Shown: positions 1 through 52,847 of the stretch, piece after piece
Numbering within the stretch: the stretch's first letter is position 1
Layout of the letters: every line of letters begins with the position of its first letter
From: Flexilinea sp.
Lineage (GTDB): Bacteria; Chloroflexota; Anaerolineae; Anaerolineales; Anaerolineaceae
NCBI GenBank assembly: GCA_026645735.1
Contig: JAPKMT010000018.1
Location: forward strand, 1 to 52,847
Direction: 5' to 3'
DNA: 52,847 nucleotides
Made by a program: the position numbers and the translations under genes
The notes under the pieces: generated by a model
Databases searched by the model: none
Seen by the model: the letters and a program-made list of their open reading frames with translations, nothing else
What the model was told of the DNA's origin: nothing

Positions 1-1
1 T

Positions 2-22
2 AACGCTTTCAATGGATCATGA
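2..22 (+). CDS. Possible 3' tail of an upstream gene
   Basis: Seven in-frame codons from the window edge end in TGA at 20-22, just before the ribosome binding site of the next gene. Because DUF1980/TIGR03943 proteins are commonly encoded next to a DUF318-type permease, this could be the end of that permease. The fragment is too short to identify. Confidence 0.2.
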   Translation, partial: NAFNGS

Positions 23-40
23 AGTGTTTTGGAGGAAATT

Positions 41-517
41 ATGAGAAAAATCAGCCTGATAACTTTTCAATGCATTGTGTTATTTCTGTTAATTAGCTTT
101 ACAAATCCGACAGTTCCGGTTCAAAATTTCAATATGGATCCGAAAACCGAGGAAATTGAAGAAGAATCCCCCAAAGGAATTTTGTATTGGCAGAAATTAC
201 TGTTTCACGCCAAAGATCCATCTGAGTATGTTGGAAAACCGGTTGAAATTCTTGGATTTGTTTATCGACACGAAGAGGATCCAGAGAACATCTTTTTTGT
301 AGGAAGATTGCTGTTGGATTGTTGTTATGATGACGCTCTGCCACAAGGACTGCCTGTTCTGTTGGAAGACAATGCGAAGTGGGAAGATGATCAATGGATT
401 CTGGTCAAAGGAAAATGGGATCGCATCAAAATCGGAGACAAGGAAAGAAATGTGATTCTACCTGACTCGATTGAATCCGCTGAAATCCCGAATGACCCCT
501 ATATTTATTCCGAATAG
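41..517 (+). CDS. DUF1980/TIGR03943-like (YcgQ-type) membrane-anchored protein
   Basis: The protein is about 158 aa, with an N-terminal hydrophobic stretch (about residues 5-25) that acts as a signal or anchor. The exported remainder resembles the C-terminal domain of YcgQ/TIGR03943 proteins. Typical features are the GKPVEILGFVY strand, then a FFVGRLLLDCCYDDALPQGLP segment with paired cysteines, and a WILVKGKW strand. Full-length family members carry several N-terminal membrane helices and work with a DUF318 permease; this one has only a short anchor, so it is a reduced version. I start it at ATG 41 because GGAGG lies at 31-35 with good spacing; an in-frame TTG at 29 sits on top of that site and is unlikely. 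The ZnuA-like gene follows after 9 bp, which suggests a role in metal homeostasis. That role is inferred. Confidence 0.6.
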   Translation: MRKISLITFQCIVLFLLISFTNPTVPVQNFNMDPKTEEIEEESPKGILYWQKLLFHAKDPSEYVGKPVEILGFVYRHEEDPENIFFVGRLLLDCCYDDALPQGLPVLLEDNAKWEDDQWILVKGKWDRIKIGDKERNVILPDSIESAEIPNDPYIYSE

Positions 518-526
518 CGCAACCTG

Positions 527-1459
527 ATGAAAAAACATCTTTTTCTGACTCTTCTTTGTCTTGTTTTATTTTTTGCCGGCTGTAATAAAACATCGAATCC
601 GCAAGAAAGGAAACTGAATGTTGTTGCAGTTGAAAATTATCTGGCGGATATTGTCAAAAATATTGCAGGAGATAGAATGGAGGTGGATTCACTGTTTCCG
701 ATCGGAGTCGATCCCCATTCTTATGAACCTTCGGTTCAGGATGTCTTAAAAATTTCAGGAAGTTCTGCTATCGTCATCAATGGTGGAGGGTTGGAACCTT
801 GGATTGATAAAGTACTATCCAGTGTTGCAGAGAAACAACCGATGATCGTTGCCTCACAGGGGCTTAAAACAAGACATGGTACAGCACAGGAAGAGGTTCA
901 TAATGATGAAGAGGAGGATCATCATGAAGAGGGTGATCCTCATTTTTGGTTAGATCCGGTACAAGTAATTCAATATGCAAAAAACATTCGTGATGGACTC
1001 AGCACATTGGATCCTGAAGGAGCATCATTATACACTCAAAATGCAGACGCATACATTAAGAAATTGGTAAACCTGGACAACGAAATTCGGACTGCAGTTG
1101 CTGAAATTCCGGTCGAACAACGATTATTTGTCACGAATCATGAAAGTTTTGGTTACTTTGCAGATGAGTATGGTTTTAAGGTCGTCGGGACGATTTCGAT
1201 GAGTTCAAGTTCCATGTCTGATCCCTCTGCCGGTCAATTGACAGATTTGATCAATCGGATCAAGGAAACCGGGACACGTGCCCTGTTTCTTGAAACGGGC
1301 AGCAACACTGCTTTGGCAGAACAAATCGCAACGGAAACCGGAATCAAACTGATTACCAATTTATATACACATTCACTAACCCCGCCGGATGGCGAGGCTC
1401 CTACATATCTGGAAATGATCCGACACAATGTCAGCGTTATCGTCGAAGCTCTGAAATAA
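527..1459 (+). CDS. ZnuA-like metal ABC transporter substrate-binding lipoprotein
   Basis: 310 aa. It has an N-terminal lipoprotein signal with lipobox FFAGC (Cys at about residue 19), so the mature protein is tethered outside the membrane. It has the cluster A-I metal-binding fold signature: GVDPHSYEPS (first His ligand), a His/Asp/Glu-rich loop HNDEEEDHHEEGDPHFWLDP (about 124-143, second His), VTNHESFGYFADEYGF (third His) and FLETGSN (acidic ligand position). The charged His-rich loop is typical of zinc rather than manganese binders. The gene is 9 bp downstream of the DUF1980-like gene and probably co-transcribed with it. No ABC ATPase or permease partner follows, so the znuBC partners must lie upstream of the window or elsewhere. 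Zn2+ specificity is inferred from the loop. Confidence 0.85.
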   Translation: MKKHLFLTLLCLVLFFAGCNKTSNPQERKLNVVAVENYLADIVKNIAGDRMEVDSLFPIGVDPHSYEPSVQDVLKISGSSAIVINGGGLEPWIDKVLSSVAEKQPMIVASQGLKTRHGTAQEEVHNDEEEDHHEEGDPHFWLDPVQVIQYAKNIRDGLSTLDPEGASLYTQNADAYIKKLVNLDNEIRTAVAEIPVEQRLFVTNHESFGYFADEYGFKVVGTISMSSSSMSDPSAGQLTDLINRIKETGTRALFLETGSNTALAEQIATETGIKLITNLYTHSLTPPDGEAPTYLEMIRHNVSVIVEALK

Positions 1460-1501
1460 AACTGAAAGTAAGTAAGAAAGAAAGAAGATAGATCCAACAG
1501 G

Positions 1502-2986
1502 ATGAAAAAAATCTTAGTCTTTGTGGTTGCTTATCAGGCAGAAAAATTCATTGAGGATGTACTGAATCGCATATCCGGACAAATCCGTGCTCCATATTCA
1601 TATGAAATTTTAGTAATCGATGATTGTTCTAAAGATAGAACTTATGAAATAACACAGAAATTTGTGGATGCGCATCCGGATATTCAAATAACCAATCTCT
1701 ATAATCCGATCAATCAAGGATATGGTGGTAATCAGCAAATCGGATACCAATATGCGATTGACCACAATTTTGATGTGGTAGTGCTCTTGCATGGAGACGG
1801 TCAATATCCTCCGGAATACATCAACGAGATGGCTGAACCGATCCTCAGTGGGGATTTCGATGTAATGCTTGGATCGCGAATGAAAGTAAAGAGTGATGCT
1901 TTGCGCGGCGGGATGCCTCTTTATAAATGGGTTGGCAACCAAATCTTGACCTGGTCTGAAAATGTGCTGCTGAAACAAAAATTGAGCGAATACCATACCG
2001 GATTCCGGGCATATAAAGTTGATGTATTGCAGCAGATTCCTTTTAAATTTAACTCAAAATATTATGATTTTGACACCGATATCATCATTCAGATAGCAGA
2101 TAATCATTACCGCATCGGTGAGATCCCAATCCCGACAAAATACGGTGACGAAATATGCCGGGTAAACGGGATGAAATATGCAAAAATGATTATGAAATCC
2201 TGTGTCGAATCCCGAATTATGCGATTCGGTCTCTTTTATAATCCGAAATTTGATTATGGAAACCAAAGTCAGGACCAGTCATTATATAAGGGAAAATTTG
2301 GTTTATTTAGCACGCATCAATTTACAGTTGACTTGCTTGCATCCGGTTCAAATGTTTTAGATCTGGGAGCCGGCCCCGGGTATATGGCGAAGGCGTTGAA
2401 AGATAAAAACATAACTGTAACGTCTGTTGACAGGATTATCACGCAAGAGTTAGAAGTGTATTCCAAAAAAACAATACAGGCTGATTTAAATGAACTGGAT
2501 TTATCAGAAATCCATGACCAGTTCAATTACATTTTGTTGTTAGATATTCTTGAATTTTTAGACTCACCTGAAAAATTGCTGCAGCAAATTCGGGATTCTT
2601 ATGCACCCGATCACCCGCAAGTCATCATTTCAACCGGGAATGTTGCTTTTTGTATCACAAGACTCAGCTTATTCCTTGGAAAATTTAATTATGGAAGACT
2701 GGGCATTCTTGAATTGAAAAAGAAGCGTTTATTCACCCAAAATTCTTTAATTCGAATTCTAAAAGACAATGGTTACCAAATTACAACGGTCAAAGGAATC
2801 CCGGCTCCATATCAAAAAGCCGTCCCCAACCATCAGAGGCTTTCTTCTTTCCTGCAACATGTCAACAATTTTCTGATTCGCATTTCTAAAGGTTTATTTG
2901 CATATCAAATCGTAGTAATCGCCAAACCAGTCCTGACACTGCCGCAATTATTAGAAAATGCGAAGCGTCGGAAATCATTACAGTAA
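1502..2986 (+). CDS. Fusion of family 2 glycosyltransferase and SAM-dependent methyltransferase
   Basis: 494 aa, two domains. Residues 1 to about 230 are a GT-A fold glycosyltransferase family 2 domain (polyprenyl-phosphate sugar transferase/DPM1-like): FVVAYQAEKFIEDVLNRI, then VIDDCSKDRT and the acidic LLHGDGQYPPEYI motif that binds metal and nucleotide sugar. Residues from about 265 to 450 form a class I methyltransferase: NVLDLGAGPGYMAKAL is SAM motif I, and LLLDILEFLDSPEKLL is the post-II region. No multi-pass membrane segment is apparent. The likely role is building and methylating a surface glycan or a lipid-linked sugar; the acceptor is unknown. The stop codon TAA at 2984-2986 lies inside the left end of a repeat element, so the present C-terminus was set or trimmed by that insertion. 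Confidence 0.8.
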   Translation: MKKILVFVVAYQAEKFIEDVLNRISGQIRAPYSYEILVIDDCSKDRTYEITQKFVDAHPDIQITNLYNPINQGYGGNQQIGYQYAIDHNFDVVVLLHGDGQYPPEYINEMAEPILSGDFDVMLGSRMKVKSDALRGGMPLYKWVGNQILTWSENVLLKQKLSEYHTGFRAYKVDVLQQIPFKFNSKYYDFDTDIIIQIADNHYRIGEIPIPTKYGDEICRVNGMKYAKMIMKSCVESRIMRFGLFYNPKFDYGNQSQDQSLYKGKFGLFSTHQFTVDLLASGSNVLDLGAGPGYMAKALKDKNITVTSVDRIITQELEVYSKKTIQADLNELDLSEIHDQFNYILLLDILEFLDSPEKLLQQIRDSYAPDHPQVIISTGNVAFCITRLSLFLGKFNYGRLGILELKKKRLFTQNSLIRILKDNGYQITTVKGIPAPYQKAVPNHQRLSSFLQHVNNFLIRISKGLFAYQIVVIAKPVLTLPQLLENAKRRKSLQ

Positions 2987-3103
2987 TTCGAATTTTGGAA
3001 AAGCCTTTTGAGAAAAAAGAGAAAATTTGTTGTTGTGTTGTTTTTGCGCAGAGCGCAAAAACAACACAACAACAAATAATTCTCTCCATGTTTCAAATCG
3101 CTG
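2981..3103. repeat. MITE-like element, copy 1 (123 bp, full length)
   Basis: It starts CAGTAATTCGAATTTTGG and ends TTTCAAATCGCTG, which are imperfect terminal inverted repeats. A perfect 25-bp stem (3025-3049 with 3053-3077) with a 3-base loop forms the core. The 9-bp sequence AAATCATTA occurs immediately before (2972-2980) and after (3104-3112) the element, as expected for a target-site duplication. The TAA within the first 6 bases is the stop codon of the upstream glycosyltransferase gene. No coding capacity. Confidence 0.85.
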
Positions 3104-3182
3104 AAATCATTATCAGGTATGAATGATTAAGACTGACCTGTTAAACAGATAAAGCTCCACTGCATTTCAATTGACTGAACTT

Positions 3183-5039
3183 TTATAGGCATTCCATCAG
3201 AAATTTGGTTGTTGTACGCAAATAATCCCGAATTGTTTCAGGTTTCCGAAAACCATGACCTTCACCCTCGTAAAGGCGATAACAAGTTCGAGAGCCAATT
3301 TTTGCGATCATCTCTGTGGATTGGTCGGGACGAACAACAAAATCACGGTCACCCTGGAAAACTGCGATGGGAGTTTTTATACTGCCGGCATGAAAAACAG
3401 GAGACCATGCATCAAATTTTTCACGGGCATCTGGCAGTGTTCCAACCAGTGAATCTGTATAATGAAGTTCTAATTTATGGGTATCGGTAATTGTTTGATA
3501 AAGATTCGTTACCCCGTATAGAACAATAGCAGCACGAAAAAAATCTGGATATTGAATTAGAGCGTTATAAACAGTATATCCGCCTGCACTGCTTCCCATA
3601 AGAAAAATACGCTTTCGGTCGGCAAAATCCATTTTTGCCAAGACTTCCGCACCGCTAACTGCATCTTCGACGTCATACTCCCCCCAATGTCCATTCAGAG
3701 ATTCCAAATAAGTTCTGCCATATCCATGACTACCGCGATAATTTACCTCCAACCATCCAAATCCTCTGGTTGTAAAATACAGGGCTTCCGGATTCATCTC
3801 CAGATTGGCTTTTCCAGTCGGGCCGCTATGAACACGAACAATCGCAGGCGGCTGACCTGGCCATGCAAAATCGGGATTTACCGGAGGATAGTAGATTCCA
3901 TGAATGATTGTGCCGTTTTTCGCCTCCCAGGACAATTCAAGCGGTTTTGAAAAAAACGACAACGGCAGATCGTCAGGATTGATTCGATAAACAATAGAGA
4001 TTTGAGTACGGTCAATACACAGAACATGAGCAAAAACGGTTGGGCCGGATGCGACTGCAGCAATTTTTTCCCCGGTTTTTAAGACAGAAACTGCATGAAA
4101 AACCGTGTAGTCAGGAATTTCAAGCTTTTCTTCCGAATCAGATTCAAGATATTTAATCCACAACGAACTTTTTGGACCATAAATTTTGGTAAACAGTATC
4201 CGTTTATTGTCTCCGAACCAGTCATACGAATGGTCTCCCTGACTAAAAGCAGGATTGGATAGAGCGAACCGTTCCCCCTGAACAATGATCCTTTCTGAAC
4301 CATTTTCCAAATCGACTAAAACAAGATCTTCCCAATCTCCGTTGGAACGAATAAAACTGATTTTTTTGCCATCGGGAGAAAACTGTGGCTGGTTTGCAGG
4401 AAAAGAAACACCACCGCTGACAGTACGTATGGTGATGATTCGATGATCAGAGGGGTCGATTTCAGCCAGCATCACTCTGGATGCCTGCCACGCCATATGA
4501 GGATGATCCCATTCCACCCAGGAAAAATGACGTCCGTCAGGGCTCCAGGTTGGCTGCATATAAAAATCAGCTCCTTGAATCCACTGCACTGGCCAGGAAT
4601 CTCCATGAAGCGTCAGCAACGCAATGCAATCATTCTCGCCATCGCTGCAAACAAATGCTGCACATCGATGATCCGGTGAAATGATCGGAGATGCTGATGC
4701 ACGACCGTCTTTCGTTAATTCTCGGATGGATGATCGGCCTGGATCACGGAGGCAAAGTCCTTTTTCTCCGGCAACAAACAGAATGCTCCCTTCGCGGACA
4801 TCAAAGTCACCACCGCCATATCCGACTGTTCCGCCGACAGGATACCCACCGCTGATGTCCCGCAATCCGTTTTGAATATTCCATTCATACAAAAAATTTT
4901 TCCCATCTTTGGATCCGGAAAAAACTAATGACTCATGAGATTGTTGCGTATCCCAATGAATACAGGATATTCGGCCGCGATGAGCGACAAAATCTTCATC
5001 AATTGGACTTTTCCACATACCATGGGGGATTATTTTCAT
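3183..5039 (-). CDS. Prolyl oligopeptidase family (S9) serine peptidase
   Basis: 618 aa from the chosen start. The first ~370 residues are beta-propeller-like with WD40/TolB-type repeats (for example WSPDGRHFSWVEWD, FSPDGKKISFIRSNGDW). The C-terminal ~240 residues form the alpha/beta-hydrolase catalytic domain, with nucleophile motif GSSAGGYTVYN, acid in FQGDRDFVVRP and histidine in GEGHGF. No signal peptide is seen, so it is probably a cytoplasmic acylaminoacyl- or dipeptidyl-type peptidase that degrades short peptides. The start is the ATG at 5037-5039, preceded on the minus strand by AAGGAGC. The open frame extends 53 codons further upstream to 5198, but that part translates the adjacent repeat element and is not expected to be protein. 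Confidence 0.88.
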   Translation of the reverse strand: MKIIPHGMWKSPIDEDFVAHRGRISCIHWDTQQSHESLVFSGSKDGKNFLYEWNIQNGLRDISGGYPVGGTVGYGGGDFDVREGSILFVAGEKGLCLRDPGRSSIRELTKDGRASASPIISPDHRCAAFVCSDGENDCIALLTLHGDSWPVQWIQGADFYMQPTWSPDGRHFSWVEWDHPHMAWQASRVMLAEIDPSDHRIITIRTVSGGVSFPANQPQFSPDGKKISFIRSNGDWEDLVLVDLENGSERIIVQGERFALSNPAFSQGDHSYDWFGDNKRILFTKIYGPKSSLWIKYLESDSEEKLEIPDYTVFHAVSVLKTGEKIAAVASGPTVFAHVLCIDRTQISIVYRINPDDLPLSFFSKPLELSWEAKNGTIIHGIYYPPVNPDFAWPGQPPAIVRVHSGPTGKANLEMNPEALYFTTRGFGWLEVNYRGSHGYGRTYLESLNGHWGEYDVEDAVSGAEVLAKMDFADRKRIFLMGSSAGGYTVYNALIQYPDFFRAAIVLYGVTNLYQTITDTHKLELHYTDSLVGTLPDAREKFDAWSPVFHAGSIKTPIAVFQGDRDFVVRPDQSTEMIAKIGSRTCYRLYEGEGHGFRKPETIRDYLRTTTKFLMECL

Positions 5040-5065
5040 GAAAAGCTCCTTCCAATGATACATAT

Positions 5066-5191
5066 CAGTAATTCGAAATTTGGAAAAACCTTTTGAGAAA
5101 GAAGAGAAAATTATTTGTTGTTGTATTGTTTTTGCGCGGAACGCAAAAACAATACAACAACAAATTACTCTACCCATATTTCGAATCGCTG
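5066..5191. repeat. MITE-like element, copy 2 (126 bp)
   Basis: It begins CAGTAATTCGAAATTTGG and ends CATATTTCGAATCGCTG. The core stem is about 24 bp (5113-5136 with 5142-5165). Flanks are GATACATAT (5057-5065) and GATACACAT (5192-5200), an 8/9 match consistent with an ageing 9-bp target duplication. It sits between the S9 peptidase start and the terminator of the rho-M23 operon. Its internal sequence creates a false N-terminal extension of the S9 reading frame. Confidence 0.83.
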
Positions 5192-5200
5192 GATACACAT

Positions 5201-5225
5201 AAAAAAAAGCGCCTGAGCGCTTTTT
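5201..5225 (-). terminator. Intrinsic terminator of the rho-M23 peptidase operon
   Basis: On the minus strand, immediately after the stop of the M23 peptidase gene, an AAAGCGC/GCGCTTT stem with a 4-base TCAG loop is followed by a run of T. On the plus strand the arms are 5204-5212 and 5217-5225. Confidence 0.8.
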
Positions 5226-6329
5226 CTATAGTACATTCCACGGATTGACGTAGCCACCGCCATACCGTACTTCAAAATGCAGGTGGGGTCCGGTAGAATT
5301 TCCGGTACTTCCACCATAACCAATCACCTGACCCTGGGATACAGCCTGTCCGCAGCCGACTGATGTTGAACTTAAATGTGCATAAAGGGATTGATATCCA
5401 TTTCCATGATCAAGCATCACCATGATACCATAACCGCCACTGATTGGACCAGAATAGATCACGGTCCCGGCATCAACAGCATAGATCGGACCACCCTCCA
5501 CCGATCCAAGATCCAACCCCAGGTGCCCTGACCAAAAATCATTGCCAGTTAGAGTATGGCTTGCAGTCGGCCAGACAAATGAACCGCTTCCGTAAGCCTG
5601 ATAATCCCATGAGCAGCCGCCAGGTCCGACAATACTCTTTTTTACACCGGAACCTTTCGAATAATCGAATACAATCGGGTTGATCACGGCAGTTTCCCGA
5701 TAACCTCCGGGAAGCATCAAATAATCACCAGGTTTGATTTGTGGATTGGTAATATCCAGATAATTTGCAGGGTATGCCAGAATATCCTTTACTTCAACGC
5801 GATATTTATCGGCAACTTTCTGAAGCACGTCACTTTCTTTCCATTTGTAATAAATACCATCTCCGGGTGGAATAATTATTTCATCTCCAATCGAGATATT
5901 TTGAACATCATCATATAGAACATCGTAATTCGCCCACAAAACACTTTCCGGTTCCAGTCCATACTTTTTCGCAATTCCATAGATGGAATCTCCAGCCTTG
6001 ATAGTGTATTTAACCGGTTCAATATTTCCACGATCTGGTTTATTCGTTGTCAGATCGGATTTTCGATTGAGCGAGTCAGGCGCATTGATTTGAAATTCAT
6101 CCAAGGAATCAGGCAATGCCGGATTCGATTCAACCTGTACTGCCAACTGCGATCCGGTATTGTTGGATATTCCATTTTTGTCTGTTGTACCGCGAATGTA
6201 GGGTGTTCTCTGGACCATGACAACACCCATAAAGAACACACAGATCAGAGCAACTACCCACAACAAAATTGTGATCCATGCCGGGAGACCTTTTTGGTGA
6301 TGCTCCGGCTTAATGGATTTAAAACTCAC
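5226..6329 (-). CDS. Membrane-anchored LysM and M23 (LytM) peptidase
   Basis: 367 aa from GTG. Residues about 15-40 form one transmembrane helix, so the rest faces the cell wall. Two LysM modules follow (about residues 105-155 and 158-210, with IKAGDSIYGIAKKYGL and IKPGDYLMLPGG), then an M23 domain in the last ~120 residues. Zinc ligands are visible: HLGLDLG (HxxxD), LYAHLS and HLHFEVRYG (HxH). The predicted role is peptidoglycan endopeptidase or amidase activator in wall remodelling. The GTG start overlaps the rho stop by 4 bases (GTGA at 6326-6329) and is preceded by GGAGGG, so translation is coupled to rho. A longer frame to 6479 exists, but it lies wholly inside rho and was rejected. Confidence 0.88.
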   Translation of the reverse strand: MSFKSIKPEHHQKGLPAWITILLWVVALICVFFMGVVMVQRTPYIRGTTDKNGISNNTGSQLAVQVESNPALPDSLDEFQINAPDSLNRKSDLTTNKPDRGNIEPVKYTIKAGDSIYGIAKKYGLEPESVLWANYDVLYDDVQNISIGDEIIIPPGDGIYYKWKESDVLQKVADKYRVEVKDILAYPANYLDITNPQIKPGDYLMLPGGYRETAVINPIVFDYSKGSGVKKSIVGPGGCSWDYQAYGSGSFVWPTASHTLTGNDFWSGHLGLDLGSVEGGPIYAVDAGTVIYSGPISGGYGIMVMLDHGNGYQSLYAHLSSTSVGCGQAVSQGQVIGYGGSTGNSTGPHLHFEVRYGGGYVNPWNVL

Positions 6330-7600
6330 ATACCCTCCGTCAAATTTTCTAAAAATTCGAGATTTGTTTTGGCTTTCGACATCTTTTGAATGATCGCCTC
6401 TGTCGCGACCGAAGTGTCCATACCAGCTCCCTGTGGCGGCTGTCCAATCATCTGCATATACATCCGGCGCATCAACCAAACACGAGGCAGCAAATCCGGA
6501 CCTAATAATAATTCCTCACGTCTGGTTCCCGACTTTTCAATATCAATTGCCGGGAAAATGCGTCGTTCCTGAAGTTTTCTTGACAAATGCAACTCCATAT
6601 TGCCGGTTCCCTTGAACTCTTCGTACACAACGTCATCTAACCTGGATCCTGTATCAACCAACGCAGTAGCCAGAATCGTCAGAGATCCACCTTCCTCTAA
6701 ATTTCTTGCTGCGCCAAAAAACCGTTTTGGGGGATACATCGCAGAAGGATCCATACCTCCGGAAAGGGTTCGTCCTGACGGGTTGACTACCATATTATAA
6801 GCTCTTGCCAATCTGGTTAAGCTATCCATCAGAATGACAACATCCTTGCCGATTTCTACCAGCCGTTTGGCTCTGTCAAGCGTAATTTCTGATGTACGGA
6901 CATGAGAATTAACCGGTTCATCAAATGTCGAAGCCACAACCTCCGCATCTACGGATCGATCCATATCAGTGACTTCTTCCGGACGTTCTCCAATCAATGC
7001 AATGATCAGATGCACATCCGGATAACTGGACGAAATTGCATTGGCAATTTGTTTCAAAATGGTTGTTTTACCTGCTTTGGGTGGGGATACAATCATACCA
7101 CGCTGTCCACGGCCAATCGGTGCGATCAAATTTATTAACCGGGAGGCTAAACTGGCATGATCATACTCAAGGTCAAAACGTTCTTCCGGGAAAATAGGCG
7201 TCATGGATTCAAAAGACTTCCGGTGTTTTGCTTCTTCCGGTGTCAATCCATTAATAGATTCGACTTTTAATAATCCGAAATGTCGTTCTGACTCTCGCGG
7301 GGGACGAACCAAACCGATTACCTGATCACCGCTCCTCAAATCGTATCTTCTCAATTGCGCCTGGGATACATAAACATCTTCGGGACCAATCTGATAATTT
7401 GCCCGCAGAAAGCCAATCCCTTCATTCATAATTTCCAGAATTCCGCCTCGAATTTCGACTCCTTCTTTTTCACCCTCAGCTTGCCGAATTCTTACAACCA
7501 GTGCATCTTTTTTCATTCGCTGAGAATTCGGAATTTCCATATCCTTGGCGATTTTTCGCAGTTCTGCCAGTGTTAAATTATCCAAACCTTCTGTCTTCAT
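6326..7600 (-). CDS. rho: Transcription termination factor Rho
   Basis: 424 aa, the normal length for Rho without a large insertion. Rho N-terminal helical domain (residues 5-38, [16 protein letters not shown]), cold-shock-like RNA-binding domain (about 52-125, [17 protein letters not shown]), then the RecA-type ATPase with Walker [11 protein letters not shown] (about 175) and Walker [17 protein letters not shown], followed by the Q- and R-loop regions. The hexameric helicase terminates untranslated transcripts. The downstream peptidase is translationally coupled by a 4-bp overlap. A promoter more than 320 bp upstream implies a long untranslated leader, consistent with the autoregulation of rho known in other bacteria. 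Confidence 0.98.
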
Positions 7601-7922
7601 ATATGTCTTTCTATCCTATGTGCAAAAATTTATAAAATTTGAGAACGAAACTCGGAACTGAGGAGCCACAGTTCAATTAAAGACTAACTGATGAAACATC
7701 ATCGATTATGTGTTTTCTATTAAACCAAAAGAAAAGACCAATCTATTTTTAGTAAAAATCGTAAAAGAAATTTATGGGATATTGTCCATCCAAATTTTTA
7801 ATAATTTTGGAGAAATTTGGCTTGATGAGCAAGATAGATTTCTATAGAATTCCTCGAAAGCGGGCTTCCTGTCTGATTACAAAAGAAGGAAAAACCAAAT
7901 AAATCCGTTTTTCAAACGAATT
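7601..7922 (-). promoter_or_regulatory. Long untranslated leader of rho
   Basis: About 320 bp lie between the predicted transcription start (near 7922) and the rho ATG. No open frame or recognised riboswitch was seen. On the minus strand it is rich in unstructured T/A with scattered C, which would suit Rho loading and autogenous attenuation. That role is inferred; no terminator hairpin with a T-run was found. Confidence 0.4.
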
Positions 7923-7928
7923 TTAATT

Positions 7929-7958
7929 ATTATAGCATTATTTCATTTGAAATGTAAA
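7929..7958 (-). promoter_or_regulatory. Sigma70-like promoter for rho
   Basis: On the minus strand, TTTACA (7953-7958) and a perfect TATAAT (7929-7934) are separated by 18 bp. It lies between the convergent-looking end of plsC and rho and reads toward rho. No other candidate of similar quality was seen in the 426-bp gap. Confidence 0.6.
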
Positions 7959-7974
7959 GAAATTAAGATTTCTA

Positions 7975-7997
7975 TTGAAATGTGATCACCATTTCAA
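7975..7997. repeat. Inverted repeat after plsC
   Basis: TTGAAATG and CATTTCAA arms (8 bp) flank a 7-base centre TGATCAC. It lies about 30 bp past the plsC stop and just upstream of the rho -35 box. It could be a weak terminator for plsC or an operator; there is no clear T-run. Confidence 0.35.
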
Positions 7998-8026
7998 AAC
8001 TTTTTTCTATCAAACGCAAAAAACAA

Positions 8027-8719
8027 TCATTCTGGAATCTTTAGCGATGGAACATCCTTCCATTCATCCAAAAGCTCCTGCACGCGTGGATACGCTTGAT
8101 AAGCACCCCGGTATGGTTCCGGAAGCATGGCTGCAATTCTGCACATCACCTCATCGGTGCTTTCGCGCAACGATTTTTCCCGATTATCCGGATCGATTCT
8201 TGGAAGGATGACGGGGGGACTAAAACGAATCGTAATCTGCGGTTTCCGAAAATGCAGGAAATCGTTCATAAAATGCTCAGTTCCGATAATGCTCCCGGTA
8301 CAGACAGGTACTCCGGCTTTTACTGCCAGCATGACAATTCCCGTTTTTGCCTCCAGTAACTGTGCAGTACGACTCCGGGTACCTTCCGGTGCTAAAACCA
8401 GCAAATTTCCAGCTTTAATCCAATCAAATGCTTTTTTAAATGCCTCAAAATCGGCTTTCGACCGGTCGATCCATATCATCCCGGTATGGTCACAAATATA
8501 TTTAAAAAGCCACCATTTTTTGTATTTATCTGCAACTAACGCTGTCCAGTCTAAACGGTAATCGGTTGCACATAATAACGGAAAATCAATTCGGCTCATG
8601 TGATTCATTGCCAAGATCAATGGGCCCTTTTGTGGAACAAATGCTAAATTTTCAATAGTAACATGCGTCAGTTTTCCATAAAGCGCATGAAATAATCTGA
8701 ACGCAATATCACGGTTCAT
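8027..8719 (-). CDS. plsC: 1-acyl-sn-glycerol-3-phosphate acyltransferase (PlsC family)
   Basis: 230 aa from ATG 8717-8719; the in-frame TTG one codon earlier is less likely. Acyltransferase block I is NHMSRID (HX4D, about residues 41-47), and block III is APEGTRSR (about 113-120), which binds the phosphate of the acceptor. Block IV is VPVCTGSIIGTEHF. It makes phosphatidic acid from lysophosphatidic acid at the inner membrane. No long membrane helix is obvious, as in many short PlsC proteins. It is a single gene between two repeat-rich gaps; the acyl donor (ACP or CoA) cannot be told from sequence. Confidence 0.87.
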   Translation of the reverse strand: MNRDIAFRLFHALYGKLTHVTIENLAFVPQKGPLILAMNHMSRIDFPLLCATDYRLDWTALVADKYKKWWLFKYICDHTGMIWIDRSKADFEAFKKAFDWIKAGNLLVLAPEGTRSRTAQLLEAKTGIVMLAVKAGVPVCTGSIIGTEHFMNDFLHFRKPQITIRFSPPVILPRIDPDNREKSLRESTDEVMCRIAAMLPEPYRGAYQAYPRVQELLDEWKDVPSLKIPE

Positions 8720-8855
8720 CAAACTTTTCAGAATTTGCCTCTCTTCCTTACATCTTTTTATTAAAAATCAATATTTACCCTCAAACTACGGGGATTTTGA
8801 CTGGTTCATTTTTGTATGGAATCTGGAATAAAAAAATCAATTCCAAATTCCATAC

Positions 8856-8978
8856 CAGCAAATCGAAATATGGATTGGATTTTCGAATAACGAAAGAAAA
8901 TTTGTTGTTCTTATGGTTTTGCGCGAAGCGCAAAACCATAAGAACAACAAAGAAAACTTTTCATATTTCGAATTCCAA
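8856..8978. repeat. MITE-like element, copy 3 (123 bp)
   Basis: The left end is CAGCAAATCGAAATATGG, and the right end contains CATATTTCGAATT but has lost the terminal CTG. A perfect 24-bp stem (8901-8924 with 8928-8951) surrounds a GAA loop. ATTCCATAC occurs directly before (8847-8855) and after (8979-8987), a perfect 9-bp duplication. The match extends to a 19-bp direct repeat (8839-8857 and 8971-8989). Confidence 0.82.
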
Positions 8979-9001
8979 ATTCCATACCATTCTAGCATAA
9001 T

Positions 9002-10321
9002 TTATTTTGCTTTTTCTTCGATTTTTACACTTAAAATTTGGTCACCCTGAGCAAGAGACGCGACTACATCATACCCTGAGGAAATCTTACCGAATACGGA
9101 GTAACGTTTGGATAGGTCATCTAATTGTTTCTGTACTTCGGTTTCAATCATTTCAGCGCTCAGCTTGCTTTCATCTTTAAGGGTCGCATTGGCATCCGTT
9201 ATGGATTTTTCATAATAATCATGCAAGTTGAAGGTGAAGAAGAACTGGCTTCCATTCTTATTAGCTCCGGAATTTGCCATTCCAACCATGCCCGATTCAC
9301 CGAATTTAACATCACTGGTTTCATCCGCAAAGTAATACCCCGGAGTTCCCAAACCCGTTGCGCTAGGGTCACCAGTCTGAGCGACGAAATCCGGCACAAT
9401 TCGATGGAAAGTGATTTGATCATACCAACCGTTGGTAGCAAGGAAGATAAAGTTGTTAACCGCAAGCGGTGCTTTATCAGCGAACAATTCAAACGTGATC
9501 TGCCCTTTGGATGTGTCGACAACAGCTCGATATTCTTTCGAAGGATCCAGTGTCTCTGCAGGGCATGAGTCGAATACACGACTTTGCATTTTAAATAAAT
9601 CCAGGTATTTTTTCAAAGCTTCAGTTGCCATTGAACCCTGGTAACTATTGAAATTCAGGAAAATTGAAGGAGTCCCTGTGATTAATTGACTGCCGTCTTC
9701 TTTTACATAGGTTAGCACTTCATCATAGGCTTTATCAATTCTTTGATGAATTTCATCGCTTTGATAATCAACAAGCCATTGATCATAGTTCAGATCAGCG
9801 ATTTCCGTTTTAAATTTTTCTTTCAACCAGGTTTCAAATGCCTCAATCGACTCAAGAGCAGACCATTCATTCTGAGTTTCATATAAGAATTCTTCCGCTT
9901 CAAAAAAATATCCCTGCGCACCGGCTGCATCCGCAGCATAGGCAGCGGCAGGTGCCTTTTCATGAAAACTTAATGGAAAATGTCGGTACACATATCGAAC
10001 ATCCTCTGGAAATTGGCGTTGAAAGTCGATCAGTGCAATTCCAGCTTGTGAGCAATACGGGCATTGAAAATCAGCATATTCAAGAATCGTCAACGCTGCA
10101 TCGTCCGGCCCGACACTCCAATCTGAATCAGAAATCGGAGGAAGGATTTTTGATACTTTTTCATTAGAGCCCAAGGGACCAATAATGTTGCATTCAATGG
10201 AGCCGGATTCTGTTCCGGACGGTTGATATGCATTCCACTCGTTCTCTGCCGCAGCGGAGAAATATACTGTAATCATGAGAATAAAAACAAAAATAAACAT
10301 TATGAATTTCTTTTTTTGCAT
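9002..10321 (-). CDS. Exported thioredoxin-fold (DsbA-like) and cyclophilin peptidyl-prolyl isomerase fusion
   Basis: 439 aa. An N-terminal signal peptide (about 1-26, ending near SAAAE) directs export. Residues about 65-240 are a Thioredoxin_4/DsbA-like domain with the redox motif CPYC in YADFQCPYCSQAG and the cis-proline loop TGTPSIFLN. Residues about 265-435 are a cyclophilin: FHRIVPDFVAQTGDP (active-site Arg and Gln region) and GSQFFFTF. One polypeptide thus combines disulfide chemistry and proline isomerisation for extracytoplasmic protein folding. The start ATG has AAGGA about 10 bases upstream. It is transcribed alone. Each domain is clear; whether the fusion oxidises or isomerises disulfides is unknown. 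Confidence 0.88.
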   Translation of the reverse strand: MQKKKFIMFIFVFILMITVYFSAAAENEWNAYQPSGTESGSIECNIIGPLGSNEKVSKILPPISDSDWSVGPDDAALTILEYADFQCPYCSQAGIALIDFQRQFPEDVRYVYRHFPLSFHEKAPAAAYAADAAGAQGYFFEAEEFLYETQNEWSALESIEAFETWLKEKFKTEIADLNYDQWLVDYQSDEIHQRIDKAYDEVLTYVKEDGSQLITGTPSIFLNFNSYQGSMATEALKKYLDLFKMQSRVFDSCPAETLDPSKEYRAVVDTSKGQITFELFADKAPLAVNNFIFLATNGWYDQITFHRIVPDFVAQTGDPSATGLGTPGYYFADETSDVKFGESGMVGMANSGANKNGSQFFFTFNLHDYYEKSITDANATLKDESKLSAEMIETEVQKQLDDLSKRYSVFGKISSGYDVVASLAQGDQILSVKIEEKAK

Positions 10322-10444
10322 TTGCAGGAATTCCTTTCATTTGTCCATCTGACACTTTTTTTACTTCAGTTATTGTAAATCAACGCTTCCTGTTTTGTCA
10401 GCTTATATTTACATTAACGAATACAAGAAATTTTACTGGATTGA

Positions 10445-10567
10445 CAGCGATTCAAAATATGGGAAGAATTATTCGTTATCGTATTTTTTAGAGATCCATA
10501 TAAAACAACACAATAACCAGTTTTCTCAAGTGAATCAAAAGGAAAGTCAATATTTCATATTACGAAG
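10445..10567. repeat. Fossil MITE-like element (degenerate)
   Basis: The left end CAGCGATTCAAAATATGGG matches the family. Further segments resemble copy 5 in order (GAATTA..., AAACAACACAA, GTTTTCTC, AATCAAAAGG, TTTCATATTACG), so an old full-length copy is likely. The hairpin no longer pairs well, and no 9-bp flanking duplication is left. It occupies much of the 381-bp gap between the thioredoxin-cyclophilin gene and tmk; nothing else is seen there. Confidence 0.5.
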
Positions 10568-10702
10568 ATTCAGACAGGACATTCAAACAAAGAGCGGTAA
10601 GGTAGCTCCCCTTAATTCAAAATTCAGCCTGATAGAGTCATCTGATTTCAAATCACAATGTATCGTGGCTATCTTCCGGATGAGAATTGAATGACACTGA
10701 TT

Positions 10703-11353
10703 CTATTTTTTCTCTCCGATGGAAATTTCTCTCAGAAATTTGTCTAATCGAATATGGATTCGCCGTTTGATTTCATCCTGTATCAAATTCTCTGCCTGAT
10801 CTGCATCAATCACTTCCCATCGATCCGGAGATTCCTCCACCAAAGACTTGTAACCATCACGTACACGTTGATGAAAGGCAAGTTGATAATCATCCATTCT
10901 GTTCCATTCGACTTTATTTGAGATTCTGCGCTGAAGACCTTTCTCAGCAGAAATATCCAGAAGAAAAGTCAGATCAGGCCATAAACTGCCTGTCGCAAAA
11001 TTTAGCAACTGTTTGAGGGTTTGCTGATCAAACCCATGTCCAAATCCCTGATAAGCCAGGGTAGAATCAGAATACCGGTCGCTGATAACAATTTTCCCGG
11101 TGAGTAAAGCCGGACGGATTACTTCCTCTACCAACTGCGCCCTTGCTGAACAAAACAGCAAGATTTCTGTCCGTGGAAACATATTCTTGTTACGCAGATT
11201 CATTATTACTTCACGAACTTGATTGCTGATCTCGGTCCCCCCCGGTTCACGGGTTGTAACTACATCATATCCTTCCTCCATTAAGGTATGAACAATTTTT
11301 TGAACCTGTGTTGTCTTTCCGGAACCATCCGGACCTTCAAATGTAATAAACAT
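10703..11353 (-). CDS. tmk: Thymidylate kinase
   Basis: 216 aa. P-loop FEGPDGSGKTTQ at residues 5-16, the TREPGGT substrate loop, the DRY motif SDRYSDSTLAYQG, and a lid region with RISNKVEWNR. It phosphorylates dTMP to dTDP for DNA synthesis. Family length is normal. It begins 3 bp after the R3H ATPase stop, so the two are co-transcribed and possibly coupled. Confidence 0.96.
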   Translation of the reverse strand: MFITFEGPDGSGKTTQVQKIVHTLMEEGYDVVTTREPGGTEISNQVREVIMNLRNKNMFPRTEILLFCSARAQLVEEVIRPALLTGKIVISDRYSDSTLAYQGFGHGFDQQTLKQLLNFATGSLWPDLTFLLDISAEKGLQRRISNKVEWNRMDDYQLAFHQRVRDGYKSLVEESPDRWEVIDADQAENLIQDEIKRRIHIRLDKFLREISIGEKK

Positions 11354-11356
11354 AGT

Positions 11357-13051
11357 TCACTCCGGATTTTGATAAATGCGAATACGTCGCCGCGGTTCTT
11401 TGCCGTATGACTGAGAAATCAACCCGGCTTGCTGAACCATTTCATGCTGCATGTGCCTCACAGAATGGTCTGCAGGTGAAAGATCAATCCATGAAGCCTG
11501 ACCACTCAGCACTTTCTGTATTGCCGACAATGTCTCTTTTTCAACCGTATTCCAATCAGTAGCCTGAATTCTTACTTTGACATCAAATACATTGGCCAGA
11601 GAGTATTCCATTTGATTAATCGTATTGGAACGCAAGACATAAATCGGTATATTCCGTGCTTCGGCATCCAGAATAATCGGCTGACGATCCCGATAATAGG
11701 GTTTCAAGGTCATAAAAATATCTGCTTCTTCAATGCTGTTCACAATGCGAATCGGTACCTGAATTCTTTCAGCAGCCTCCATTAACCGGTTTCTGGCAAC
11801 CCCATGGGGGAAAATATTAACCGGTTCTGAATTCCTATTGCCATATGAATACGCTGCATCGGTATCAAGAGGAAAATTCGAATTGTTATTTCCATTGTTA
11901 ACTCTGGTCAGATTTTCCGTATTGGTTCTCTGGGAATCGAGTTGTTTACGGCTTTTGCCTGAGATTTGAATAATGTTATATTTTTGTCGAGATTTTTCCG
12001 AAGTGTCGTTGAACGAAAATCCATTCCCGTTTCCTTCCAGGATCGGAGCCGGTGCCTTTTCACGAATGATGTCGCCTTTATCCGTTTTTCTTCTTAATTC
12101 CGGGTTCAATTCAATTCCCCGAACCAGCGCATCGACAGCGGCAGCCACATCCGGATAGACGATTATGCAATTTCGCTCTTTTATCTCAACTAGTACATCA
12201 AAAGTTGGAGGAGAACGTCGTTCCAGGACGGTTTTCTGCGTTCCGCGCCTTTTTGCTTCCTCATCCGATAACGTGACAGATTCTATCCCGCCAATTAAAT
12301 CAGATAAGGTAGGATTCATCAGCAGATTGTTTAAGGTTCTGCCATGAGCCGTACCGATCAGCTGCACACCCCTCTCAGCAATAGTTCTTGCCGCGGTTGC
12401 TTCCAATTCACGTCCAATTTCGTCAATTACAATTACTTCCGGATTGTGGTTTTCAACAGCCTCAATCATGACTTCATGCTGCAGTGCAGGTTTTGCCACT
12501 TGCATCCGGCGCGCTTTTCCGACTGCCGGATGTGGAACATCACCATCACCGCCAATCTCATTAGAAGTATCTACGATCACAACGCGATGGTTTTCAGCTA
12601 AAACCCGCGCGGCTTCTCGCAGCATCGTCGTTTTTCCAATACCGGGTTTCCCCAGGATCAATATACTGCGTCCAGATTCAACAAAATCCTGAATGATTTC
12701 CAGTGTTCCAAAAATTGCACGACCGACACGGCACGTAAGTCCAATAATCTTCCCTTTTCGATTTCTGATTGCAGAGATTCGATGAAGTGTCCTTTCCATT
12801 CCTGCGCGATTATCCAGATCAAAATCACCAACATTCTTAACGACATATTCAAGTTCTTCTGCAAGAACCTCCTGTTCGGATAACTGAATCTCTTCTTTTA
12901 CATAGCGTGCTGCTGGTGGACGCCCTACATCCAACACAATTTCAACCAGTTCATCAAAGTTTCCTATCGTATGAATGGGATAGGAGAGGCGTTCTGGCAA
13001 AATTGCTACAAGTGCATAGATATCATCTAAATTGTTTTCGTATTTTTTCAT
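11357..13051 (-). CDS. AAA ATPase with C-terminal R3H domain (SpoIIIAA-like)
   Basis: 564 aa. The central ATPase (about residues 130-300) has Walker A LILGKPGIGKTTMLRE and Walker B NPEVIVIDEIGRELEA, and resembles stage III sporulation protein AA and other RecA-like secretion ATPases. The linker, about 330-400, is polar and Asn-rich (NNGNNNSNF). The C-terminus (about 495-560) is an R3H-type single-stranded nucleic acid binding region with HSVRHMQHEMVQQAGL followed by a basic RRRIRIY tail. Such proteins are conserved in Chloroflexota, cyanobacteria and plants; the exact role is unknown. It overlaps the preceding unknown gene by 4 bases and is followed closely by tmk, which suggests a nucleic-acid related job. 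Confidence 0.82.
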   Translation of the reverse strand: MKKYENNLDDIYALVAILPERLSYPIHTIGNFDELVEIVLDVGRPPAARYVKEEIQLSEQEVLAEELEYVVKNVGDFDLDNRAGMERTLHRISAIRNRKGKIIGLTCRVGRAIFGTLEIIQDFVESGRSILILGKPGIGKTTMLREAARVLAENHRVVIVDTSNEIGGDGDVPHPAVGKARRMQVAKPALQHEVMIEAVENHNPEVIVIDEIGRELEATAARTIAERGVQLIGTAHGRTLNNLLMNPTLSDLIGGIESVTLSDEEAKRRGTQKTVLERRSPPTFDVLVEIKERNCIIVYPDVAAAVDALVRGIELNPELRRKTDKGDIIREKAPAPILEGNGNGFSFNDTSEKSRQKYNIIQISGKSRKQLDSQRTNTENLTRVNNGNNNSNFPLDTDAAYSYGNRNSEPVNIFPHGVARNRLMEAAERIQVPIRIVNSIEEADIFMTLKPYYRDRQPIILDAEARNIPIYVLRSNTINQMEYSLANVFDVKVRIQATDWNTVEKETLSAIQKVLSGQASWIDLSPADHSVRHMQHEMVQQAGLISQSYGKEPRRRIRIYQNPE

Positions 13052-13980
13052 TTTTTCTTTTCGATCGCTTGATATTGATGCGGTCCTACAGGTTGTAATT
13101 TTTTCTGATCAAATGCAAATGCCATCACTTCATCTGCAATTTTTACAGTTAGGTTTTTTACATAAATAATTTGTTTCGTTTCAATTTGGAATCCTTCAGA
13201 TAACAAGGATTCTGTCAACCAGGCTTGAAATCCAGGGATGGCAGCTCGAATTTCAATTTCCGCATTCTGGCAAACCAATGAAGCCAACTGAACCAGCAAA
13301 TTACCAGGATTTTCAGCTTCCGGATGAAATACCGGCTCAATATAGACCTGGTTTTTTACCAGTACGATTTTTGCGCAAAGAACAATTTGGTCGTTCTTCC
13401 TGAGAACATAAACCTGGTTATTGTCCCAATTATTACCAATTTGCCGGATCAATGGTGGTATCTGCGCTTGAAGAAAAAGATCGCACTCATCCATTGGTTC
13501 CAATAAAACAGATGTCCATTGTTCATTGGTTGGGATGGAAGGAACGGCAAGATGCCAAACCGTCTGCCTTGAATAAATTGAAAAACCATTCAGGCGAAAA
13601 GAACTGCAAAACCATTGGTTTTCATCCACAATGGCTGCCAAATATTTCATCTGTTCATTCCCTGCTTCCTTAACCAAAAAATCCAACAGCAGAGGAAGAT
13701 TAACATTATCCGCTTTCTCACTGGCTATCAGCCAATTGATCCAGGATGTTATTTCCCTTTTTTCCAGGCTCGCAAATCCTCCCCAATAGTATTCTGCCGG
13801 AGATGTATAACAGACAGCAGAAATTTCCTGCGAAGTCAATCCAAAATAATCCAGCAGACAATTCATCAGAGAGAGCTGACAACCGGTATACCGAATCCGG
13901 TTATTCAAGCAAATAATTTTACTTTTCTTGTCCAGGAAAAAGGTCAGATCATAAATACGGAATAGTCGAACTTTAATCAC
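13048..13980 (-). CDS. Conserved hypothetical protein (possible GNAT-like fold)
   Basis: 310 aa from a GTG start. No motif is recognised with confidence. The C-terminal half contains a run of alternating strands (QVYVLRKNDQIVLCAKIVLV, then QVYIEPVFHPEAENPGNLL) whose order recalls a GNAT N-acetyltransferase core, but the acetyl-CoA loop is not clear. There is no signal peptide or membrane segment. Its stop overlaps the R3H ATPase start by 4 bases (13048-13051), so it is the first gene of a three-gene operon with that ATPase and tmk. Function is unknown. Confidence 0.7.
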   Translation of the reverse strand: MIKVRLFRIYDLTFFLDKKSKIICLNNRIRYTGCQLSLMNCLLDYFGLTSQEISAVCYTSPAEYYWGGFASLEKREITSWINWLIASEKADNVNLPLLLDFLVKEAGNEQMKYLAAIVDENQWFCSSFRLNGFSIYSRQTVWHLAVPSIPTNEQWTSVLLEPMDECDLFLQAQIPPLIRQIGNNWDNNQVYVLRKNDQIVLCAKIVLVKNQVYIEPVFHPEAENPGNLLVQLASLVCQNAEIEIRAAIPGFQAWLTESLLSEGFQIETKQIIYVKNLTVKIADEVMAFAFDQKKLQPVGPHQYQAIEKKK

Positions 13981-14004
13981 AAATTCTCAAGGTTCCTGTT
14001 AATC

Positions 14005-14078
14005 CAGCAATTTTAAATGTGAGAAAGATTATTTTTTCTCCTTTAATTCGAAGTGTTTATCTAAATTTCGAATCACAG
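14005..14078. repeat. Internally deleted MITE-like element (74 bp)
   Basis: The left end is CAGCAATTTTAAATGTG and the right end AAATTTCGAATCACAG, both family termini, but the central hairpin is missing. Flanks CTGTTAATC (13996-14004) and TTTTTAATC (14079-14087) match at 7 of 9 positions, consistent with an old target duplication. It fills the gap between the unknown gene and the LysM protein gene. Confidence 0.6.
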
Positions 14079-14081
14079 TTT

Positions 14082-14864
14082 TTAATCTCGCCTTTTGACA
14101 ATTCCAAATATGACTGCTATCACAATACCTGCCAGGACCAATCCGATTCCCAACAAGGCCATTATCGGAGAACGCCTCGTCCCAACAGGCTCTGTGCCAG
14201 TATCCTCAAAAGCCGCCTGTTTCTGTGCACCGAAGTTTACTTGCGTTACATCACCGGCTTTTACAATAATTGGGTAATTCATATTGGTCGTGGCATTAAA
14301 TTCATTGGGTGGAGCCACACTGATGTTATACTCGCCTTCCGGAACTTCAGGAAAACATAACAGGTCAATGCCGGTTGTCAAGCCAGTGAAACTCTCACTC
14401 CCGCTCTTTTTTGTGATGCTGACAGCTCCTCCACCGATTCCAGTTTCATTTTCTTCAGCCGTTGCATCTCCGTTGATGTCTTCAAACAAGTAGATACAAA
14501 GCTGTGCATTGCCATTAAATGGCGTGGGAGTCGGAAGAATTTCTGTCGGTGTTGGTGAAGGTCCGGCAGTCGGAGTTGGCGTACTGTATATACCCAGCAA
14601 AATCTGAGTACCAGAAAATAATGTACAATTTTCGTCCAGTTTATTCAAACTCTTAAGGGTATCGATTTCTATTCCCATCTTCAAGGAAATACTCAGACAA
14701 GTATCATTATCGGTAACCGTATACAGAATTTTTCCGTCTAAATCGGGAGTTGGTGAAGCTAAAGCCTGGTTTATCGGAGCTGCAGCAACAAAAGAAAATT
14801 GACTCAATGCTACAAATAAAAATAGCAGAATCACAGATAAAATTTCTAATTTCTTTTGGTTCAT
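14082..14864 (-). CDS. Membrane-anchored LysM and B-domain surface protein
   Basis: 260 aa from ATG 14862-14864, preceded by GGAAGCTGG. Signal peptide in residues 1-30. A LysM-like module (about 45-95, TVTDNDTCLSISLKMGIEI) is followed by a Thr/Pro linker (TPTPTAGPSPTPTEILPTPTP). Next is an SdrD-type B-like domain (about 120-200) with the calcium-loop-like DINGDATAEENETGIGG. A C-terminal helix (about 232-255) followed by KRRD anchors it in the membrane with no LPxTG motif. It is likely a wall-binding structural protein. A longer frame up to 14933 overlaps recN and lacks a ribosome site, so it was rejected. It is the last gene of the nadK-Bbox-recN run. Confidence 0.75.
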   Translation of the reverse strand: MNQKKLEILSVILLFLFVALSQFSFVAAAPINQALASPTPDLDGKILYTVTDNDTCLSISLKMGIEIDTLKSLNKLDENCTLFSGTQILLGIYSTPTPTAGPSPTPTEILPTPTPFNGNAQLCIYLFEDINGDATAEENETGIGGGAVSITKKSGSESFTGLTTGIDLLCFPEVPEGEYNISVAPPNEFNATTNMNYPIIVKAGDVTQVNFGAQKQAAFEDTGTEPVGTRRSPIMALLGIGLVLAGIVIAVIFGIVKRRD

Positions 14865-14901
14865 CCAGCTTCCTTTAACCATGTCCTTAGGGCAAATTAT
14901 A

Positions 14902-16638
14902 TCATTTTTCTTTAAACTTCCGAGATTCCGCATCTTTCAGCATCGCCTCAGCAGCCAGTAGATTTTCTTCCGTATCAGAACCGAGCAAAGATGCCATTTC
15001 ATGAATACTGGAGTTCCGATCCATTTTCTGAACAATTGTTCGGGTTCGTCCATCAAATACTTCTTTCGATACATGAAAATGAACGTCAAAAAAAGCTGCT
15101 AATTGCGGAAGGTGTGTAATACATAAAACCTGGTGGGTCTGTGAAATATTCCATATTTTCTCTCCAACCACAGAACCTACCCGGCCGCCAATTCCCTGAT
15201 CAATTTCATCAAAAATCAGCGTCGGAATAGCATCTGCACTCGCAAGCGAATTTTTCAATGCGAGCATCAATCGTGAGGTTTCACCACCGGAAGCGATTTT
15301 TGCCAGAGGTTTCAATCCTTCGCCAAGATTTGGAGCAATCAGGAATTCCACATCATCAAAGCCATTTTCGTTATAAGCCATTGGTTGACCTGAAGCGTTG
15401 AATAAACCGTTCTCATCTGCCCGCGTTGTCATAGAAACGTGAAACTTCGCATTTGTCATCCGCAAATCTCCCAGCTCTATCTCGATATCATGACTCACTT
15501 TCCGGGCAGAAGACATACGATTCTCAGAAAGCTTGCATGCCAACAAGGACAATTCATTTATAAAGCGTTTTTCTTGATCTTCCAGATTTGCAATTTCTTC
15601 TTCGGAGTTTTCCAGATGGGATAATTTTTCTTGGGCTTTCGCAGCAAAATTCAGCACATTTGGAATATTTCCGCCATATTTTCGTTTTAAGCCATTGATT
15701 ATCATGAGACGATCTTCAATCTGCTCCAAACGATGCGGATTAAATTCCAAAGTTTCCTGATACCGCTGTAAGAAATCAAAAACTTCATTCACTTGATCAC
15801 TGATTGAAAAAACAGAGTCACTGACCATCTGAATATCCCCATCATTTTTTACCAGATTCTCAAAAGATTTCGTCAATAAGCCTAATAAATCGATAATTCC
15901 GGGAATTTCTGGGTTGCTTCCATCCAGATACTGCAGGCTTTGACGTACGTACTTGTTCAGATTTTCGATATTCCCCAGACGATCGCGTTCTTTCTTCAAA
16001 TCGTCTTCTTCATTTTCGGAAATTTTTGCCGATTCAATTTCATTTATCTGAAAAGTCAGCATGTCTTTTTGCCGAAGGCTTTCTTCCTCATCAACACGAA
16101 GTAATTTAAGATGGTGTTGAACGGACTGCAATTCCTTTAATTTCTCACGGTAGGTTTTGAGCAAATCCTGATTTGATGCAAAACGATCCAACAAATGAAT
16201 GTGTTTTCGCGGATTCAGCAGAGACAAATGCTCCGATTGACCATGAATATCGACCAAATATTCTCCGATTTCATGCATCACAGACAAACTTACGTTATGT
16301 CCATTAATACGGGCAATGCTTCTGCCTTCAGCACGGATCTCACGTGTCATCATCAGATTCTCAAAATCAGCATCATCCAGCAATTCTTCACGATGAAGGA
16401 TTTCCTGTATTATTTCCATGGAATCCCCACAGGAAAAGACAGCCTCAACAACAGCTCTCTCAGATCCATCGCGTACAAATGTCGGATCCGACTTGCCGCC
16501 AAGAACCATGGATACTGCATCCAGAATAATCGACTTTCCTGCACCGGTTTCACCAGTAAAAGCATTAAAACCCTCAGAAAAGGTTAATTCCAGATCATCA
16601 ATAATAGCAAAGTTGCGGATTGCAATCTCTTTCAGCAT
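14902..16638 (-). CDS. recN: DNA repair ATPase RecN
   Basis: 578 aa, the usual RecN length. SMC-like: N-terminal Walker A AFTGETGAGKSIILDAVSM (about 27-45), a long coiled-coil arm (about 150-380), then a C-terminal ABC half with signature KIASGGETSRLMLALK and Walker B PTLIFDEIDQGIGGRVG, plus the ITHLPQLAA switch histidine. It acts at double-strand breaks. It begins 6 bp after the B-box gene stop, within a nadK-Bbox-recN-LysM operon; nadK-recN linkage is common in many bacteria. Confidence 0.97.
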   Translation of the reverse strand: MLKEIAIRNFAIIDDLELTFSEGFNAFTGETGAGKSIILDAVSMVLGGKSDPTFVRDGSERAVVEAVFSCGDSMEIIQEILHREELLDDADFENLMMTREIRAEGRSIARINGHNVSLSVMHEIGEYLVDIHGQSEHLSLLNPRKHIHLLDRFASNQDLLKTYREKLKELQSVQHHLKLLRVDEEESLRQKDMLTFQINEIESAKISENEEDDLKKERDRLGNIENLNKYVRQSLQYLDGSNPEIPGIIDLLGLLTKSFENLVKNDGDIQMVSDSVFSISDQVNEVFDFLQRYQETLEFNPHRLEQIEDRLMIINGLKRKYGGNIPNVLNFAAKAQEKLSHLENSEEEIANLEDQEKRFINELSLLACKLSENRMSSARKVSHDIEIELGDLRMTNAKFHVSMTTRADENGLFNASGQPMAYNENGFDDVEFLIAPNLGEGLKPLAKIASGGETSRLMLALKNSLASADAIPTLIFDEIDQGIGGRVGSVVGEKIWNISQTHQVLCITHLPQLAAFFDVHFHVSKEVFDGRTRTIVQKMDRNSSIHEMASLLGSDTEENLLAAEAMLKDAESRKFKEK

Positions 16639-16644
16639 AACGAA

Positions 16645-17205
16645 TTATCTTCGAATTGAGAAACCTTTCATATTTGACAGGATTACACTGCACAAAAGAA
16701 TCAGAAAAGCTGCACCCCAGCCAATTTCGAGTGTGTTACTAAACAATAAGCCAAAATTACCAGTAATAATCGATTGCAAAATTCGGAAGACATTGCTAAG
16801 CAGAGGCAGACCGGCTCCGATTCCTGCAGCAGTGACAGTCACGTAATTCAATGTTGTGGATCGCCGTTTTTGGGTAGCAAATCGCACCAGTTTAACCACC
16901 AGCATTCCAACCAGGGGTCCCAGCAAAAGAGCGAAAATCCCGGGTAGAAATCGCAGCATAACTAATAAATAAGAGCTCATCAACCCAAGAACAAAAGCAA
17001 TCAACCCCGCAAAAACATAATCTCGCGGAATACTGTTATTAAACCGTTTCTGTTGTTCCTTGATACACTCTTTGCAGCGATATCCGGTAGGAGTGGATAC
17101 CGCACAATCCAGACAAATTGGACGTCCACATCGGTTGCAGCATAGAACCGTCTGTCGGCTCGTGTGCTTGTAACAAGTTTGAACATGATTTGAATTCGAA
17201 TTCAT
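16645..17205 (-). CDS. B-box zinc finger membrane protein
   Basis: 186 aa. Residues 10-55 form a B-box-like treble zinc site, with CYKH, CCNRCGRPICLDC and GYRCKEC supplying the Cys/His ligands. Three to four hydrophobic helices follow (about 65-85, 88-105, 118-140, 160-178). This layout is seen in Chloroflexota and Actinobacteria as a B-box zinc finger protein; no rhomboid catalytic GxS motif is present. The function is unknown; the zinc ribbon would lie in the cytoplasm. The ATG overlaps the nadK stop by 4 bases (17202-17205), so translation is coupled. Confidence 0.7.
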   Translation of the reverse strand: MNSNSNHVQTCYKHTSRQTVLCCNRCGRPICLDCAVSTPTGYRCKECIKEQQKRFNNSIPRDYVFAGLIAFVLGLMSSYLLVMLRFLPGIFALLLGPLVGMLVVKLVRFATQKRRSTTLNYVTVTAAGIGAGLPLLSNVFRILQSIITGNFGLLFSNTLEIGWGAAFLILLCSVILSNMKGFSIRR

Positions 17206-18086
17206 GATTTATCCCTAACAGCGCTTGGATTCCGCTGCATGTATTGAATAAAGTTTTGATAGAAAAATCCATTATCCCGAAAACGAATAAATTGCGCAGA
17301 ATATTCGGAAGAAGAGACGCAAATTCGATCACCTTCTGATAGAATTACGCCTTTTGCACCATCCGGAGAAAAAATTGTTTCATGATCTGCGGCGACGGAA
17401 ATATCCACCGTTTCTCCTTCCTGTAAAATAAGTCCCCGATCCAGGCTCAAATGCGGAGCAATCGGTATCACCAGCATATTCCTCAATTCAGGCTGAAGGA
17501 TCGGTCCTCCTGCAGCCATTGCATATGCGGTGGAACCTGTCGCGGTTGAAACAATTAATCCATCCGCAACATAATCTGTCAAAAGATTTCCGCTGACTTT
17601 CACATTTACCCGGATCGGACGCAGTTCAGCCCCATGTGCAACAACTGCATCATTCAATACTTCCCATTGCAGCTGATTACAAAATTTACGATGTAACTCG
17701 ACGTGAAGCATCATCCGCTCTTCAATTTTCCAGGACCCATTCAATAATAACGGAATCATTTCATGCCATTGGTTTTGCTGCACTTCAATCAGAAAACCAA
17801 AACTTCCCATGTTGATTCCACAAATGGGAACATTGACGGGTGCGCATAATTTTCCGGTCCGCAGCATTGTACCATCCCCGCCCAATGTAACCACTAAATC
17901 GTAGGGATCGCTCAGTAAAATTTCACGGAATCGTGAATCATATAAGGAGAATGCTTCCGCAGTAATAGAATTTCCAGCCGTGCATAAGAGTTCTTCCACA
18001 ATTTTCATTGCTTCCAGTTTTGCTTCCAGCAAACTGGGTGCCCATGTTACAGCGATCCGTTCAGGTTTTTTAATTGGCAGTTTCAT
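17202..18086 (-). CDS. nadK: NAD kinase
   Basis: 294 aa. ATP-NAD kinase motifs: VVTLGGDGTMLRTGKL (GGDG), the INMGSFGFL strand, LNDAVVAHG (NE/D motif) and DGLIVSTATGSTAYAMAAGG (NAD-binding). It phosphorylates NAD to NADP. It is the first gene of the operon that continues into the B-box protein, recN and the LysM protein. No strong ribosome site precedes the ATG. The 522-bp upstream gap holds a 40-bp mini repeat element and a candidate structured RNA. Confidence 0.96.
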   Translation of the reverse strand: MKLPIKKPERIAVTWAPSLLEAKLEAMKIVEELLCTAGNSITAEAFSLYDSRFREILLSDPYDLVVTLGGDGTMLRTGKLCAPVNVPICGINMGSFGFLIEVQQNQWHEMIPLLLNGSWKIEERMMLHVELHRKFCNQLQWEVLNDAVVAHGAELRPIRVNVKVSGNLLTDYVADGLIVSTATGSTAYAMAAGGPILQPELRNMLVIPIAPHLSLDRGLILQEGETVDISVAADHETIFSPDGAKGVILSEGDRICVSSSEYSAQFIRFRDNGFFYQNFIQYMQRNPSAVRDKS

Positions 18087-18238
18087 GCAATGTAATTTCT
18101 TCTAATTCTTAATAATATTCAGCAGCAAAAAAGGATCAAATCTTCTTGATGAACATCCGCACTGAATTTCCACAATTCAAAGACACAATTTTTCTTTTCA
18201 ATTGTATACGATATTTCTGTTTTCATTGTTGCGATATC

Positions 18239-18278
18239 CAGCGATTCGAAATATGGAAAGAAATATTTAGAATCGCTG
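18239..18278. repeat. Minimal 40-bp MITE-like element with perfect 9-bp duplication
   Basis: CAGCGATTCGAAATATGG at the left and ATATTTAGAATCGCTG at the right are joined by only a few bases; the hairpin core is absent. TGCGATATC is present immediately before (18230-18238) and after (18279-18287), a perfect 9-bp duplication. This defines the element ends and duplication length very clearly. Confidence 0.82.
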
Positions 18279-18306
18279 TGCGATATCAGAACCGGCAATT
18301 CGCAAT

Positions 18307-18436
18307 AGGAGGTAGATTCTGTCTCCCTTGTACACCAAACCATTCAAAATTTTGAATGACGGATCAAGAACGTAAACCTCCTGAGCTCGAAGAAAAAATC
18401 CTTCTTTTTATAGATTTTGATGCTGTGAGGTTTTTT
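18307..18436 (+). ncRNA. Candidate structured RNA with alternative pairings
   Basis: AGGAGGT (18307-18313) can pair with ACCTCCT (18376-18382), enclosing a perfect 18-base palindrome CATTCAAAATTTTGAATG (18341-18358). Alternatively AACCTC (18375-18380) can pair with GAGGTT (18427-18432), which is followed directly by TTTT (18433-18436), like a terminator. The two pairings exclude each other, as in attenuators. No plus-strand gene follows, so if real it would be a small RNA. It is not a recognised family, and no promoter was identified. Confidence 0.25.
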
Positions 18437-18468
18437 AATAACAAGAATTTCAAGTAATTAAATGACAA

Positions 18469-18507
18469 AGGCGCATCATTTAATCCGATAAGATAAAAAA
18501 TGCGCCT
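18469..18507. repeat. Inverted repeat upstream of the nadK gap RNA
   Basis: AGGCGCAT (18469-18476) and ATGCGCCT (18500-18507) are perfect 8-base arms around a 23-base loop. On the minus strand it follows the translin gene by about 100 bp and is followed by TTTGTCATTT, so it could be a weak terminator for ssb-translin. Confidence 0.35.
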
Positions 18508-18608
18508 GGTAATAATTCTGAAGAATTTTCAAGTATGGGAAAAATTTCCCATTGTTCGAAAGAGCAGACTGAATGGCAAATTGCTGCGAATCCAGGATCT
18601 CAGGAAAA

Positions 18609-19259
18609 TCAGGGTTTTTTTTCAGAAAACGCGTCAACTGCTAACTGCAGCATTGATTTTAATTTTTCTTCTCGCAGACTGAGTGTTAAATCAGCCCTTG
18701 TTCTTTCAACAATTCCGCGAAGCAAATCTGTCTGTCTCCGCAATCCATTAGTTACTGCATCCGGATAATCCATCGTAATCATAATGGAATAGATATCATC
18801 CATCAGACCTAAAAGATTTTCAGCATCATCCGAATAACCCATACGGAGTATATCCATACAACGACGGCGTAACTCACCCGGAGTTTCTGCCATACCGCGC
18901 AAAAAAGTTGCATAAGGAATTCCTAACTCGTCAGGAGTTGGAATCATTTTCCCTTCAATCAATGCACAGGTTAACGTTGCTTCGCAAAATTCTTTAATCG
19001 CATCCTGGGTATATCCCGCATAATAAAGATCAGGGAATTCTCTCAATCCACTTTGCAGTTTTTCAACAATTTGTCTTGCCTGATCTAAATGTTGATGGGC
19101 TAATTCATTTTCATTTCGATGGATTGCCCGGATTGAGTTCGCTGCATGCCTGGTTAATTCGCGTGCCAGCGTTAAAGCTGTATCGCGGGCTGATGTTCGC
19201 GCTTCAAAATCTTTATAAGCCATTTCGGCAATTTCAAGTATTTTTTCTGAGGTATTCAT
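18609..19259 (-). CDS. Translin/TRAX-family protein (bacterial)
   Basis: 216 aa, nearly all alpha-helical and without membrane segments. The middle matches the translin/TRAX pattern: AIKEFCEATLTCALIEGK (about 87-104) corresponds to the EYVEA helix of TRAX, including two glutamates (E90, E93). TFLRGMAETPGELRRRCMD (about 118-136) corresponds to the DYLLGVADLTGELMRMCIN segment of human TRAX, and TNGLRRQTDLLRGIVERTRA to the YDGLK...VEE segment. In eukaryotes the translin-TRAX complex (C3PO) is a single-strand nucleic acid binding octamer with RNase activity carried by acidic TRAX residues, which appear conserved here. Its ATG overlaps the ssb stop (TAATG at 19257-19261), so it is translationally coupled to the single-strand DNA binding protein. 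The family call is from memory of the motifs. Confidence 0.78.
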   Translation of the reverse strand: MNTSEKILEIAEMAYKDFEARTSARDTALTLARELTRHAANSIRAIHRNENELAHQHLDQARQIVEKLQSGLREFPDLYYAGYTQDAIKEFCEATLTCALIEGKMIPTPDELGIPYATFLRGMAETPGELRRRCMDILRMGYSDDAENLLGLMDDIYSIMITMDYPDAVTNGLRRQTDLLRGIVERTRADLTLSLREEKLKSMLQLAVDAFSEKKP

Positions 19260-19690
19260 TAGAATGGAATGTCATCCTCTTCAATGGCAGGTTCGCTATA
19301 TTCCGGGAAACCGCTGGAATTATTCGCGGATCCTTCGCTTTCTGAGCGGGTTACCAAAGAACGAATCGTTACTGCATTGATCTCATAGGACGCAGAGGTT
19401 GTTCCATCACTTCTGTTCCATATTCTCGGTCCACCGGTTGTAGCATCCGGAACTAAACGGCCTTCAATCAGGACTTTGTTCCCCTTCTTTAAGTAATTAT
19501 TTGCATATTCAGCTAATTTTGACCAGCAGCTGACTCGAAACCAAATCGTTTCCTTAACCATCTGCCCCTGTGCATTGTTGTATTGGCGGCTTGATGCCAC
19601 GCTAAAGGATGTTACAGCTACACCTGAAGGGGTATATCGCATCTCTGGATCACGTCCGATATTTCCGGCCACAATAATTGTATGAAACAT
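19259..19690 (-). CDS. ssb: Single-stranded DNA-binding protein
   Basis: 143 aa. OB-fold with IIVAGNIGRDPEMRYTPSG at residues 5-23 and ETIWFRVSCWSKLAEYANNYL. An acidic tail ends EEDDIPF, the hallmark tip that recruits repair and replication partners. A strong ribosome site (AGGAGG) precedes the ATG. It is not in the usual rpsF-ssb-rpsR context; instead it is coupled to the translin-family gene. A MITE-like copy and a terminator hairpin lie between it and the predicted promoter at 20043-20070. Confidence 0.97.
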   Translation of the reverse strand: MFHTIIVAGNIGRDPEMRYTPSGVAVTSFSVASSRQYNNAQGQMVKETIWFRVSCWSKLAEYANNYLKKGNKVLIEGRLVPDATTGGPRIWNRSDGTTSASYEINAVTIRSLVTRSESEGSANNSSGFPEYSEPAIEEDDIPF

Positions 19691-19773
19691 AATCTTTTCC
19701 TCCTACTCAGTCTATAGAGCCAAATCCAGTTATCACTATTGTATCAATAAAGTCAATAATACAGATAGACATC

Positions 19774-19896
19774 CAGCAATTCGAAATATGAACCAATCTT
19801 TCGAATCGATCGAGAAAAAAAGTTGTTGTGTGGTTTTTGCACGAAGCGCAAAAACCACACAACAACATATACTTCTTCGCATTTTTCGAATTACTG
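19774..19896. repeat. MITE-like element, copy 4 (123 bp)
   Basis: It starts CAGCAATTCGAAATATG and ends TTTTTCGAATTACTG. The core stem of 21 bp (19822-19842 with 19846-19866) has one A/C mismatch and a GAA loop. Flanks ATAGACATC and ACCGACATA match at 6 of 9 positions (core GACAT), a probable worn target duplication. It lies in the ssb leader region. Confidence 0.78.
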
Positions 19897-19942
19897 ACCG
19901 ACATACAGGTTCCCATTTTTCAATGAATGATACAAATTGGAT

Positions 19943-19994
19943 TAAAAAAAGGAGTGCCGCCTTCAAATTTTTTTGCAAAAATGAAAAGGCGGCA
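19943..19994 (-). terminator. Intrinsic terminator upstream of ssb
   Basis: On the minus strand a 9-bp GC-rich stem (plus-strand arms TGCCGCCTT 19955-19963 and AAGGCGGCA 19986-19994) is followed by CTCC and seven T. It lies about 45 bp after the predicted start of the 20043-20070 promoter and before ssb, so it would end a roughly 90-nt transcript or act as an attenuator. Confidence 0.65.
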
Positions 19995-20042
19995 TGGAAA
20001 AAGATAAAAAGAAGAATTTTGCTTTTGCTGTCCCTGTCCAAT

Positions 20043-20070
20043 ATTATATTACATTTGTCATATTATGCAA
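20043..20070 (-). promoter_or_regulatory. Sigma70-like promoter upstream of ssb
   Basis: On the minus strand, TTGCAT (20065-20070) and a perfect TATAAT (20043-20048) are spaced by 16 bp. It reads toward ssb, about 350 bp away, with a terminator hairpin and a MITE-like copy in between. Confidence 0.6.
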
Positions 20071-20105
20071 GTCGTTTTTATGACAAGTGTCACATTTTCA
20101 TGACA
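20055..20105. promoter_or_regulatory. Cluster of TGTCA half-sites (putative operator)
   Basis: TTGTCATA (20055-20062) and TATGACAA (20079-20086) are perfect 8-base inverted arms bracketing the -35 box. TGACA-AG-TGTCA (20081-20092) is a second perfect inverted pair, and another TGACA lies at 20101-20105. Four half-sites within about 50 bp suggest binding of a dimeric regulator. The regulator is unknown. Confidence 0.45.
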
Positions 20106-20193
20106 GCCATTTTCTGTTATGTAAAAAAATCTACCTTATTCAATTTTTCTTTTTCCTCCCCCAGCTGAACATACGATGAAATTTGTATTTCTT

Positions 20194-20239
20194 TAAAAAA
20201 ATACAGAGGCAGCAAAAAAAACTTTGCACCTCTGTATTT
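20194..20239 (-). terminator. Intrinsic terminator of the mmd operon
   Basis: On the minus strand, AAATACAGAGG and CCTCTGTATTT arms (plus 20229-20239 and 20199-20209) form an 11-bp stem followed by a T-run (plus 20194-20200). It begins 13 bp past the mmdB stop. The opposite strand also has T after the stem, so it may work both ways. Confidence 0.85.
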
Positions 20240-20252
20240 TGATTCTATTTAA

Positions 20253-21386
20253 TTAAATCAGACTTTGTACAAGAGCCAGTAAAACACCGCCAGCCACAAC
20301 AGAACCCAGCTGTCCGGCAGTGTTTGATCCCATAGCATGCATTAAAATGAAGTTATCCGGATCATCTTTCAATGCCATTTGAGCAACAATACGACCCGAC
20401 ATCGGGAATGCACTGATGCCGCATGCACCAATCAACGGGTTAATCTTACGTCCGCTGATCACTTTCATGAATTGACCAAAAAGAACGCCTGCGGCTGTAT
20501 CCAATATGAAAGCGAGCAATCCTAAAATCAGAATAAAAAGAACGTCCGGTTTCAGGAAACTTTCGCCAGTCATTGTCGCACCTACCGCGAGGCCCAGGAA
20601 AAGCGTGGACACATTAATGATTTCATTTTGAGCAGCTTTGTCCAAACGAGGTACGACACCGCTCTCTTTCATTAAATTCCCCAGCATCAGTGCAGCAATT
20701 AATGGAGCAGCAGCAGGAGAAATAATGCTGATTGCAATTGTGACAAGCATCGGGAAAACAATCACTGCGCGGTCGGAAACCGGTCGTGCGGCATAATCCA
20801 TGTGGATTTGCCGATCTGCTTTGGAGGTTAATGCTTTCATGATCGGTGGTTGAATAATCGGAACCAAGCTCATGTAGGAATATGCAGCAACAGCAATAGG
20901 ACCTAAAAGATGCGGAGCAATTTTTGAAGTAACATAAATTGCCGTCGGTCCGTCAATAGCACCAATCGTACCGATGGAGGCTGCTTCCGCCAAACCCCAG
21001 TTTAGTCCGGGAATATACTTTGCAAGGATGCAGCCTAAAATTAATGTTCCATATATACCGAACTGTCCCGCAGCACCTAAAATTACCATTTTCGGCATCG
21101 CAAGCAGCGGGCGGAAATCGATCATGGCGCCAACTCCGATGAAGACAAGGAGCGGGAATAATTCAGTCTCAATGCCGGCCTGATACAAAACTTTCATGAA
21201 ACCGGTATTGATCGACATACCCAGGTTAGCCAGGATACAGCCGAATCCAATAGGCAGCAACAAATTTGGCTCATATTCTTTAATGATCGCCAGACCGATT
21301 AATACCAGTCCAACACAAATCATGACAATATTTTGCCAGCTTAATGCCAGAAATGAAGAGCTGATGAAACTACCAAAGTTACCCAT
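20253..21386 (-). CDS. mmdB: Sodium-pumping decarboxylase beta subunit (MmdB/OadB family)
   Basis: 377 aa, highly hydrophobic with about nine to eleven membrane helices. It has the OadB/MmdB/GcdB hallmarks: LLLPIGFGCILANLG near residue 40, GVGAMIDFRPLL, a Gly/Ala-rich AASIGTIGAIDGPTAIY segment and a C-terminal GNTAGQLGSVVAGG-like motif (seen here as GSNTAGQLGSVVAGGVLL). This subunit couples decarboxylation of carboxybiotin to Na+ export. It is last in the mmdA-mmdD-mmdC-mmdB order and ends at a strong terminator. AAGAGGAAAT precedes its ATG. Confidence 0.95.
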   Translation of the reverse strand: MGNFGSFISSSFLALSWQNIVMICVGLVLIGLAIIKEYEPNLLLPIGFGCILANLGMSINTGFMKVLYQAGIETELFPLLVFIGVGAMIDFRPLLAMPKMVILGAAGQFGIYGTLILGCILAKYIPGLNWGLAEAASIGTIGAIDGPTAIYVTSKIAPHLLGPIAVAAYSYMSLVPIIQPPIMKALTSKADRQIHMDYAARPVSDRAVIVFPMLVTIAISIISPAAAPLIAALMLGNLMKESGVVPRLDKAAQNEIINVSTLFLGLAVGATMTGESFLKPDVLFILILGLLAFILDTAAGVLFGQFMKVISGRKINPLIGACGISAFPMSGRIVAQMALKDDPDNFILMHAMGSNTAGQLGSVVAGGVLLALVQSLI

Positions 21387-21398
21387 AGTAATTTCCTC

Positions 21399-21809
21399 TT
21401 AATCAGCGAATGACAGCAACACCTGCCCATGAGTTACTGTATCACCTTTGCCGACATTGACAGAAGCGACTGTTCCCGCATGCATCGCTGTGATGTTATT
21501 CTTCATTTTCATTGCTTCCAAAACAAATAAAACATCACCTTTTTTGACTGTCTGGCCAACTGTTACATTGATTTCCTGGATAACACCAGGAATGGGAGCT
21601 TTCACTACATCAGTACCGACTGCTGCAGGTTTAGCAGGAGCTGGAGCGGTGGCAGGAGCTGCGACAGGTGCTGCAACAGCGGCACGAGGCGCATTATCGG
21701 AATAGACGCTAAATTCAGTTCCTTCCACATTGACAATCATCGGATTCGCATTGGGATCTGCAATTTCCACAGCAAAAGTTTTACCTTCAACCTTAATATT
21801 AAGCTTCAT
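21399..21809 (-). CDS. mmdC: Biotin carboxyl carrier subunit (gamma) of decarboxylase
   Basis: 136 aa. An N-terminal region of about 45 residues is followed by an Ala/Pro-rich flexible linker (AAVAAPVAAPATAPAPAKPA), then a biotinyl domain (about 68-136) with the biotin-attachment site VLEAMKMKN (biotinyl-lysine in MKM). It carries the carboxyl group from the carboxyltransferase to the membrane subunit. AAGGAG precedes the ATG. It is 12 bp from mmdB and part of the four-gene pump operon. Confidence 0.94.
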   Translation of the reverse strand: MKLNIKVEGKTFAVEIADPNANPMIVNVEGTEFSVYSDNAPRAAVAAPVAAPATAPAPAKPAAVGTDVVKAPIPGVIQEINVTVGQTVKKGDVLFVLEAMKMKNNITAMHAGTVASVNVGKGDTVTHGQVLLSFAD

Positions 21810-21872
21810 ATGAGCAACTCCTTAATTTATTTTTTTTCTTTTTCGCTATTTTTGGCGAAACAAATTATTTTT

Positions 21873-22169
21873 TTATTTCTTTACGGATGCAACACTTGCA
21901 GCAGCAGCAGCGATTTTCATTTTCAGGTCGTAATCCTGAATTGATGCAACAGCCGCCGCAGCAGCCCGCATCTTTAATTCATCTTCACTGACTGAAGCAA
22001 CCTCAAGTTGTTCAATTTGTTCAGCTTCTTCTGCAGCTTTAGCAGGGTCCTTAAGAAACCTTACTAATAACTCCATCACACCCCATAAAATAAAAAGGGA
22101 GATGAACAAGATCACCATACCGATCAAAGTGATCATCAAAGATTGGGTAATTATTCCAGCATTATCCAT
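21873..22169 (-). CDS. mmdD: Small membrane subunit (delta, OadG-like) of decarboxylase
   Basis: 98 aa from ATG 22167-22169. One membrane helix (about residues 8-35, TLIGMVILFISLFILWGVME) is followed by a charged region and a C-terminal tail with a duplicated Ala-rich motif (EDELKMRAAAAAVASI, then YDLKMKIAAAAASVASV). OadG/MmdD-type subunits hold the soluble carboxyltransferase and biotin carrier on the membrane subunit. A longer open frame to 22244 overlaps the end of mmdA and lacks a ribosome site, so the shorter start is chosen. The Ala-rich tail is typical of the delta subunit of methylmalonyl-CoA decarboxylase. Confidence 0.8.
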   Translation of the reverse strand: MDNAGIITQSLMITLIGMVILFISLFILWGVMELLVRFLKDPAKAAEEAEQIEQLEVASVSEDELKMRAAAAAVASIQDYDLKMKIAAAAASVASVKK

Positions 22170-22203
22170 ATATGTATTTTTCTTCCTTTCTAACCGGTTT
22201 TCA

Positions 22204-23751
22204 TTAGACCGGCATATTTCCATGTTTCTTAAGATCCCGCTCAATTTTCTTGAAACGGATTCCGGATAAAGCAGCGATAATCTTCAGACGAGTTTCTTTT
22301 GGCTCAATAATGTCATCAATATAACCGGCTTCAGCGGATATGTATGGATTCAAGAATTTTTTCCGATATTCATCAACCAGTCGGTCATGTTCGGCTTCAG
22401 GATTTTCAGCCTCATCAATTTGTTTTCGAAAGAGAATTTTCGTTGCACCTTCCGGTCCCATCACAGCCACTTCCGCACTTGGCCAGGCAAAGGTAATATC
22501 AGTCCCCATCATCTTGCTGCCAAGCACGATGTAAGCACCGCCATATGCCTTTCGAATAATCACAGTGATTTTCGGTACTGTTGATTCAGAATATGCATAC
22601 AATACTTTCGCACCGTGACGTATGACGCCATGATGTTCCTGATAAATTCCCGGAAGAAATCCCGGGCAATCAACCAAGGTAACAATCGGCAGATTGTAGC
22701 AGTCGCATGTCCGAACAAAGCGGGCAATTTTATCCGAAGAATCGATATCCATCACACCAGCAATTTTTGCAGGTTCCTGGGCAACGATTCCGACACCCTT
22801 CCCATTGAAACGTGCCAGCCCTATGATGCAATTCGGCGCAAAATCTGCCTGCAGCTCCAGAAAACTTTCTTTGTCAACAATCTTATCGATGACAGCATGC
22901 ATGGAATAGGGTTCTGATGGATCGTCCGGTACCATTGAATTCAGAGACTCCTCCATCCGATCCGGTGCATCCTCTGTTGGAACAACAACTGCTTTTTCAA
23001 GCGCATGATTGGGAAAATAAGAAAAGACTTTCCGACAGAGCTGCAGCACTTCTTCATCGGTATTTCCAGCCAAATGGGCTAAGCCACTTTTCATGAGGTG
23101 TGTTTCACTGCCACCCAAATTTTCGGCATCGATCACCTCTCCTGTCACGGATTTCACCACGTCCGGCCCGGTTAAAAACATGAATGATTTTTTGCGAGTC
23201 ATGATGATAAAATCAGTGGCAGCAGGAGAATAAGCAGCGCCGCCGGCGCAAGGGCCCATGATCAGGCTGATTTGTGGTACAAGCCCTGAAAGCCTGGTTG
23301 TCCGCAAAAAGATGCCGGCATAGCCGGCCAGACTGACAATGCCCTCCTGAATTCTGGCTCCGCCGGAATCAATGATATGAATTACAGGTGCTTTGTTTTC
23401 AAAAGCAAGATCCATCATACGGCAGATTTTTCTGCTTTGCATTTCACTCATCGTTCCGCCATAAACAGTAAAATCTTGCGCATATACATAGATAAGCCGA
23501 TTGTCAATGGTCCCGAAACCGGTTATAACACCATCACCATGAATCTTTTCTTTTTGGTCAAATCGAGAAAGAATATAGGATTCCAATTCCTGAAATGAAC
23601 CGGCATCGAGTAGATGCTCAATCCGTTCCCGGGCAGTCAGTTTCCCTTTCGCATGTTGTTTCGCAATCCGTTCCGAACCACCGCCTTCCAAAACTTCCTG
23701 TTTGCGTTTCTTCAGTTCTGCAATCCGGAGATCATTAGGCAATTTTTCCAT
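22204..23751 (-). CDS. mmdA: Methylmalonyl-CoA decarboxylase carboxyltransferase (alpha) subunit
   Basis: 515 aa, typical of MmdA/PccB carboxyltransferases, with two crotonase-like halves. Motifs: YAQDFTVYGGTMSEMQSRKI, HIIDSGGARIQEG (oxyanion loop), MGPCAGGAAYSPA in the N half; LVDCPGFLPGIYQEHHGVIRHG, KAYGGAYIVLGSKMMGTD and WPSAEVAVMGPEGA in the C half. It transfers CO2 from methylmalonyl-CoA to biotin, giving propionyl-CoA. The partner set (delta, biotin carrier, membrane beta) makes a Na+ pump rather than a biosynthetic carboxylase. It is shorter than typical GcdA, so methylmalonyl-CoA is preferred over glutaconyl-CoA. Confidence 0.9.
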   Translation of the reverse strand: MEKLPNDLRIAELKKRKQEVLEGGGSERIAKQHAKGKLTARERIEHLLDAGSFQELESYILSRFDQKEKIHGDGVITGFGTIDNRLIYVYAQDFTVYGGTMSEMQSRKICRMMDLAFENKAPVIHIIDSGGARIQEGIVSLAGYAGIFLRTTRLSGLVPQISLIMGPCAGGAAYSPAATDFIIMTRKKSFMFLTGPDVVKSVTGEVIDAENLGGSETHLMKSGLAHLAGNTDEEVLQLCRKVFSYFPNHALEKAVVVPTEDAPDRMEESLNSMVPDDPSEPYSMHAVIDKIVDKESFLELQADFAPNCIIGLARFNGKGVGIVAQEPAKIAGVMDIDSSDKIARFVRTCDCYNLPIVTLVDCPGFLPGIYQEHHGVIRHGAKVLYAYSESTVPKITVIIRKAYGGAYIVLGSKMMGTDITFAWPSAEVAVMGPEGATKILFRKQIDEAENPEAEHDRLVDEYRKKFLNPYISAEAGYIDDIIEPKETRLKIIAALSGIRFKKIERDLKKHGNMPV

Positions 23752-23794
23752 TCATAATATTCTACCCTAAAACCGGATTTTCTGAAAAAAAATA

Positions 23795-23916
23795 CAGTGA
23801 TTCGAAATATGGGGAGAATTACTTGATGTTGTGTTGTTTTTGCGCTTTGTGCAAAAACAACACAACATCAAGTTTTCTCTTTTTCTCAAAAGGCTTTTCC
23901 AAATTTCGAATTACGG
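23795..23916. repeat. MITE-like element, copy 5 (122 bp, reverse orientation)
   Basis: It begins CAGTGATTCGAAATATGG and ends AAATTTCGAATTACGG (final CTG changed to CGG). Stem of 25 bp with one G/T pair (23821-23845 with 23849-23873). The asymmetric CTCAAAAGGCTTTTCC block lies on the right rather than the left, so it is inserted opposite to copies 1, 2 and 6. AAAAAAATA precedes (23786-23794) and follows (23917-23925) it: a perfect 9-bp duplication, though in low-complexity sequence. It lies between the divergent mmdA and rplS genes. Confidence 0.82.
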
Positions 23917-24035
23917 AAAAAAATATCTTTCCGTAAGCAATTTTATGGATAACGCTATTTTTTCTTAAAAATAAGGTATCCTTACGCTTCGATGCAGTTG
24001 TGTGAAAAATTCTGTAAACGCTTTTTGCCAGGCGC

Positions 24036-24064
24036 TTTACATGATTGCCGGAATATGCTATAAT
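24036..24064 (+). promoter_or_regulatory. Sigma70-like promoter of rplS
   Basis: TTTACA (24036-24041) and a perfect TATAAT (24059-24064) are separated by 17 bp, with TGC just before the -10 box (extended -10). It is the best promoter in the window. Confidence 0.8.
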
Positions 24065-24127
24065 CCCTTTTCGCGCGAAAACTGCGCGTATATCGATGCA
24101 ACCCTTTGCAAGGATTAGGTGTTTATT
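24065..24127 (+). promoter_or_regulatory. Short leader of rplS with GC-rich palindrome
   Basis: About 55 nt of leader contains TTTTCGCGCGAAAA (24068-24081), a perfect palindrome, and a second CGCG-type segment (CTGCGCG, 24082-24088) that could compete with it. Ribosomal protein L19 leaders with regulatory hairpins are known in other phyla; that comparison is an inference. Confidence 0.35.
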
Positions 24128-24472
24128 ATGACAGATATTTTACGAAGTATTGAAGCCCCGATCAATCCCAATATTCCGGATTTACTTCCGGGTGATGGTG
24201 TTTCCGTTCATGTGAAAATTAAAGAAGGTAATCGGGAACGTATTCAGGAATTTAAAGGCATCGTCCTTTATACCCATAACAACGGTACAAATTCCACATT
24301 CACTGTTCGTCGTCTCGCATCCAATGGTATAGGTGTTGAACGTACTTTCCTTACCCGTTCTCCTCGCATTGACAAAGTAGTTGTTGAACGACACAGCAAG
24401 GTTCGCCGCGGTCGGCTTTATTTCTTACGGGATCGCAGCGGAAAAAGCGCTCGCCTCAAACAAAAATTTTAA
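24128..24472 (+). CDS. rplS: 50S ribosomal protein L19
   Basis: 114 aa from ATG 24128, with AGGTG 6 bases upstream; an in-frame GTG at 24119 would sit on the ribosome site. Conserved L19 segments: GDGVSVHVKIKEGNRERIQEFKG, GIGVERTFLTRSPRIDKVVVERHSKVRRG split across the middle and the C-terminal LYFLRDRSGKSARLKQKF. It lies at the interface of the two ribosomal subunits. It is a monocistronic unit with its own strong promoter and terminator, away from the usual rpsP-rimM-trmD context. Confidence 0.97.
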   Translation: MTDILRSIEAPINPNIPDLLPGDGVSVHVKIKEGNRERIQEFKGIVLYTHNNGTNSTFTVRRLASNGIGVERTFLTRSPRIDKVVVERHSKVRRGRLYFLRDRSGKSARLKQKF

Positions 24473-24521
24473 TCCAGATTGTGCGGGTTGCGCGAGAAAT
24501 ATATTTTCTCAAAACTGGATA

Positions 24522-24553
24522 AACAGGAGTGGTAAATTCACTCCTGTTTTTTT
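24522..24553 (+). terminator. Intrinsic terminator of rplS
   Basis: AACAGGAGTG (24522-24531) and CACTCCTGTT (24539-24548) form a 10-bp stem with a 7-base loop, followed by a T-run. Its position about 50 bp after the rplS stop is typical. Confidence 0.9.
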
Positions 24554-24622
24554 ATTATTTTTATTAAACTGTTTGGTACAATCATTTTCACAAAATCATC
24601 CATTCAAAAACGAGTTCAATCA

Positions 24623-25357
24623 ATGAATCATACAAGACCAGCGATAGCAATTATATGTAATCAGGATTTTCCGGACAATCCGGATGAATCCCTTTATAAC
24701 GATGTCAGCAATCGTTATACAACAGCAATTTTAAATGCTGGTGGACTTCCTGTTTTGATTCCCGTTGAGTTTCCTATAACAGCACTACAATACTTAAGAG
24801 AATCCTTTGATGGGGTTTTCCTGATTGGCGGCGGGGATGTCGCTATAGAACGGTTCGGAGGAAAAATCCACCCGTCCATTTCATTACCGAATCATGCAAG
24901 GGATTTTCTCGAAATTGAAATTACGAAATATGCGATTGAAACTGTCTGGCCGATTCTCGGCATCTGCCGCGGAATTCAGTCCATGAATGTCGCATTGGGA
25001 GGAACACTTTATACCGATATTGCGGATCAGGTTCCGAATACGGTTCGCCATAACTGCACAAAGGAAACACCACGCAATCAAGCGGTGCATACTGTACAAC
25101 TGAAATCCCAGTCACGTCTTGGAGAAATTTACGGCAAAACCTCGCTTGATGTCAATTCATTTCACCATCAGGCAATCCATACGGTTGCAGCCTTGTTTAC
25201 ACCGGTGGGAATGACACCGGATGGATTGATCGAGGCAGTGGAAATTCATGATCATCGTTTTGCCATCGGAGTACAATGGCATCCGGAATGCATGCAGGAT
25301 AATCCGGATCAAATTAAATTATTTGCCGCATTTGTGAAAGCTTGTCAGGCGCTTTGA
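24623..25357 (+). CDS. Class I glutamine amidotransferase-like peptidase C26 (gamma-glutamyl-GABA hydrolase family)
   Basis: 244 aa. The C26 pattern is clear: FLIGGGDVAIERFGG (about 73-87), nucleophile cysteine in ILGICRGIQSMNVALGG (about 111-127), VNSFHHQAIH and the catalytic HxE in IGVQWHPECMQDN. Such enzymes (PuuD-like) cleave gamma-glutamyl amide bonds, for example gamma-Glu-GABA. The gene ends 4 bp before folKP and is probably co-transcribed with it. Because the neighbour makes folate, a gamma-glutamyl hydrolase acting on folate polyglutamate is possible but unsupported by motif. Confidence 0.85.
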   Translation: MNHTRPAIAIICNQDFPDNPDESLYNDVSNRYTTAILNAGGLPVLIPVEFPITALQYLRESFDGVFLIGGGDVAIERFGGKIHPSISLPNHARDFLEIEITKYAIETVWPILGICRGIQSMNVALGGTLYTDIADQVPNTVRHNCTKETPRNQAVHTVQLKSQSRLGEIYGKTSLDVNSFHHQAIHTVAALFTPVGMTPDGLIEAVEIHDHRFAIGVQWHPECMQDNPDQIKLFAAFVKACQAL

Positions 25358-25361
25358 TTTT

Positions 25362-26666
25362 ATGAAAAAAGCATTGATTTATATTGGTGTTGGAACGAAT
25401 CTCGGAAATCGTGCAGAAAATCTGCGAATCGCTGCCCAACTTCTCCCCCCGACTGTCAGAATCCTCAGGACTTCAACCATTTATCAAACCGAACCCTGGG
25501 GTTACCCCAATCAGAGTCCCTTTTATAATCTGGTTTGGGAAGCTGAAACGACACTTCCACCCGCAAGTTTGCTGTCGTATCTCAAGAAAATTGAAAATAA
25601 GATCGGCCGGATACCGAATTTCCGATATGGACCGCGAGTGATTGATTTGGATATTCTTCTCTATGGAGAAGAAACCATTCGAACTGATGAACTCATCATT
25701 CCACATCCGCAGATTCCAAATCGACAGTTTGTTTTGGTTCCATTGTGTGATCTGATTCCGGGAAAGATACATCCGCAATTTGGCATAACATGGAGGCAGT
25801 TGTTATCAGAATCGCCATCAGCAGAGATTGTTGCTGTCACTGAAAAGATCGATTTTTCAAGCATTGTTTTCCGTTGGGGAATTCGAACGTATTTAATGGG
25901 AATTTTAAACCTGACCCCGGACAGTTTTTCTAAAGATGGAATCTTTGGAACGCCGGATGCAATGATCCAGAAAGCAGTTCGGAAAACCGAAGAATTTATT
26001 ACTGCGGGGATAGATATCGTTGATATCGGTGCTGAAAGCTCTCGCCCCGGATTTGAAACCATAACCATTCAGGCAGAACAAGAACGACTGTTACCAATCC
26101 TGAATGCCATCAAAAATCAATTTCCCTCACTTACCCTGTCAGTGGATACTAGAAATGCAGCGACAGCAGAAGCTGCCCTCTGCATCGGCGCTGACTGGAT
26201 CAACGATATCGGAGGAGCACTTTATGATGAAAAAATGGCAGCAGTTTGTGCCACCTCCCAAAAACCTGTTGTGCTCATGCGAAACAAACAGTTGAGCCGG
26301 TCCGGCGAGACCATCGCGGGAGTTTGCGCGGAATTACTGTCCCTGATCGATCATGCCCATATAGCAGGTATTCAAGATGAACAGATCATAATCGACCCGG
26401 GTATGGGTTTCGGCACGACTCCTGAACAAAATCTGGATATCATCCATCATCTGCAGGAAATCAGGAAAATTGGATTTCCGATATTAATTGGACCCAGCCG
26501 AAAGTCCTTTATCGGTCATTTTCTCCAAAAAGAGGTTGACTCACGTTTACAAGGAACTTCCGCAGCCGCAGCCGCAGGAATCATGAATGGTGCAGATATT
26601 ATCCGAATTCATGATGCGGCAGCAATGTATGATGTGGTTAAAATGATTGATTTGATGATTCGATAA
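25362..26666 (+). CDS. folKP: Bifunctional HPPK-dihydropteroate synthase (FolK-FolP fusion)
   Basis: 434 aa. Residues 1 to about 150 are 6-hydroxymethyl-dihydropterin pyrophosphokinase: YIGVGTNLGNRAENL, STIYQTEPWG, RYGPRVIDLDILLYG. Residues about 170-434 are dihydropteroate synthase: LMGILNLTPDSFSKDG, IVDIGAESSRPG, LSVDTRNAATAEAAL, WINDIGG, IIDPGMGFG and ILIGPSRKSFIGHF. The two fused domains catalyse consecutive folate pathway steps. The FolK-first order is uncommon in bacteria, where the genes are usually separate; such fusions are known in fungi, plants and some bacteria. The gene follows the C26 gene by 4 bp. Confidence 0.95.
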   Translation: MKKALIYIGVGTNLGNRAENLRIAAQLLPPTVRILRTSTIYQTEPWGYPNQSPFYNLVWEAETTLPPASLLSYLKKIENKIGRIPNFRYGPRVIDLDILLYGEETIRTDELIIPHPQIPNRQFVLVPLCDLIPGKIHPQFGITWRQLLSESPSAEIVAVTEKIDFSSIVFRWGIRTYLMGILNLTPDSFSKDGIFGTPDAMIQKAVRKTEEFITAGIDIVDIGAESSRPGFETITIQAEQERLLPILNAIKNQFPSLTLSVDTRNAATAEAALCIGADWINDIGGALYDEKMAAVCATSQKPVVLMRNKQLSRSGETIAGVCAELLSLIDHAHIAGIQDEQIIIDPGMGFGTTPEQNLDIIHHLQEIRKIGFPILIGPSRKSFIGHFLQKEVDSRLQGTSAAAAAGIMNGADIIRIHDAAAMYDVVKMIDLMIR

Positions 26667-26840
26667 AAAAAATCGGTGGATAATCTCTTAGAAATATAAA
26701 CTGGTTTTTCAATTATGATGCAGCACTACGAAATGCAGACCTGTCTTTGGAATGAAAAAAGAAAATCTGTGGTTTTCTCGCGTGAAACAAGGAAAAAAAT
26801 AACGTCAATTTCTCCTCTCCAGCATTAAAATTATGGATGG

Positions 26841-26858
26841 CAGCGATTCAAACAGCTG
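26841..26858. repeat. 18-bp MITE footprint with perfect 9-bp duplication
   Basis: CAGCGATTCAAA plus CAGCTG (starts CAG, ends CTG) is flanked on both sides by TATGGATGG (26832-26840 and 26859-26867). It looks like the remnant of a family member after loss of almost all internal sequence. The rest of the 321-bp gap before the GlmU-like gene shows nothing else recognisable. Confidence 0.7.
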
Positions 26859-26987
26859 TATGGATGGTGAAATCATTGATAGATTTTCCATTTTCTACTA
26901 TGATTCAAACAAAACAACCGGTGTAAAAGGTTGATCAGATAGCCTTTCAACTGGTTAGAAAACAAAAAGAAACAGAGGATGAATTCT

Positions 26988-27986
26988 ATGTCCATTATTC
27001 CGGTCATCTTAGCTGCAGGTCAGGGAACACGAATGAAATCGGCACTTCCCAAGGTTCTCCATCCGGTCCTCGGAAAACCGATGGTTTTATACGTTCTGGA
27101 TGAAATCGCAAAAGTAACCCCTGAAAAACCGGTGGTTGTTCTCGGCCATGGAGCAGAACAAGTGGAAAGCGTCATTCAGGGGCGTGCTCATATAGCGATT
27201 CAAAAAAAGCAGCTTGGAACAGCCGATGCCCTAGCTGCAGCAGAAGAACAGGCAGCAGGCAAAGCTGAATACATCATGGTCGCGAATTCCGACATGCCCT
27301 GTCTCCGTGCACAATCGATACAAAGGATCTGTGATACCCAAAGAACGAATTCCGGTGCTTTTTCCATGTTAACCATCATCCAGGAAGATACACATGGTTT
27401 TGGGCGGATAATCCGCCAGGCTGATGGCTCAGTGGCAGCCATCGTCGAAGAAGCACAGGCGACGCCTGAAATTCTGAATATTAAAGAATGCAATGTCGGC
27501 TTGTATTGTTTTCAGTCCGCATGGTTATGGCAGGCTCTTAAACGCGTCAAAATCTCCCCAAAAGGTGAATACTATCTGACCGATTTGGTGGAATTGGCAA
27601 ATGAGGATCATCTGCCTGTGCAAGCAGTCATTTTAGAGGATCAAGAGGAAGCGTTAGGAATCAACAACAGAGTACATTTGTCAGAAGCTGAAGAAATCAT
27701 CAGAAAACGAATTAATCAGAAATGGATGATGGAAGGAGTAACAATGATCGATCCATCATCGACCTACATTTCCGTTGATGCAACCATCGGTCGGGATGTC
27801 ATCCTGTATCCCAATACCTGGATTGAAGGGAAAACAATCATTGGAATCAATAGTGTGATTGGACCAGGAGCTTATATTGTAAACAGTGAGGTTGGTAACA
27901 GCTGTAGCATCCGGCAATCCTCTGTAAAGAATTATTCTCTTCCAGAAAAATCGCATGTCGGTCCATTTCAAATATTAGAAAACTGA
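26988..27986 (+). CDS. GlmU-like nucleotidyltransferase with short beta-helix
   Basis: 332 aa from ATG 26988; AGAGG at 26974-26978 is too close to the earlier ATG at 26979. The N-terminal ~225 residues are a GlmU-type uridylyltransferase: ILAAGQGTRMKSALPKVLHP, GTADALAAAE, MVANSDMPCLRAQSI, ECNVGLYCFQ. The C-terminal ~85 residues are a short left-handed beta-helix (VDATIGRDVILYPNTWIEG, IGPGAYIVNSEVGNSCSIRQ), which stops before the acetyltransferase catalytic coils of normal ~450-aa GlmU. It probably makes UDP-GlcNAc from GlcNAc-1-P but cannot acetylate glucosamine-1-P. No continuing frame was found downstream, so this may be a natural short form. Confidence 0.82.
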   Translation: MSIIPVILAAGQGTRMKSALPKVLHPVLGKPMVLYVLDEIAKVTPEKPVVVLGHGAEQVESVIQGRAHIAIQKKQLGTADALAAAEEQAAGKAEYIMVANSDMPCLRAQSIQRICDTQRTNSGAFSMLTIIQEDTHGFGRIIRQADGSVAAIVEEAQATPEILNIKECNVGLYCFQSAWLWQALKRVKISPKGEYYLTDLVELANEDHLPVQAVILEDQEEALGINNRVHLSEAEEIIRKRINQKWMMEGVTMIDPSSTYISVDATIGRDVILYPNTWIEGKTIIGINSVIGPGAYIVNSEVGNSCSIRQSSVKNYSLPEKSHVGPFQILEN

Positions 27987-28177
27987 AAAACGCCGCAGGA
28001 AAAATCTACCGGTTTGCAGTGATTCAAAAAATTGAGAAAGAATTCCTCAGATTCTCGCTCCCCATTGAGAAAACGAATCCAAAGTAGATTCTGCTGGTTG
28101 ATTCAACAAGAACCGATGATCATTCAGTCACGAACAGCTTGTACAGGTTTTTCAGAAATCGTCAGTCCATAACAAAT

Positions 28178-28214
28178 AATGAGCAGAAACCAAATTTTGT
28201 GAATTCTGCTCATT
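28178..28214. terminator. Bidirectional hairpin between convergent genes
   Basis: AATGAGCAGAA (28178-28188) and TTCTGCTCATT (28204-28214) form an 11-bp stem with a 15-base loop. It sits between the ends of the GlmU-like (+) and LUD (-) genes. Flanking T-runs are weak, so termination efficiency is uncertain. Confidence 0.5.
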
Positions 28215-28270
28215 AAATTACCAGATCAATGATCAATTTTCTTGCGATGTCTGATTCGCCTCCAAAGCGG

Positions 28271-28915
28271 TTAGAAGCCCATTAATTCTCCAACCAGGAT
28301 TACTTTAATCTTCTTCGCCGGACGGCTGATACGAGTGGTTACCACATTTGCACAGATACAGTCGGCTGAAATGCAATCTTCGCAGGTTCCAGTGATATTG
28401 CAGGGTGTCTTGTTTTCAGCATAACGCTGCACATTGATTGGGGCAGCTACAGTTCTCGCTCGGACAACAGCATCTTCGGCTGATTTGACGACTTTATTGA
28501 TTCCGGCGATGACAATCACTTGTTTCGGGCCAAACATCAATGCAGCCACGCGATTCCCATTTCCATCCACATTGACCAGTTGTCCATCTTCACTGACAGC
28601 ATTCGAGCTCATCAAAAATGTATCACAGGTTAATGCTTTACGCATCAGTTCCGTACGCTCTTCCGGTGTTTTACCAAGATCCCGATTGATCACAGTATAA
28701 CCGTTATCAATCACATATTGCCAGAGGCCGATTTGTTTGATTGTTTCAGATCCACCCCAGGCAACCACATCCGTTTTGGGAATCAGACTCAATGCTTTTT
28801 CGAGCGCCGCCTCTTTTGTCGGGCAATAATATGCTTCGAAATGTCTTGAATTCAATGCTTTCACAACTTTTTCAGCAAGTTTATCATTACGGATTTGAAC
28901 AGGTGTTTGTGCCAT
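28271..28915 (-). CDS. LUD-domain protein (DUF162, lactate-utilisation family)
   Basis: 214 aa. LUD fold features: TKEAALEKALSLIPK, VVAWGGSETIKQIGL and YTVINRD, then FLMSSNAVSEDGQLVNVDG and ALMFGPKQVIVIAGINK. The C-terminus carries a Cys-rich segment, CNITGTCEDCISADCICANVV, that could bind a metal or cluster. Family members include LutC/LutB-like parts of lactate oxidation, but many stand-alone LUD proteins have no known substrate. No lutAB neighbours are present, so lactate oxidation should not be assumed. AAAGGAAAAG precedes the ATG. Confidence 0.87.
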   Translation of the reverse strand: MAQTPVQIRNDKLAEKVVKALNSRHFEAYYCPTKEAALEKALSLIPKTDVVAWGGSETIKQIGLWQYVIDNGYTVINRDLGKTPEERTELMRKALTCDTFLMSSNAVSEDGQLVNVDGNGNRVAALMFGPKQVIVIAGINKVVKSAEDAVVRARTVAAPINVQRYAENKTPCNITGTCEDCISADCICANVVTTRISRPAKKIKVILVGELMGF

Positions 28916-29002
28916 AATTGTCTTTTCCTTTATGGATTTATTATCAGAGTATTTCTATTGTAAATTGTTTTTTAGAATTTTGCATCACCGAAAATATTCG
29001 AA

Positions 29003-29069
29003 CAGTGATTTGAAATATGGGGTTATTTACGACCAGATATATAAGGTATGCCAATATTTTGATTTGCTG
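29003..29069. repeat. Internally deleted MITE-like element (67 bp)
   Basis: The left end is CAGTGATTTGAAATATGG and the right end AATATTTTGATTTGCTG; the hairpin is lost. Flanks ATATTCGAA (28994-29002) and ACATTCTAA (29070-29078) match at 7 of 9 positions. It lies between the LUD gene and the end of uvrC. Confidence 0.58.
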
Positions 29070-29152
29070 ACATTCTAATCGGAATTTTAAAATTTTTAAC
29101 TGACCTACTGAATAAAACAGTTGTCCATCGAAAAGGAATGAAATTGGCTCAA

Positions 29153-31015
29153 TTATCCGAAATAATCCCGGATCGCCTTTGCATTGATTTCAGAGATTCC
29201 ATTAACCAGAAGGAGTTCGGCTTTTTCAGCTTGTGCGATATTTTCTATGGTGCCAAATTTTTTCAATAACGCCTTCCGTTTCACCGGTCCGATTCCAGGA
29301 ATCTTCTCCAGTTGTGAGGCTAATCCTTCCTTTGTCCTGCGATTACGGTGTGCTGTAATCGCAAAACGGTGCGCTTCATCACGAATGCGCTGAACCAGAT
29401 AGAGCATTTGGGAGTGTCTCGGCAAAATAACAGGATCCGCTTTTCCCGGTATAAATATCTCTTCTTCCCGTTTTGCCAGTCCGACAACAAACACACGATC
29501 TCGCAATCCGAATTCGGTCAGCACTTCAACAGCACGGCCAAGCTGACCTTTTCCGCCATCCATGATGATCAAATCCGGAAGCAAAGCAAACGAAATATCC
29601 GGGTTTCCACCTGCCTCCTGATTTTTTTCCTGGGCAGCCTGCCATCGTTTCAACCTGCGCGTCAGGACTTCGGTCATACTGTCAAAATCATTCGGACCTT
29701 CAACCGTTTTTATATTGAAACGCCGATACATCTGTTTTCGAGGGGTTCCTTGTTCAAAGACCACCATGGATCCAACCGATAAGGATCCCTGGGTATTTGA
29801 AATATCATAACATTCGATACGATTTGGCGGCACTTCCATGGTTAGAGCTTCCTGCAGTTCTGCAAGCGTTTCACTTTGTTTGTTCGTATCATTTTCCCAT
29901 TGTGTTTTGAGCGCGCGCAGTGTCTCAATCGCGTTTTCGGTTGCCATATTCACCAGATCTTTTCCTTCGCCGCTTTTAGGAACTTTTATTTCGACACAAC
30001 CTCGCCCCTGCTTCTGTTTCAACCATTGACGAATGATCCGAGTTTCTTCTAATTCCTGTGGCAGCAACATTTGCTCCGGTATGCTGGTCGCTTCGTTGTA
30101 ATATTGTTTGATAAATTCAGTAAGAACTTCTGAATCTTGTACATCTTCTGTGCCTTTCATGATGAAATATTCTTGACCGATCAGTTTACCGCCGCGAATA
30201 AAAAACATCTGGATACAAGCTTCGTTTTCAGAACGTGCCATTGAGATCACATCCGAATCCATCTGTTCGCTGCTGACAATTTTCTGCTTTTCTACTACTC
30301 TGCCAATTGCCTGCAGTTGATCTCGAATCATCGCCGCCTTCTCGAAGCGCAGTTGATCCGAGGCGTTTTCCATCTCTGTCTGCAGCCGATTAACGATTTT
30401 CGCTGTTTTTCCTTCGAGAAAATTTCCCAGATCTTCAATCATCGCATAGTACTCTTTTTGCGAGATAGCGCCGATGCAGGGGCCGGAACATAATTTGATA
30501 TCGTAATATAAACAAGCCCGCAAATCATTTCCGGTAATATCCCGGTCACAAGATATATAGGGGAAAATTTTTCTCAGTAAATCCAATGTTTGATGAACCG
30601 CCCAGACACTGGTATAGGGGCCAAAATAACGTGATCCATCCTGCTGCATCTGTCGGGTGATATATATTTTGGGAAAGGATTTTTGATATTCGATTTTGAT
30701 ATAAGGATAATGTTTGTCATCCTTCAACTGAACATTGTACTGCGGCCGGTGCTTTTTTATCAGATTCATTTCCAGAATCAGAGCTTCCAACTCCGATTCC
30801 ACAACGATCCAATCGATGAAGTCAATTCGGGAAATCATCTGCCGAATTCTGGGAACATGATCGCCTCTTTCATGAAAATAAGAGTGAACCCGATTCCAGA
30901 GATTAATGGCTTTACCGATATAAATAATCGTGCCTTCTTTATCCTTCATAAGATAACAACCCGGTTTTTTCGGGAGTGTATCGAGAATTGCCTGAATTTT
31001 ATCGTTCACTGTCAT
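29153..31015 (-). CDS. uvrC: UvrABC system protein C (excinuclease)
   Basis: 620 aa, full length. GIY-YIG nuclease (about 13-95: KPGCYLMKDKEGTIIYIGKA), UVR helical motif (about 205-240), RNase H-like 5' endonuclease domain (RIECYDISNTQGSLSVGSMV; LIIMDGGKGQLGRAVEV) and C-terminal helix-hairpin-helix pair (LEKIPGIGPVKRKALLKKFG). It makes both incisions in nucleotide excision repair. It follows dtd by 4 bp, so the two share a transcript. The gene is typical and intact. Confidence 0.98.
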   Translation of the reverse strand: MTVNDKIQAILDTLPKKPGCYLMKDKEGTIIYIGKAINLWNRVHSYFHERGDHVPRIRQMISRIDFIDWIVVESELEALILEMNLIKKHRPQYNVQLKDDKHYPYIKIEYQKSFPKIYITRQMQQDGSRYFGPYTSVWAVHQTLDLLRKIFPYISCDRDITGNDLRACLYYDIKLCSGPCIGAISQKEYYAMIEDLGNFLEGKTAKIVNRLQTEMENASDQLRFEKAAMIRDQLQAIGRVVEKQKIVSSEQMDSDVISMARSENEACIQMFFIRGGKLIGQEYFIMKGTEDVQDSEVLTEFIKQYYNEATSIPEQMLLPQELEETRIIRQWLKQKQGRGCVEIKVPKSGEGKDLVNMATENAIETLRALKTQWENDTNKQSETLAELQEALTMEVPPNRIECYDISNTQGSLSVGSMVVFEQGTPRKQMYRRFNIKTVEGPNDFDSMTEVLTRRLKRWQAAQEKNQEAGGNPDISFALLPDLIIMDGGKGQLGRAVEVLTEFGLRDRVFVVGLAKREEEIFIPGKADPVILPRHSQMLYLVQRIRDEAHRFAITAHRNRRTKEGLASQLEKIPGIGPVKRKALLKKFGTIENIAQAEKAELLLVNGISEINAKAIRDYFG

Positions 31016-31019
31016 TCAC

Positions 31020-31457
31020 CTAATTTTCAAGAAGGATCGTTACCGGTCCGTCATTTTCGAGTTCAACCTGCATGTATGCACCGAATACACCTTGTTGTGT
31101 CGGAACTCCTTGTTCACGCATCAAGGTCACAAACCGATCGACTAACGGTGCGGCTGTGTCTGGTAAAGCTGCACCTGTAAAAGATGGACGATTTCCTTTA
31201 CGTACATCGGCATAAAGCGTGAATTGAGATACAACCAGTGCTTCTCCGCTGCAATCAAGAACCGAAAGATTCATCTTATCCTGGTCATCCTGAAATATAC
31301 GCAGTGCTGCAATTTTCTTTGTCATCATTTTTACATTCTCCTCCTGATCATCAGGACCGATTCCCAGCAGGATTAATAAACCATCGTTAATTTCACTTAT
31401 TACTTTTCCCTCGACAGTTACTTTTGCATGCGAAACTCTTTGGATGACCGCTCTCAT
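31020..31457 (-). CDS. dtd: D-aminoacyl-tRNA deacylase
   Basis: 145 aa from ATG 31455-31457, preceded by AGAGGACG; the frame extends 16 codons upstream but without a better start. DTD motifs: [17 protein letters not shown] at the N-terminus, the catalytic SQFTLYAD motif (SQxxL) at about residue 77, and [23 protein letters not shown] holding the Gly-cisPro-like region in this family. It removes D-amino acids mischarged on tRNA. It is encoded directly upstream of uvrC. Confidence 0.95.
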
Positions 31458-31521
31458 GATGTACGTCCTCTTCCAGATAAAAAAAGGTAAAACCAGTATA
31501 ATCACAAAACTTGATAAATGT

Positions 31522-31644
31522 CAGTAATTCGAAATTTGGTGAAGCCTTTTGAGAAAAATGGGAGATCTTGTTGTTGTGACGTAGTTGTGCGAAGCGCAAC
31601 TACGTCACAACAACAATTATTCTTTTCGTTATTTGGAATTGCTG
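31522..31644. repeat. MITE-like element, copy 6 (123 bp)
   Basis: It starts CAGTAATTCGAAATTTGG and ends TTATTTGGAATTGCTG. Perfect 9-bp duplications GATAAATGT occur at 31513-31521 and 31645-31653. The stem (31568-31590 with 31594-31616, 23 bp with one wobble) differs strongly in sequence from other copies (GACGTAGTTG instead of GTTGTTTTTG) but remains paired. It lies between dtd and the CDF gene. Confidence 0.88.
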
Positions 31645-31697
31645 GATAAATGTACGAAATCATAAAGAAATTAATAATGTATGAATCAATTTGATAC

Positions 31698-32594
31698 TTA
31701 ATCAAATTCTGGCGGTTCAATATGAATGTAAGCACGCTCGACTTCCGGATTTTCAGTAAGGCGGGACTCAATTTCGGACTCAATGGTATGGACTTCGTAC
31801 AAAGTTGTATTTCCATCCACATTGATATGGATATCCAGAAGAAGTTTTGTGCCAACATATTCCGAAAAGATCTGGTGAACATTGATAACTCCCGGGACGG
31901 AAGCAATGATTTTCCGAAAATCTTCGCGTTCGGTCTCTTTAGCGCCAGCACCTGTTAGAAAATCCAAATTCTCTTTAAGAGCCTTAAATGCTGCACGGAA
32001 AATCCAAATGGAAACCAGAATACCGGCGATCGGATCAGCCAACGGAGAGATGAACCTGGCGGCAATGATACCCATGATTGCAGTAAAGGAAGTGATTGTA
32101 TCCATCAGATTATCAATCGCTGCTGTCCCTAAAGTAGGGCTGTTAATCTTGCGGGAAATCCGATTAATCACCCAATACATTAGCGCCTTAATCATCGCTG
32201 AACAGAGTAAGACCAGCGATGGAAAACCGAAATCGAATGCCCGAGTGCCGTGGATGATTTTATCAATGGAATCCGCTACCGCCTGATATCCTGCCCATGC
32301 CATGGAAACACTGATGACCAATCCAACCAGGGGTTCAAAACGGCGATGTCCCTGTGGGTGAGATATATCAGCCGGACGGACTGCAATCAGCAATCCGATC
32401 ACCAGCATGATGGAATAAAGAACATCGGAAATTGAATTATACGCATCGGCAGTTACCGCCGAACTGCCTGAATATTTTGCCGCTAAGGATTTGATGACAG
32501 CCAGGAAAACATTCCCGCATAAGGTTACGATTAAAGCCCGATACAATTGCCGATCATTTTGTCTTGATCCTTTGTAATCTGAGTAGTATTTCAT
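31698..32594 (-). CDS. Cation diffusion facilitator (CDF) metal exporter
   Basis: 298 aa from ATG 32592-32594 (an in-frame TTG 7 codons earlier is less likely). About six membrane helices in residues 15-210, followed by a cytoplasmic domain of about 85 residues with the ferredoxin-like fold (ASVPGVINVHQIFSEYVGTKLLLDIHINVDG). The membrane metal sites read DAYNSISD in helix 2 and DNLMDTITS in helix 5, so Asn and Asp replace the His of zinc-type CDFs. This NxxxD/DxxxD pattern is seen in manganese-type members, which suggests Mn2+ (or Fe2+) export. It is monocistronic, between a MITE copy and the dppA-like gene. Confidence 0.88.
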   Translation of the reverse strand: MKYYSDYKGSRQNDRQLYRALIVTLCGNVFLAVIKSLAAKYSGSSAVTADAYNSISDVLYSIMLVIGLLIAVRPADISHPQGHRRFEPLVGLVISVSMAWAGYQAVADSIDKIIHGTRAFDFGFPSLVLLCSAMIKALMYWVINRISRKINSPTLGTAAIDNLMDTITSFTAIMGIIAARFISPLADPIAGILVSIWIFRAAFKALKENLDFLTGAGAKETEREDFRKIIASVPGVINVHQIFSEYVGTKLLLDIHINVDGNTTLYEVHTIESEIESRLTENPEVERAYIHIEPPEFD

Positions 32595-32811
32595 TTGATT
32601 ATCCGATCCTTTCAAATATCAGACATCAAGAAACGGAAATTTTGTTCGGACTGCATCCTCCCTCTAAACCTTTTCATAGATGATCTTTTTTGTTATTAAT
32701 TCGTCCTTCCGGCATAGAGGTGCAAAAAGCATGCCTCAATTCCAGGAAACGAGTCGTTATCTCGATTGCGACAAGTAATTATTCAGTAATTTTTTTACAA
32801 CGTTGTTTTGC

Positions 32812-33627
32812 TTAAATTAAGTTACACATTGTCCGAAAAGCAGCAAACGCTTCGGGAACGTTCTGACAGACCATTCCAACAGACCGGCCAGATCTGCGTT
32901 CGGCGCCCGGCAATCTGGCTGCAGCTTCAGCCATATGCGGCATATGGAATTCCACTTCAACATCAATCGGTGCAGTAATTTTCAGCGGCACGAATGTCTT
33001 TTCTGCCAGAAAATGCTCCACTGCTTTCTTTGTTTTTTGTTTTAAAAGCGCCTGTGTCTGTTCTGGAGTCGGGCAACAACCGGAAAAATAACCGGTAGCC
33101 TGTTTCACAATCGCTGTCTCAATTTCAGGTACAAGTGCTTTTGCTTCTGCTGCAATGGCCTGATCTCCGCTCACCAATATTACAGGAATTTCAAAATGCC
33201 CCGCAATCATCGTATTCAATCCGAATTCGCCCATGGAATTGCCGTTGATTTTTAAATCAAGAACTTCTTTGGACCACGTATGGGCGAGAATCGCGTTTCC
33301 GGTTCCGGCTTTGGCATGATATCCAACGAACATTACCGCATCAATTTTCTGATCGATACCATTCATCATACTCCAGGGAGAAAATGTTCCGTTATTATAA
33401 AAAACGCGGTGATCCAGTTCTTCAATCAACAGATTTTGCCCCCGATTATGTCCGTCTCCGATATAAATTTCATCCGCTCCTGCGATAAACGCCCCGTCAA
33501 TGACTGCATTGACATCCTGCGTCATTAGTTTGCGGAATCGTGCATATTCAGAATGGTTACTGTCACAATGCTCCCAGCGTGTTACACCGCTGATACCTTC
33601 CATATCACAAGCAATTAATATTTTCAT
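32812..33627 (-). CDS. D-aminopeptidase DppA family (M55)
   Basis: 271 aa from ATG 33625-33627; the upstream TTG codon lies on the AAGGA ribosome site. M55 signature: ILIACDMEGISGVTRWEH (Asp and Glu zinc ligands), DEIYIGDGHNRGQNLL, then FVGYHAKAGTGNAILAHTWS with the conserved His residues. The family cleaves D-Ala-containing peptides using two zinc ions. In Bacillus it is linked to dipeptide transport; no transporter is adjacent here, so the substrate is open. It is a single gene, apparently preceded by a strong hairpin. Confidence 0.9.
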   Translation of the reverse strand: MKILIACDMEGISGVTRWEHCDSNHSEYARFRKLMTQDVNAVIDGAFIAGADEIYIGDGHNRGQNLLIEELDHRVFYNNGTFSPWSMMNGIDQKIDAVMFVGYHAKAGTGNAILAHTWSKEVLDLKINGNSMGEFGLNTMIAGHFEIPVILVSGDQAIAAEAKALVPEIETAIVKQATGYFSGCCPTPEQTQALLKQKTKKAVEHFLAEKTFVPLKITAPIDVEVEFHMPHMAEAAARLPGAERRSGRSVGMVCQNVPEAFAAFRTMCNLI

Positions 33628-33664
33628 AAATAAGAACCAAATTTCCTTCAATTGTATATATGCT

Positions 33665-33702
33665 GAAAAGCATTTTTCCCGGAACCGGGAAAAATGCTTT
33701 TC
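33665..33702. terminator. Perfect 18-bp stem between exporter operon and dppA-like gene
   Basis: Arms 33665-33682 and 33685-33702 are exact inverted copies with only 2 bases between them; the centre is CCCGGAACCGGG. It lies downstream of the exporter operon on the minus strand and just upstream of the dppA-like start. It probably terminates the operon, although no long T-run follows; an operator is also possible. Confidence 0.5.
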
Positions 33703-33751
33703 GATGTAACGCTTATTATACTATGGTCTTTGCTCCAAACAAGAAATCTTT

Positions 33752-33778
33752 CAGCGATTCGAAATATGGGGAGAATCA
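33752..33778. repeat. Solo end of a MITE-like element
   Basis: CAGCGATTCGAAATATGGGG is the family left end, but no right end or flanking duplication was found. It runs up to the stop codon of the last exporter-operon gene (33779-33781), so it may mark a deletion that also trimmed that gene. Confidence 0.6.
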
Positions 33779-35287
33779 CTAAAAACCGGCTGGTCTTCCC
33801 ATCATCCAATAAGGAAAATTCGTTGAAACGTCCTCTTTTTTGCCATAAACATCCAATTCAATCTCATCCCCCTCTTTCAAGTGGTCAGACAGAATTTGGA
33901 CGTTTGGTCCGCTGATCACACCGATTGTGACCTCATTATCTTCAAAAGAACCATCGGCTTTCTTTTGACGAATCCAGTATTTTCCTTTTTCCAACAAAAT
34001 GGATGTCTGCGGAACATATAAAACATCCGCTAAAGAATAAATATCAATCTTAATGTCCGCAGTCATTCCTGATTTGACTTTCTCATCAGAGTCGGTTAAA
34101 GCGACAGAAATTTTAAATGAAACAGATTGGCCTGATGTTTCTCCAGTATCAGAGATGTTTGTCACAATACCATGATACACTTTTTCCGGAATTGCAGTAA
34201 AGCTGATTTGAATTGGCATATCAAGCTGAATGTAATTGATATATAACTCAGAAACACTAAAATCAATAAAAAACGTTGAAATATCATCAATCCGGGCAGC
34301 AAAAATATTTCTCAGTGCAGTTGAGGAATCATAAGCAATGATATCGTTGGTTTTTGCATCAATTTTTGTTACCGTCCCTGTAAAGGGAGCGATAATATTC
34401 GATGAATCCATTTTTGTCTGTGCGGCATCAATTGCAGCCTGCGCTGCATTTATTTTCGCCTCAGAAGGTCCATTGATCAATTGATCATATTGATACTGTT
34501 TTTCTTCCAGAGTGGCTTTGGCCAGGATCAATCTTCCTTCGCGAATTTGACGTTCCAATCCATCAATTTGTCCCAGATACCAGTTATATTGCGCCAATGC
34601 ATTGTCCCGGACAGACCGATATCCGCCAACATCTCCCAATCGTTTTATTCGGGTGGCATCGGCAGCATCATAATCACGAGTCGTCTCAAACTTGGCAATT
34701 GCGGCGTCATAATCATCCTGAGCCTCTAAATATGTTTCATATGCTAGATCAATATTCAGATCGGTCGCCCGTGAAACATCCATGCTGTCAAGTGATTTCT
34801 GAGCATCTTCAACTTCTTTTTGTGCAGTAACCAAAGCGGATAATGCCTCGGATAACGCTGTTGAATTATCGATCAATTCCTCCATGGCATCCTGAGCATC
34901 TTCCAGTTCAAGTTCAGCGTTAAGGATATCCTGATCCAGGGTCTGCGGATCTAATGCTGCCAGAATGTCCCCTTTTTCTACCAAATCCCCTGCTGCAACA
35001 TTAACTTCACTGATCGTTCCGCTTGTCTGCCAATACAAATCTACCGATTGATTGGATCGAACAGTGCCAGTTATATCCTCCACAACCATCGTAAGCGGAC
35101 CTTTTTTTATTTTTGTAGTTTCAACTTCACCGGATGCCGCCAGTAGCAATGCTGTCTGTATTTGTTGTTGTTGGAATACCGAAATACCAATTATCGCTGC
35201 AATCAGCAGTATGAGTGCCAATATTAACACAGCAATAATGCAGCCTGGCTTTCGATTTGTTTTTTTCTTCTCAATTTTGTGATCCAT
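33779..35287 (-). CDS. HlyD/RND-type membrane fusion protein (adaptor B2)
   Basis: 502 aa from ATG 35285-35287, with AAAGG upstream. N-terminal membrane anchor (about residues 18-42). Lipoyl-like barrel-sandwich pieces flank a long coiled coil (about 100-270): EVNVAAGDLVEKGDILAALD before it and IIAPFTGTVTKIDAKTNDII after it. A beta-barrel region follows (TAIPEKVYHGIVTNISDTGE). It resembles the adaptor encoded at 41578-43155 in order and motifs, so it is a paralogue. It is the last gene of the exporter operon. A repeat-element remnant touches its stop codon. Confidence 0.85.
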   Translation of the reverse strand: MDHKIEKKKTNRKPGCIIAVLILALILLIAAIIGISVFQQQQIQTALLLAASGEVETTKIKKGPLTMVVEDITGTVRSNQSVDLYWQTSGTISEVNVAAGDLVEKGDILAALDPQTLDQDILNAELELEDAQDAMEELIDNSTALSEALSALVTAQKEVEDAQKSLDSMDVSRATDLNIDLAYETYLEAQDDYDAAIAKFETTRDYDAADATRIKRLGDVGGYRSVRDNALAQYNWYLGQIDGLERQIREGRLILAKATLEEKQYQYDQLINGPSEAKINAAQAAIDAAQTKMDSSNIIAPFTGTVTKIDAKTNDIIAYDSSTALRNIFAARIDDISTFFIDFSVSELYINYIQLDMPIQISFTAIPEKVYHGIVTNISDTGETSGQSVSFKISVALTDSDEKVKSGMTADIKIDIYSLADVLYVPQTSILLEKGKYWIRQKKADGSFEDNEVTIGVISGPNVQILSDHLKEGDEIELDVYGKKEDVSTNFPYWMMGRPAGF

Positions 35288-35331
35288 ACTTTCATACCTT
35301 TCAGTCCAAGGTTCCACCGAACTGGTTATTT

Positions 35332-36966
35332 TTATTCAAGAGTTGATGCCGGAGTTCGCTTAATCATGTCCTCATTTTTTAGCCCCGATGGAGGAAATGA
35401 GGGTATATCTCCAGATCCTGCCGTGGGAGCCATTTCATTCTGGTCAAATCTTCCAGAGAGATCGTCTGTCTTCTGTTCCACTGATTTCTCTGTTTCGCCT
35501 GTTTTTTGAATAAAAGGAATCTCCGCCCCGATCAATCCATCCTGTTTTAGATCGGATTCCTGCGGCATAATGCCGAGATATGCATAAATCTTTGAATTAA
35601 TCTCAGGAACCTTCACAACATCGCCCACAGAAATTCCGTCCGTGATTTCTGCCAGAAGATCGGTAGTAATTCCAGTTGTAACATTTACCGTTTTCCATCC
35701 TCCGTCAGAAGATACGGATACTGTATTTTTCCCGTTTACAGCGCTGACTGCATTGATCGGAATTAAAACAGCGTTTTCCTTTTTCTCCAACAGAATCTGA
35801 ACTTCCGCAGTCATCCCTGCTTTGATCTGCTGATCCGGATCGGTTATTTCCACAAGGGATTCAAATGTTACGGCCGAATTCTTTTCTTCACCCAGATCAG
35901 AAATGTCACGAATTACTCCGGAGTAGGTTTTCTCTTGAACAGCATCCAATACAATACGAGCATTTTGTCCGATGAATATCTGATGAATATCGATCTCCGA
36001 AACTTGTAGAGGAACTAATACTTTGCTCTTATCATCAATCCCAAAAGCAGAATCACCTTGTTTAACATACTGACCTGCTTCAGCCTGAACAGAAGTCACT
36101 GTCCCATCCATAGAAGCGATGATTTTCCGTTTGTTGAAAGCATTTTCGGCATTCGAAACTGCAATCTCTGCTTCATGTACATCTTCCTGGCGTGGCATTC
36201 TTTCATAGGTCTGGTATTCTTTTAAAGCATCATCATAAGCCTGCTGGGCAACAGTAACTGCGCCTTGGGCAACTGCCAGGTCCGTGTCACTTGGTTGGCC
36301 CTTCGTCCACATCCAATTGTCATAAGCTTCAATCATGGAATTATATGAAGTGAGATAAGATTCATAGTACGTTTGTCGAGCCAGGTCTTCCCAGCCTTTT
36401 GTATTCTTTACCGAATCATAATCAGCTTTCGCATAGTTAAATCTTTCAACGGATAACATATATGCATCATATGCCAGTTCAATCGTCAATTGATCGGCTC
36501 TCGGATAATATAAAGATTCTTGTGCCTGTTTGGTTGATTTCAATGAGATCTCATTAACAGTCAACGTCGACAGGGCATTCATTTTTGCTGTTTTAGATTC
36601 CATGACATCCTGTAACATCTCCTGAGCCTCTATCAAGGTTTTTTCTGCCAGTATCACAGCGGATCGCATGGAATCGACTTCCAGTTCCGCTAACACATCA
36701 CCTTTTTTTACCGAATCACCCAACTTCACATACACTTCTCCAATTACACCTTCAGCCTTCCAGGTTAATTGGGAGGATTGATTATAGGCAACATTTCCGA
36801 TGAAACCGATCGAATTATCAATCGTTCCAGAAACAGCAGTAAAAGTCAAATCTTGAGACTCATCACGCTGATTCAATGGAATTCTTGAGATAAGGGAACA
36901 GCCACTCATGATCAGAATCAATATGAAAATCAGCAGCCCTTTTCGATTTAGTTTTTTCAGCATCAT
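35332..36966 (-). CDS. HlyD-type membrane fusion lipoprotein (adaptor A2)
   Basis: 544 aa. N-terminal lipoprotein signal with lipobox IMSGC (Cys at about residue 23). Barrel-sandwich half GVIGEVYVKLGDSVKKGDVL, a long helical hairpin (about 110-290) and the second half KIIASMDGTVTSVQAEAGQYVKQ; then the beta-barrel domain with LDAVQEKTYSGVIRDISD. It is a paralogue of the lipoprotein adaptor at 43202-44731. Together with B2 it forms a second adaptor pair for the same ABC exporter. GGAG lies 9 bases before the ATG. Confidence 0.85.
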   Translation of the reverse strand: MMLKKLNRKGLLIFILILIMSGCSLISRIPLNQRDESQDLTFTAVSGTIDNSIGFIGNVAYNQSSQLTWKAEGVIGEVYVKLGDSVKKGDVLAELEVDSMRSAVILAEKTLIEAQEMLQDVMESKTAKMNALSTLTVNEISLKSTKQAQESLYYPRADQLTIELAYDAYMLSVERFNYAKADYDSVKNTKGWEDLARQTYYESYLTSYNSMIEAYDNWMWTKGQPSDTDLAVAQGAVTVAQQAYDDALKEYQTYERMPRQEDVHEAEIAVSNAENAFNKRKIIASMDGTVTSVQAEAGQYVKQGDSAFGIDDKSKVLVPLQVSEIDIHQIFIGQNARIVLDAVQEKTYSGVIRDISDLGEEKNSAVTFESLVEITDPDQQIKAGMTAEVQILLEKKENAVLIPINAVSAVNGKNTVSVSSDGGWKTVNVTTGITTDLLAEITDGISVGDVVKVPEINSKIYAYLGIMPQESDLKQDGLIGAEIPFIQKTGETEKSVEQKTDDLSGRFDQNEMAPTAGSGDIPSFPPSGLKNEDMIKRTPASTLE

Positions 36967-37015
36967 TTTGAATCACTCCAATATGGAAGTCCAGGTCCGA
37001 TGACCAGACAGAGAA

Positions 37016-37717
37016 CTATCCTAATTTTCCCAGGGTATTCCGATTTTCAAACAAACCTTCACGCCATGCAAATACAGCCGCCTGCGTTCGATCTGACAAA
37101 TGCAGCTTATGAAGAATATTTGAGACATATCCTTTTACTGTCTTTTCCGTAATAAAAAGTTTTTCTGCTATATCGTTATTATTGTTTCCCTGAGCAATCA
37201 ACTCAAGCACGTCATATTCCCGTTCTGTTAATTCTGCAAAAGGATCCTTCACGCGGTCAGGACGATCATGCAATTCACTCATCAGTTTTTTTGCGATTTC
37301 AGGAGATAAAATTGCGGTTCCTTTCGCTGCCATTCGAATCACATTAATAAGTTCTTCCGGAGTAATAATTTTCAGTACGTATGAAAGCGCACCGGCTTTC
37401 ATGGCTGGAAATACAAGCGTATCATCATGATGAGATGTTAATACAACAATATGCGTGCGAGGGCTGATCTGTTTAATGATTTTTGTCGCTTCAACACCAT
37501 TCATGCCTTCCATCAACAAATCCATCAAAATGACATCCGGAATATTTGATTTCACAAATTCGATGGCTTCTTGTCCACTGCCTGCTTCTCCAATTACTTC
37601 AATATCATCCAATGTTTCCAAATAGGACCGAACCCCGTTTCGAACAACTGGATGATCATCCACCAGAAGCACGCTGATTTTATTGGATTCTTTGTCTGTC
37701 ATTTTTCCTGCTTTCAT
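37016..37717 (-). CDS. NarL/LuxR-family response regulator
   Basis: 233 aa. Receiver domain (about 13-130): VLLVDDHPVVRNG (acidic pocket), VILMDLLMEGMNG with the phospho-accepting Asp, VVLTSHHDD and the YVLK lysine. C-terminal LuxR-type helix-turn-helix (about 165-225): LTEREYDVLELIAQGNNNNDIAEKLFITEKTVKGYVSNILHKL (here split across two helices). It is encoded 52 bp after its histidine kinase gene, inside the exporter operon, so it most likely regulates that operon. The start may be the Met 5 codons later (37702). Confidence 0.93.
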   Translation of the reverse strand: MKAGKMTDKESNKISVLLVDDHPVVRNGVRSYLETLDDIEVIGEAGSGQEAIEFVKSNIPDVILMDLLMEGMNGVEATKIIKQISPRTHIVVLTSHHDDTLVFPAMKAGALSYVLKIITPEELINVIRMAAKGTAILSPEIAKKLMSELHDRPDRVKDPFAELTEREYDVLELIAQGNNNNDIAEKLFITEKTVKGYVSNILHKLHLSDRTQAAVFAWREGLFENRNTLGKLG

Positions 37718-37769
37718 TTTTTTCTTTCATTTTCATCAAAAAGCCAAAACATTGTGTATCTTTTCGTTT

Positions 37770-39290
37770 TCACAAGCTCATTTCCCGAGGAATTTGAATC
37801 ATTAATGTGGTTCCTTCTGTTCCTGATTGAATGTGAAACGTTCCTCTCATCGTTTCAACGCGTTCACGAATTGATTGCAGTCCGATGCCGGATTGTTGTT
37901 CGTGCAAATCGAAACCCTGCCCGTTGTCATGAATCTCCAGTTTTACCTCAATTTCATTCGTTTCCAGTTCGATAAAGCCGGTATCAGCCTTGCTGTGCCG
38001 CATCACATTCGATAATGCTTCCTGACAAATACGGAAGATTTCTCCAGCCATGTTCTCGTCCATAGGCGGATAGTTCTGTAATTTCATCTCCAAATGGATT
38101 CCGGAACTCTTCTGCCAGGTTTGCCCATATTGTTTCAATTTATCGATTAATGCATCTCCCGAAATTACAGGAGGACGAAGTGTACCGATCAAATCATCAA
38201 GATCTTGTAGTGTATTTTGCGTCAGGGTTCCGGCTAGTTCAATTTTCTCTTTTACCTGTTCCGGTTTTTTTTCAATCAAAACGGTCGCTGCGCCAAGATT
38301 CATGTTGATTGAAAAAACCTGTTGTTTAATATTGTCATGCAGCTCCCTTGAAATACGATTTCTCTCTTCAGAAGCCGCCAATTCCTGCCGTGTCTGGACA
38401 AATTGCCCAAGCTGATCGGACATCCTGTTCAATTTTGAAGAAACCATACAGAGTTCGCTGTAATCTTGCTGCCCTTCAACTGGAATTTTGAAAGAAAAAT
38501 TACCTTCTGCCCATTGATTAGCTGCTTTGGAAATCGTCTCAAACCAAAGAAACCATTTTTTTGAAAAAATATAACCAACAATTAGACCCAGTATCGCAGC
38601 AAATCCAATCAACCGTAAAAAGCTCATCATGGAGGAAATGAATATGGCACGAATCATCTCCCAGGAGCTTGGCTGGGTGACGTACAAGAAAAAATTGCCT
38701 GCGACAGTGTTGCTTTCATCTCGATAGGGGACCAGCGCCATTGAATATTTGTTTTCGGAAACAATAATCTGACCGTCGATGGAATTGGTCATCCCCTTTT
38801 CAGACAGCGATAAGGCGCTTTCCTTGATCACATTTGCAGTGCCTGGATCCAGATCTTCTAATGGAAGCGGAACAGAACCTCCTAAGGAAATTGGAATAAT
38901 CTCTTGCGATTTAGTCACAAAATACATGAGCACTCTGTTTTTCAAAAAAAATCTCGTGTTAACACGCAAGTCGGCTTCAAAATTATCCCATTGCAAATTG
39001 AGATCATGTGGCGGGATTCTGAAATGTTCCTGTTCTTTGATCCATTCACTTTCCTGATCATGAAGGAAAACATTTTTCACCCACGGATCATGCAACAATT
39101 GCGTTACTGCATTGGCAATAATAGTGCTGTTGTTGCTTTGGCTTAGCTCATAAGAAGTTCGAATAAAACGATACGCCAATACCGCCACACACACAATGAC
39201 CGAACTAACAGTAATTAACAGCGTGATCTGCCATTGTATCGTGTGAAACTTTCGTTTTAATCGCTCTGTCCAAAGCCTGACAGCTTTCAT
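37770..39290 (-). CDS. Sensor histidine kinase (HisKA_3, NarX/LiaS type)
   Basis: 506 aa. Two membrane helices (about 18-40 and 225-250) bracket an extracellular sensor of about 180 residues. A HAMP linker follows (about 250-305), then HisKA_3 with phospho-accepting His in ERNRISRELHDNIKQQVFS (about 310-328), and an HATPase_c domain ending with HDNGQGFDLHEQQSGIGLQ. It phosphorylates the adjacent NarL-type regulator. The extracellular domain resembles no ligand-binding fold I can name. It sits between the exporter permease and the regulator gene. Confidence 0.92.
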   Translation of the reverse strand: MKAVRLWTERLKRKFHTIQWQITLLITVSSVIVCVAVLAYRFIRTSYELSQSNNSTIIANAVTQLLHDPWVKNVFLHDQESEWIKEQEHFRIPPHDLNLQWDNFEADLRVNTRFFLKNRVLMYFVTKSQEIIPISLGGSVPLPLEDLDPGTANVIKESALSLSEKGMTNSIDGQIIVSENKYSMALVPYRDESNTVAGNFFLYVTQPSSWEMIRAIFISSMMSFLRLIGFAAILGLIVGYIFSKKWFLWFETISKAANQWAEGNFSFKIPVEGQQDYSELCMVSSKLNRMSDQLGQFVQTRQELAASEERNRISRELHDNIKQQVFSINMNLGAATVLIEKKPEQVKEKIELAGTLTQNTLQDLDDLIGTLRPPVISGDALIDKLKQYGQTWQKSSGIHLEMKLQNYPPMDENMAGEIFRICQEALSNVMRHSKADTGFIELETNEIEVKLEIHDNGQGFDLHEQQSGIGLQSIRERVETMRGTFHIQSGTEGTTLMIQIPREMSL

Positions 39291-39304
39291 CGTTTACTTT
39301 CCTT

Positions 39305-40534
39305 TTATTCAGTCCGTAATGCAATGACGGGTTGCAGCCTGGCCGCCTGGTTTGCCGGATAGATTCCAAAAAACAATCCAATCGCAATAGAAAATAAAGT
39401 TGAGCCAAGGATAAATAACGGATTGAAAGAAGCCTGGATTTCTGTGCCGGATACCGTAGCAATATATGCGATTAATGAAGCCAAACCAAGACCAAACAGA
39501 ATACCCAAAATACCGCCAACCAGACTCAAAACAGAGGATTCAACCAAAAATTGGGCCAGAATATCGCGATTCTTTGCTCCAAGAGCTTTTCTAAGACCAA
39601 TTTCTTTGGTGCGTTCTGTCACAGTAACCAGCATAATATTCATAATTCCAATACCGCCAACCAGCAACGATATACCGGCAACTCCTCCCAGGAATAAAAC
39701 AAAAGTATTCAAAATGGAATTTAAGGTATCCAATAATTCCTGTGTATTCATGATCGTAAAGTCACTCGGATTTCCTTCAAAAATACCGTGTCTGTCGCGA
39801 ATTAGCGTTTCGATCTGTTCCTGCGCTTTATCGATTTGGACGGTTGTTTTAACATTAATGGAAACACGGCTGACTGTATTTTTTTGTCGTGTCATCAACC
39901 GATTTTGAGCCGTTGTCAATGGGATAAAAATAACCTGATCCTGACTGAATCCCATGTTGGAGCTTCCTTTTGATTTTAGAATTCCAATAACGGTATATGG
40001 TTGCCCGCTGATTCGTATCGTTTCACCGACAACGCTGCTATTGGTATCACTGAACAAAGATTCGCTGATTTCAGATCCGATCAGAACCACCATTGATTTT
40101 GCGTCCATGTGATCCTGAGTGATATTCGTACCCTTTTCAATTTCATAGTTGCTGAGATCCAGATAATCCGGTATGACTCCCGTAACGGAAGCATTCACTG
40201 TGTTACCGTTGCTCTGAGAAATTGTATAAGACTGAGAAATCGTCGGAGCTACAATATCGGCAACACCCAGCGCTTCGATTGCAGAAACGTCTGAATTTGT
40301 CAGATTTTGGGGATTTCGTACATTTTCTGTAAAATTACCAGGCGATAAATAGAGTGTCCGGGTCCCCAATGTGCTCATTTGTTCAGTAATTGAATTTTGT
40401 GCTCCCTGACCAATCGACATCATCGCAATCACTGCTCCGACACCAATAAAGATACCCAGCATCGTCAATAGTGACCTGATTTTATTAGAAAGCAAATTTC
40501 GGAGCGCTTCAACAATTAGTGTACTGATATTCAT
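39305..40534 (-). CDS. MacB-type ABC transporter permease
   Basis: 409 aa. It has an N-terminal membrane helix (LLTMLGIFIGVGAVIAMMSIG, about 22-42), an extracellular MacB periplasmic core domain (about 45-275) and three C-terminal helices (about 290-400) with the FtsX-like segment GGIGIMNIMLVTVTERTKEIGLRKALGAK. It forms a mechanotransmission-type exporter with the ATPase gene, which it overlaps by 4 bases. Substrates in this family are peptides, antibiotics or lipoproteins; none can be chosen here. Confidence 0.94.
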   Translation of the reverse strand: MNISTLIVEALRNLLSNKIRSLLTMLGIFIGVGAVIAMMSIGQGAQNSITEQMSTLGTRTLYLSPGNFTENVRNPQNLTNSDVSAIEALGVADIVAPTISQSYTISQSNGNTVNASVTGVIPDYLDLSNYEIEKGTNITQDHMDAKSMVVLIGSEISESLFSDTNSSVVGETIRISGQPYTVIGILKSKGSSNMGFSQDQVIFIPLTTAQNRLMTRQKNTVSRVSINVKTTVQIDKAQEQIETLIRDRHGIFEGNPSDFTIMNTQELLDTLNSILNTFVLFLGGVAGISLLVGGIGIMNIMLVTVTERTKEIGLRKALGAKNRDILAQFLVESSVLSLVGGILGILFGLGLASLIAYIATVSGTEIQASFNPLFILGSTLFSIAIGLFFGIYPANQAARLQPVIALRTE

Positions 40535-41562
40535 GCAGCTCCTCCCTCAATATTTCCCTTTGCCGGTTCCTTCGAGAGCTGTTTTTCTCCCGATTGATCT
40601 TCATTCGTCCGCTTTTTCCCATTCCCAAAAACCTCTGCTAAAGCATCAGCAGCTGAGGATTCTTCTTCTTCATCCAAATCATCGTCATAATCCTTCCCAA
40701 ATGCCTCAGCTAACGCCCTTGCTGCAGATGGTTTGCTTTCATTTTTCCCCTGCCCATTACCATCCGAATTTCCTTTGTCCTTCGGAAGTGGTACATTGGC
40801 GGGATCCGGATTTTTTAGTCCTGTAACATCCAGAAAATCGGGGCTCTGCCAATTTTTTATAATTTCCTGCTCCTCTTCGGTTCCAATCATGCCATCAAAA
40901 ACGCTGATAACACGAGGAACCTGGCGCCCAATCTTCGGATCATGCGTAACCATAAGAACCGTCTTTCCTCTGTCCTGATTTAAGCTGATCAGGATTTGCA
41001 TGATCTCTTTACCGGACTTACTGTCCAAATTACCCGTCGGCTCATCAGCCATGATGATTTCCGGATCGTTGATCAATGCCCGGGCAATGGCAACACGCTG
41101 TTGCTGTCCGCCAGAGAGTTCCTTAGGTTTATGTCCCAGACGATTACCCAAACCGACTAAATCAAGTGCTTCGATTGCCCGCTCTTTTGCATGGGCTTTA
41201 TTTTTTGAATACAACAGCGGTAGCATTACATTTTCCAGAGCTGATGATCTGGAAAGAAGATTAAAACTCTGAAACACAAAACCGATTTTTTTATTTCGCA
41301 CCTCAGCCAATTTTGAATCATCCATTTCAGAGACATCAGTACCATCCAAGATGTATTTTCCTCCCGTTGGACGATCCAAGCATCCGAGAATGTTCATCAA
41401 GGTCGTTTTTCCGGAGCCGGATGGACCCATAATGGCTGTGAATTCTCCGTAATTAACATCCAGACTGATATCATGCAGCGCTCTGACCTCGATATCGCCC
41501 ATAATGTAATATTTTTTTAAATGCTCTGTATGAATTACATTTTTTCCGTTTTTATCTGTCAT
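40531..41562 (-). CDS. MacB/LolD-type ABC transporter ATPase with acidic C-terminal extension
   Basis: 343 aa. Residues 1 to about 230 are a complete ATPase: Walker [15 protein letters not shown]-loop [11 protein letters not shown], signature [16 protein letters not shown], Walker [14 protein letters not shown] and the switch MVTHDP. An unusual tail of about 110 residues follows, polar and acidic, with a duplicated helix motif ([17 protein letters not shown] and [17 protein letters not shown]). The tail is not part of the family norm and may bind a partner. It is translationally coupled to the permease gene. Confidence 0.94.
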
Positions 41563-41577
41563 GAATTCACATCCTTT

Positions 41578-43155
41578 CTATTGGGGACGTCTGCCGCCGC
41601 CTGCACCTGAAGGAGGCCCACCGGCTCCGCCTCCGGGTACGCCCCCTGGACCCGTGCCAAATCCCATACCACCCATCGGGAATCTTGTGTTCATATCCAT
41701 GGAAGGCAAATTGATTTTCACTTCGTCACCCTCTTGAATCTGATCTGAAATAATTTGAATATTGGAGTCAGTCTTCATCCCCAACTGAACTGCAATGTCT
41801 GAATATGTTCCATCATCATTCTTTTTATTTACCGTCCTTATTCCATCTGTGTTCATGGAGATAGCGGCAGCAGGAACATATAAAACCCCAATGGCTTCTT
41901 TCGTAACAATCGCAACATCAGCCATCATGCCGGCTTTTACTTTGTCGTCCACTTGATCCATTTTTACCGTCAATGAAAACGAAACGGAACTTTCTGAAAC
42001 AGTACCAACATTGGAGATATTGGTGATGGTTCCGGAATACTCTTTTAATGGGATGGCATCGAATGAGATCATCACCTTTTGTCCAATCGAGATTTGATTG
42101 ATGTCTAATTCGTTGATCGTGATATCAATAAAATAGGATGATAAATCATCAACCCGAACAGCCATCACATCACGAGAAGAGGAGGTGGATTCATAAGCAA
42201 TTACATCAAATTGTTTTGCACCAACTTCGGCTACAGTACCATTAATCGGCGCAACAATATAGGCTGTTTTCATAATTGCTTCGGCGGCGTTAATTTGCGC
42301 CTGCAAGGAAGAGATCTGCGATTCGGTCGGTCCGCTCTTAATTTTTTCATAAGCTCTGACCGCATCATCATACTGTGCCTGGGCCAGCAGCAAAGCTGCT
42401 TCCGCCTGCTGTTTTTCCAGATCATCCACTTCGCCGTTATACCAGTTGTACATCGACAAAGCACTTTCCATTCCGGAACGGGTCCCTTCAACCATTTGAA
42501 CAGCACGCTGCCGATCCACATCATCCAAAGGTCTTTCGCGCATTGTTTCAAAATTGTCCAGCGCTTTTTCGTAGTTTTCTTTTGCTTTTATATAATCGTT
42601 ATAATAAACACCAATCTCGATTTCATCTTCTCGAACAACCCCCAGTGCATCCAGAGCATCCTGCGCATCCTGTACTGCTTTTTTTGCTGCAGCTACGTTG
42701 GACATTGCTTCAGCAAGATTCAGCGATGAGGTATAGAGACGTTCCAATTTTTCTTCCGCTTCTTCCTTTGTTACTTCTGCCTCAATCACTGAAGAATCAA
42801 TCGTGCTGCTGTCCAATGCTGCCAGAATATCTCCTTTTTTTACAGGATCACCCAACGCAACGTTCACTTCGGTAACCGTACCACTGATCTGCCAGTAAAG
42901 ATAAACGGATTGGTTGGGTCGAACAGTTCCGGAGATATCTTCCAGCTTCTCGGACAAATCCCCTTTTTTGATAAAGGCAGTATCAACCTGACTCGCAATA
43001 ATTTCTTCATTTACTTTTTTAATCTGCTTCTGCATTCGCAGATAATTGAAAACTCCAACGGCAACCACTAATAAAATAATTCCAGTTAAAATCCAAATAG
43101 TTATGGTTGCCTTCGATCGTGGCTTTTTAATTTTTGTTTCCATCTTTTGATCCAT
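41578..43155 (-). CDS. HlyD/RND-type membrane fusion protein (adaptor B1)
   Basis: 525 aa. N-terminal anchor (about 18-40). Barrel-sandwich half EVNVALGDPVKKGDILAALD, a long coiled coil (about 115-275), the second half YIVAPINGTVAEVGAKQFDV, and a beta-barrel domain. The C-terminus is Gly/Pro-rich (GGMGFGTGPGGVPGGGAGG), low complexity and likely unfolded. It is a paralogue of the adaptor at 33779-35287. GAGGAATT precedes the ATG. It follows the lipoprotein adaptor A1 by 46 bp and precedes the ATPase by 15 bp. Confidence 0.87.
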   Translation of the reverse strand: MDQKMETKIKKPRSKATITIWILTGIILLVVAVGVFNYLRMQKQIKKVNEEIIASQVDTAFIKKGDLSEKLEDISGTVRPNQSVYLYWQISGTVTEVNVALGDPVKKGDILAALDSSTIDSSVIEAEVTKEEAEEKLERLYTSSLNLAEAMSNVAAAKKAVQDAQDALDALGVVREDEIEIGVYYNDYIKAKENYEKALDNFETMRERPLDDVDRQRAVQMVEGTRSGMESALSMYNWYNGEVDDLEKQQAEAALLLAQAQYDDAVRAYEKIKSGPTESQISSLQAQINAAEAIMKTAYIVAPINGTVAEVGAKQFDVIAYESTSSSRDVMAVRVDDLSSYFIDITINELDINQISIGQKVMISFDAIPLKEYSGTITNISNVGTVSESSVSFSLTVKMDQVDDKVKAGMMADVAIVTKEAIGVLYVPAAAISMNTDGIRTVNKKNDDGTYSDIAVQLGMKTDSNIQIISDQIQEGDEVKINLPSMDMNTRFPMGGMGFGTGPGGVPGGGAGGPPSGAGGGRRPQ

Positions 43156-43201
43156 AAAGAATTCCTCTAATATTAACTGATTCAGTATTCAATCAGTTAT
43201 T

Positions 43202-44731
43202 CTAATTTTTGCTGATCGAAATCGGAGTCGTTTGAAATGTAGGTTCGGAAAGTGCAAAATTGGCATCTGATGCTTCCTGATCGTTCATATGATTTGAAAA
43301 CGGTGACGGTAATGTACCCGAATCTTCCTGAAGTTCAGCGTTTGGCAAACCAAGTTCTGACAATAAATGAGAGTCAGTCGAAGGGACAATTGCAAGGTCA
43401 CCTTCGGATATTTCAGCAGACGATATTTCAGTAATGGTTCCATCCGTCATTCCAGTCAAGACAGGTATTTTTTTTCTGTTACCATCCTTTAATATTTCCA
43501 GATAAAATTGGTCATTTTCTTTATAAATCGCGTTAGAAGCTGTAAGCATCACTCCGCTTTTCTTTTCAAGGATGATATGAATTTCCGCAGTCATACCCAC
43601 TTTAATAGAATTATCCGGATCCATGATTTCCACAAAAGTCTCAAAGGAAACCGAATTATTTGATTCATCACCTTGCCTGGATACTTTGTAAACAATGCCT
43701 TTGAAAGTTTTTTCAGCTACTGAATCCAGAATTACGTCAGCTTCCTGTCCATTCTCAATTTTTACGATATCAATTTCAGAAATATTAATCGGAATAAAAA
43801 TTCTATCCAGATTATCAATTCGGATTGCGACTGTACCCTTCGTTACATAATCTCCAGGGCGCGCATTGATCATTGTGACTGTCCCACTGATATCCGCAGC
43901 GATGTATCGTTTTCCATAATTCTCCTGAGTATCAGCCAGTGTCTGTTGAGCCGGTTTCAGGTCTTTATCACGCGGGAATCCTTTTGCATAAGTCTTAAAC
44001 GTTTTTAATGCCTGTTCGTAAGCTGCTTCTGCAACTTTTATGTCAGCGGCTGCCTGTTCTTTAGTCTTTTCCGAAGTATTGTTGACATCATACAGCCAAA
44101 GATCATACGCTTTGGCATAGCTATTCAGTGTGTCTTGAAGCGTCTGATATAAAGATTTTTTCTGTTCATCCAGGTGATCTCTTAAAATTACACTCTGGTA
44201 TTCTGTTGCAGCATTTTCATACGCATCTTTTGCCCCATCCATCACTTTTTTTGCAGCATCAATATCCTCCTGACTGGCAACCGGATATTTAAGACCCTCA
44301 GCAAACAGTTTTGCATCCCGCAAAGCAACTTCTTTATCCCGCAAATCTTTGTATGCCTGGGCTTTGGCTGTTTCAGAAATCTGTAAATCAGACAGAGCAT
44401 CTTGAGCTTCAATGAATGAGATTTCTGCATTGGGTACCTCTGCTGGAACAGATTCAACCTCTAAACCAGCTAAAACCTGTCCTTCTTCAACTGAATTTCC
44501 TAAAGAAGTCAGCACCTCTTCCACTACACCAGTGGTACGCCAGGTTAATTCTGAAGACTGACTGGACGCTACATTACCAATAAATGTCAGGGAATTCGAA
44601 ATCGTACCAGTCACAATCGGCAGGGTTAACAGTTCCGTTGTATTTTCGATGTTCTTTTGACAACCGGAGAACAAGATTATTGAAAAAAATATAATTTCAA
44701 GCATCCAGTTTCGATTTTTTTTACTTCGCAT
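43202..44731 (-). CDS. HlyD-type membrane fusion lipoprotein (adaptor A1)
   Basis: 509 aa. Lipoprotein signal with lipobox LFSGC (Cys at about residue 24). Barrel-sandwich half VVEEVLTSLGNSVEEGQVLA, a helical hairpin (about 105-265), the second half YIAADISGTVTMINARPGDYV, and the barrel domain LDSVAEKTFKGIVYKVSRQG. It is first in the eight-gene operon A1-B1-ATPase-permease-kinase-regulator-A2-B2. GGAGAAGG precedes its ATG. In a monoderm cell these adaptors would span the wall rather than reach an outer membrane channel, as suggested for YknX-like systems. Confidence 0.86.
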   Translation of the reverse strand: MRSKKNRNWMLEIIFFSIILFSGCQKNIENTTELLTLPIVTGTISNSLTFIGNVASSQSSELTWRTTGVVEEVLTSLGNSVEEGQVLAGLEVESVPAEVPNAEISFIEAQDALSDLQISETAKAQAYKDLRDKEVALRDAKLFAEGLKYPVASQEDIDAAKKVMDGAKDAYENAATEYQSVILRDHLDEQKKSLYQTLQDTLNSYAKAYDLWLYDVNNTSEKTKEQAAADIKVAEAAYEQALKTFKTYAKGFPRDKDLKPAQQTLADTQENYGKRYIAADISGTVTMINARPGDYVTKGTVAIRIDNLDRIFIPINISEIDIVKIENGQEADVILDSVAEKTFKGIVYKVSRQGDESNNSVSFETFVEIMDPDNSIKVGMTAEIHIILEKKSGVMLTASNAIYKENDQFYLEILKDGNRKKIPVLTGMTDGTITEISSAEISEGDLAIVPSTDSHLLSELGLPNAELQEDSGTLPSPFSNHMNDQEASDANFALSEPTFQTTPISISKN

Positions 44732-45209
44732 ACCTTCTCCAAAAATCTCTGACCTCAGTCCTAAGACTGATCACTGATTCACAAGGGTTTTCAGAAAAAT
44801 CGTGTTGTTTATTCTTCCTCAAAACATTGAATCGTCAGAAGATAGTTTATCGATACCCCAAAAATCCATGCATCTCATTATACGTATTTTCCATCAAGCA
44901 GGTACGGACTGCAGACAGCGTTTATTACCCTTCCAAAGATGTGAATTCCAACTCACTGCATCCGTATTGCCGCTTGTCAACTTATGAGCTTCAGAAAAAC
45001 GGAATTCGGAACATTTATTCTTTCATTATTCTCAAAGTAGTACCCATTTCAAATAACAGTTGCTGTAATGTGTTTTTTTACAATACCATGGAAATAGACG
45101 GCTCAAAAAAATACTTAAATTACATACGAAAAAGAAAAACATACAGTTGCTGAATCAAAAAGGTTCAAGAATTCGGCTGTTCCCCATAAGAATCGAGTAA
45201 AATTTGAAT
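44732..45209. other. Intergenic region between exporter operon and yitT
   Basis: A divergent gap with no convincing gene. On the minus strand a perfect TATAAT occurs at 44877-44882, but no matching -35 box was found. A short palindrome TCAGTC-CTAA-GACTGA lies at 44755-44770, just upstream of the exporter operon; it could be a site for the operon's own response regulator. The rest is AT-rich and featureless. Confidence 0.4.
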
Positions 45210-45238
45210 TTGACTGCATTGATATTTTCTTGTGTAAT
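45210..45238 (+). promoter_or_regulatory. Sigma70-like promoter of yitT
   Basis: TTGACT (45210-45215) and TGTAAT (45233-45238) are spaced by 17 bp. Transcription would begin near 45245, so translation must start at ATG 45287 rather than at the earlier in-frame codon at 45230. Confidence 0.65.
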
Positions 45239-45286
45239 GTGCCGACTAACTTTTCTTCTTTTTATTTCGAACAGGCAAATTTGAAT

Positions 45287-46180
45287 ATGGACAACAAACT
45301 TAAAGACTTCTTATCCGATCTCCTGACAAAAGACACAATTGTAGATTATCTGTACATTTTTATTGGAAGTATCATTCAGGCAGCAGGTATGGCATTCTTT
45401 TTGATTCCTTCAAAACTGGTCAGCGGCGGAGTATCCGGATTAGCACAGGTAGCCAACCATTACACATCCTGGCCAGTCGGTGTAATGACCTTAATCGGAA
45501 ATATTCCGCTCTTCATATTAGGTTGGCAATATTTAGGAAAAATCAAATTCGCCGCCCGAACCATTTTTTCAGTGGCGGTTTTTTCAATTTTTACAGATCT
45601 GTTATCCATATGGACTTCCCATTCAGCTATTACAAAGGACATTTTTCTGAATATGATGTTTGGCGCAGTTGTTCTGGGTATCGGATTCGGATTTGTTTAC
45701 AAAGGTAGTGGAACGAGCGGAGGGAGTGATATCATCGGTCGAATTTTGAATCAGCGGCTCGGCTTGCCAATTTCTCAATCTTATCTTTTGACTGATTCTG
45801 TTTCAGTATTACTGGGTGGAATTGCTTTTGGGTGGGATTTAGCGCTTTATGGGCTGATTGCCATTTATATCAGCGGTTTTGCTGCAGAAATGATTTCGGA
45901 AGGCAGCGGTTATTTTCGGGATGTCATCATTATTACTAAAGAACCAGAAAAAATTACGCAAGCGGTTATCGAAATCCTGGACCGCAGTGTCACGCAATTG
46001 AAAGGTGTAGGGGGGTATTCCGGTGAAGAAAAGACGATCCTGTATTGCGTGATCGGCCGAAATGAAGTGAATCAATTAAAGAAAATGGTAGTCGAATCCG
46101 ATCCCGATTCGTTTATGGTTGTCGGTCATGCTCACGAAGTCCTGGGAGAGGGTTTTCAAAAATACAGAAGCCTGTCATAG
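45287..46180 (+). CDS. YitT family membrane protein (DUF161 with DUF2179)
   Basis: 297 aa from ATG 45287. Five to six membrane helices in residues 15-205 contain the conserved AFFLIPSKLVSGGVSGLAQV and GSGTSGGSDIIGRIL motifs. A C-terminal cytoplasmic DUF2179 domain of about 80 residues includes VTQLKGVGGYSGEEKTILYCVI. The family is widespread in Firmicutes and related bacteria; its transport or sensing role is not settled. The gene stands alone between divergent and convergent neighbours with its own promoter. Confidence 0.9.
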   Translation: MDNKLKDFLSDLLTKDTIVDYLYIFIGSIIQAAGMAFFLIPSKLVSGGVSGLAQVANHYTSWPVGVMTLIGNIPLFILGWQYLGKIKFAARTIFSVAVFSIFTDLLSIWTSHSAITKDIFLNMMFGAVVLGIGFGFVYKGSGTSGGSDIIGRILNQRLGLPISQSYLLTDSVSVLLGGIAFGWDLALYGLIAIYISGFAAEMISEGSGYFRDVIIITKEPEKITQAVIEILDRSVTQLKGVGGYSGEEKTILYCVIGRNEVNQLKKMVVESDPDSFMVVGHAHEVLGEGFQKYRSLS

Positions 46181-46182
46181 AT

Positions 46183-46210
46183 AAAAAACAGTCTGGAATA
46201 TTCCAGGCTG
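46183..46210 (-). terminator. Intrinsic terminator of era
   Basis: On the minus strand, a CAGCCTGGAAT/ATTCCAGACTG stem (46189-46210, one wobble) is followed by TTTTTT (plus 46183-46188). It lies just past the era stop and overlaps the end region of the convergent yitT. Confidence 0.8.
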
Positions 46211-46217
46211 ATGGTGT

Positions 46218-47126
46218 CTAATCTTTTTTTGAATATCCGAGGATTTTTAAAATCTGTGGATTGTTTTGCCAGTTTTTTTCCACCTTGACGCGCAGTTCCA
46301 GATAAATTTTTCGATCAGCCATTTTTTCAATCTCACGTCTGGCGTCAAGACCAATCTTTTTGATCATCTCGCCATTTTTCCCAATCACGATTCCTTTGTG
46401 AGTTTCTCGCTCCAGCAGCAGCGTCGCCATGATATAGGAATTGGTTTCTGACCGGTCCTTGTAATCATCAATCCGGACTGCGATGGCATGCGGTATTTCA
46501 TCATCCAGATTCTTTAATAGCGATTCTCGAATTAGATCAGAAGCAATTTCGCGTTCATATAAATCTGTAATTTGATCAGGATCATAAAAAGCCGGACCTT
46601 CCGGTAATCTGCTGATAATCGTCTGCAACAGCTCATCACATCCTTCACCCGTTTTTGATGATAGGAAAAAAATCTCCCTGGCTGACAACAATGTCTGGTA
46701 ATTTTCTTTTACAGAGGATATTTTAGTCGCTGGAATCTGATCCTTTTTATTGATGACAAGCAGGATTTGATCCTGCTTTTTGATTTTCTGAAGCTGATTG
46801 GCTATGACGCGGTCTTCTTCTGTAGGAAGCATCGTCCCATCAACCATCCACGCAATGCAATCTACATCCTGCAACGTTCCCAGAGCCGAGTCATTCATCA
46901 TCTCACCCAGTTTTGATTGAGGTTTATGGATTCCAGGAGTATCCACAAAAATCAACTGGTACGTTTCCGTGGTGATGATTCCCAATTGCAATCTGCGAGT
47001 CGTTTGGGGGCGGGGAGAAACGGCTGCGATTTTCTGACCCAGCAAATAATTAATCAAAGTAGACTTGCCGACATTTGGCCGTCCGATAATGCTGACAAAT
47101 CCGGAATGAAATGTTTGTTCTTCCAA
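46218..47126 (-). CDS. era: GTPase Era
   Basis: 302 aa. G1 GRPNVGKSTL, switch region RPQTTRR, G3 DTPGIH, G4 NKKD and a C-terminal KH domain (about 205-290) with IGKNGEMIKKIGLDAR. It binds the 3' end of 16S rRNA in small-subunit assembly. It appears to start with TTG (47124-47126), supported by AAGGA 8 bases upstream; no nearby ATG precedes the P-loop. The gene ends at a strong terminator. Confidence 0.96.
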   Translation of the reverse strand: MEEQTFHSGFVSIIGRPNVGKSTLINYLLGQKIAAVSPRPQTTRRLQLGIITTETYQLIFVDTPGIHKPQSKLGEMMNDSALGTLQDVDCIAWMVDGTMLPTEEDRVIANQLQKIKKQDQILLVINKKDQIPATKISSVKENYQTLLSAREIFFLSSKTGEGCDELLQTIISRLPEGPAFYDPDQITDLYEREIASDLIRESLLKNLDDEIPHAIAVRIDDYKDRSETNSYIMATLLLERETHKGIVIGKNGEMIKKIGLDARREIEKMADRKIYLELRVKVEKNWQNNPQILKILGYSKKD

Positions 47127-47179
47127 AATTCAATTCCTTAACGTTTCAAAATGATAGTGATCGATGATCATGGAAGTAT

Positions 47180-47476
47180 TTAATTCTTGTTGTTCAGCCA
47201 TTCTTCCGACAATCGTATCTTTTTTTCACGAGACATTTTTTTTATCTCGATTTCGCGAAGCATCGCATCATGCCTGGATGACAATTCTTCCACATAAACC
47301 AGCGTAACAGGACAATGCGTTTTTGTATAGGCAGCACCACGTCCGGAATTGTGAACCTTCACTCTGCGTTCCGGATTGGTTGTCCAACCGGTATAAAAAG
47401 CATGATTGCTGCAAAGAACCATATAACAAAAAAAGCGCTGCTCGAGATCCGAAACTTCAACATACTGTTGGTTCAC
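47180..47476 (-). CDS. GIY-YIG nuclease family protein (YhbQ/UPF0213-like)
   Basis: 98 aa. Single GIY-YIG domain: FFCYMVLCSNHAFYTGWTTNPERRVKVHN (split here by the Tyr-Thr-Gly core), with catalytic Arg in the ERRV segment and a Glu in LREIEIKKMSREKKIRL. It is a stand-alone domain, unlike uvrC. Family members are small nucleases of unclear role. Its ATG overlaps the stop of the TyrA-like gene by 4 bases. Confidence 0.9.
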   Translation of the reverse strand: MNQQYVEVSDLEQRFFCYMVLCSNHAFYTGWTTNPERRVKVHNSGRGAAYTKTHCPVTLVYVEELSSRHDAMLREIEIKKMSREKKIRLSEEWLNNKN

Positions 47477-48462
47477 TTTTTTTTCTTTCTGGCCAATCCG
47501 CCAAAAAAAAGCTGTCCGAGAAATTCACCGGTAGTGGGGCTATGTGTGTTCGTCTCGCCTTCATGGCGCCATTCTGTTGACTCGTAATCCTTCAGCCATT
47601 TTTCCCTGTCTTCGTTATTATTTGTAAGTAAAGTTTTTAATACACTTTCATCTTCATTTTGGATTGCATCGCGGTATTCTTTCAACGTAAGCATAAATTC
47701 ATGGATTAATCGCAGCGTATTTTCTCGATTTTCCAGTAAAAATTTCCCATACAGTTCACGGTCAGGCTGTTTTGTTACAGACGCTGTCATTTGGGCAAAA
47801 TGCTTACCGCCCAATTTGCGTGCTTCGCGCCAGCTATTTTGTCGTTTGGCTGTATTAAAAATTACGTTACTCATCAAATAGGGTACATTAAATATGGAGG
47901 CGATCAATCCATCCAACTCTTCCGGATCACAAAAAGTGCTATGAGAACCAATTAATGAGGACAGGTCAGATGCCAGTTTAACAACATTGGGATCTGTATC
48001 CGCTGTTGAAGAAATAAAGAGTGTTCCATTTTTAAAAAGATCTTCATGTGCCGAATGGAATTCATCAGAAGGTTCATTCAGCCGTGAGGAATTAACAGCT
48101 GCATAAAGGCCTGCAAAATGCGAAGGGACTTTTAAATATTGATTCGCCCATCTTTTTGCTGCTGTTTTTGCAAAACCAGTCTCAAAGACAACACATTCTT
48201 CTTTTAAATCACTGCCAACCAATTTCAGGACTGATTCAATTTCATCGACAGGAATTGCTAAAAAAAGAATATCTGCGTCTTTGACTGCATCGAAAATATT
48301 GTGTTCAATTCGATCTATTGCATCGACTGACAGTGCATTTTGTTCGGCATATTTATGTATATCCGATCCGATTCGGAGAATTTGTTCTTTCTGATACTGC
48401 AACGCCAGCCCCAATGAAGTACCAATTTCTCCTAATCCAATGATTGTAATTTGTACCGCCAT
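47473..48462 (-). CDS. Prephenate dehydrogenase (TyrA)-like NAD(P)-dependent protein
   Basis: 329 aa. Rossmann NAD site IIGLGEIGTSLGLAL at residues 6-20, a dehydrogenase strand ADILFLAIPVDEI, then an alpha-helical C-terminal half. The usual GSHPMAG catalytic motif of prephenate dehydrogenases is replaced by FAGLYAAVNSSRL, so the assignment to tyrosine biosynthesis is doubtful. The C-terminal tail is Gly/Lys-rich. It sits in a run with the GIY-YIG protein and a site-2 protease and may act on another 2-oxo or hydroxy acid. Confidence 0.7.
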   Translation of the reverse strand: MAVQITIIGLGEIGTSLGLALQYQKEQILRIGSDIHKYAEQNALSVDAIDRIEHNIFDAVKDADILFLAIPVDEIESVLKLVGSDLKEECVVFETGFAKTAAKRWANQYLKVPSHFAGLYAAVNSSRLNEPSDEFHSAHEDLFKNGTLFISSTADTDPNVVKLASDLSSLIGSHSTFCDPEELDGLIASIFNVPYLMSNVIFNTAKRQNSWREARKLGGKHFAQMTASVTKQPDRELYGKFLLENRENTLRLIHEFMLTLKEYRDAIQNEDESVLKTLLTNNNEDREKWLKDYESTEWRHEGETNTHSPTTGEFLGQLFFGGLARKKKK

Positions 48463-48464
48463 GA

Positions 48465-49118
48465 TTATTTGCCTCCCGTAATTAAACGAAATAAACCGAG
48501 AACTATTGGTGAAAGAAAAGATGAAAAAATGTGAATTCGGAAATATGGCAGAATCAAAAATCCTACCAACAGGATCATCGTGCCATAGTTTTGGAAGCTA
48601 TTCCAGAGGGGCTTAAATCTTTGCGGGATAAAAAAGCCAAAAACCTCATGTCCATCCAGGGGAGCAAATGGAAGCAAATTAAAAATCATCAGACTCAAAT
48701 TGATATAAATAAATTGAACCAAAAATGTCCCAAAGAAATACAATAATTGCGATGCCTGAAAAAAAGATTCCGATTGCAAAAAACGAAATAAAAGCCCGGC
48801 TGCAACTGCCAGCAGGAAATTCGACAATGGCCCTGAAAAAGAAACGATCATTAATCCAGCTCTTGATTTCCGCTCAATTACAGCTGGATTAATACGGACC
48901 GGCTTTGCCCATCCGAAACCAGTGGCAATCAGCATGATGGACCCAACGAGATCCAAATGCCGGACAGGATTTAACGTCAGACGACCGTCTTTCCTCGGTG
49001 TCATATCTCCAAATTTATCAGCCGTGAACGCATGAGAAAACTCATGGAAAGAAAAAGCTATCAGCAGCGTGATAATTCTGAAAAGTAAAAGGGTTGGATC
49101 GATTCCTAAACGACTCAT
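48465..49118 (-). CDS. Site-2 protease family (M50) membrane metallopeptidase
   Basis: 217 aa, four to six membrane helices. The zinc motif HEFSH (HExxH) is at about residues 25-29 and the second motif NLLPFAPLDGHEVFG (NxxPxxxxDG) at about 143-157. No PDZ domain, so it is the short type (SpoIVFB/Rip class) that cleaves membrane-embedded substrates. The gene is 2 bp from the TyrA-like gene. The substrate is unknown. Confidence 0.93.
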   Translation of the reverse strand: MSRLGIDPTLLLFRIITLLIAFSFHEFSHAFTADKFGDMTPRKDGRLTLNPVRHLDLVGSIMLIATGFGWAKPVRINPAVIERKSRAGLMIVSFSGPLSNFLLAVAAGLLFRFLQSESFFQASQLLYFFGTFLVQFIYINLSLMIFNLLPFAPLDGHEVFGFFIPQRFKPLWNSFQNYGTMILLVGFLILPYFRIHIFSSFLSPIVLGLFRLITGGK

Positions 49119-49317
49119 GCCTCAATTATATCAGGTGCAAAATTTGTAGTTTTATTGGTTTTGCGCAGATCTTTATTTCAATTTTCCTTGACAATGGAAA
49201 TTTGAAATAAATGCCAGTGTTAGTAAAAATCAATCATTTTTCGAAATTGGAATATTTTCTATCCAAACAGATAGTCTCATTTATCAAATTGATTCTGCAA
49301 TCTTAACCTTTTTTGCA

Positions 49318-50808
49318 TTAAAAACCTGAATAGATAAATTTATTGACTTCGTAACTGGGGCCATAAATGCCATAGATCAGAATAAAAAAAATGCACCCGA
49401 TAATTAATACCCATCGAAACCACAAGGGCTGATGATCAATTTTCACTCGCAAGCTTGTTTGATCTCGCTGAAGCCAGTTGACAACAAAAAGGATGATCAG
49501 CGAAAAGATGGTAATTTCGAAATTCGTTCTATCCATCCCGAATGTAAACAAATTGGCATTGAATAATAGACTTGGATTGAATCGAAAAATACCACGGATA
49601 AAAGTAAAAGCATGTTCTAATGATTCTGATCGGAAGAAAATCCAGGCAAAATTTACCAGGAAGAAGGTAAAGAGAGTCTGAGCTAGTTTAAATCCAAAGG
49701 TACCATATGTTTTTATATTGTGAAGTTTCTTATGAAAAACAGGGGTCAACAAGTTTTCAATAATTTGATAAATACCGTGTAAAAATCCCCAAAAGATAAA
49801 ATTCCACCCTGCTCCATGCCATAGGCCGGATACTATGAAAACAATCATAATATTTCGAAGGTGCCGAATTTTACTGACACGATTTCCTCCCAATGGAATA
49901 TAAAGATAATCGCGAAACCATGTCGTTAAAGAGATATGCCAACGTTTCCAGAAATCCACAATACTTTTTGCAAAATATGGTCTGCGAAAATTATCTGAAA
50001 CAGTAAATCCTAATACTTGCGCGGCTCCAATCGCAATATCTGAGTATCCAGAGAAATCGCAATAAATTTGGAACGAATAAAAAATTGAAGCAATCATTCC
50101 GATAACGCCTGAGTGTGTATAAAGGTCTTGATTATTAAAAACTTCATTGACCATTAAAGCCAATCGGTCTGCAATGACAAATTTTTGAAAATAACCCCAC
50201 AGCATCAGCCACAAGCCATGTTTGACATTTTCAAAACCGAATTTTTTTGGATCTGTAATTTGTGGGATTGTCGAAATTGCTCTATCAATAGGTCCCGAAA
50301 TAATTGTAGGGAAGAAAGCCACATAAGCAGCATATTTAAACAAGTTCTTTTCCGCATCTATCTTCTCACGATAATTATCCATCAGATAAGAAATGACTTT
50401 AAATGTATAAAAAGAAATACCTAAAGGCAAAATAAAACTAAAAGGATTCTCTATTTGTATAAAGTGGATTCGGTTCAATATTTTATTCAGATTAAGGAAG
50501 AAAAAATCCAAATACTTAAAGAAAAAAAGAATTCCTATGTTTATTGATATACAAAAAAATAAAATAATTTTTTGACCAAATTTCCTAGGTTTTTTATCTC
50601 TTTTTTTCAAATATTGAATTCCAATGCCTCCAATATATGTGATGATGGTTGAAAACAACAACAATAATGGTAATTTTTGATTCCAAGAAAAATAAAAAAA
50701 ATAACTAATAAATAGTATCCAAAACCAACGGATTTTTTTTGGAATGATATAGTAAAAAAGACATACAATCGGAAAGAATAAAAAGAAATTTTGAGATGTG
50801 TAAAGCAT
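49318..50808 (-). CDS. MBOAT family O-acyltransferase (AlgI/DltB-like)
   Basis: 496 aa with about ten to twelve membrane helices. The MBOAT core is visible: YCDFSGYSDIAIGAAQVLGF, FWKRWHISLTTWFRDYLYIPLGGNRVS (active-site-proximal His) and SGLWHGAGWNFIFWGFLHG with the catalytic His. It transfers acyl groups from the cytoplasm toward an extracellular polymer. It is followed in the operon by an SGNH-type partner, as in alginate or teichoic-acid acetylation systems. The polymer is unknown; DltB is less likely because no dltA/dltC is present. Confidence 0.92.
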   Translation of the reverse strand: MLYTSQNFFLFFPIVCLFYYIIPKKIRWFWILFISYFFYFSWNQKLPLLLLFSTIITYIGGIGIQYLKKRDKKPRKFGQKIILFFCISINIGILFFFKYLDFFFLNLNKILNRIHFIQIENPFSFILPLGISFYTFKVISYLMDNYREKIDAEKNLFKYAAYVAFFPTIISGPIDRAISTIPQITDPKKFGFENVKHGLWLMLWGYFQKFVIADRLALMVNEVFNNQDLYTHSGVIGMIASIFYSFQIYCDFSGYSDIAIGAAQVLGFTVSDNFRRPYFAKSIVDFWKRWHISLTTWFRDYLYIPLGGNRVSKIRHLRNIMIVFIVSGLWHGAGWNFIFWGFLHGIYQIIENLLTPVFHKKLHNIKTYGTFGFKLAQTLFTFFLVNFAWIFFRSESLEHAFTFIRGIFRFNPSLLFNANLFTFGMDRTNFEITIFSLIILFVVNWLQRDQTSLRVKIDHQPLWFRWVLIIGCIFFILIYGIYGPSYEVNKFIYSGF

Positions 50809-50823
50809 AATTTCCTATCCGGG

Positions 50824-52296
50824 TTATTTCACAGTTTTTAAACCTGTTTGAGGATCAAATGTAACATTGTCAAGAATCAGTCCCTTTTCTTTGTCATACA
50901 CAAGTATGTTTAAACCATGTTGATACGTTGCTACAATTTCATGGTTTAATTTGATCTGGATCGGTATTGTTGTCGTTGTTGAATTTTGAACATAAAAATA
51001 TTCATTCAAATACACGTTAAAAGGGTAATTAACTTCTACTATTCGACTGGGTTTTTCAATCACCGCTTTTCCTTGATCAATAATCCCAATAAAACAGGTC
51101 GAGTGGTCCTTTTTATTGCCAATAAAACCAAAATCCTGTAATTTCTCAATAGCCTTACGGGGCAACAGGTCATAATCTCCATCACCGCCAGTTAGCACAC
51201 TGATATAATGAGGATTGTCAATACGATTGAGGAAATCGGATAGTTCATTTATTTCTTTGAGGTGATGTATATTATCATAATATGTGTAAGCATCATTCCA
51301 ATTTTGTACCGTATCATTTGCTCTTGAACTGTTCAATTCGTAATTCGACGCCAAATATCTTCCAAACCAGGAAGATATTTTTTCCGCCCCGAATACATTC
51401 AAGTGACCATTATCTTTAAAATCAGTTGTCGAATGAATTCCGATCTCACCAACCCGCGTATTGAGCTCAAGAAATGGAACCTTATTCTGTTCTGCGATTG
51501 AAGCGATGTAATTGATTTGTTGATAATCTGTTAGTGATGTTTGATAGGGAATGGCTGTCAAAAGGAGTGGTATGTGATTGTCTTTTGCCCACTGAATCAT
51601 TTCCAACAGAGTCTTTTCATTTTCAGAAAGAATTGGTTTTTTTTCAATAATTTGATTCAGGTTCTGTAAAAACTTGAACTCATAAATGGAATCGAAATAT
51701 GTATACTCTTTCAGCAAACTTGTTGTATTTATAAACGGGTATAGAAAATCTTGATTTGATAATTCTTCTTTCATTAATCTGGAATGGTATTTTACAAGAG
51801 GAAATAGAAACTCCATTTTATTCTGAATTCTTTCAGTGTGGATGATGGAAACTGCTTTCTTTAGTGTAAGAGGAAATGGATCCAGTGCCTTATGATTCCA
51901 TTCAGATGCATCAAAATTAACTTCTCTGAGAAACATATATACGTCTAAGACGATAAGTTTCGGCTTTTGAAAATCTTGAGATAATCTGGCAAGCATCAAA
52001 CTTGCATAAGGCATCTGAGCATTGGTAGCCAGTGAATAGGATGTGATCTGCTGTTCATTCCAAATAATTAGAGGATTTATTCCACAAAGGACATGACTGC
52101 TTCCCAGAAAAAGAACATTTATTGAGTTTTTCGGTTCATTAACAAAAAAATTGGAAGCTTCCATTCGATCTTTTAATAGAAACACTTTGTTGACGTAGTT
52201 ATATAGAATGACAGCGAAAATAAAGAATAAAATGATGGAAAATATTCTTTTAAATACCGAAGAAGAAAAAAACGCCAGATTCTTTTTTTGTTTCAT
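50824..52296 (-). CDS. SGNH-hydrolase-like membrane-anchored acyltransferase partner (DltD/AlgX-like)
   Basis: 490 aa. N-terminal helix anchor (about 14-32). The SGNH catalytic elements are NVLFLGSSHVLCGINPLI (GSSH, nucleophile Ser, about 59-76) and, near residue 295, DFKDNGHLNVFGAEKI (Asp and His). The C-terminal part (about 340-490) is an extracellular beta-rich domain. It is probably the enzyme that moves the acyl group onto a polymer outside the membrane, working with the adjacent MBOAT protein, which follows by 15 bp. Confidence 0.8.
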   Translation of the reverse strand: MKQKKNLAFFSSSVFKRIFSIILFFIFAVILYNYVNKVFLLKDRMEASNFFVNEPKNSINVLFLGSSHVLCGINPLIIWNEQQITSYSLATNAQMPYASLMLARLSQDFQKPKLIVLDVYMFLREVNFDASEWNHKALDPFPLTLKKAVSIIHTERIQNKMEFLFPLVKYHSRLMKEELSNQDFLYPFINTTSLLKEYTYFDSIYEFKFLQNLNQIIEKKPILSENEKTLLEMIQWAKDNHIPLLLTAIPYQTSLTDYQQINYIASIAEQNKVPFLELNTRVGEIGIHSTTDFKDNGHLNVFGAEKISSWFGRYLASNYELNSSRANDTVQNWNDAYTYYDNIHHLKEINELSDFLNRIDNPHYISVLTGGDGDYDLLPRKAIEKLQDFGFIGNKKDHSTCFIGIIDQGKAVIEKPSRIVEVNYPFNVYLNEYFYVQNSTTTTIPIQIKLNHEIVATYQHGLNILVYDKEKGLILDNVTFDPQTGLKTVK

Positions 52297-52392
52297 TAAT
52301 CTCTCTTAACGATCCTTTACATAAAAAAACTTTAACAAAGATTCAATTTAAGTAACGGTCTGCGTTTCAAATTTCCATAGTCAAGGAAAAAG

Positions 52393-52515
52393 CAGCAATT
52401 CGAACTATGATGGGGATTTTTTATTGTTGATTTATTTTTGAGCGTAGCACAAAAATAAATCAACAATAAGATAACTCTTATTAATCAAAAGGTCGATCAA
52501 AGATCCGAATTGCTG
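52393..52515. repeat. MITE-like element, copy 7 (123 bp, reverse orientation)
   Basis: It begins CAGCAATTCGAACTATG and ends GATCCGAATTGCTG. The stem is 25 bp with one mismatch (52419-52443 with 52447-52471), with sequence unlike other copies (TTGTTGATTTATTTTTG). The AATCAAAAGG block lies on the right, so it is inserted in reverse. Flanks match at 6 of 9 positions. Its right end abuts the insertion sequence. Confidence 0.78.
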
Positions 52516-52527
52516 GGGCAAAAAAAA

Positions 52528-52576
52528 GGAAGTTCCTATAAAATTGTTTTGGTCAAAAAACACGAAAGGAACTTCC
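52528..52576 (+). promoter_or_regulatory. Inverted repeat that masks the transposase ribosome site
   Basis: GGAAGTTCCT (52528-52537) and AGGAACTTCC (52567-52576) are perfect 10-bp arms. The second arm contains the AAGGA Shine-Dalgarno of the transposase (ATG at 52578). A transcript entering from outside the element would fold and hide that site. Confidence 0.6.
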
Positions 52577-52577
52577 A

Positions 52578-52847
52578 ATGACAAAAGTTGTCAAATTTAG
52601 TATAACCATAGAAATAGAAAAAGGCCAGAGAACAAAGGCCGAATTCAAGGTTCAATCTAACAAATTTGGACAAGAAGTGAGCGAAACCATAAGACGGCTG
52701 AGCGAAATAATCAGCAAAGAGATTCTGCAAAATTATGACGATCAATTACAAAAAGAAGAAGCCAAAGGGATAAAAACAATCGGGCGTGAAACGAGAAGCG
52801 TGGGGATGGAATTTGGAGAAGTAAAAATCAAGCGGCGCGTCTACAAA
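52578..52847 (+). CDS. ISLre2-family (UPF0236) transposase, N-terminal part, truncated by window
   Basis: 90 codons in frame to the window edge. The N-terminal segment matches the UPF0236/ISLre2 pattern: a short beta start, a helix FGQEVSETIRRLSEIISKEI, then GIKTIGRETRSVGMEFGEV and KRRVYK, the conserved strand before the catalytic core. The catalytic DDE residues lie outside the window. AAGGA lies 7-8 bases before the ATG within a hairpin arm. Confidence 0.72.
   Translation, partial: MTKVVKFSITIEIEKGQRTKAEFKVQSNKFGQEVSETIRRLSEIISKEILQNYDDQLQKEEAKGIKTIGRETRSVGMEFGEVKIKRRVYK

Follow-up and report, generated by a model that had tools for sequence, protein, structure and literature searches.

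ERIC and Nezha are bacterial MITEs with hairpins: gene-less elements of 100–150 bp that have terminal inverted repeats and a target duplication and are present in many intergenic copies. The family described here from the genus Flexilinea is likewise short, gene-less, ended by inverted repeats and accompanied by a target duplication, but it has other ends and a 9-bp duplication, and the arms of its core change together while the centre of its loop is found in either orientation. Arm homogenisation and spacer inversion are given as the signatures of quasipalindrome correction by template switching in the available portions of PMC8794818 and PMC8604942. The main text of a MITE review (PMC10969869) has 0 occurrences of 'isncy' and of 'chloroflex', and no description of the Flexilinea family was found in the literature searched (titles and the openings of abstracts, with subscription journals mostly outside). 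The elements were followed in a 52,847-nt stretch of DNA (the window) from an Anaerolineaceae bacterium congeneric with Flexilinea flocculi, in the window's own genome (G000; 3.35 Mb, 92% complete) and in F. flocculi; detailed counts cover 0.77 Mb of the former and 2.0 of the 3.5 Mb of the latter. We consider it likely that these ~123-bp MITEs were spread by a DDE transposase recognising ends of the form CAGYRATTCGAAATWTGG and that their palindromic core undergoes template switching. The element is an ordinary kind of mobile element, but its core is unusually informative.

A dispersed family of short elements with 9-bp target duplications

A sequence-only reading of the window had described seven full copies of a MITE-like element, all of which were found where it had placed them (Table 1). 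Re-measurement bore out their lengths (122–126 bp, five of them 123 bp), and the copies are gene-less, as had been claimed. The duplications called perfect at four copies, near-perfect at 5066 and partly worn elsewhere have the scores given in Table 1, and the claim that both orientations occur stands, with the 23795 copy opposite to the remaining full copies. Terminal bases are divergent in two copies, that at 8856 ending CCAA and that at 23795 ending CGG. The four worn or shortened copies in Table 1 are additional to the earlier description. A central palindrome is present in all seven full copies, free of mismatches in five and with one mismatch in two.

Table 1. Full, worn and shortened MITE copies in the window (TSD, target duplication, as matching positions of nine)
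Feature	Length	Positions	Strand	TSD	Core
Full MITE copy	123 bp	2981-3103	+	AAATCATTA, 9/9	Palindrome 3025-3077, 25-bp arms, loop aga
Full MITE copy	126 bp	5066-5191	+	8/9	Palindrome 5113-5165, 24-bp arms, 5-nt loop
Full MITE copy	123 bp	8856-8978	+	ATTCCATAC, 9/9	Palindrome 8901-8951, 24-bp arms, loop gaa
Worn copy (end pair / left end site)	121 bp	10445-10565			Stem degraded
Shortened copy	74 bp	14005-14078		7/9	Without palindrome
Remnant, ends only	40 bp	18239-18278		TGCGATATC, perfect	Palindrome absent
Full MITE copy	123 bp	19774-19896	+	6/9	Palindrome 19822-19866, 19-bp arms, 7-nt loop
Full MITE copy	122 bp	23795-23916	-	AAAAAAATA, 9/9	Palindrome 23821-23873, 23-bp arms, 7-nt loop
Shortened copy	67 bp	29003-29069		7/9	
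Full MITE copy	123 bp	31522-31644	+	GATAAATGT, 9/9	Palindrome 31568-31616, 22/23 pairs, loop gaa
Full MITE copy	123 bp	52393-52515	+	6/9	Palindrome 52421-52469, 22/23 pairs

A search of the complete genome had been proposed as a check on the family. The 18-bp end pattern, allowing at most one mismatch, was found at 464 sites in the 3.35-Mb host genome, and the same pattern read backwards at 0 sites; by extrapolation the genome contains ~380 full-length copies. The 9-bp repeats far exceed chance: of 169 end pairs in the 0.77 Mb of G000, 22 are flanked by a perfect 9-bp duplication and 42 by one matching at 8 or more of the nine positions, while perfect duplications of other lengths number 1 at 4 bp and 0 at 5–8 and 10–13 bp. 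In F. flocculi the 9-bp duplication is perfect for 13 of 429 end pairs, and no other length between 4 and 13 bp gives more than 5 (reached at 4 bp). The 40 best copies, excluding the query, are only 88–94% identical to the query copy; a large part of the spread is therefore old. Most copies (67/87) lie outside ORFs, and a host function may therefore exist. A match in Saprospiraceae (L127) showed no palindrome by eye and was taken as chance.

The comparison of empty sites in relatives, also proposed earlier, yielded one clean and precise example between the two species: an element fills F. flocculi C3:1194225-1194348 (duplication 8/9), and contig C2 of G000 carries the single 9-bp target GATGGTGAA. 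No other exact empty site was found when the 58 F. flocculi elements whose flanks are syntenic in G000 were compared, and the reverse direction gave 0 of 51. As for the window copies, F. flocculi lacks a counterpart of the one at 31522, but the intergenic DNA there has diverged too far to define a site precisely. Near 8856 nothing but a 68-bp pair of ends is present in that species, and its element-like sequence at 2981, 5066, 19774 and 23795 is bordered by a different target duplication. Another genome (G049) breaks at the 23795 junction, and its right flank differs. Terminal inverted repeats, 9-bp duplications, hundreds of dispersed end sites and the precise empty site together support the earlier assignment of these dispersed elements to a MITE family.

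A candidate partner transposase

The sequence-only reading had reasoned that a gene-less element must be moved by a transposase encoded elsewhere, and had suggested looking for a longer element with the same ends. A strong candidate is a 1,632-bp element of F. flocculi (L151:821-2452) with ends CAGCAATTCGAAATATGAG and (reverse complement) CAGTAATTCGAAAAATGA, a 9/9 target duplication (GCATTCTGT) and a 446-aa ORF for a DDE-type transposase. Its ends agree with the MITE end pattern at 17/18 and 16/18 positions (hand count), and its left end is matched over 78–97 bp by six F. flocculi stretches; the MITEs resemble it at the ends only. It was located via PF01609 and lies outside the stretches scanned for end pairs. 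PF01609 has two other matches in four Flexilinea genomes, whose surroundings were checked for the motif TTCGAA only. F. flocculi has only one transposase of this kind, and in the window's own 92%-complete genome no relative was found, either in a search that did match F. flocculi itself or in another at E up to 10. Judging from the ends and the duplication, we infer that the F. flocculi transposase moved these MITEs.

Scanning for end pairs with a duplication of at least 8/9 gave 48 of 23,162 in the 0.77 Mb of G000; none of them exceeded 130 bp in a scan that extended to 8 kb. The same criterion selected 101 of 71,747 pairs in 1.6 Mb of F. flocculi, 27 of which exceeded 130 bp. Almost all of the 27 carry 5 or 6 mismatches in at least one end, and chance would yield some 8 to 24 long pairs (hand estimate).

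Seven distant relatives of the transposase were examined in a search that required a perfect duplication of 7–10 bp. CAGCAATT ends with a perfect duplication of 9 bp were found for five of them, from an Anaerolineaceae relative, Calothrix, Anabaena, Nostoc and Saccharobesus, and no ends for those of Gloeothece and Methylomagnum. The protein is 33–38% identical to four relatives, with D128, D216 and E344 invariant. One relative, on a Gloeothece plasmid, is annotated 'ISNCY family transposase', and the ISNCY label rests on that single annotation. PF13808, which we take to be linked to the ISAs1 family, scores 20.6 bits (cut-off 32.3) and PF01609 19.2 bits (cut-off 23); these scores do not support ISAs1, and with no match to any NCBIfam transposase model at E up to 10 neither ISAs1 nor IS4 is supported. 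Two relatives match NCBIfam transpos_IS4_2, far below its cut-off. No IS family for the partner emerged from the available parts of PMC8147514 and PMC3542288. Most likely, the partner transposase belongs to an uncharacterised CAGCAATT-ended group that the 1,632-bp element would represent. Like these relatives with their CAGCAATT ends and perfect 9-bp duplications, the Flexilinea element is ended by CAGCAATT and CAGTAATT; members of the group differ from the MITEs in being 1.4–1.9 kb long and in containing a transposase gene or matching one.

The palindromic core and its changes between copies

The core of an intact element, on which the earlier description did not remark, is a palindrome with arms of 19–25 bp and a loop of 3–7 nt, often a GNA triloop. 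GCGAAGC is the commonest 7-nt loop in G000, and its complement GCTTCGC is the commonest in F. flocculi. Such a core is expected to form a highly stable hairpin when its DNA is single-stranded. Arm statistics were computed for copies with stems of at least 15/20 (232 of 363 kept, those without a recognisable stem being dropped). Among these chosen copies, the two arms match at 19.22 of 20 positions within a copy versus 15.14 across copies in G000 (65 copies), and at 17.46 versus 12.81 in F. flocculi (167 copies). The terminal repeats have no such within-copy excess (13.05 versus 13.36 and 12.47 versus 12.44 of 18), and in G000 there is a slight deficit, with 998 of 1000 shuffles reaching the within-copy value or more. 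Without selection for stems, 43 of 82 G000 copies have a 20/20 stem, and shuffled cores reach at most 14. Since F. flocculi stems are often imperfect even among chosen copies, correction does not keep up everywhere. Mismatches are G-T and A-C in ratios of 6:6 and 88:99, so that G-T is not favoured, and no Rfam covariance model matched in the window at the gathering threshold. G000 copies with worn duplications (6 or 7 of 9) have mean stems of 18.71 and 19.33 of 20 (n=7 and 6), an observation compatible with template switching, gene conversion and selection alike.

Close copies differ by changes on both arms far more often than independent mutation predicts. The 13 disjoint nearest pairs with stems of at least 15/20 and at most 8 flank differences have 14 two-sided, 10 one-sided and 2 uncompensated stem changes, versus an expectation of 0.3, 36 and 1.4. 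The register was set at the best-complementing centre, and at least two off-register loops were seen; in a few pairs, apparent two-sided changes could thus stem from a register shift. An earlier count of 19 pairs, with copies reused and stems of at least 17/20, gave 17 two-sided, 8 one-sided and 1 uncompensated, and pairs with 9–12 flank differences have 36 one-sided versus 35 two-sided changes. In the closest pairs, 14 two-sided changes per 260 stem positions compare with 7.9% flank difference, or about two thirds of it (hand calculation). Two-sided changes private to one copy amount to 14 and 18 types near two master stems (one-sided, 12 and 12). The shared-flank pair C11:52474 / F2:49002 has 6 two-sided, 5 one-sided and 1 uncompensated change, and the orthologous pair C2:1613 / F3:1164500, whose stem was already broken, has 8 one-sided and 0 two-sided.

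The loop also changes orientation. Over 55 disjoint pairs, the centre triplet is identical in 15, the exact inverse in 14, the plain reverse in 1 and the plain complement in 1; random re-pairing gives 7.1 identical and 7.3 inverse, and 18 of 2000 shuffles reach 14 inverses. A looser tally of 54 (28 nearer the same, 26 nearer the inverse) cannot separate inversion from scrambling. The central 7 nt of the 52393 copy are inverted relative to a near-identical F. flocculi copy.

Competing explanations and comparison with known systems

Under the explanation we propose, the DDE-type transposase would recognise the MITE ends and make a 9-bp staggered cut; at replication, the polymerase would switch template within the core hairpin, by which a mutation in one arm would be erased or copied into the other and the spacer would be inverted now and then. 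The pattern of arms, loops and mismatches fits such DNA template switching better than RNA selection. A hairpin selected as RNA (a terminator, mRNA-stability or regulatory element), with compensatory changes arising one after the other, could account for the strong stem, the location of most copies outside ORFs and the near-perfect stems of copies with worn duplications, but we think it very improbable: G-T is no commoner than A-C although G-U is tolerable in RNA, the excess of two-sided changes is present even in the closest copies, loop centres are as often inverted as not, and Rfam is silent in the window. If transposition or target choice required the palindrome in its DNA form, only copies with perfect stems would spread, and the variety of stems would reflect many old active lineages; this would agree with a weak G000 trend for better stems with better duplications (correlation 0.15) and with shortened, palindrome-less copies that look like remnants. 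We regard it as unlikely, however, because the two-sided rate is fast for a two-step crossing of a fitness valley and because C11:52474 / F2:49002 changed on both arms apparently without intervening transposition. Gene conversion among dispersed copies, which would swap whole cores, equalise arms and move stems between flanks, has hundreds of similar copies to act on and would fit G000 stems being better kept than duplications; it too seems doubtful, since conversion alone does not produce loop inversion and there are 14 and 18 private two-sided types near the two master stems, although donors may be missed where only parts of both genomes are covered. It is probably template switching, rather than selection or conversion, that keeps the arms equal.

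As to the mobilising enzyme, another transposase with similar ends, now lost, may have moved the MITEs, with the F. flocculi element only a cousin. This is less probable than not but deserves weight: the MITEs share only their ends with the 1,632-bp element, the window's own genome has no relative of its transposase, and the best 40 copies are of modest identity. Against it, the ends of that element fit the MITE pattern closely and the 9-bp duplication agrees. Ends and duplication length link this large MITE family of a poorly studied phylum to an uncharacterised insertion-sequence group.

How two arms change jointly without a broken intermediate is an old question that has usually been addressed in RNA genes, where selection confounds the answer. 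In the Flexilinea family, hundreds of palindromes can serve as replicates, in two or more species whose sites can be aligned; double changes and loop inversion, the two marks expected of template switching, are both common there, and an RNA explanation is disfavoured. We tentatively suggest that the family may be a natural recorder of template switching, in which the loop centre inverts before flanks diverge by about a tenth, a large share of fixed stem changes are doubles from single events, and hundreds of palindromes are without sign of RNA-level selection. In the available part of PMC4686876, d(GCGAAGC) is a DNA minihairpin with a GNA loop used in synthetic aptamers; its sequence is that of the commonest 7-nt loop in G000, but that source draws no link to mobile elements. 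The Flexilinea cores show both signatures of quasipalindrome correction, a process known, as far as the available portions of PMC8794818 and PMC8604942 describe it, from rRNA genes, microRNAs and yeast coding genes. The part of PMC8794818 available calls it extremely rare for compensatory changes to be accompanied by inversion of the loop, whereas 14 of 55 disjoint pairs in this family have an exactly inverted loop centre.

Extent of the family and its target sites

Re-measurement of the seven full window copies gave the lengths and target duplications originally described. As contig C9, the window belongs to a genome of 3.35 Mb (86 contigs, 92% complete) whose genus includes Flexilinea flocculi, and it aligns with that species at 69–88% identity across most of its length. 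The sequence-only reading had proposed a dispersed family, and this was borne out genome-wide: with at most one mismatch, the end pattern occurs 464 times in the window's own genome (0 for the reversed control), 371 times in F. flocculi, 69 and 4 times in the relatives G048 and G049, and not at all in the relatives G038 and G045. A one-copy query of the own genome gave 40 strong matches (the best 40 of 412 first-look candidates scored) and 40 weaker ones, which were these loci read on the other strand. Among the matches listed in a pattern search were F. flocculi TC1, two uncultured Anaerolineaceae, one Saprospiraceae contig and one Verrucomicrobia contig, and a family-wide survey matched 4 of 147 genomes, all of the genus Flexilinea and including the window's own. 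Stretches of 0.77 Mb from the own genome and 2.0 Mb from F. flocculi yielded 87 and 276 copies of 112–132 bp, which extrapolates to about 380 and 480 per genome; 67 of the 87 lie outside ORFs of at least 120 aa, 12 partly inside and 8 inside.

One good copy lies near the end of a contig binned as Verrucomicrobia UBA1412 (L143:7532-7655), adjoining helicase-like frames for which the compared Flexilinea parts gave no close match; it reflects either misbinning or inter-phylum transfer. A 133-bp direct repeat in the window (34950-35082 and 42812-42944, 74% identity) sits inside long ORFs and is probably paralogous coding sequence.

Among the 169 end pairs in 0.77 Mb of the own genome, 22 had a perfect 9-bp duplication and 42 one of 8/9 or better, with at most one perfect case at each other length from 4 to 13. 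For F. flocculi (1.6 Mb) the figures were 13 and, at 8/9 or better, 62 of 429, with at most 5 perfect at other lengths, the 5 being at 4 bp. Syntenic flanks were found in the compared part of the other genome for 51 of the 87 own-genome copies and for 58 of the 276 from F. flocculi; at 11 and 22 of these sites, respectively, the length was compatible with absence of the element, some of these stretches still being element-like. One of the 33 is an exact empty site: the F. flocculi element at C3:1194225-1194348 has an 8/9 duplication, and its counterpart is uninterrupted with a single copy of the 9-bp target. Shortened copies at window 18239-18278, 14005-14078 and 29003-29069 (duplications 9/9, 7/9 and 7/9) lack the palindrome, as though a deletion had removed it once they were in place.

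A candidate autonomous element

The gene-less copies had been taken to depend on a transposase encoded elsewhere, and a longer element with the same ends had been suggested as the thing to look for. Such an element is present in F. flocculi (the IS; 1,632 bp, 446-aa transposase); the window's own genome holds no transposase relative at E values up to 10. The IS starts CAGCAATTCGAAATATGAG, has the inverted equivalent at its other end and carries GCATTCTGT on either flank. It contains one of three PF01609 matches found in four genomes of the genus; its protein matches PF13808 and PF01609 weakly, under both cut-offs, and no NCBIfam model. Relatives occur in 3 of 147 family genomes (one broken) and in 13 plasmid records. 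Among seven relatives examined for ends and duplications (6 of the 13 plasmid records and one family genome), five have CAGCAATT ends and a perfect 9-bp duplication; neither was found for those of Gloeothece and Methylomagnum. D128, D216 and E344 are among the residues invariant in a five-protein alignment, and we read them as a putative DDE-like set. Over 78–97 bp at its left end, the IS is matched at 73–81% by six F. flocculi stretches; several of these hold their own TTGCGAG...CTCGCAATGACAG repeat. The group with CAG ends and 9-bp duplications thus has good support as the source of movement for the MITEs, and it probably moved these copies.

Stretches sharing the IS left end (longer stretches with about 80–95 bp in common with it) and interspecies site pairs with their stem differences (G000, the window's own genome; G037, F. 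flocculi; C and F numbers in site pairs, contig:position in G000 and F. flocculi)
Feature	G000	F. flocculi	Two-sided	One-sided	Uncompensated	Remark
IS left end		G037 C1:189066
IS left end		G037 C2:78556
IS left end		G037 C2:42685
IS left end		G037 C3:1183940
IS left end		G037 C3:1180878
IS left end		G037 C3:76093
Site pair	C11:52474	F2:49002	6	5	1	in register
Site pair	C2:55230	F3:1190386	1	1	0	in register
Site pair	C11:113991	F2:77876	7	3	4	register uncertain
Site pair	52393 (window)	counterpart		1		loop inversion and this change only
Site pair	C11:16225	counterpart				identical
Site pair	C2:1613	F3:1164500	0	8		stem broken in both species

The palindromic core and its changes

All seven window copies carry a palindrome with arms of 19–25 bp and a loop of 3–7 nt, mismatch-free in five and with one mismatch in two. 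Stems of 20/20 were found in 43 of 82 own-genome copies chosen regardless of stem (shuffled cores at most 14) and in 30 of 209 F. flocculi copies (at most 15), the lower perfection in F. flocculi reflecting either slower correction or older copies. Among copies with stems of at least 15/20, a selection that itself helps the within-copy value, arms agreed at 19.22/20 within versus 15.14 between copies in the own genome (65 copies) and at 17.46/20 versus 12.81 in F. flocculi (167 copies). No comparable within-copy excess was seen for their 18-bp terminal repeats, so the arm coupling belongs specifically to the close palindrome and does not merely follow from common ancestry.

Copies were then paired with their nearest relative by flank sequence, each being used once. 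In the 13 closest pairs, with 8 flank differences or fewer, the stem differences comprised 14 two-sided (both arms changed together), 10 one-sided and 2 uncompensated, against 0.3, 36 and 1.4 when arms were simulated as mutating independently at the rate of the flanks. For the 18 pairs of the class after that the counts were 35, 36 and 4, and for all five classes together (111 pairs) 355, 297 and 82, against about 16, 695 and 90 simulated.

The loop centre also changes by inversion. Of 55 disjoint pairs, 15 shared the same central triplet, 14 had it exactly inverted, and 1 each had it plainly reversed or plainly complemented. The corresponding numbers under random re-pairing were 7.1 for identity and 7.3 for inversion, and a count of 14 inversions was reached in 18 of 2000 shuffles. 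Of the 16 pairs differing at no more than 9 flank positions, 3 were identical and 5 inverted. GNA triloops make up 25 of 39 and 45 of 81 loops closed by two further pairs, against 12.5% with all triplets equal, an excess to which common descent also contributes; for GCGAAGC, unusual stability as a DNA minihairpin has been reported (PMC4686876). The loop centre is likewise inverted between the 52393 copy and its F. flocculi counterpart, which are 97.8% identical over 275 bp. This stretch (window 52358-52632, F. flocculi C3:842441-842715) appears to be a unit that moved or recombined not long ago; the DNA just before it matches a different F. flocculi contig, C1, at 88%.

Eleven interspecies site pairs were proposed, of which five were compared, together with one from a separate ortholog comparison (see table); six were left out as non-orthologous-looking or stemless by eye. 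The flanks of C11:52474 and F2:49002 are common to both, so their stem changes probably arose after insertion. At C2:1613-1735 and F. flocculi C3:1164500-1164621 (L043:1613-1735 and L230:4500-4621) the 120-bp flanks on each side score as identical, against a median block identity of about 81%, and the element that they enclose differs between the two species.

Possible causes of coupled arm change

A polymerase that switches template between short inverted repeats is described as leaving two marks, arm homogenisation and spacer inversion (PMC8604942). A study of rRNA genes expected both marks together to be the strongest support, but their co-occurrence there proved extremely rare (PMC8794818). 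We consider template switching the likeliest cause of the coupled arm change. One-sided decay of an already broken stem, as at C2:1613, would be predicted by template switching once pairing is lost, and equally by neutral decay.

Two rivals are live, selection for a DNA hairpin and gene conversion between copies, either of which would also keep the arms equal. Residual A-C and G-T stem mismatches stand at 6:6 and 99:88 (other types 15 and 134), and A-C being as frequent as G-T is not the residue expected under an RNA-pairing constraint.

No published description of this MITE family was found in the literature searched. The family is new as a mobile element and belongs to a kind of element already known, its variant feature being the fast, coupled evolution of the core.
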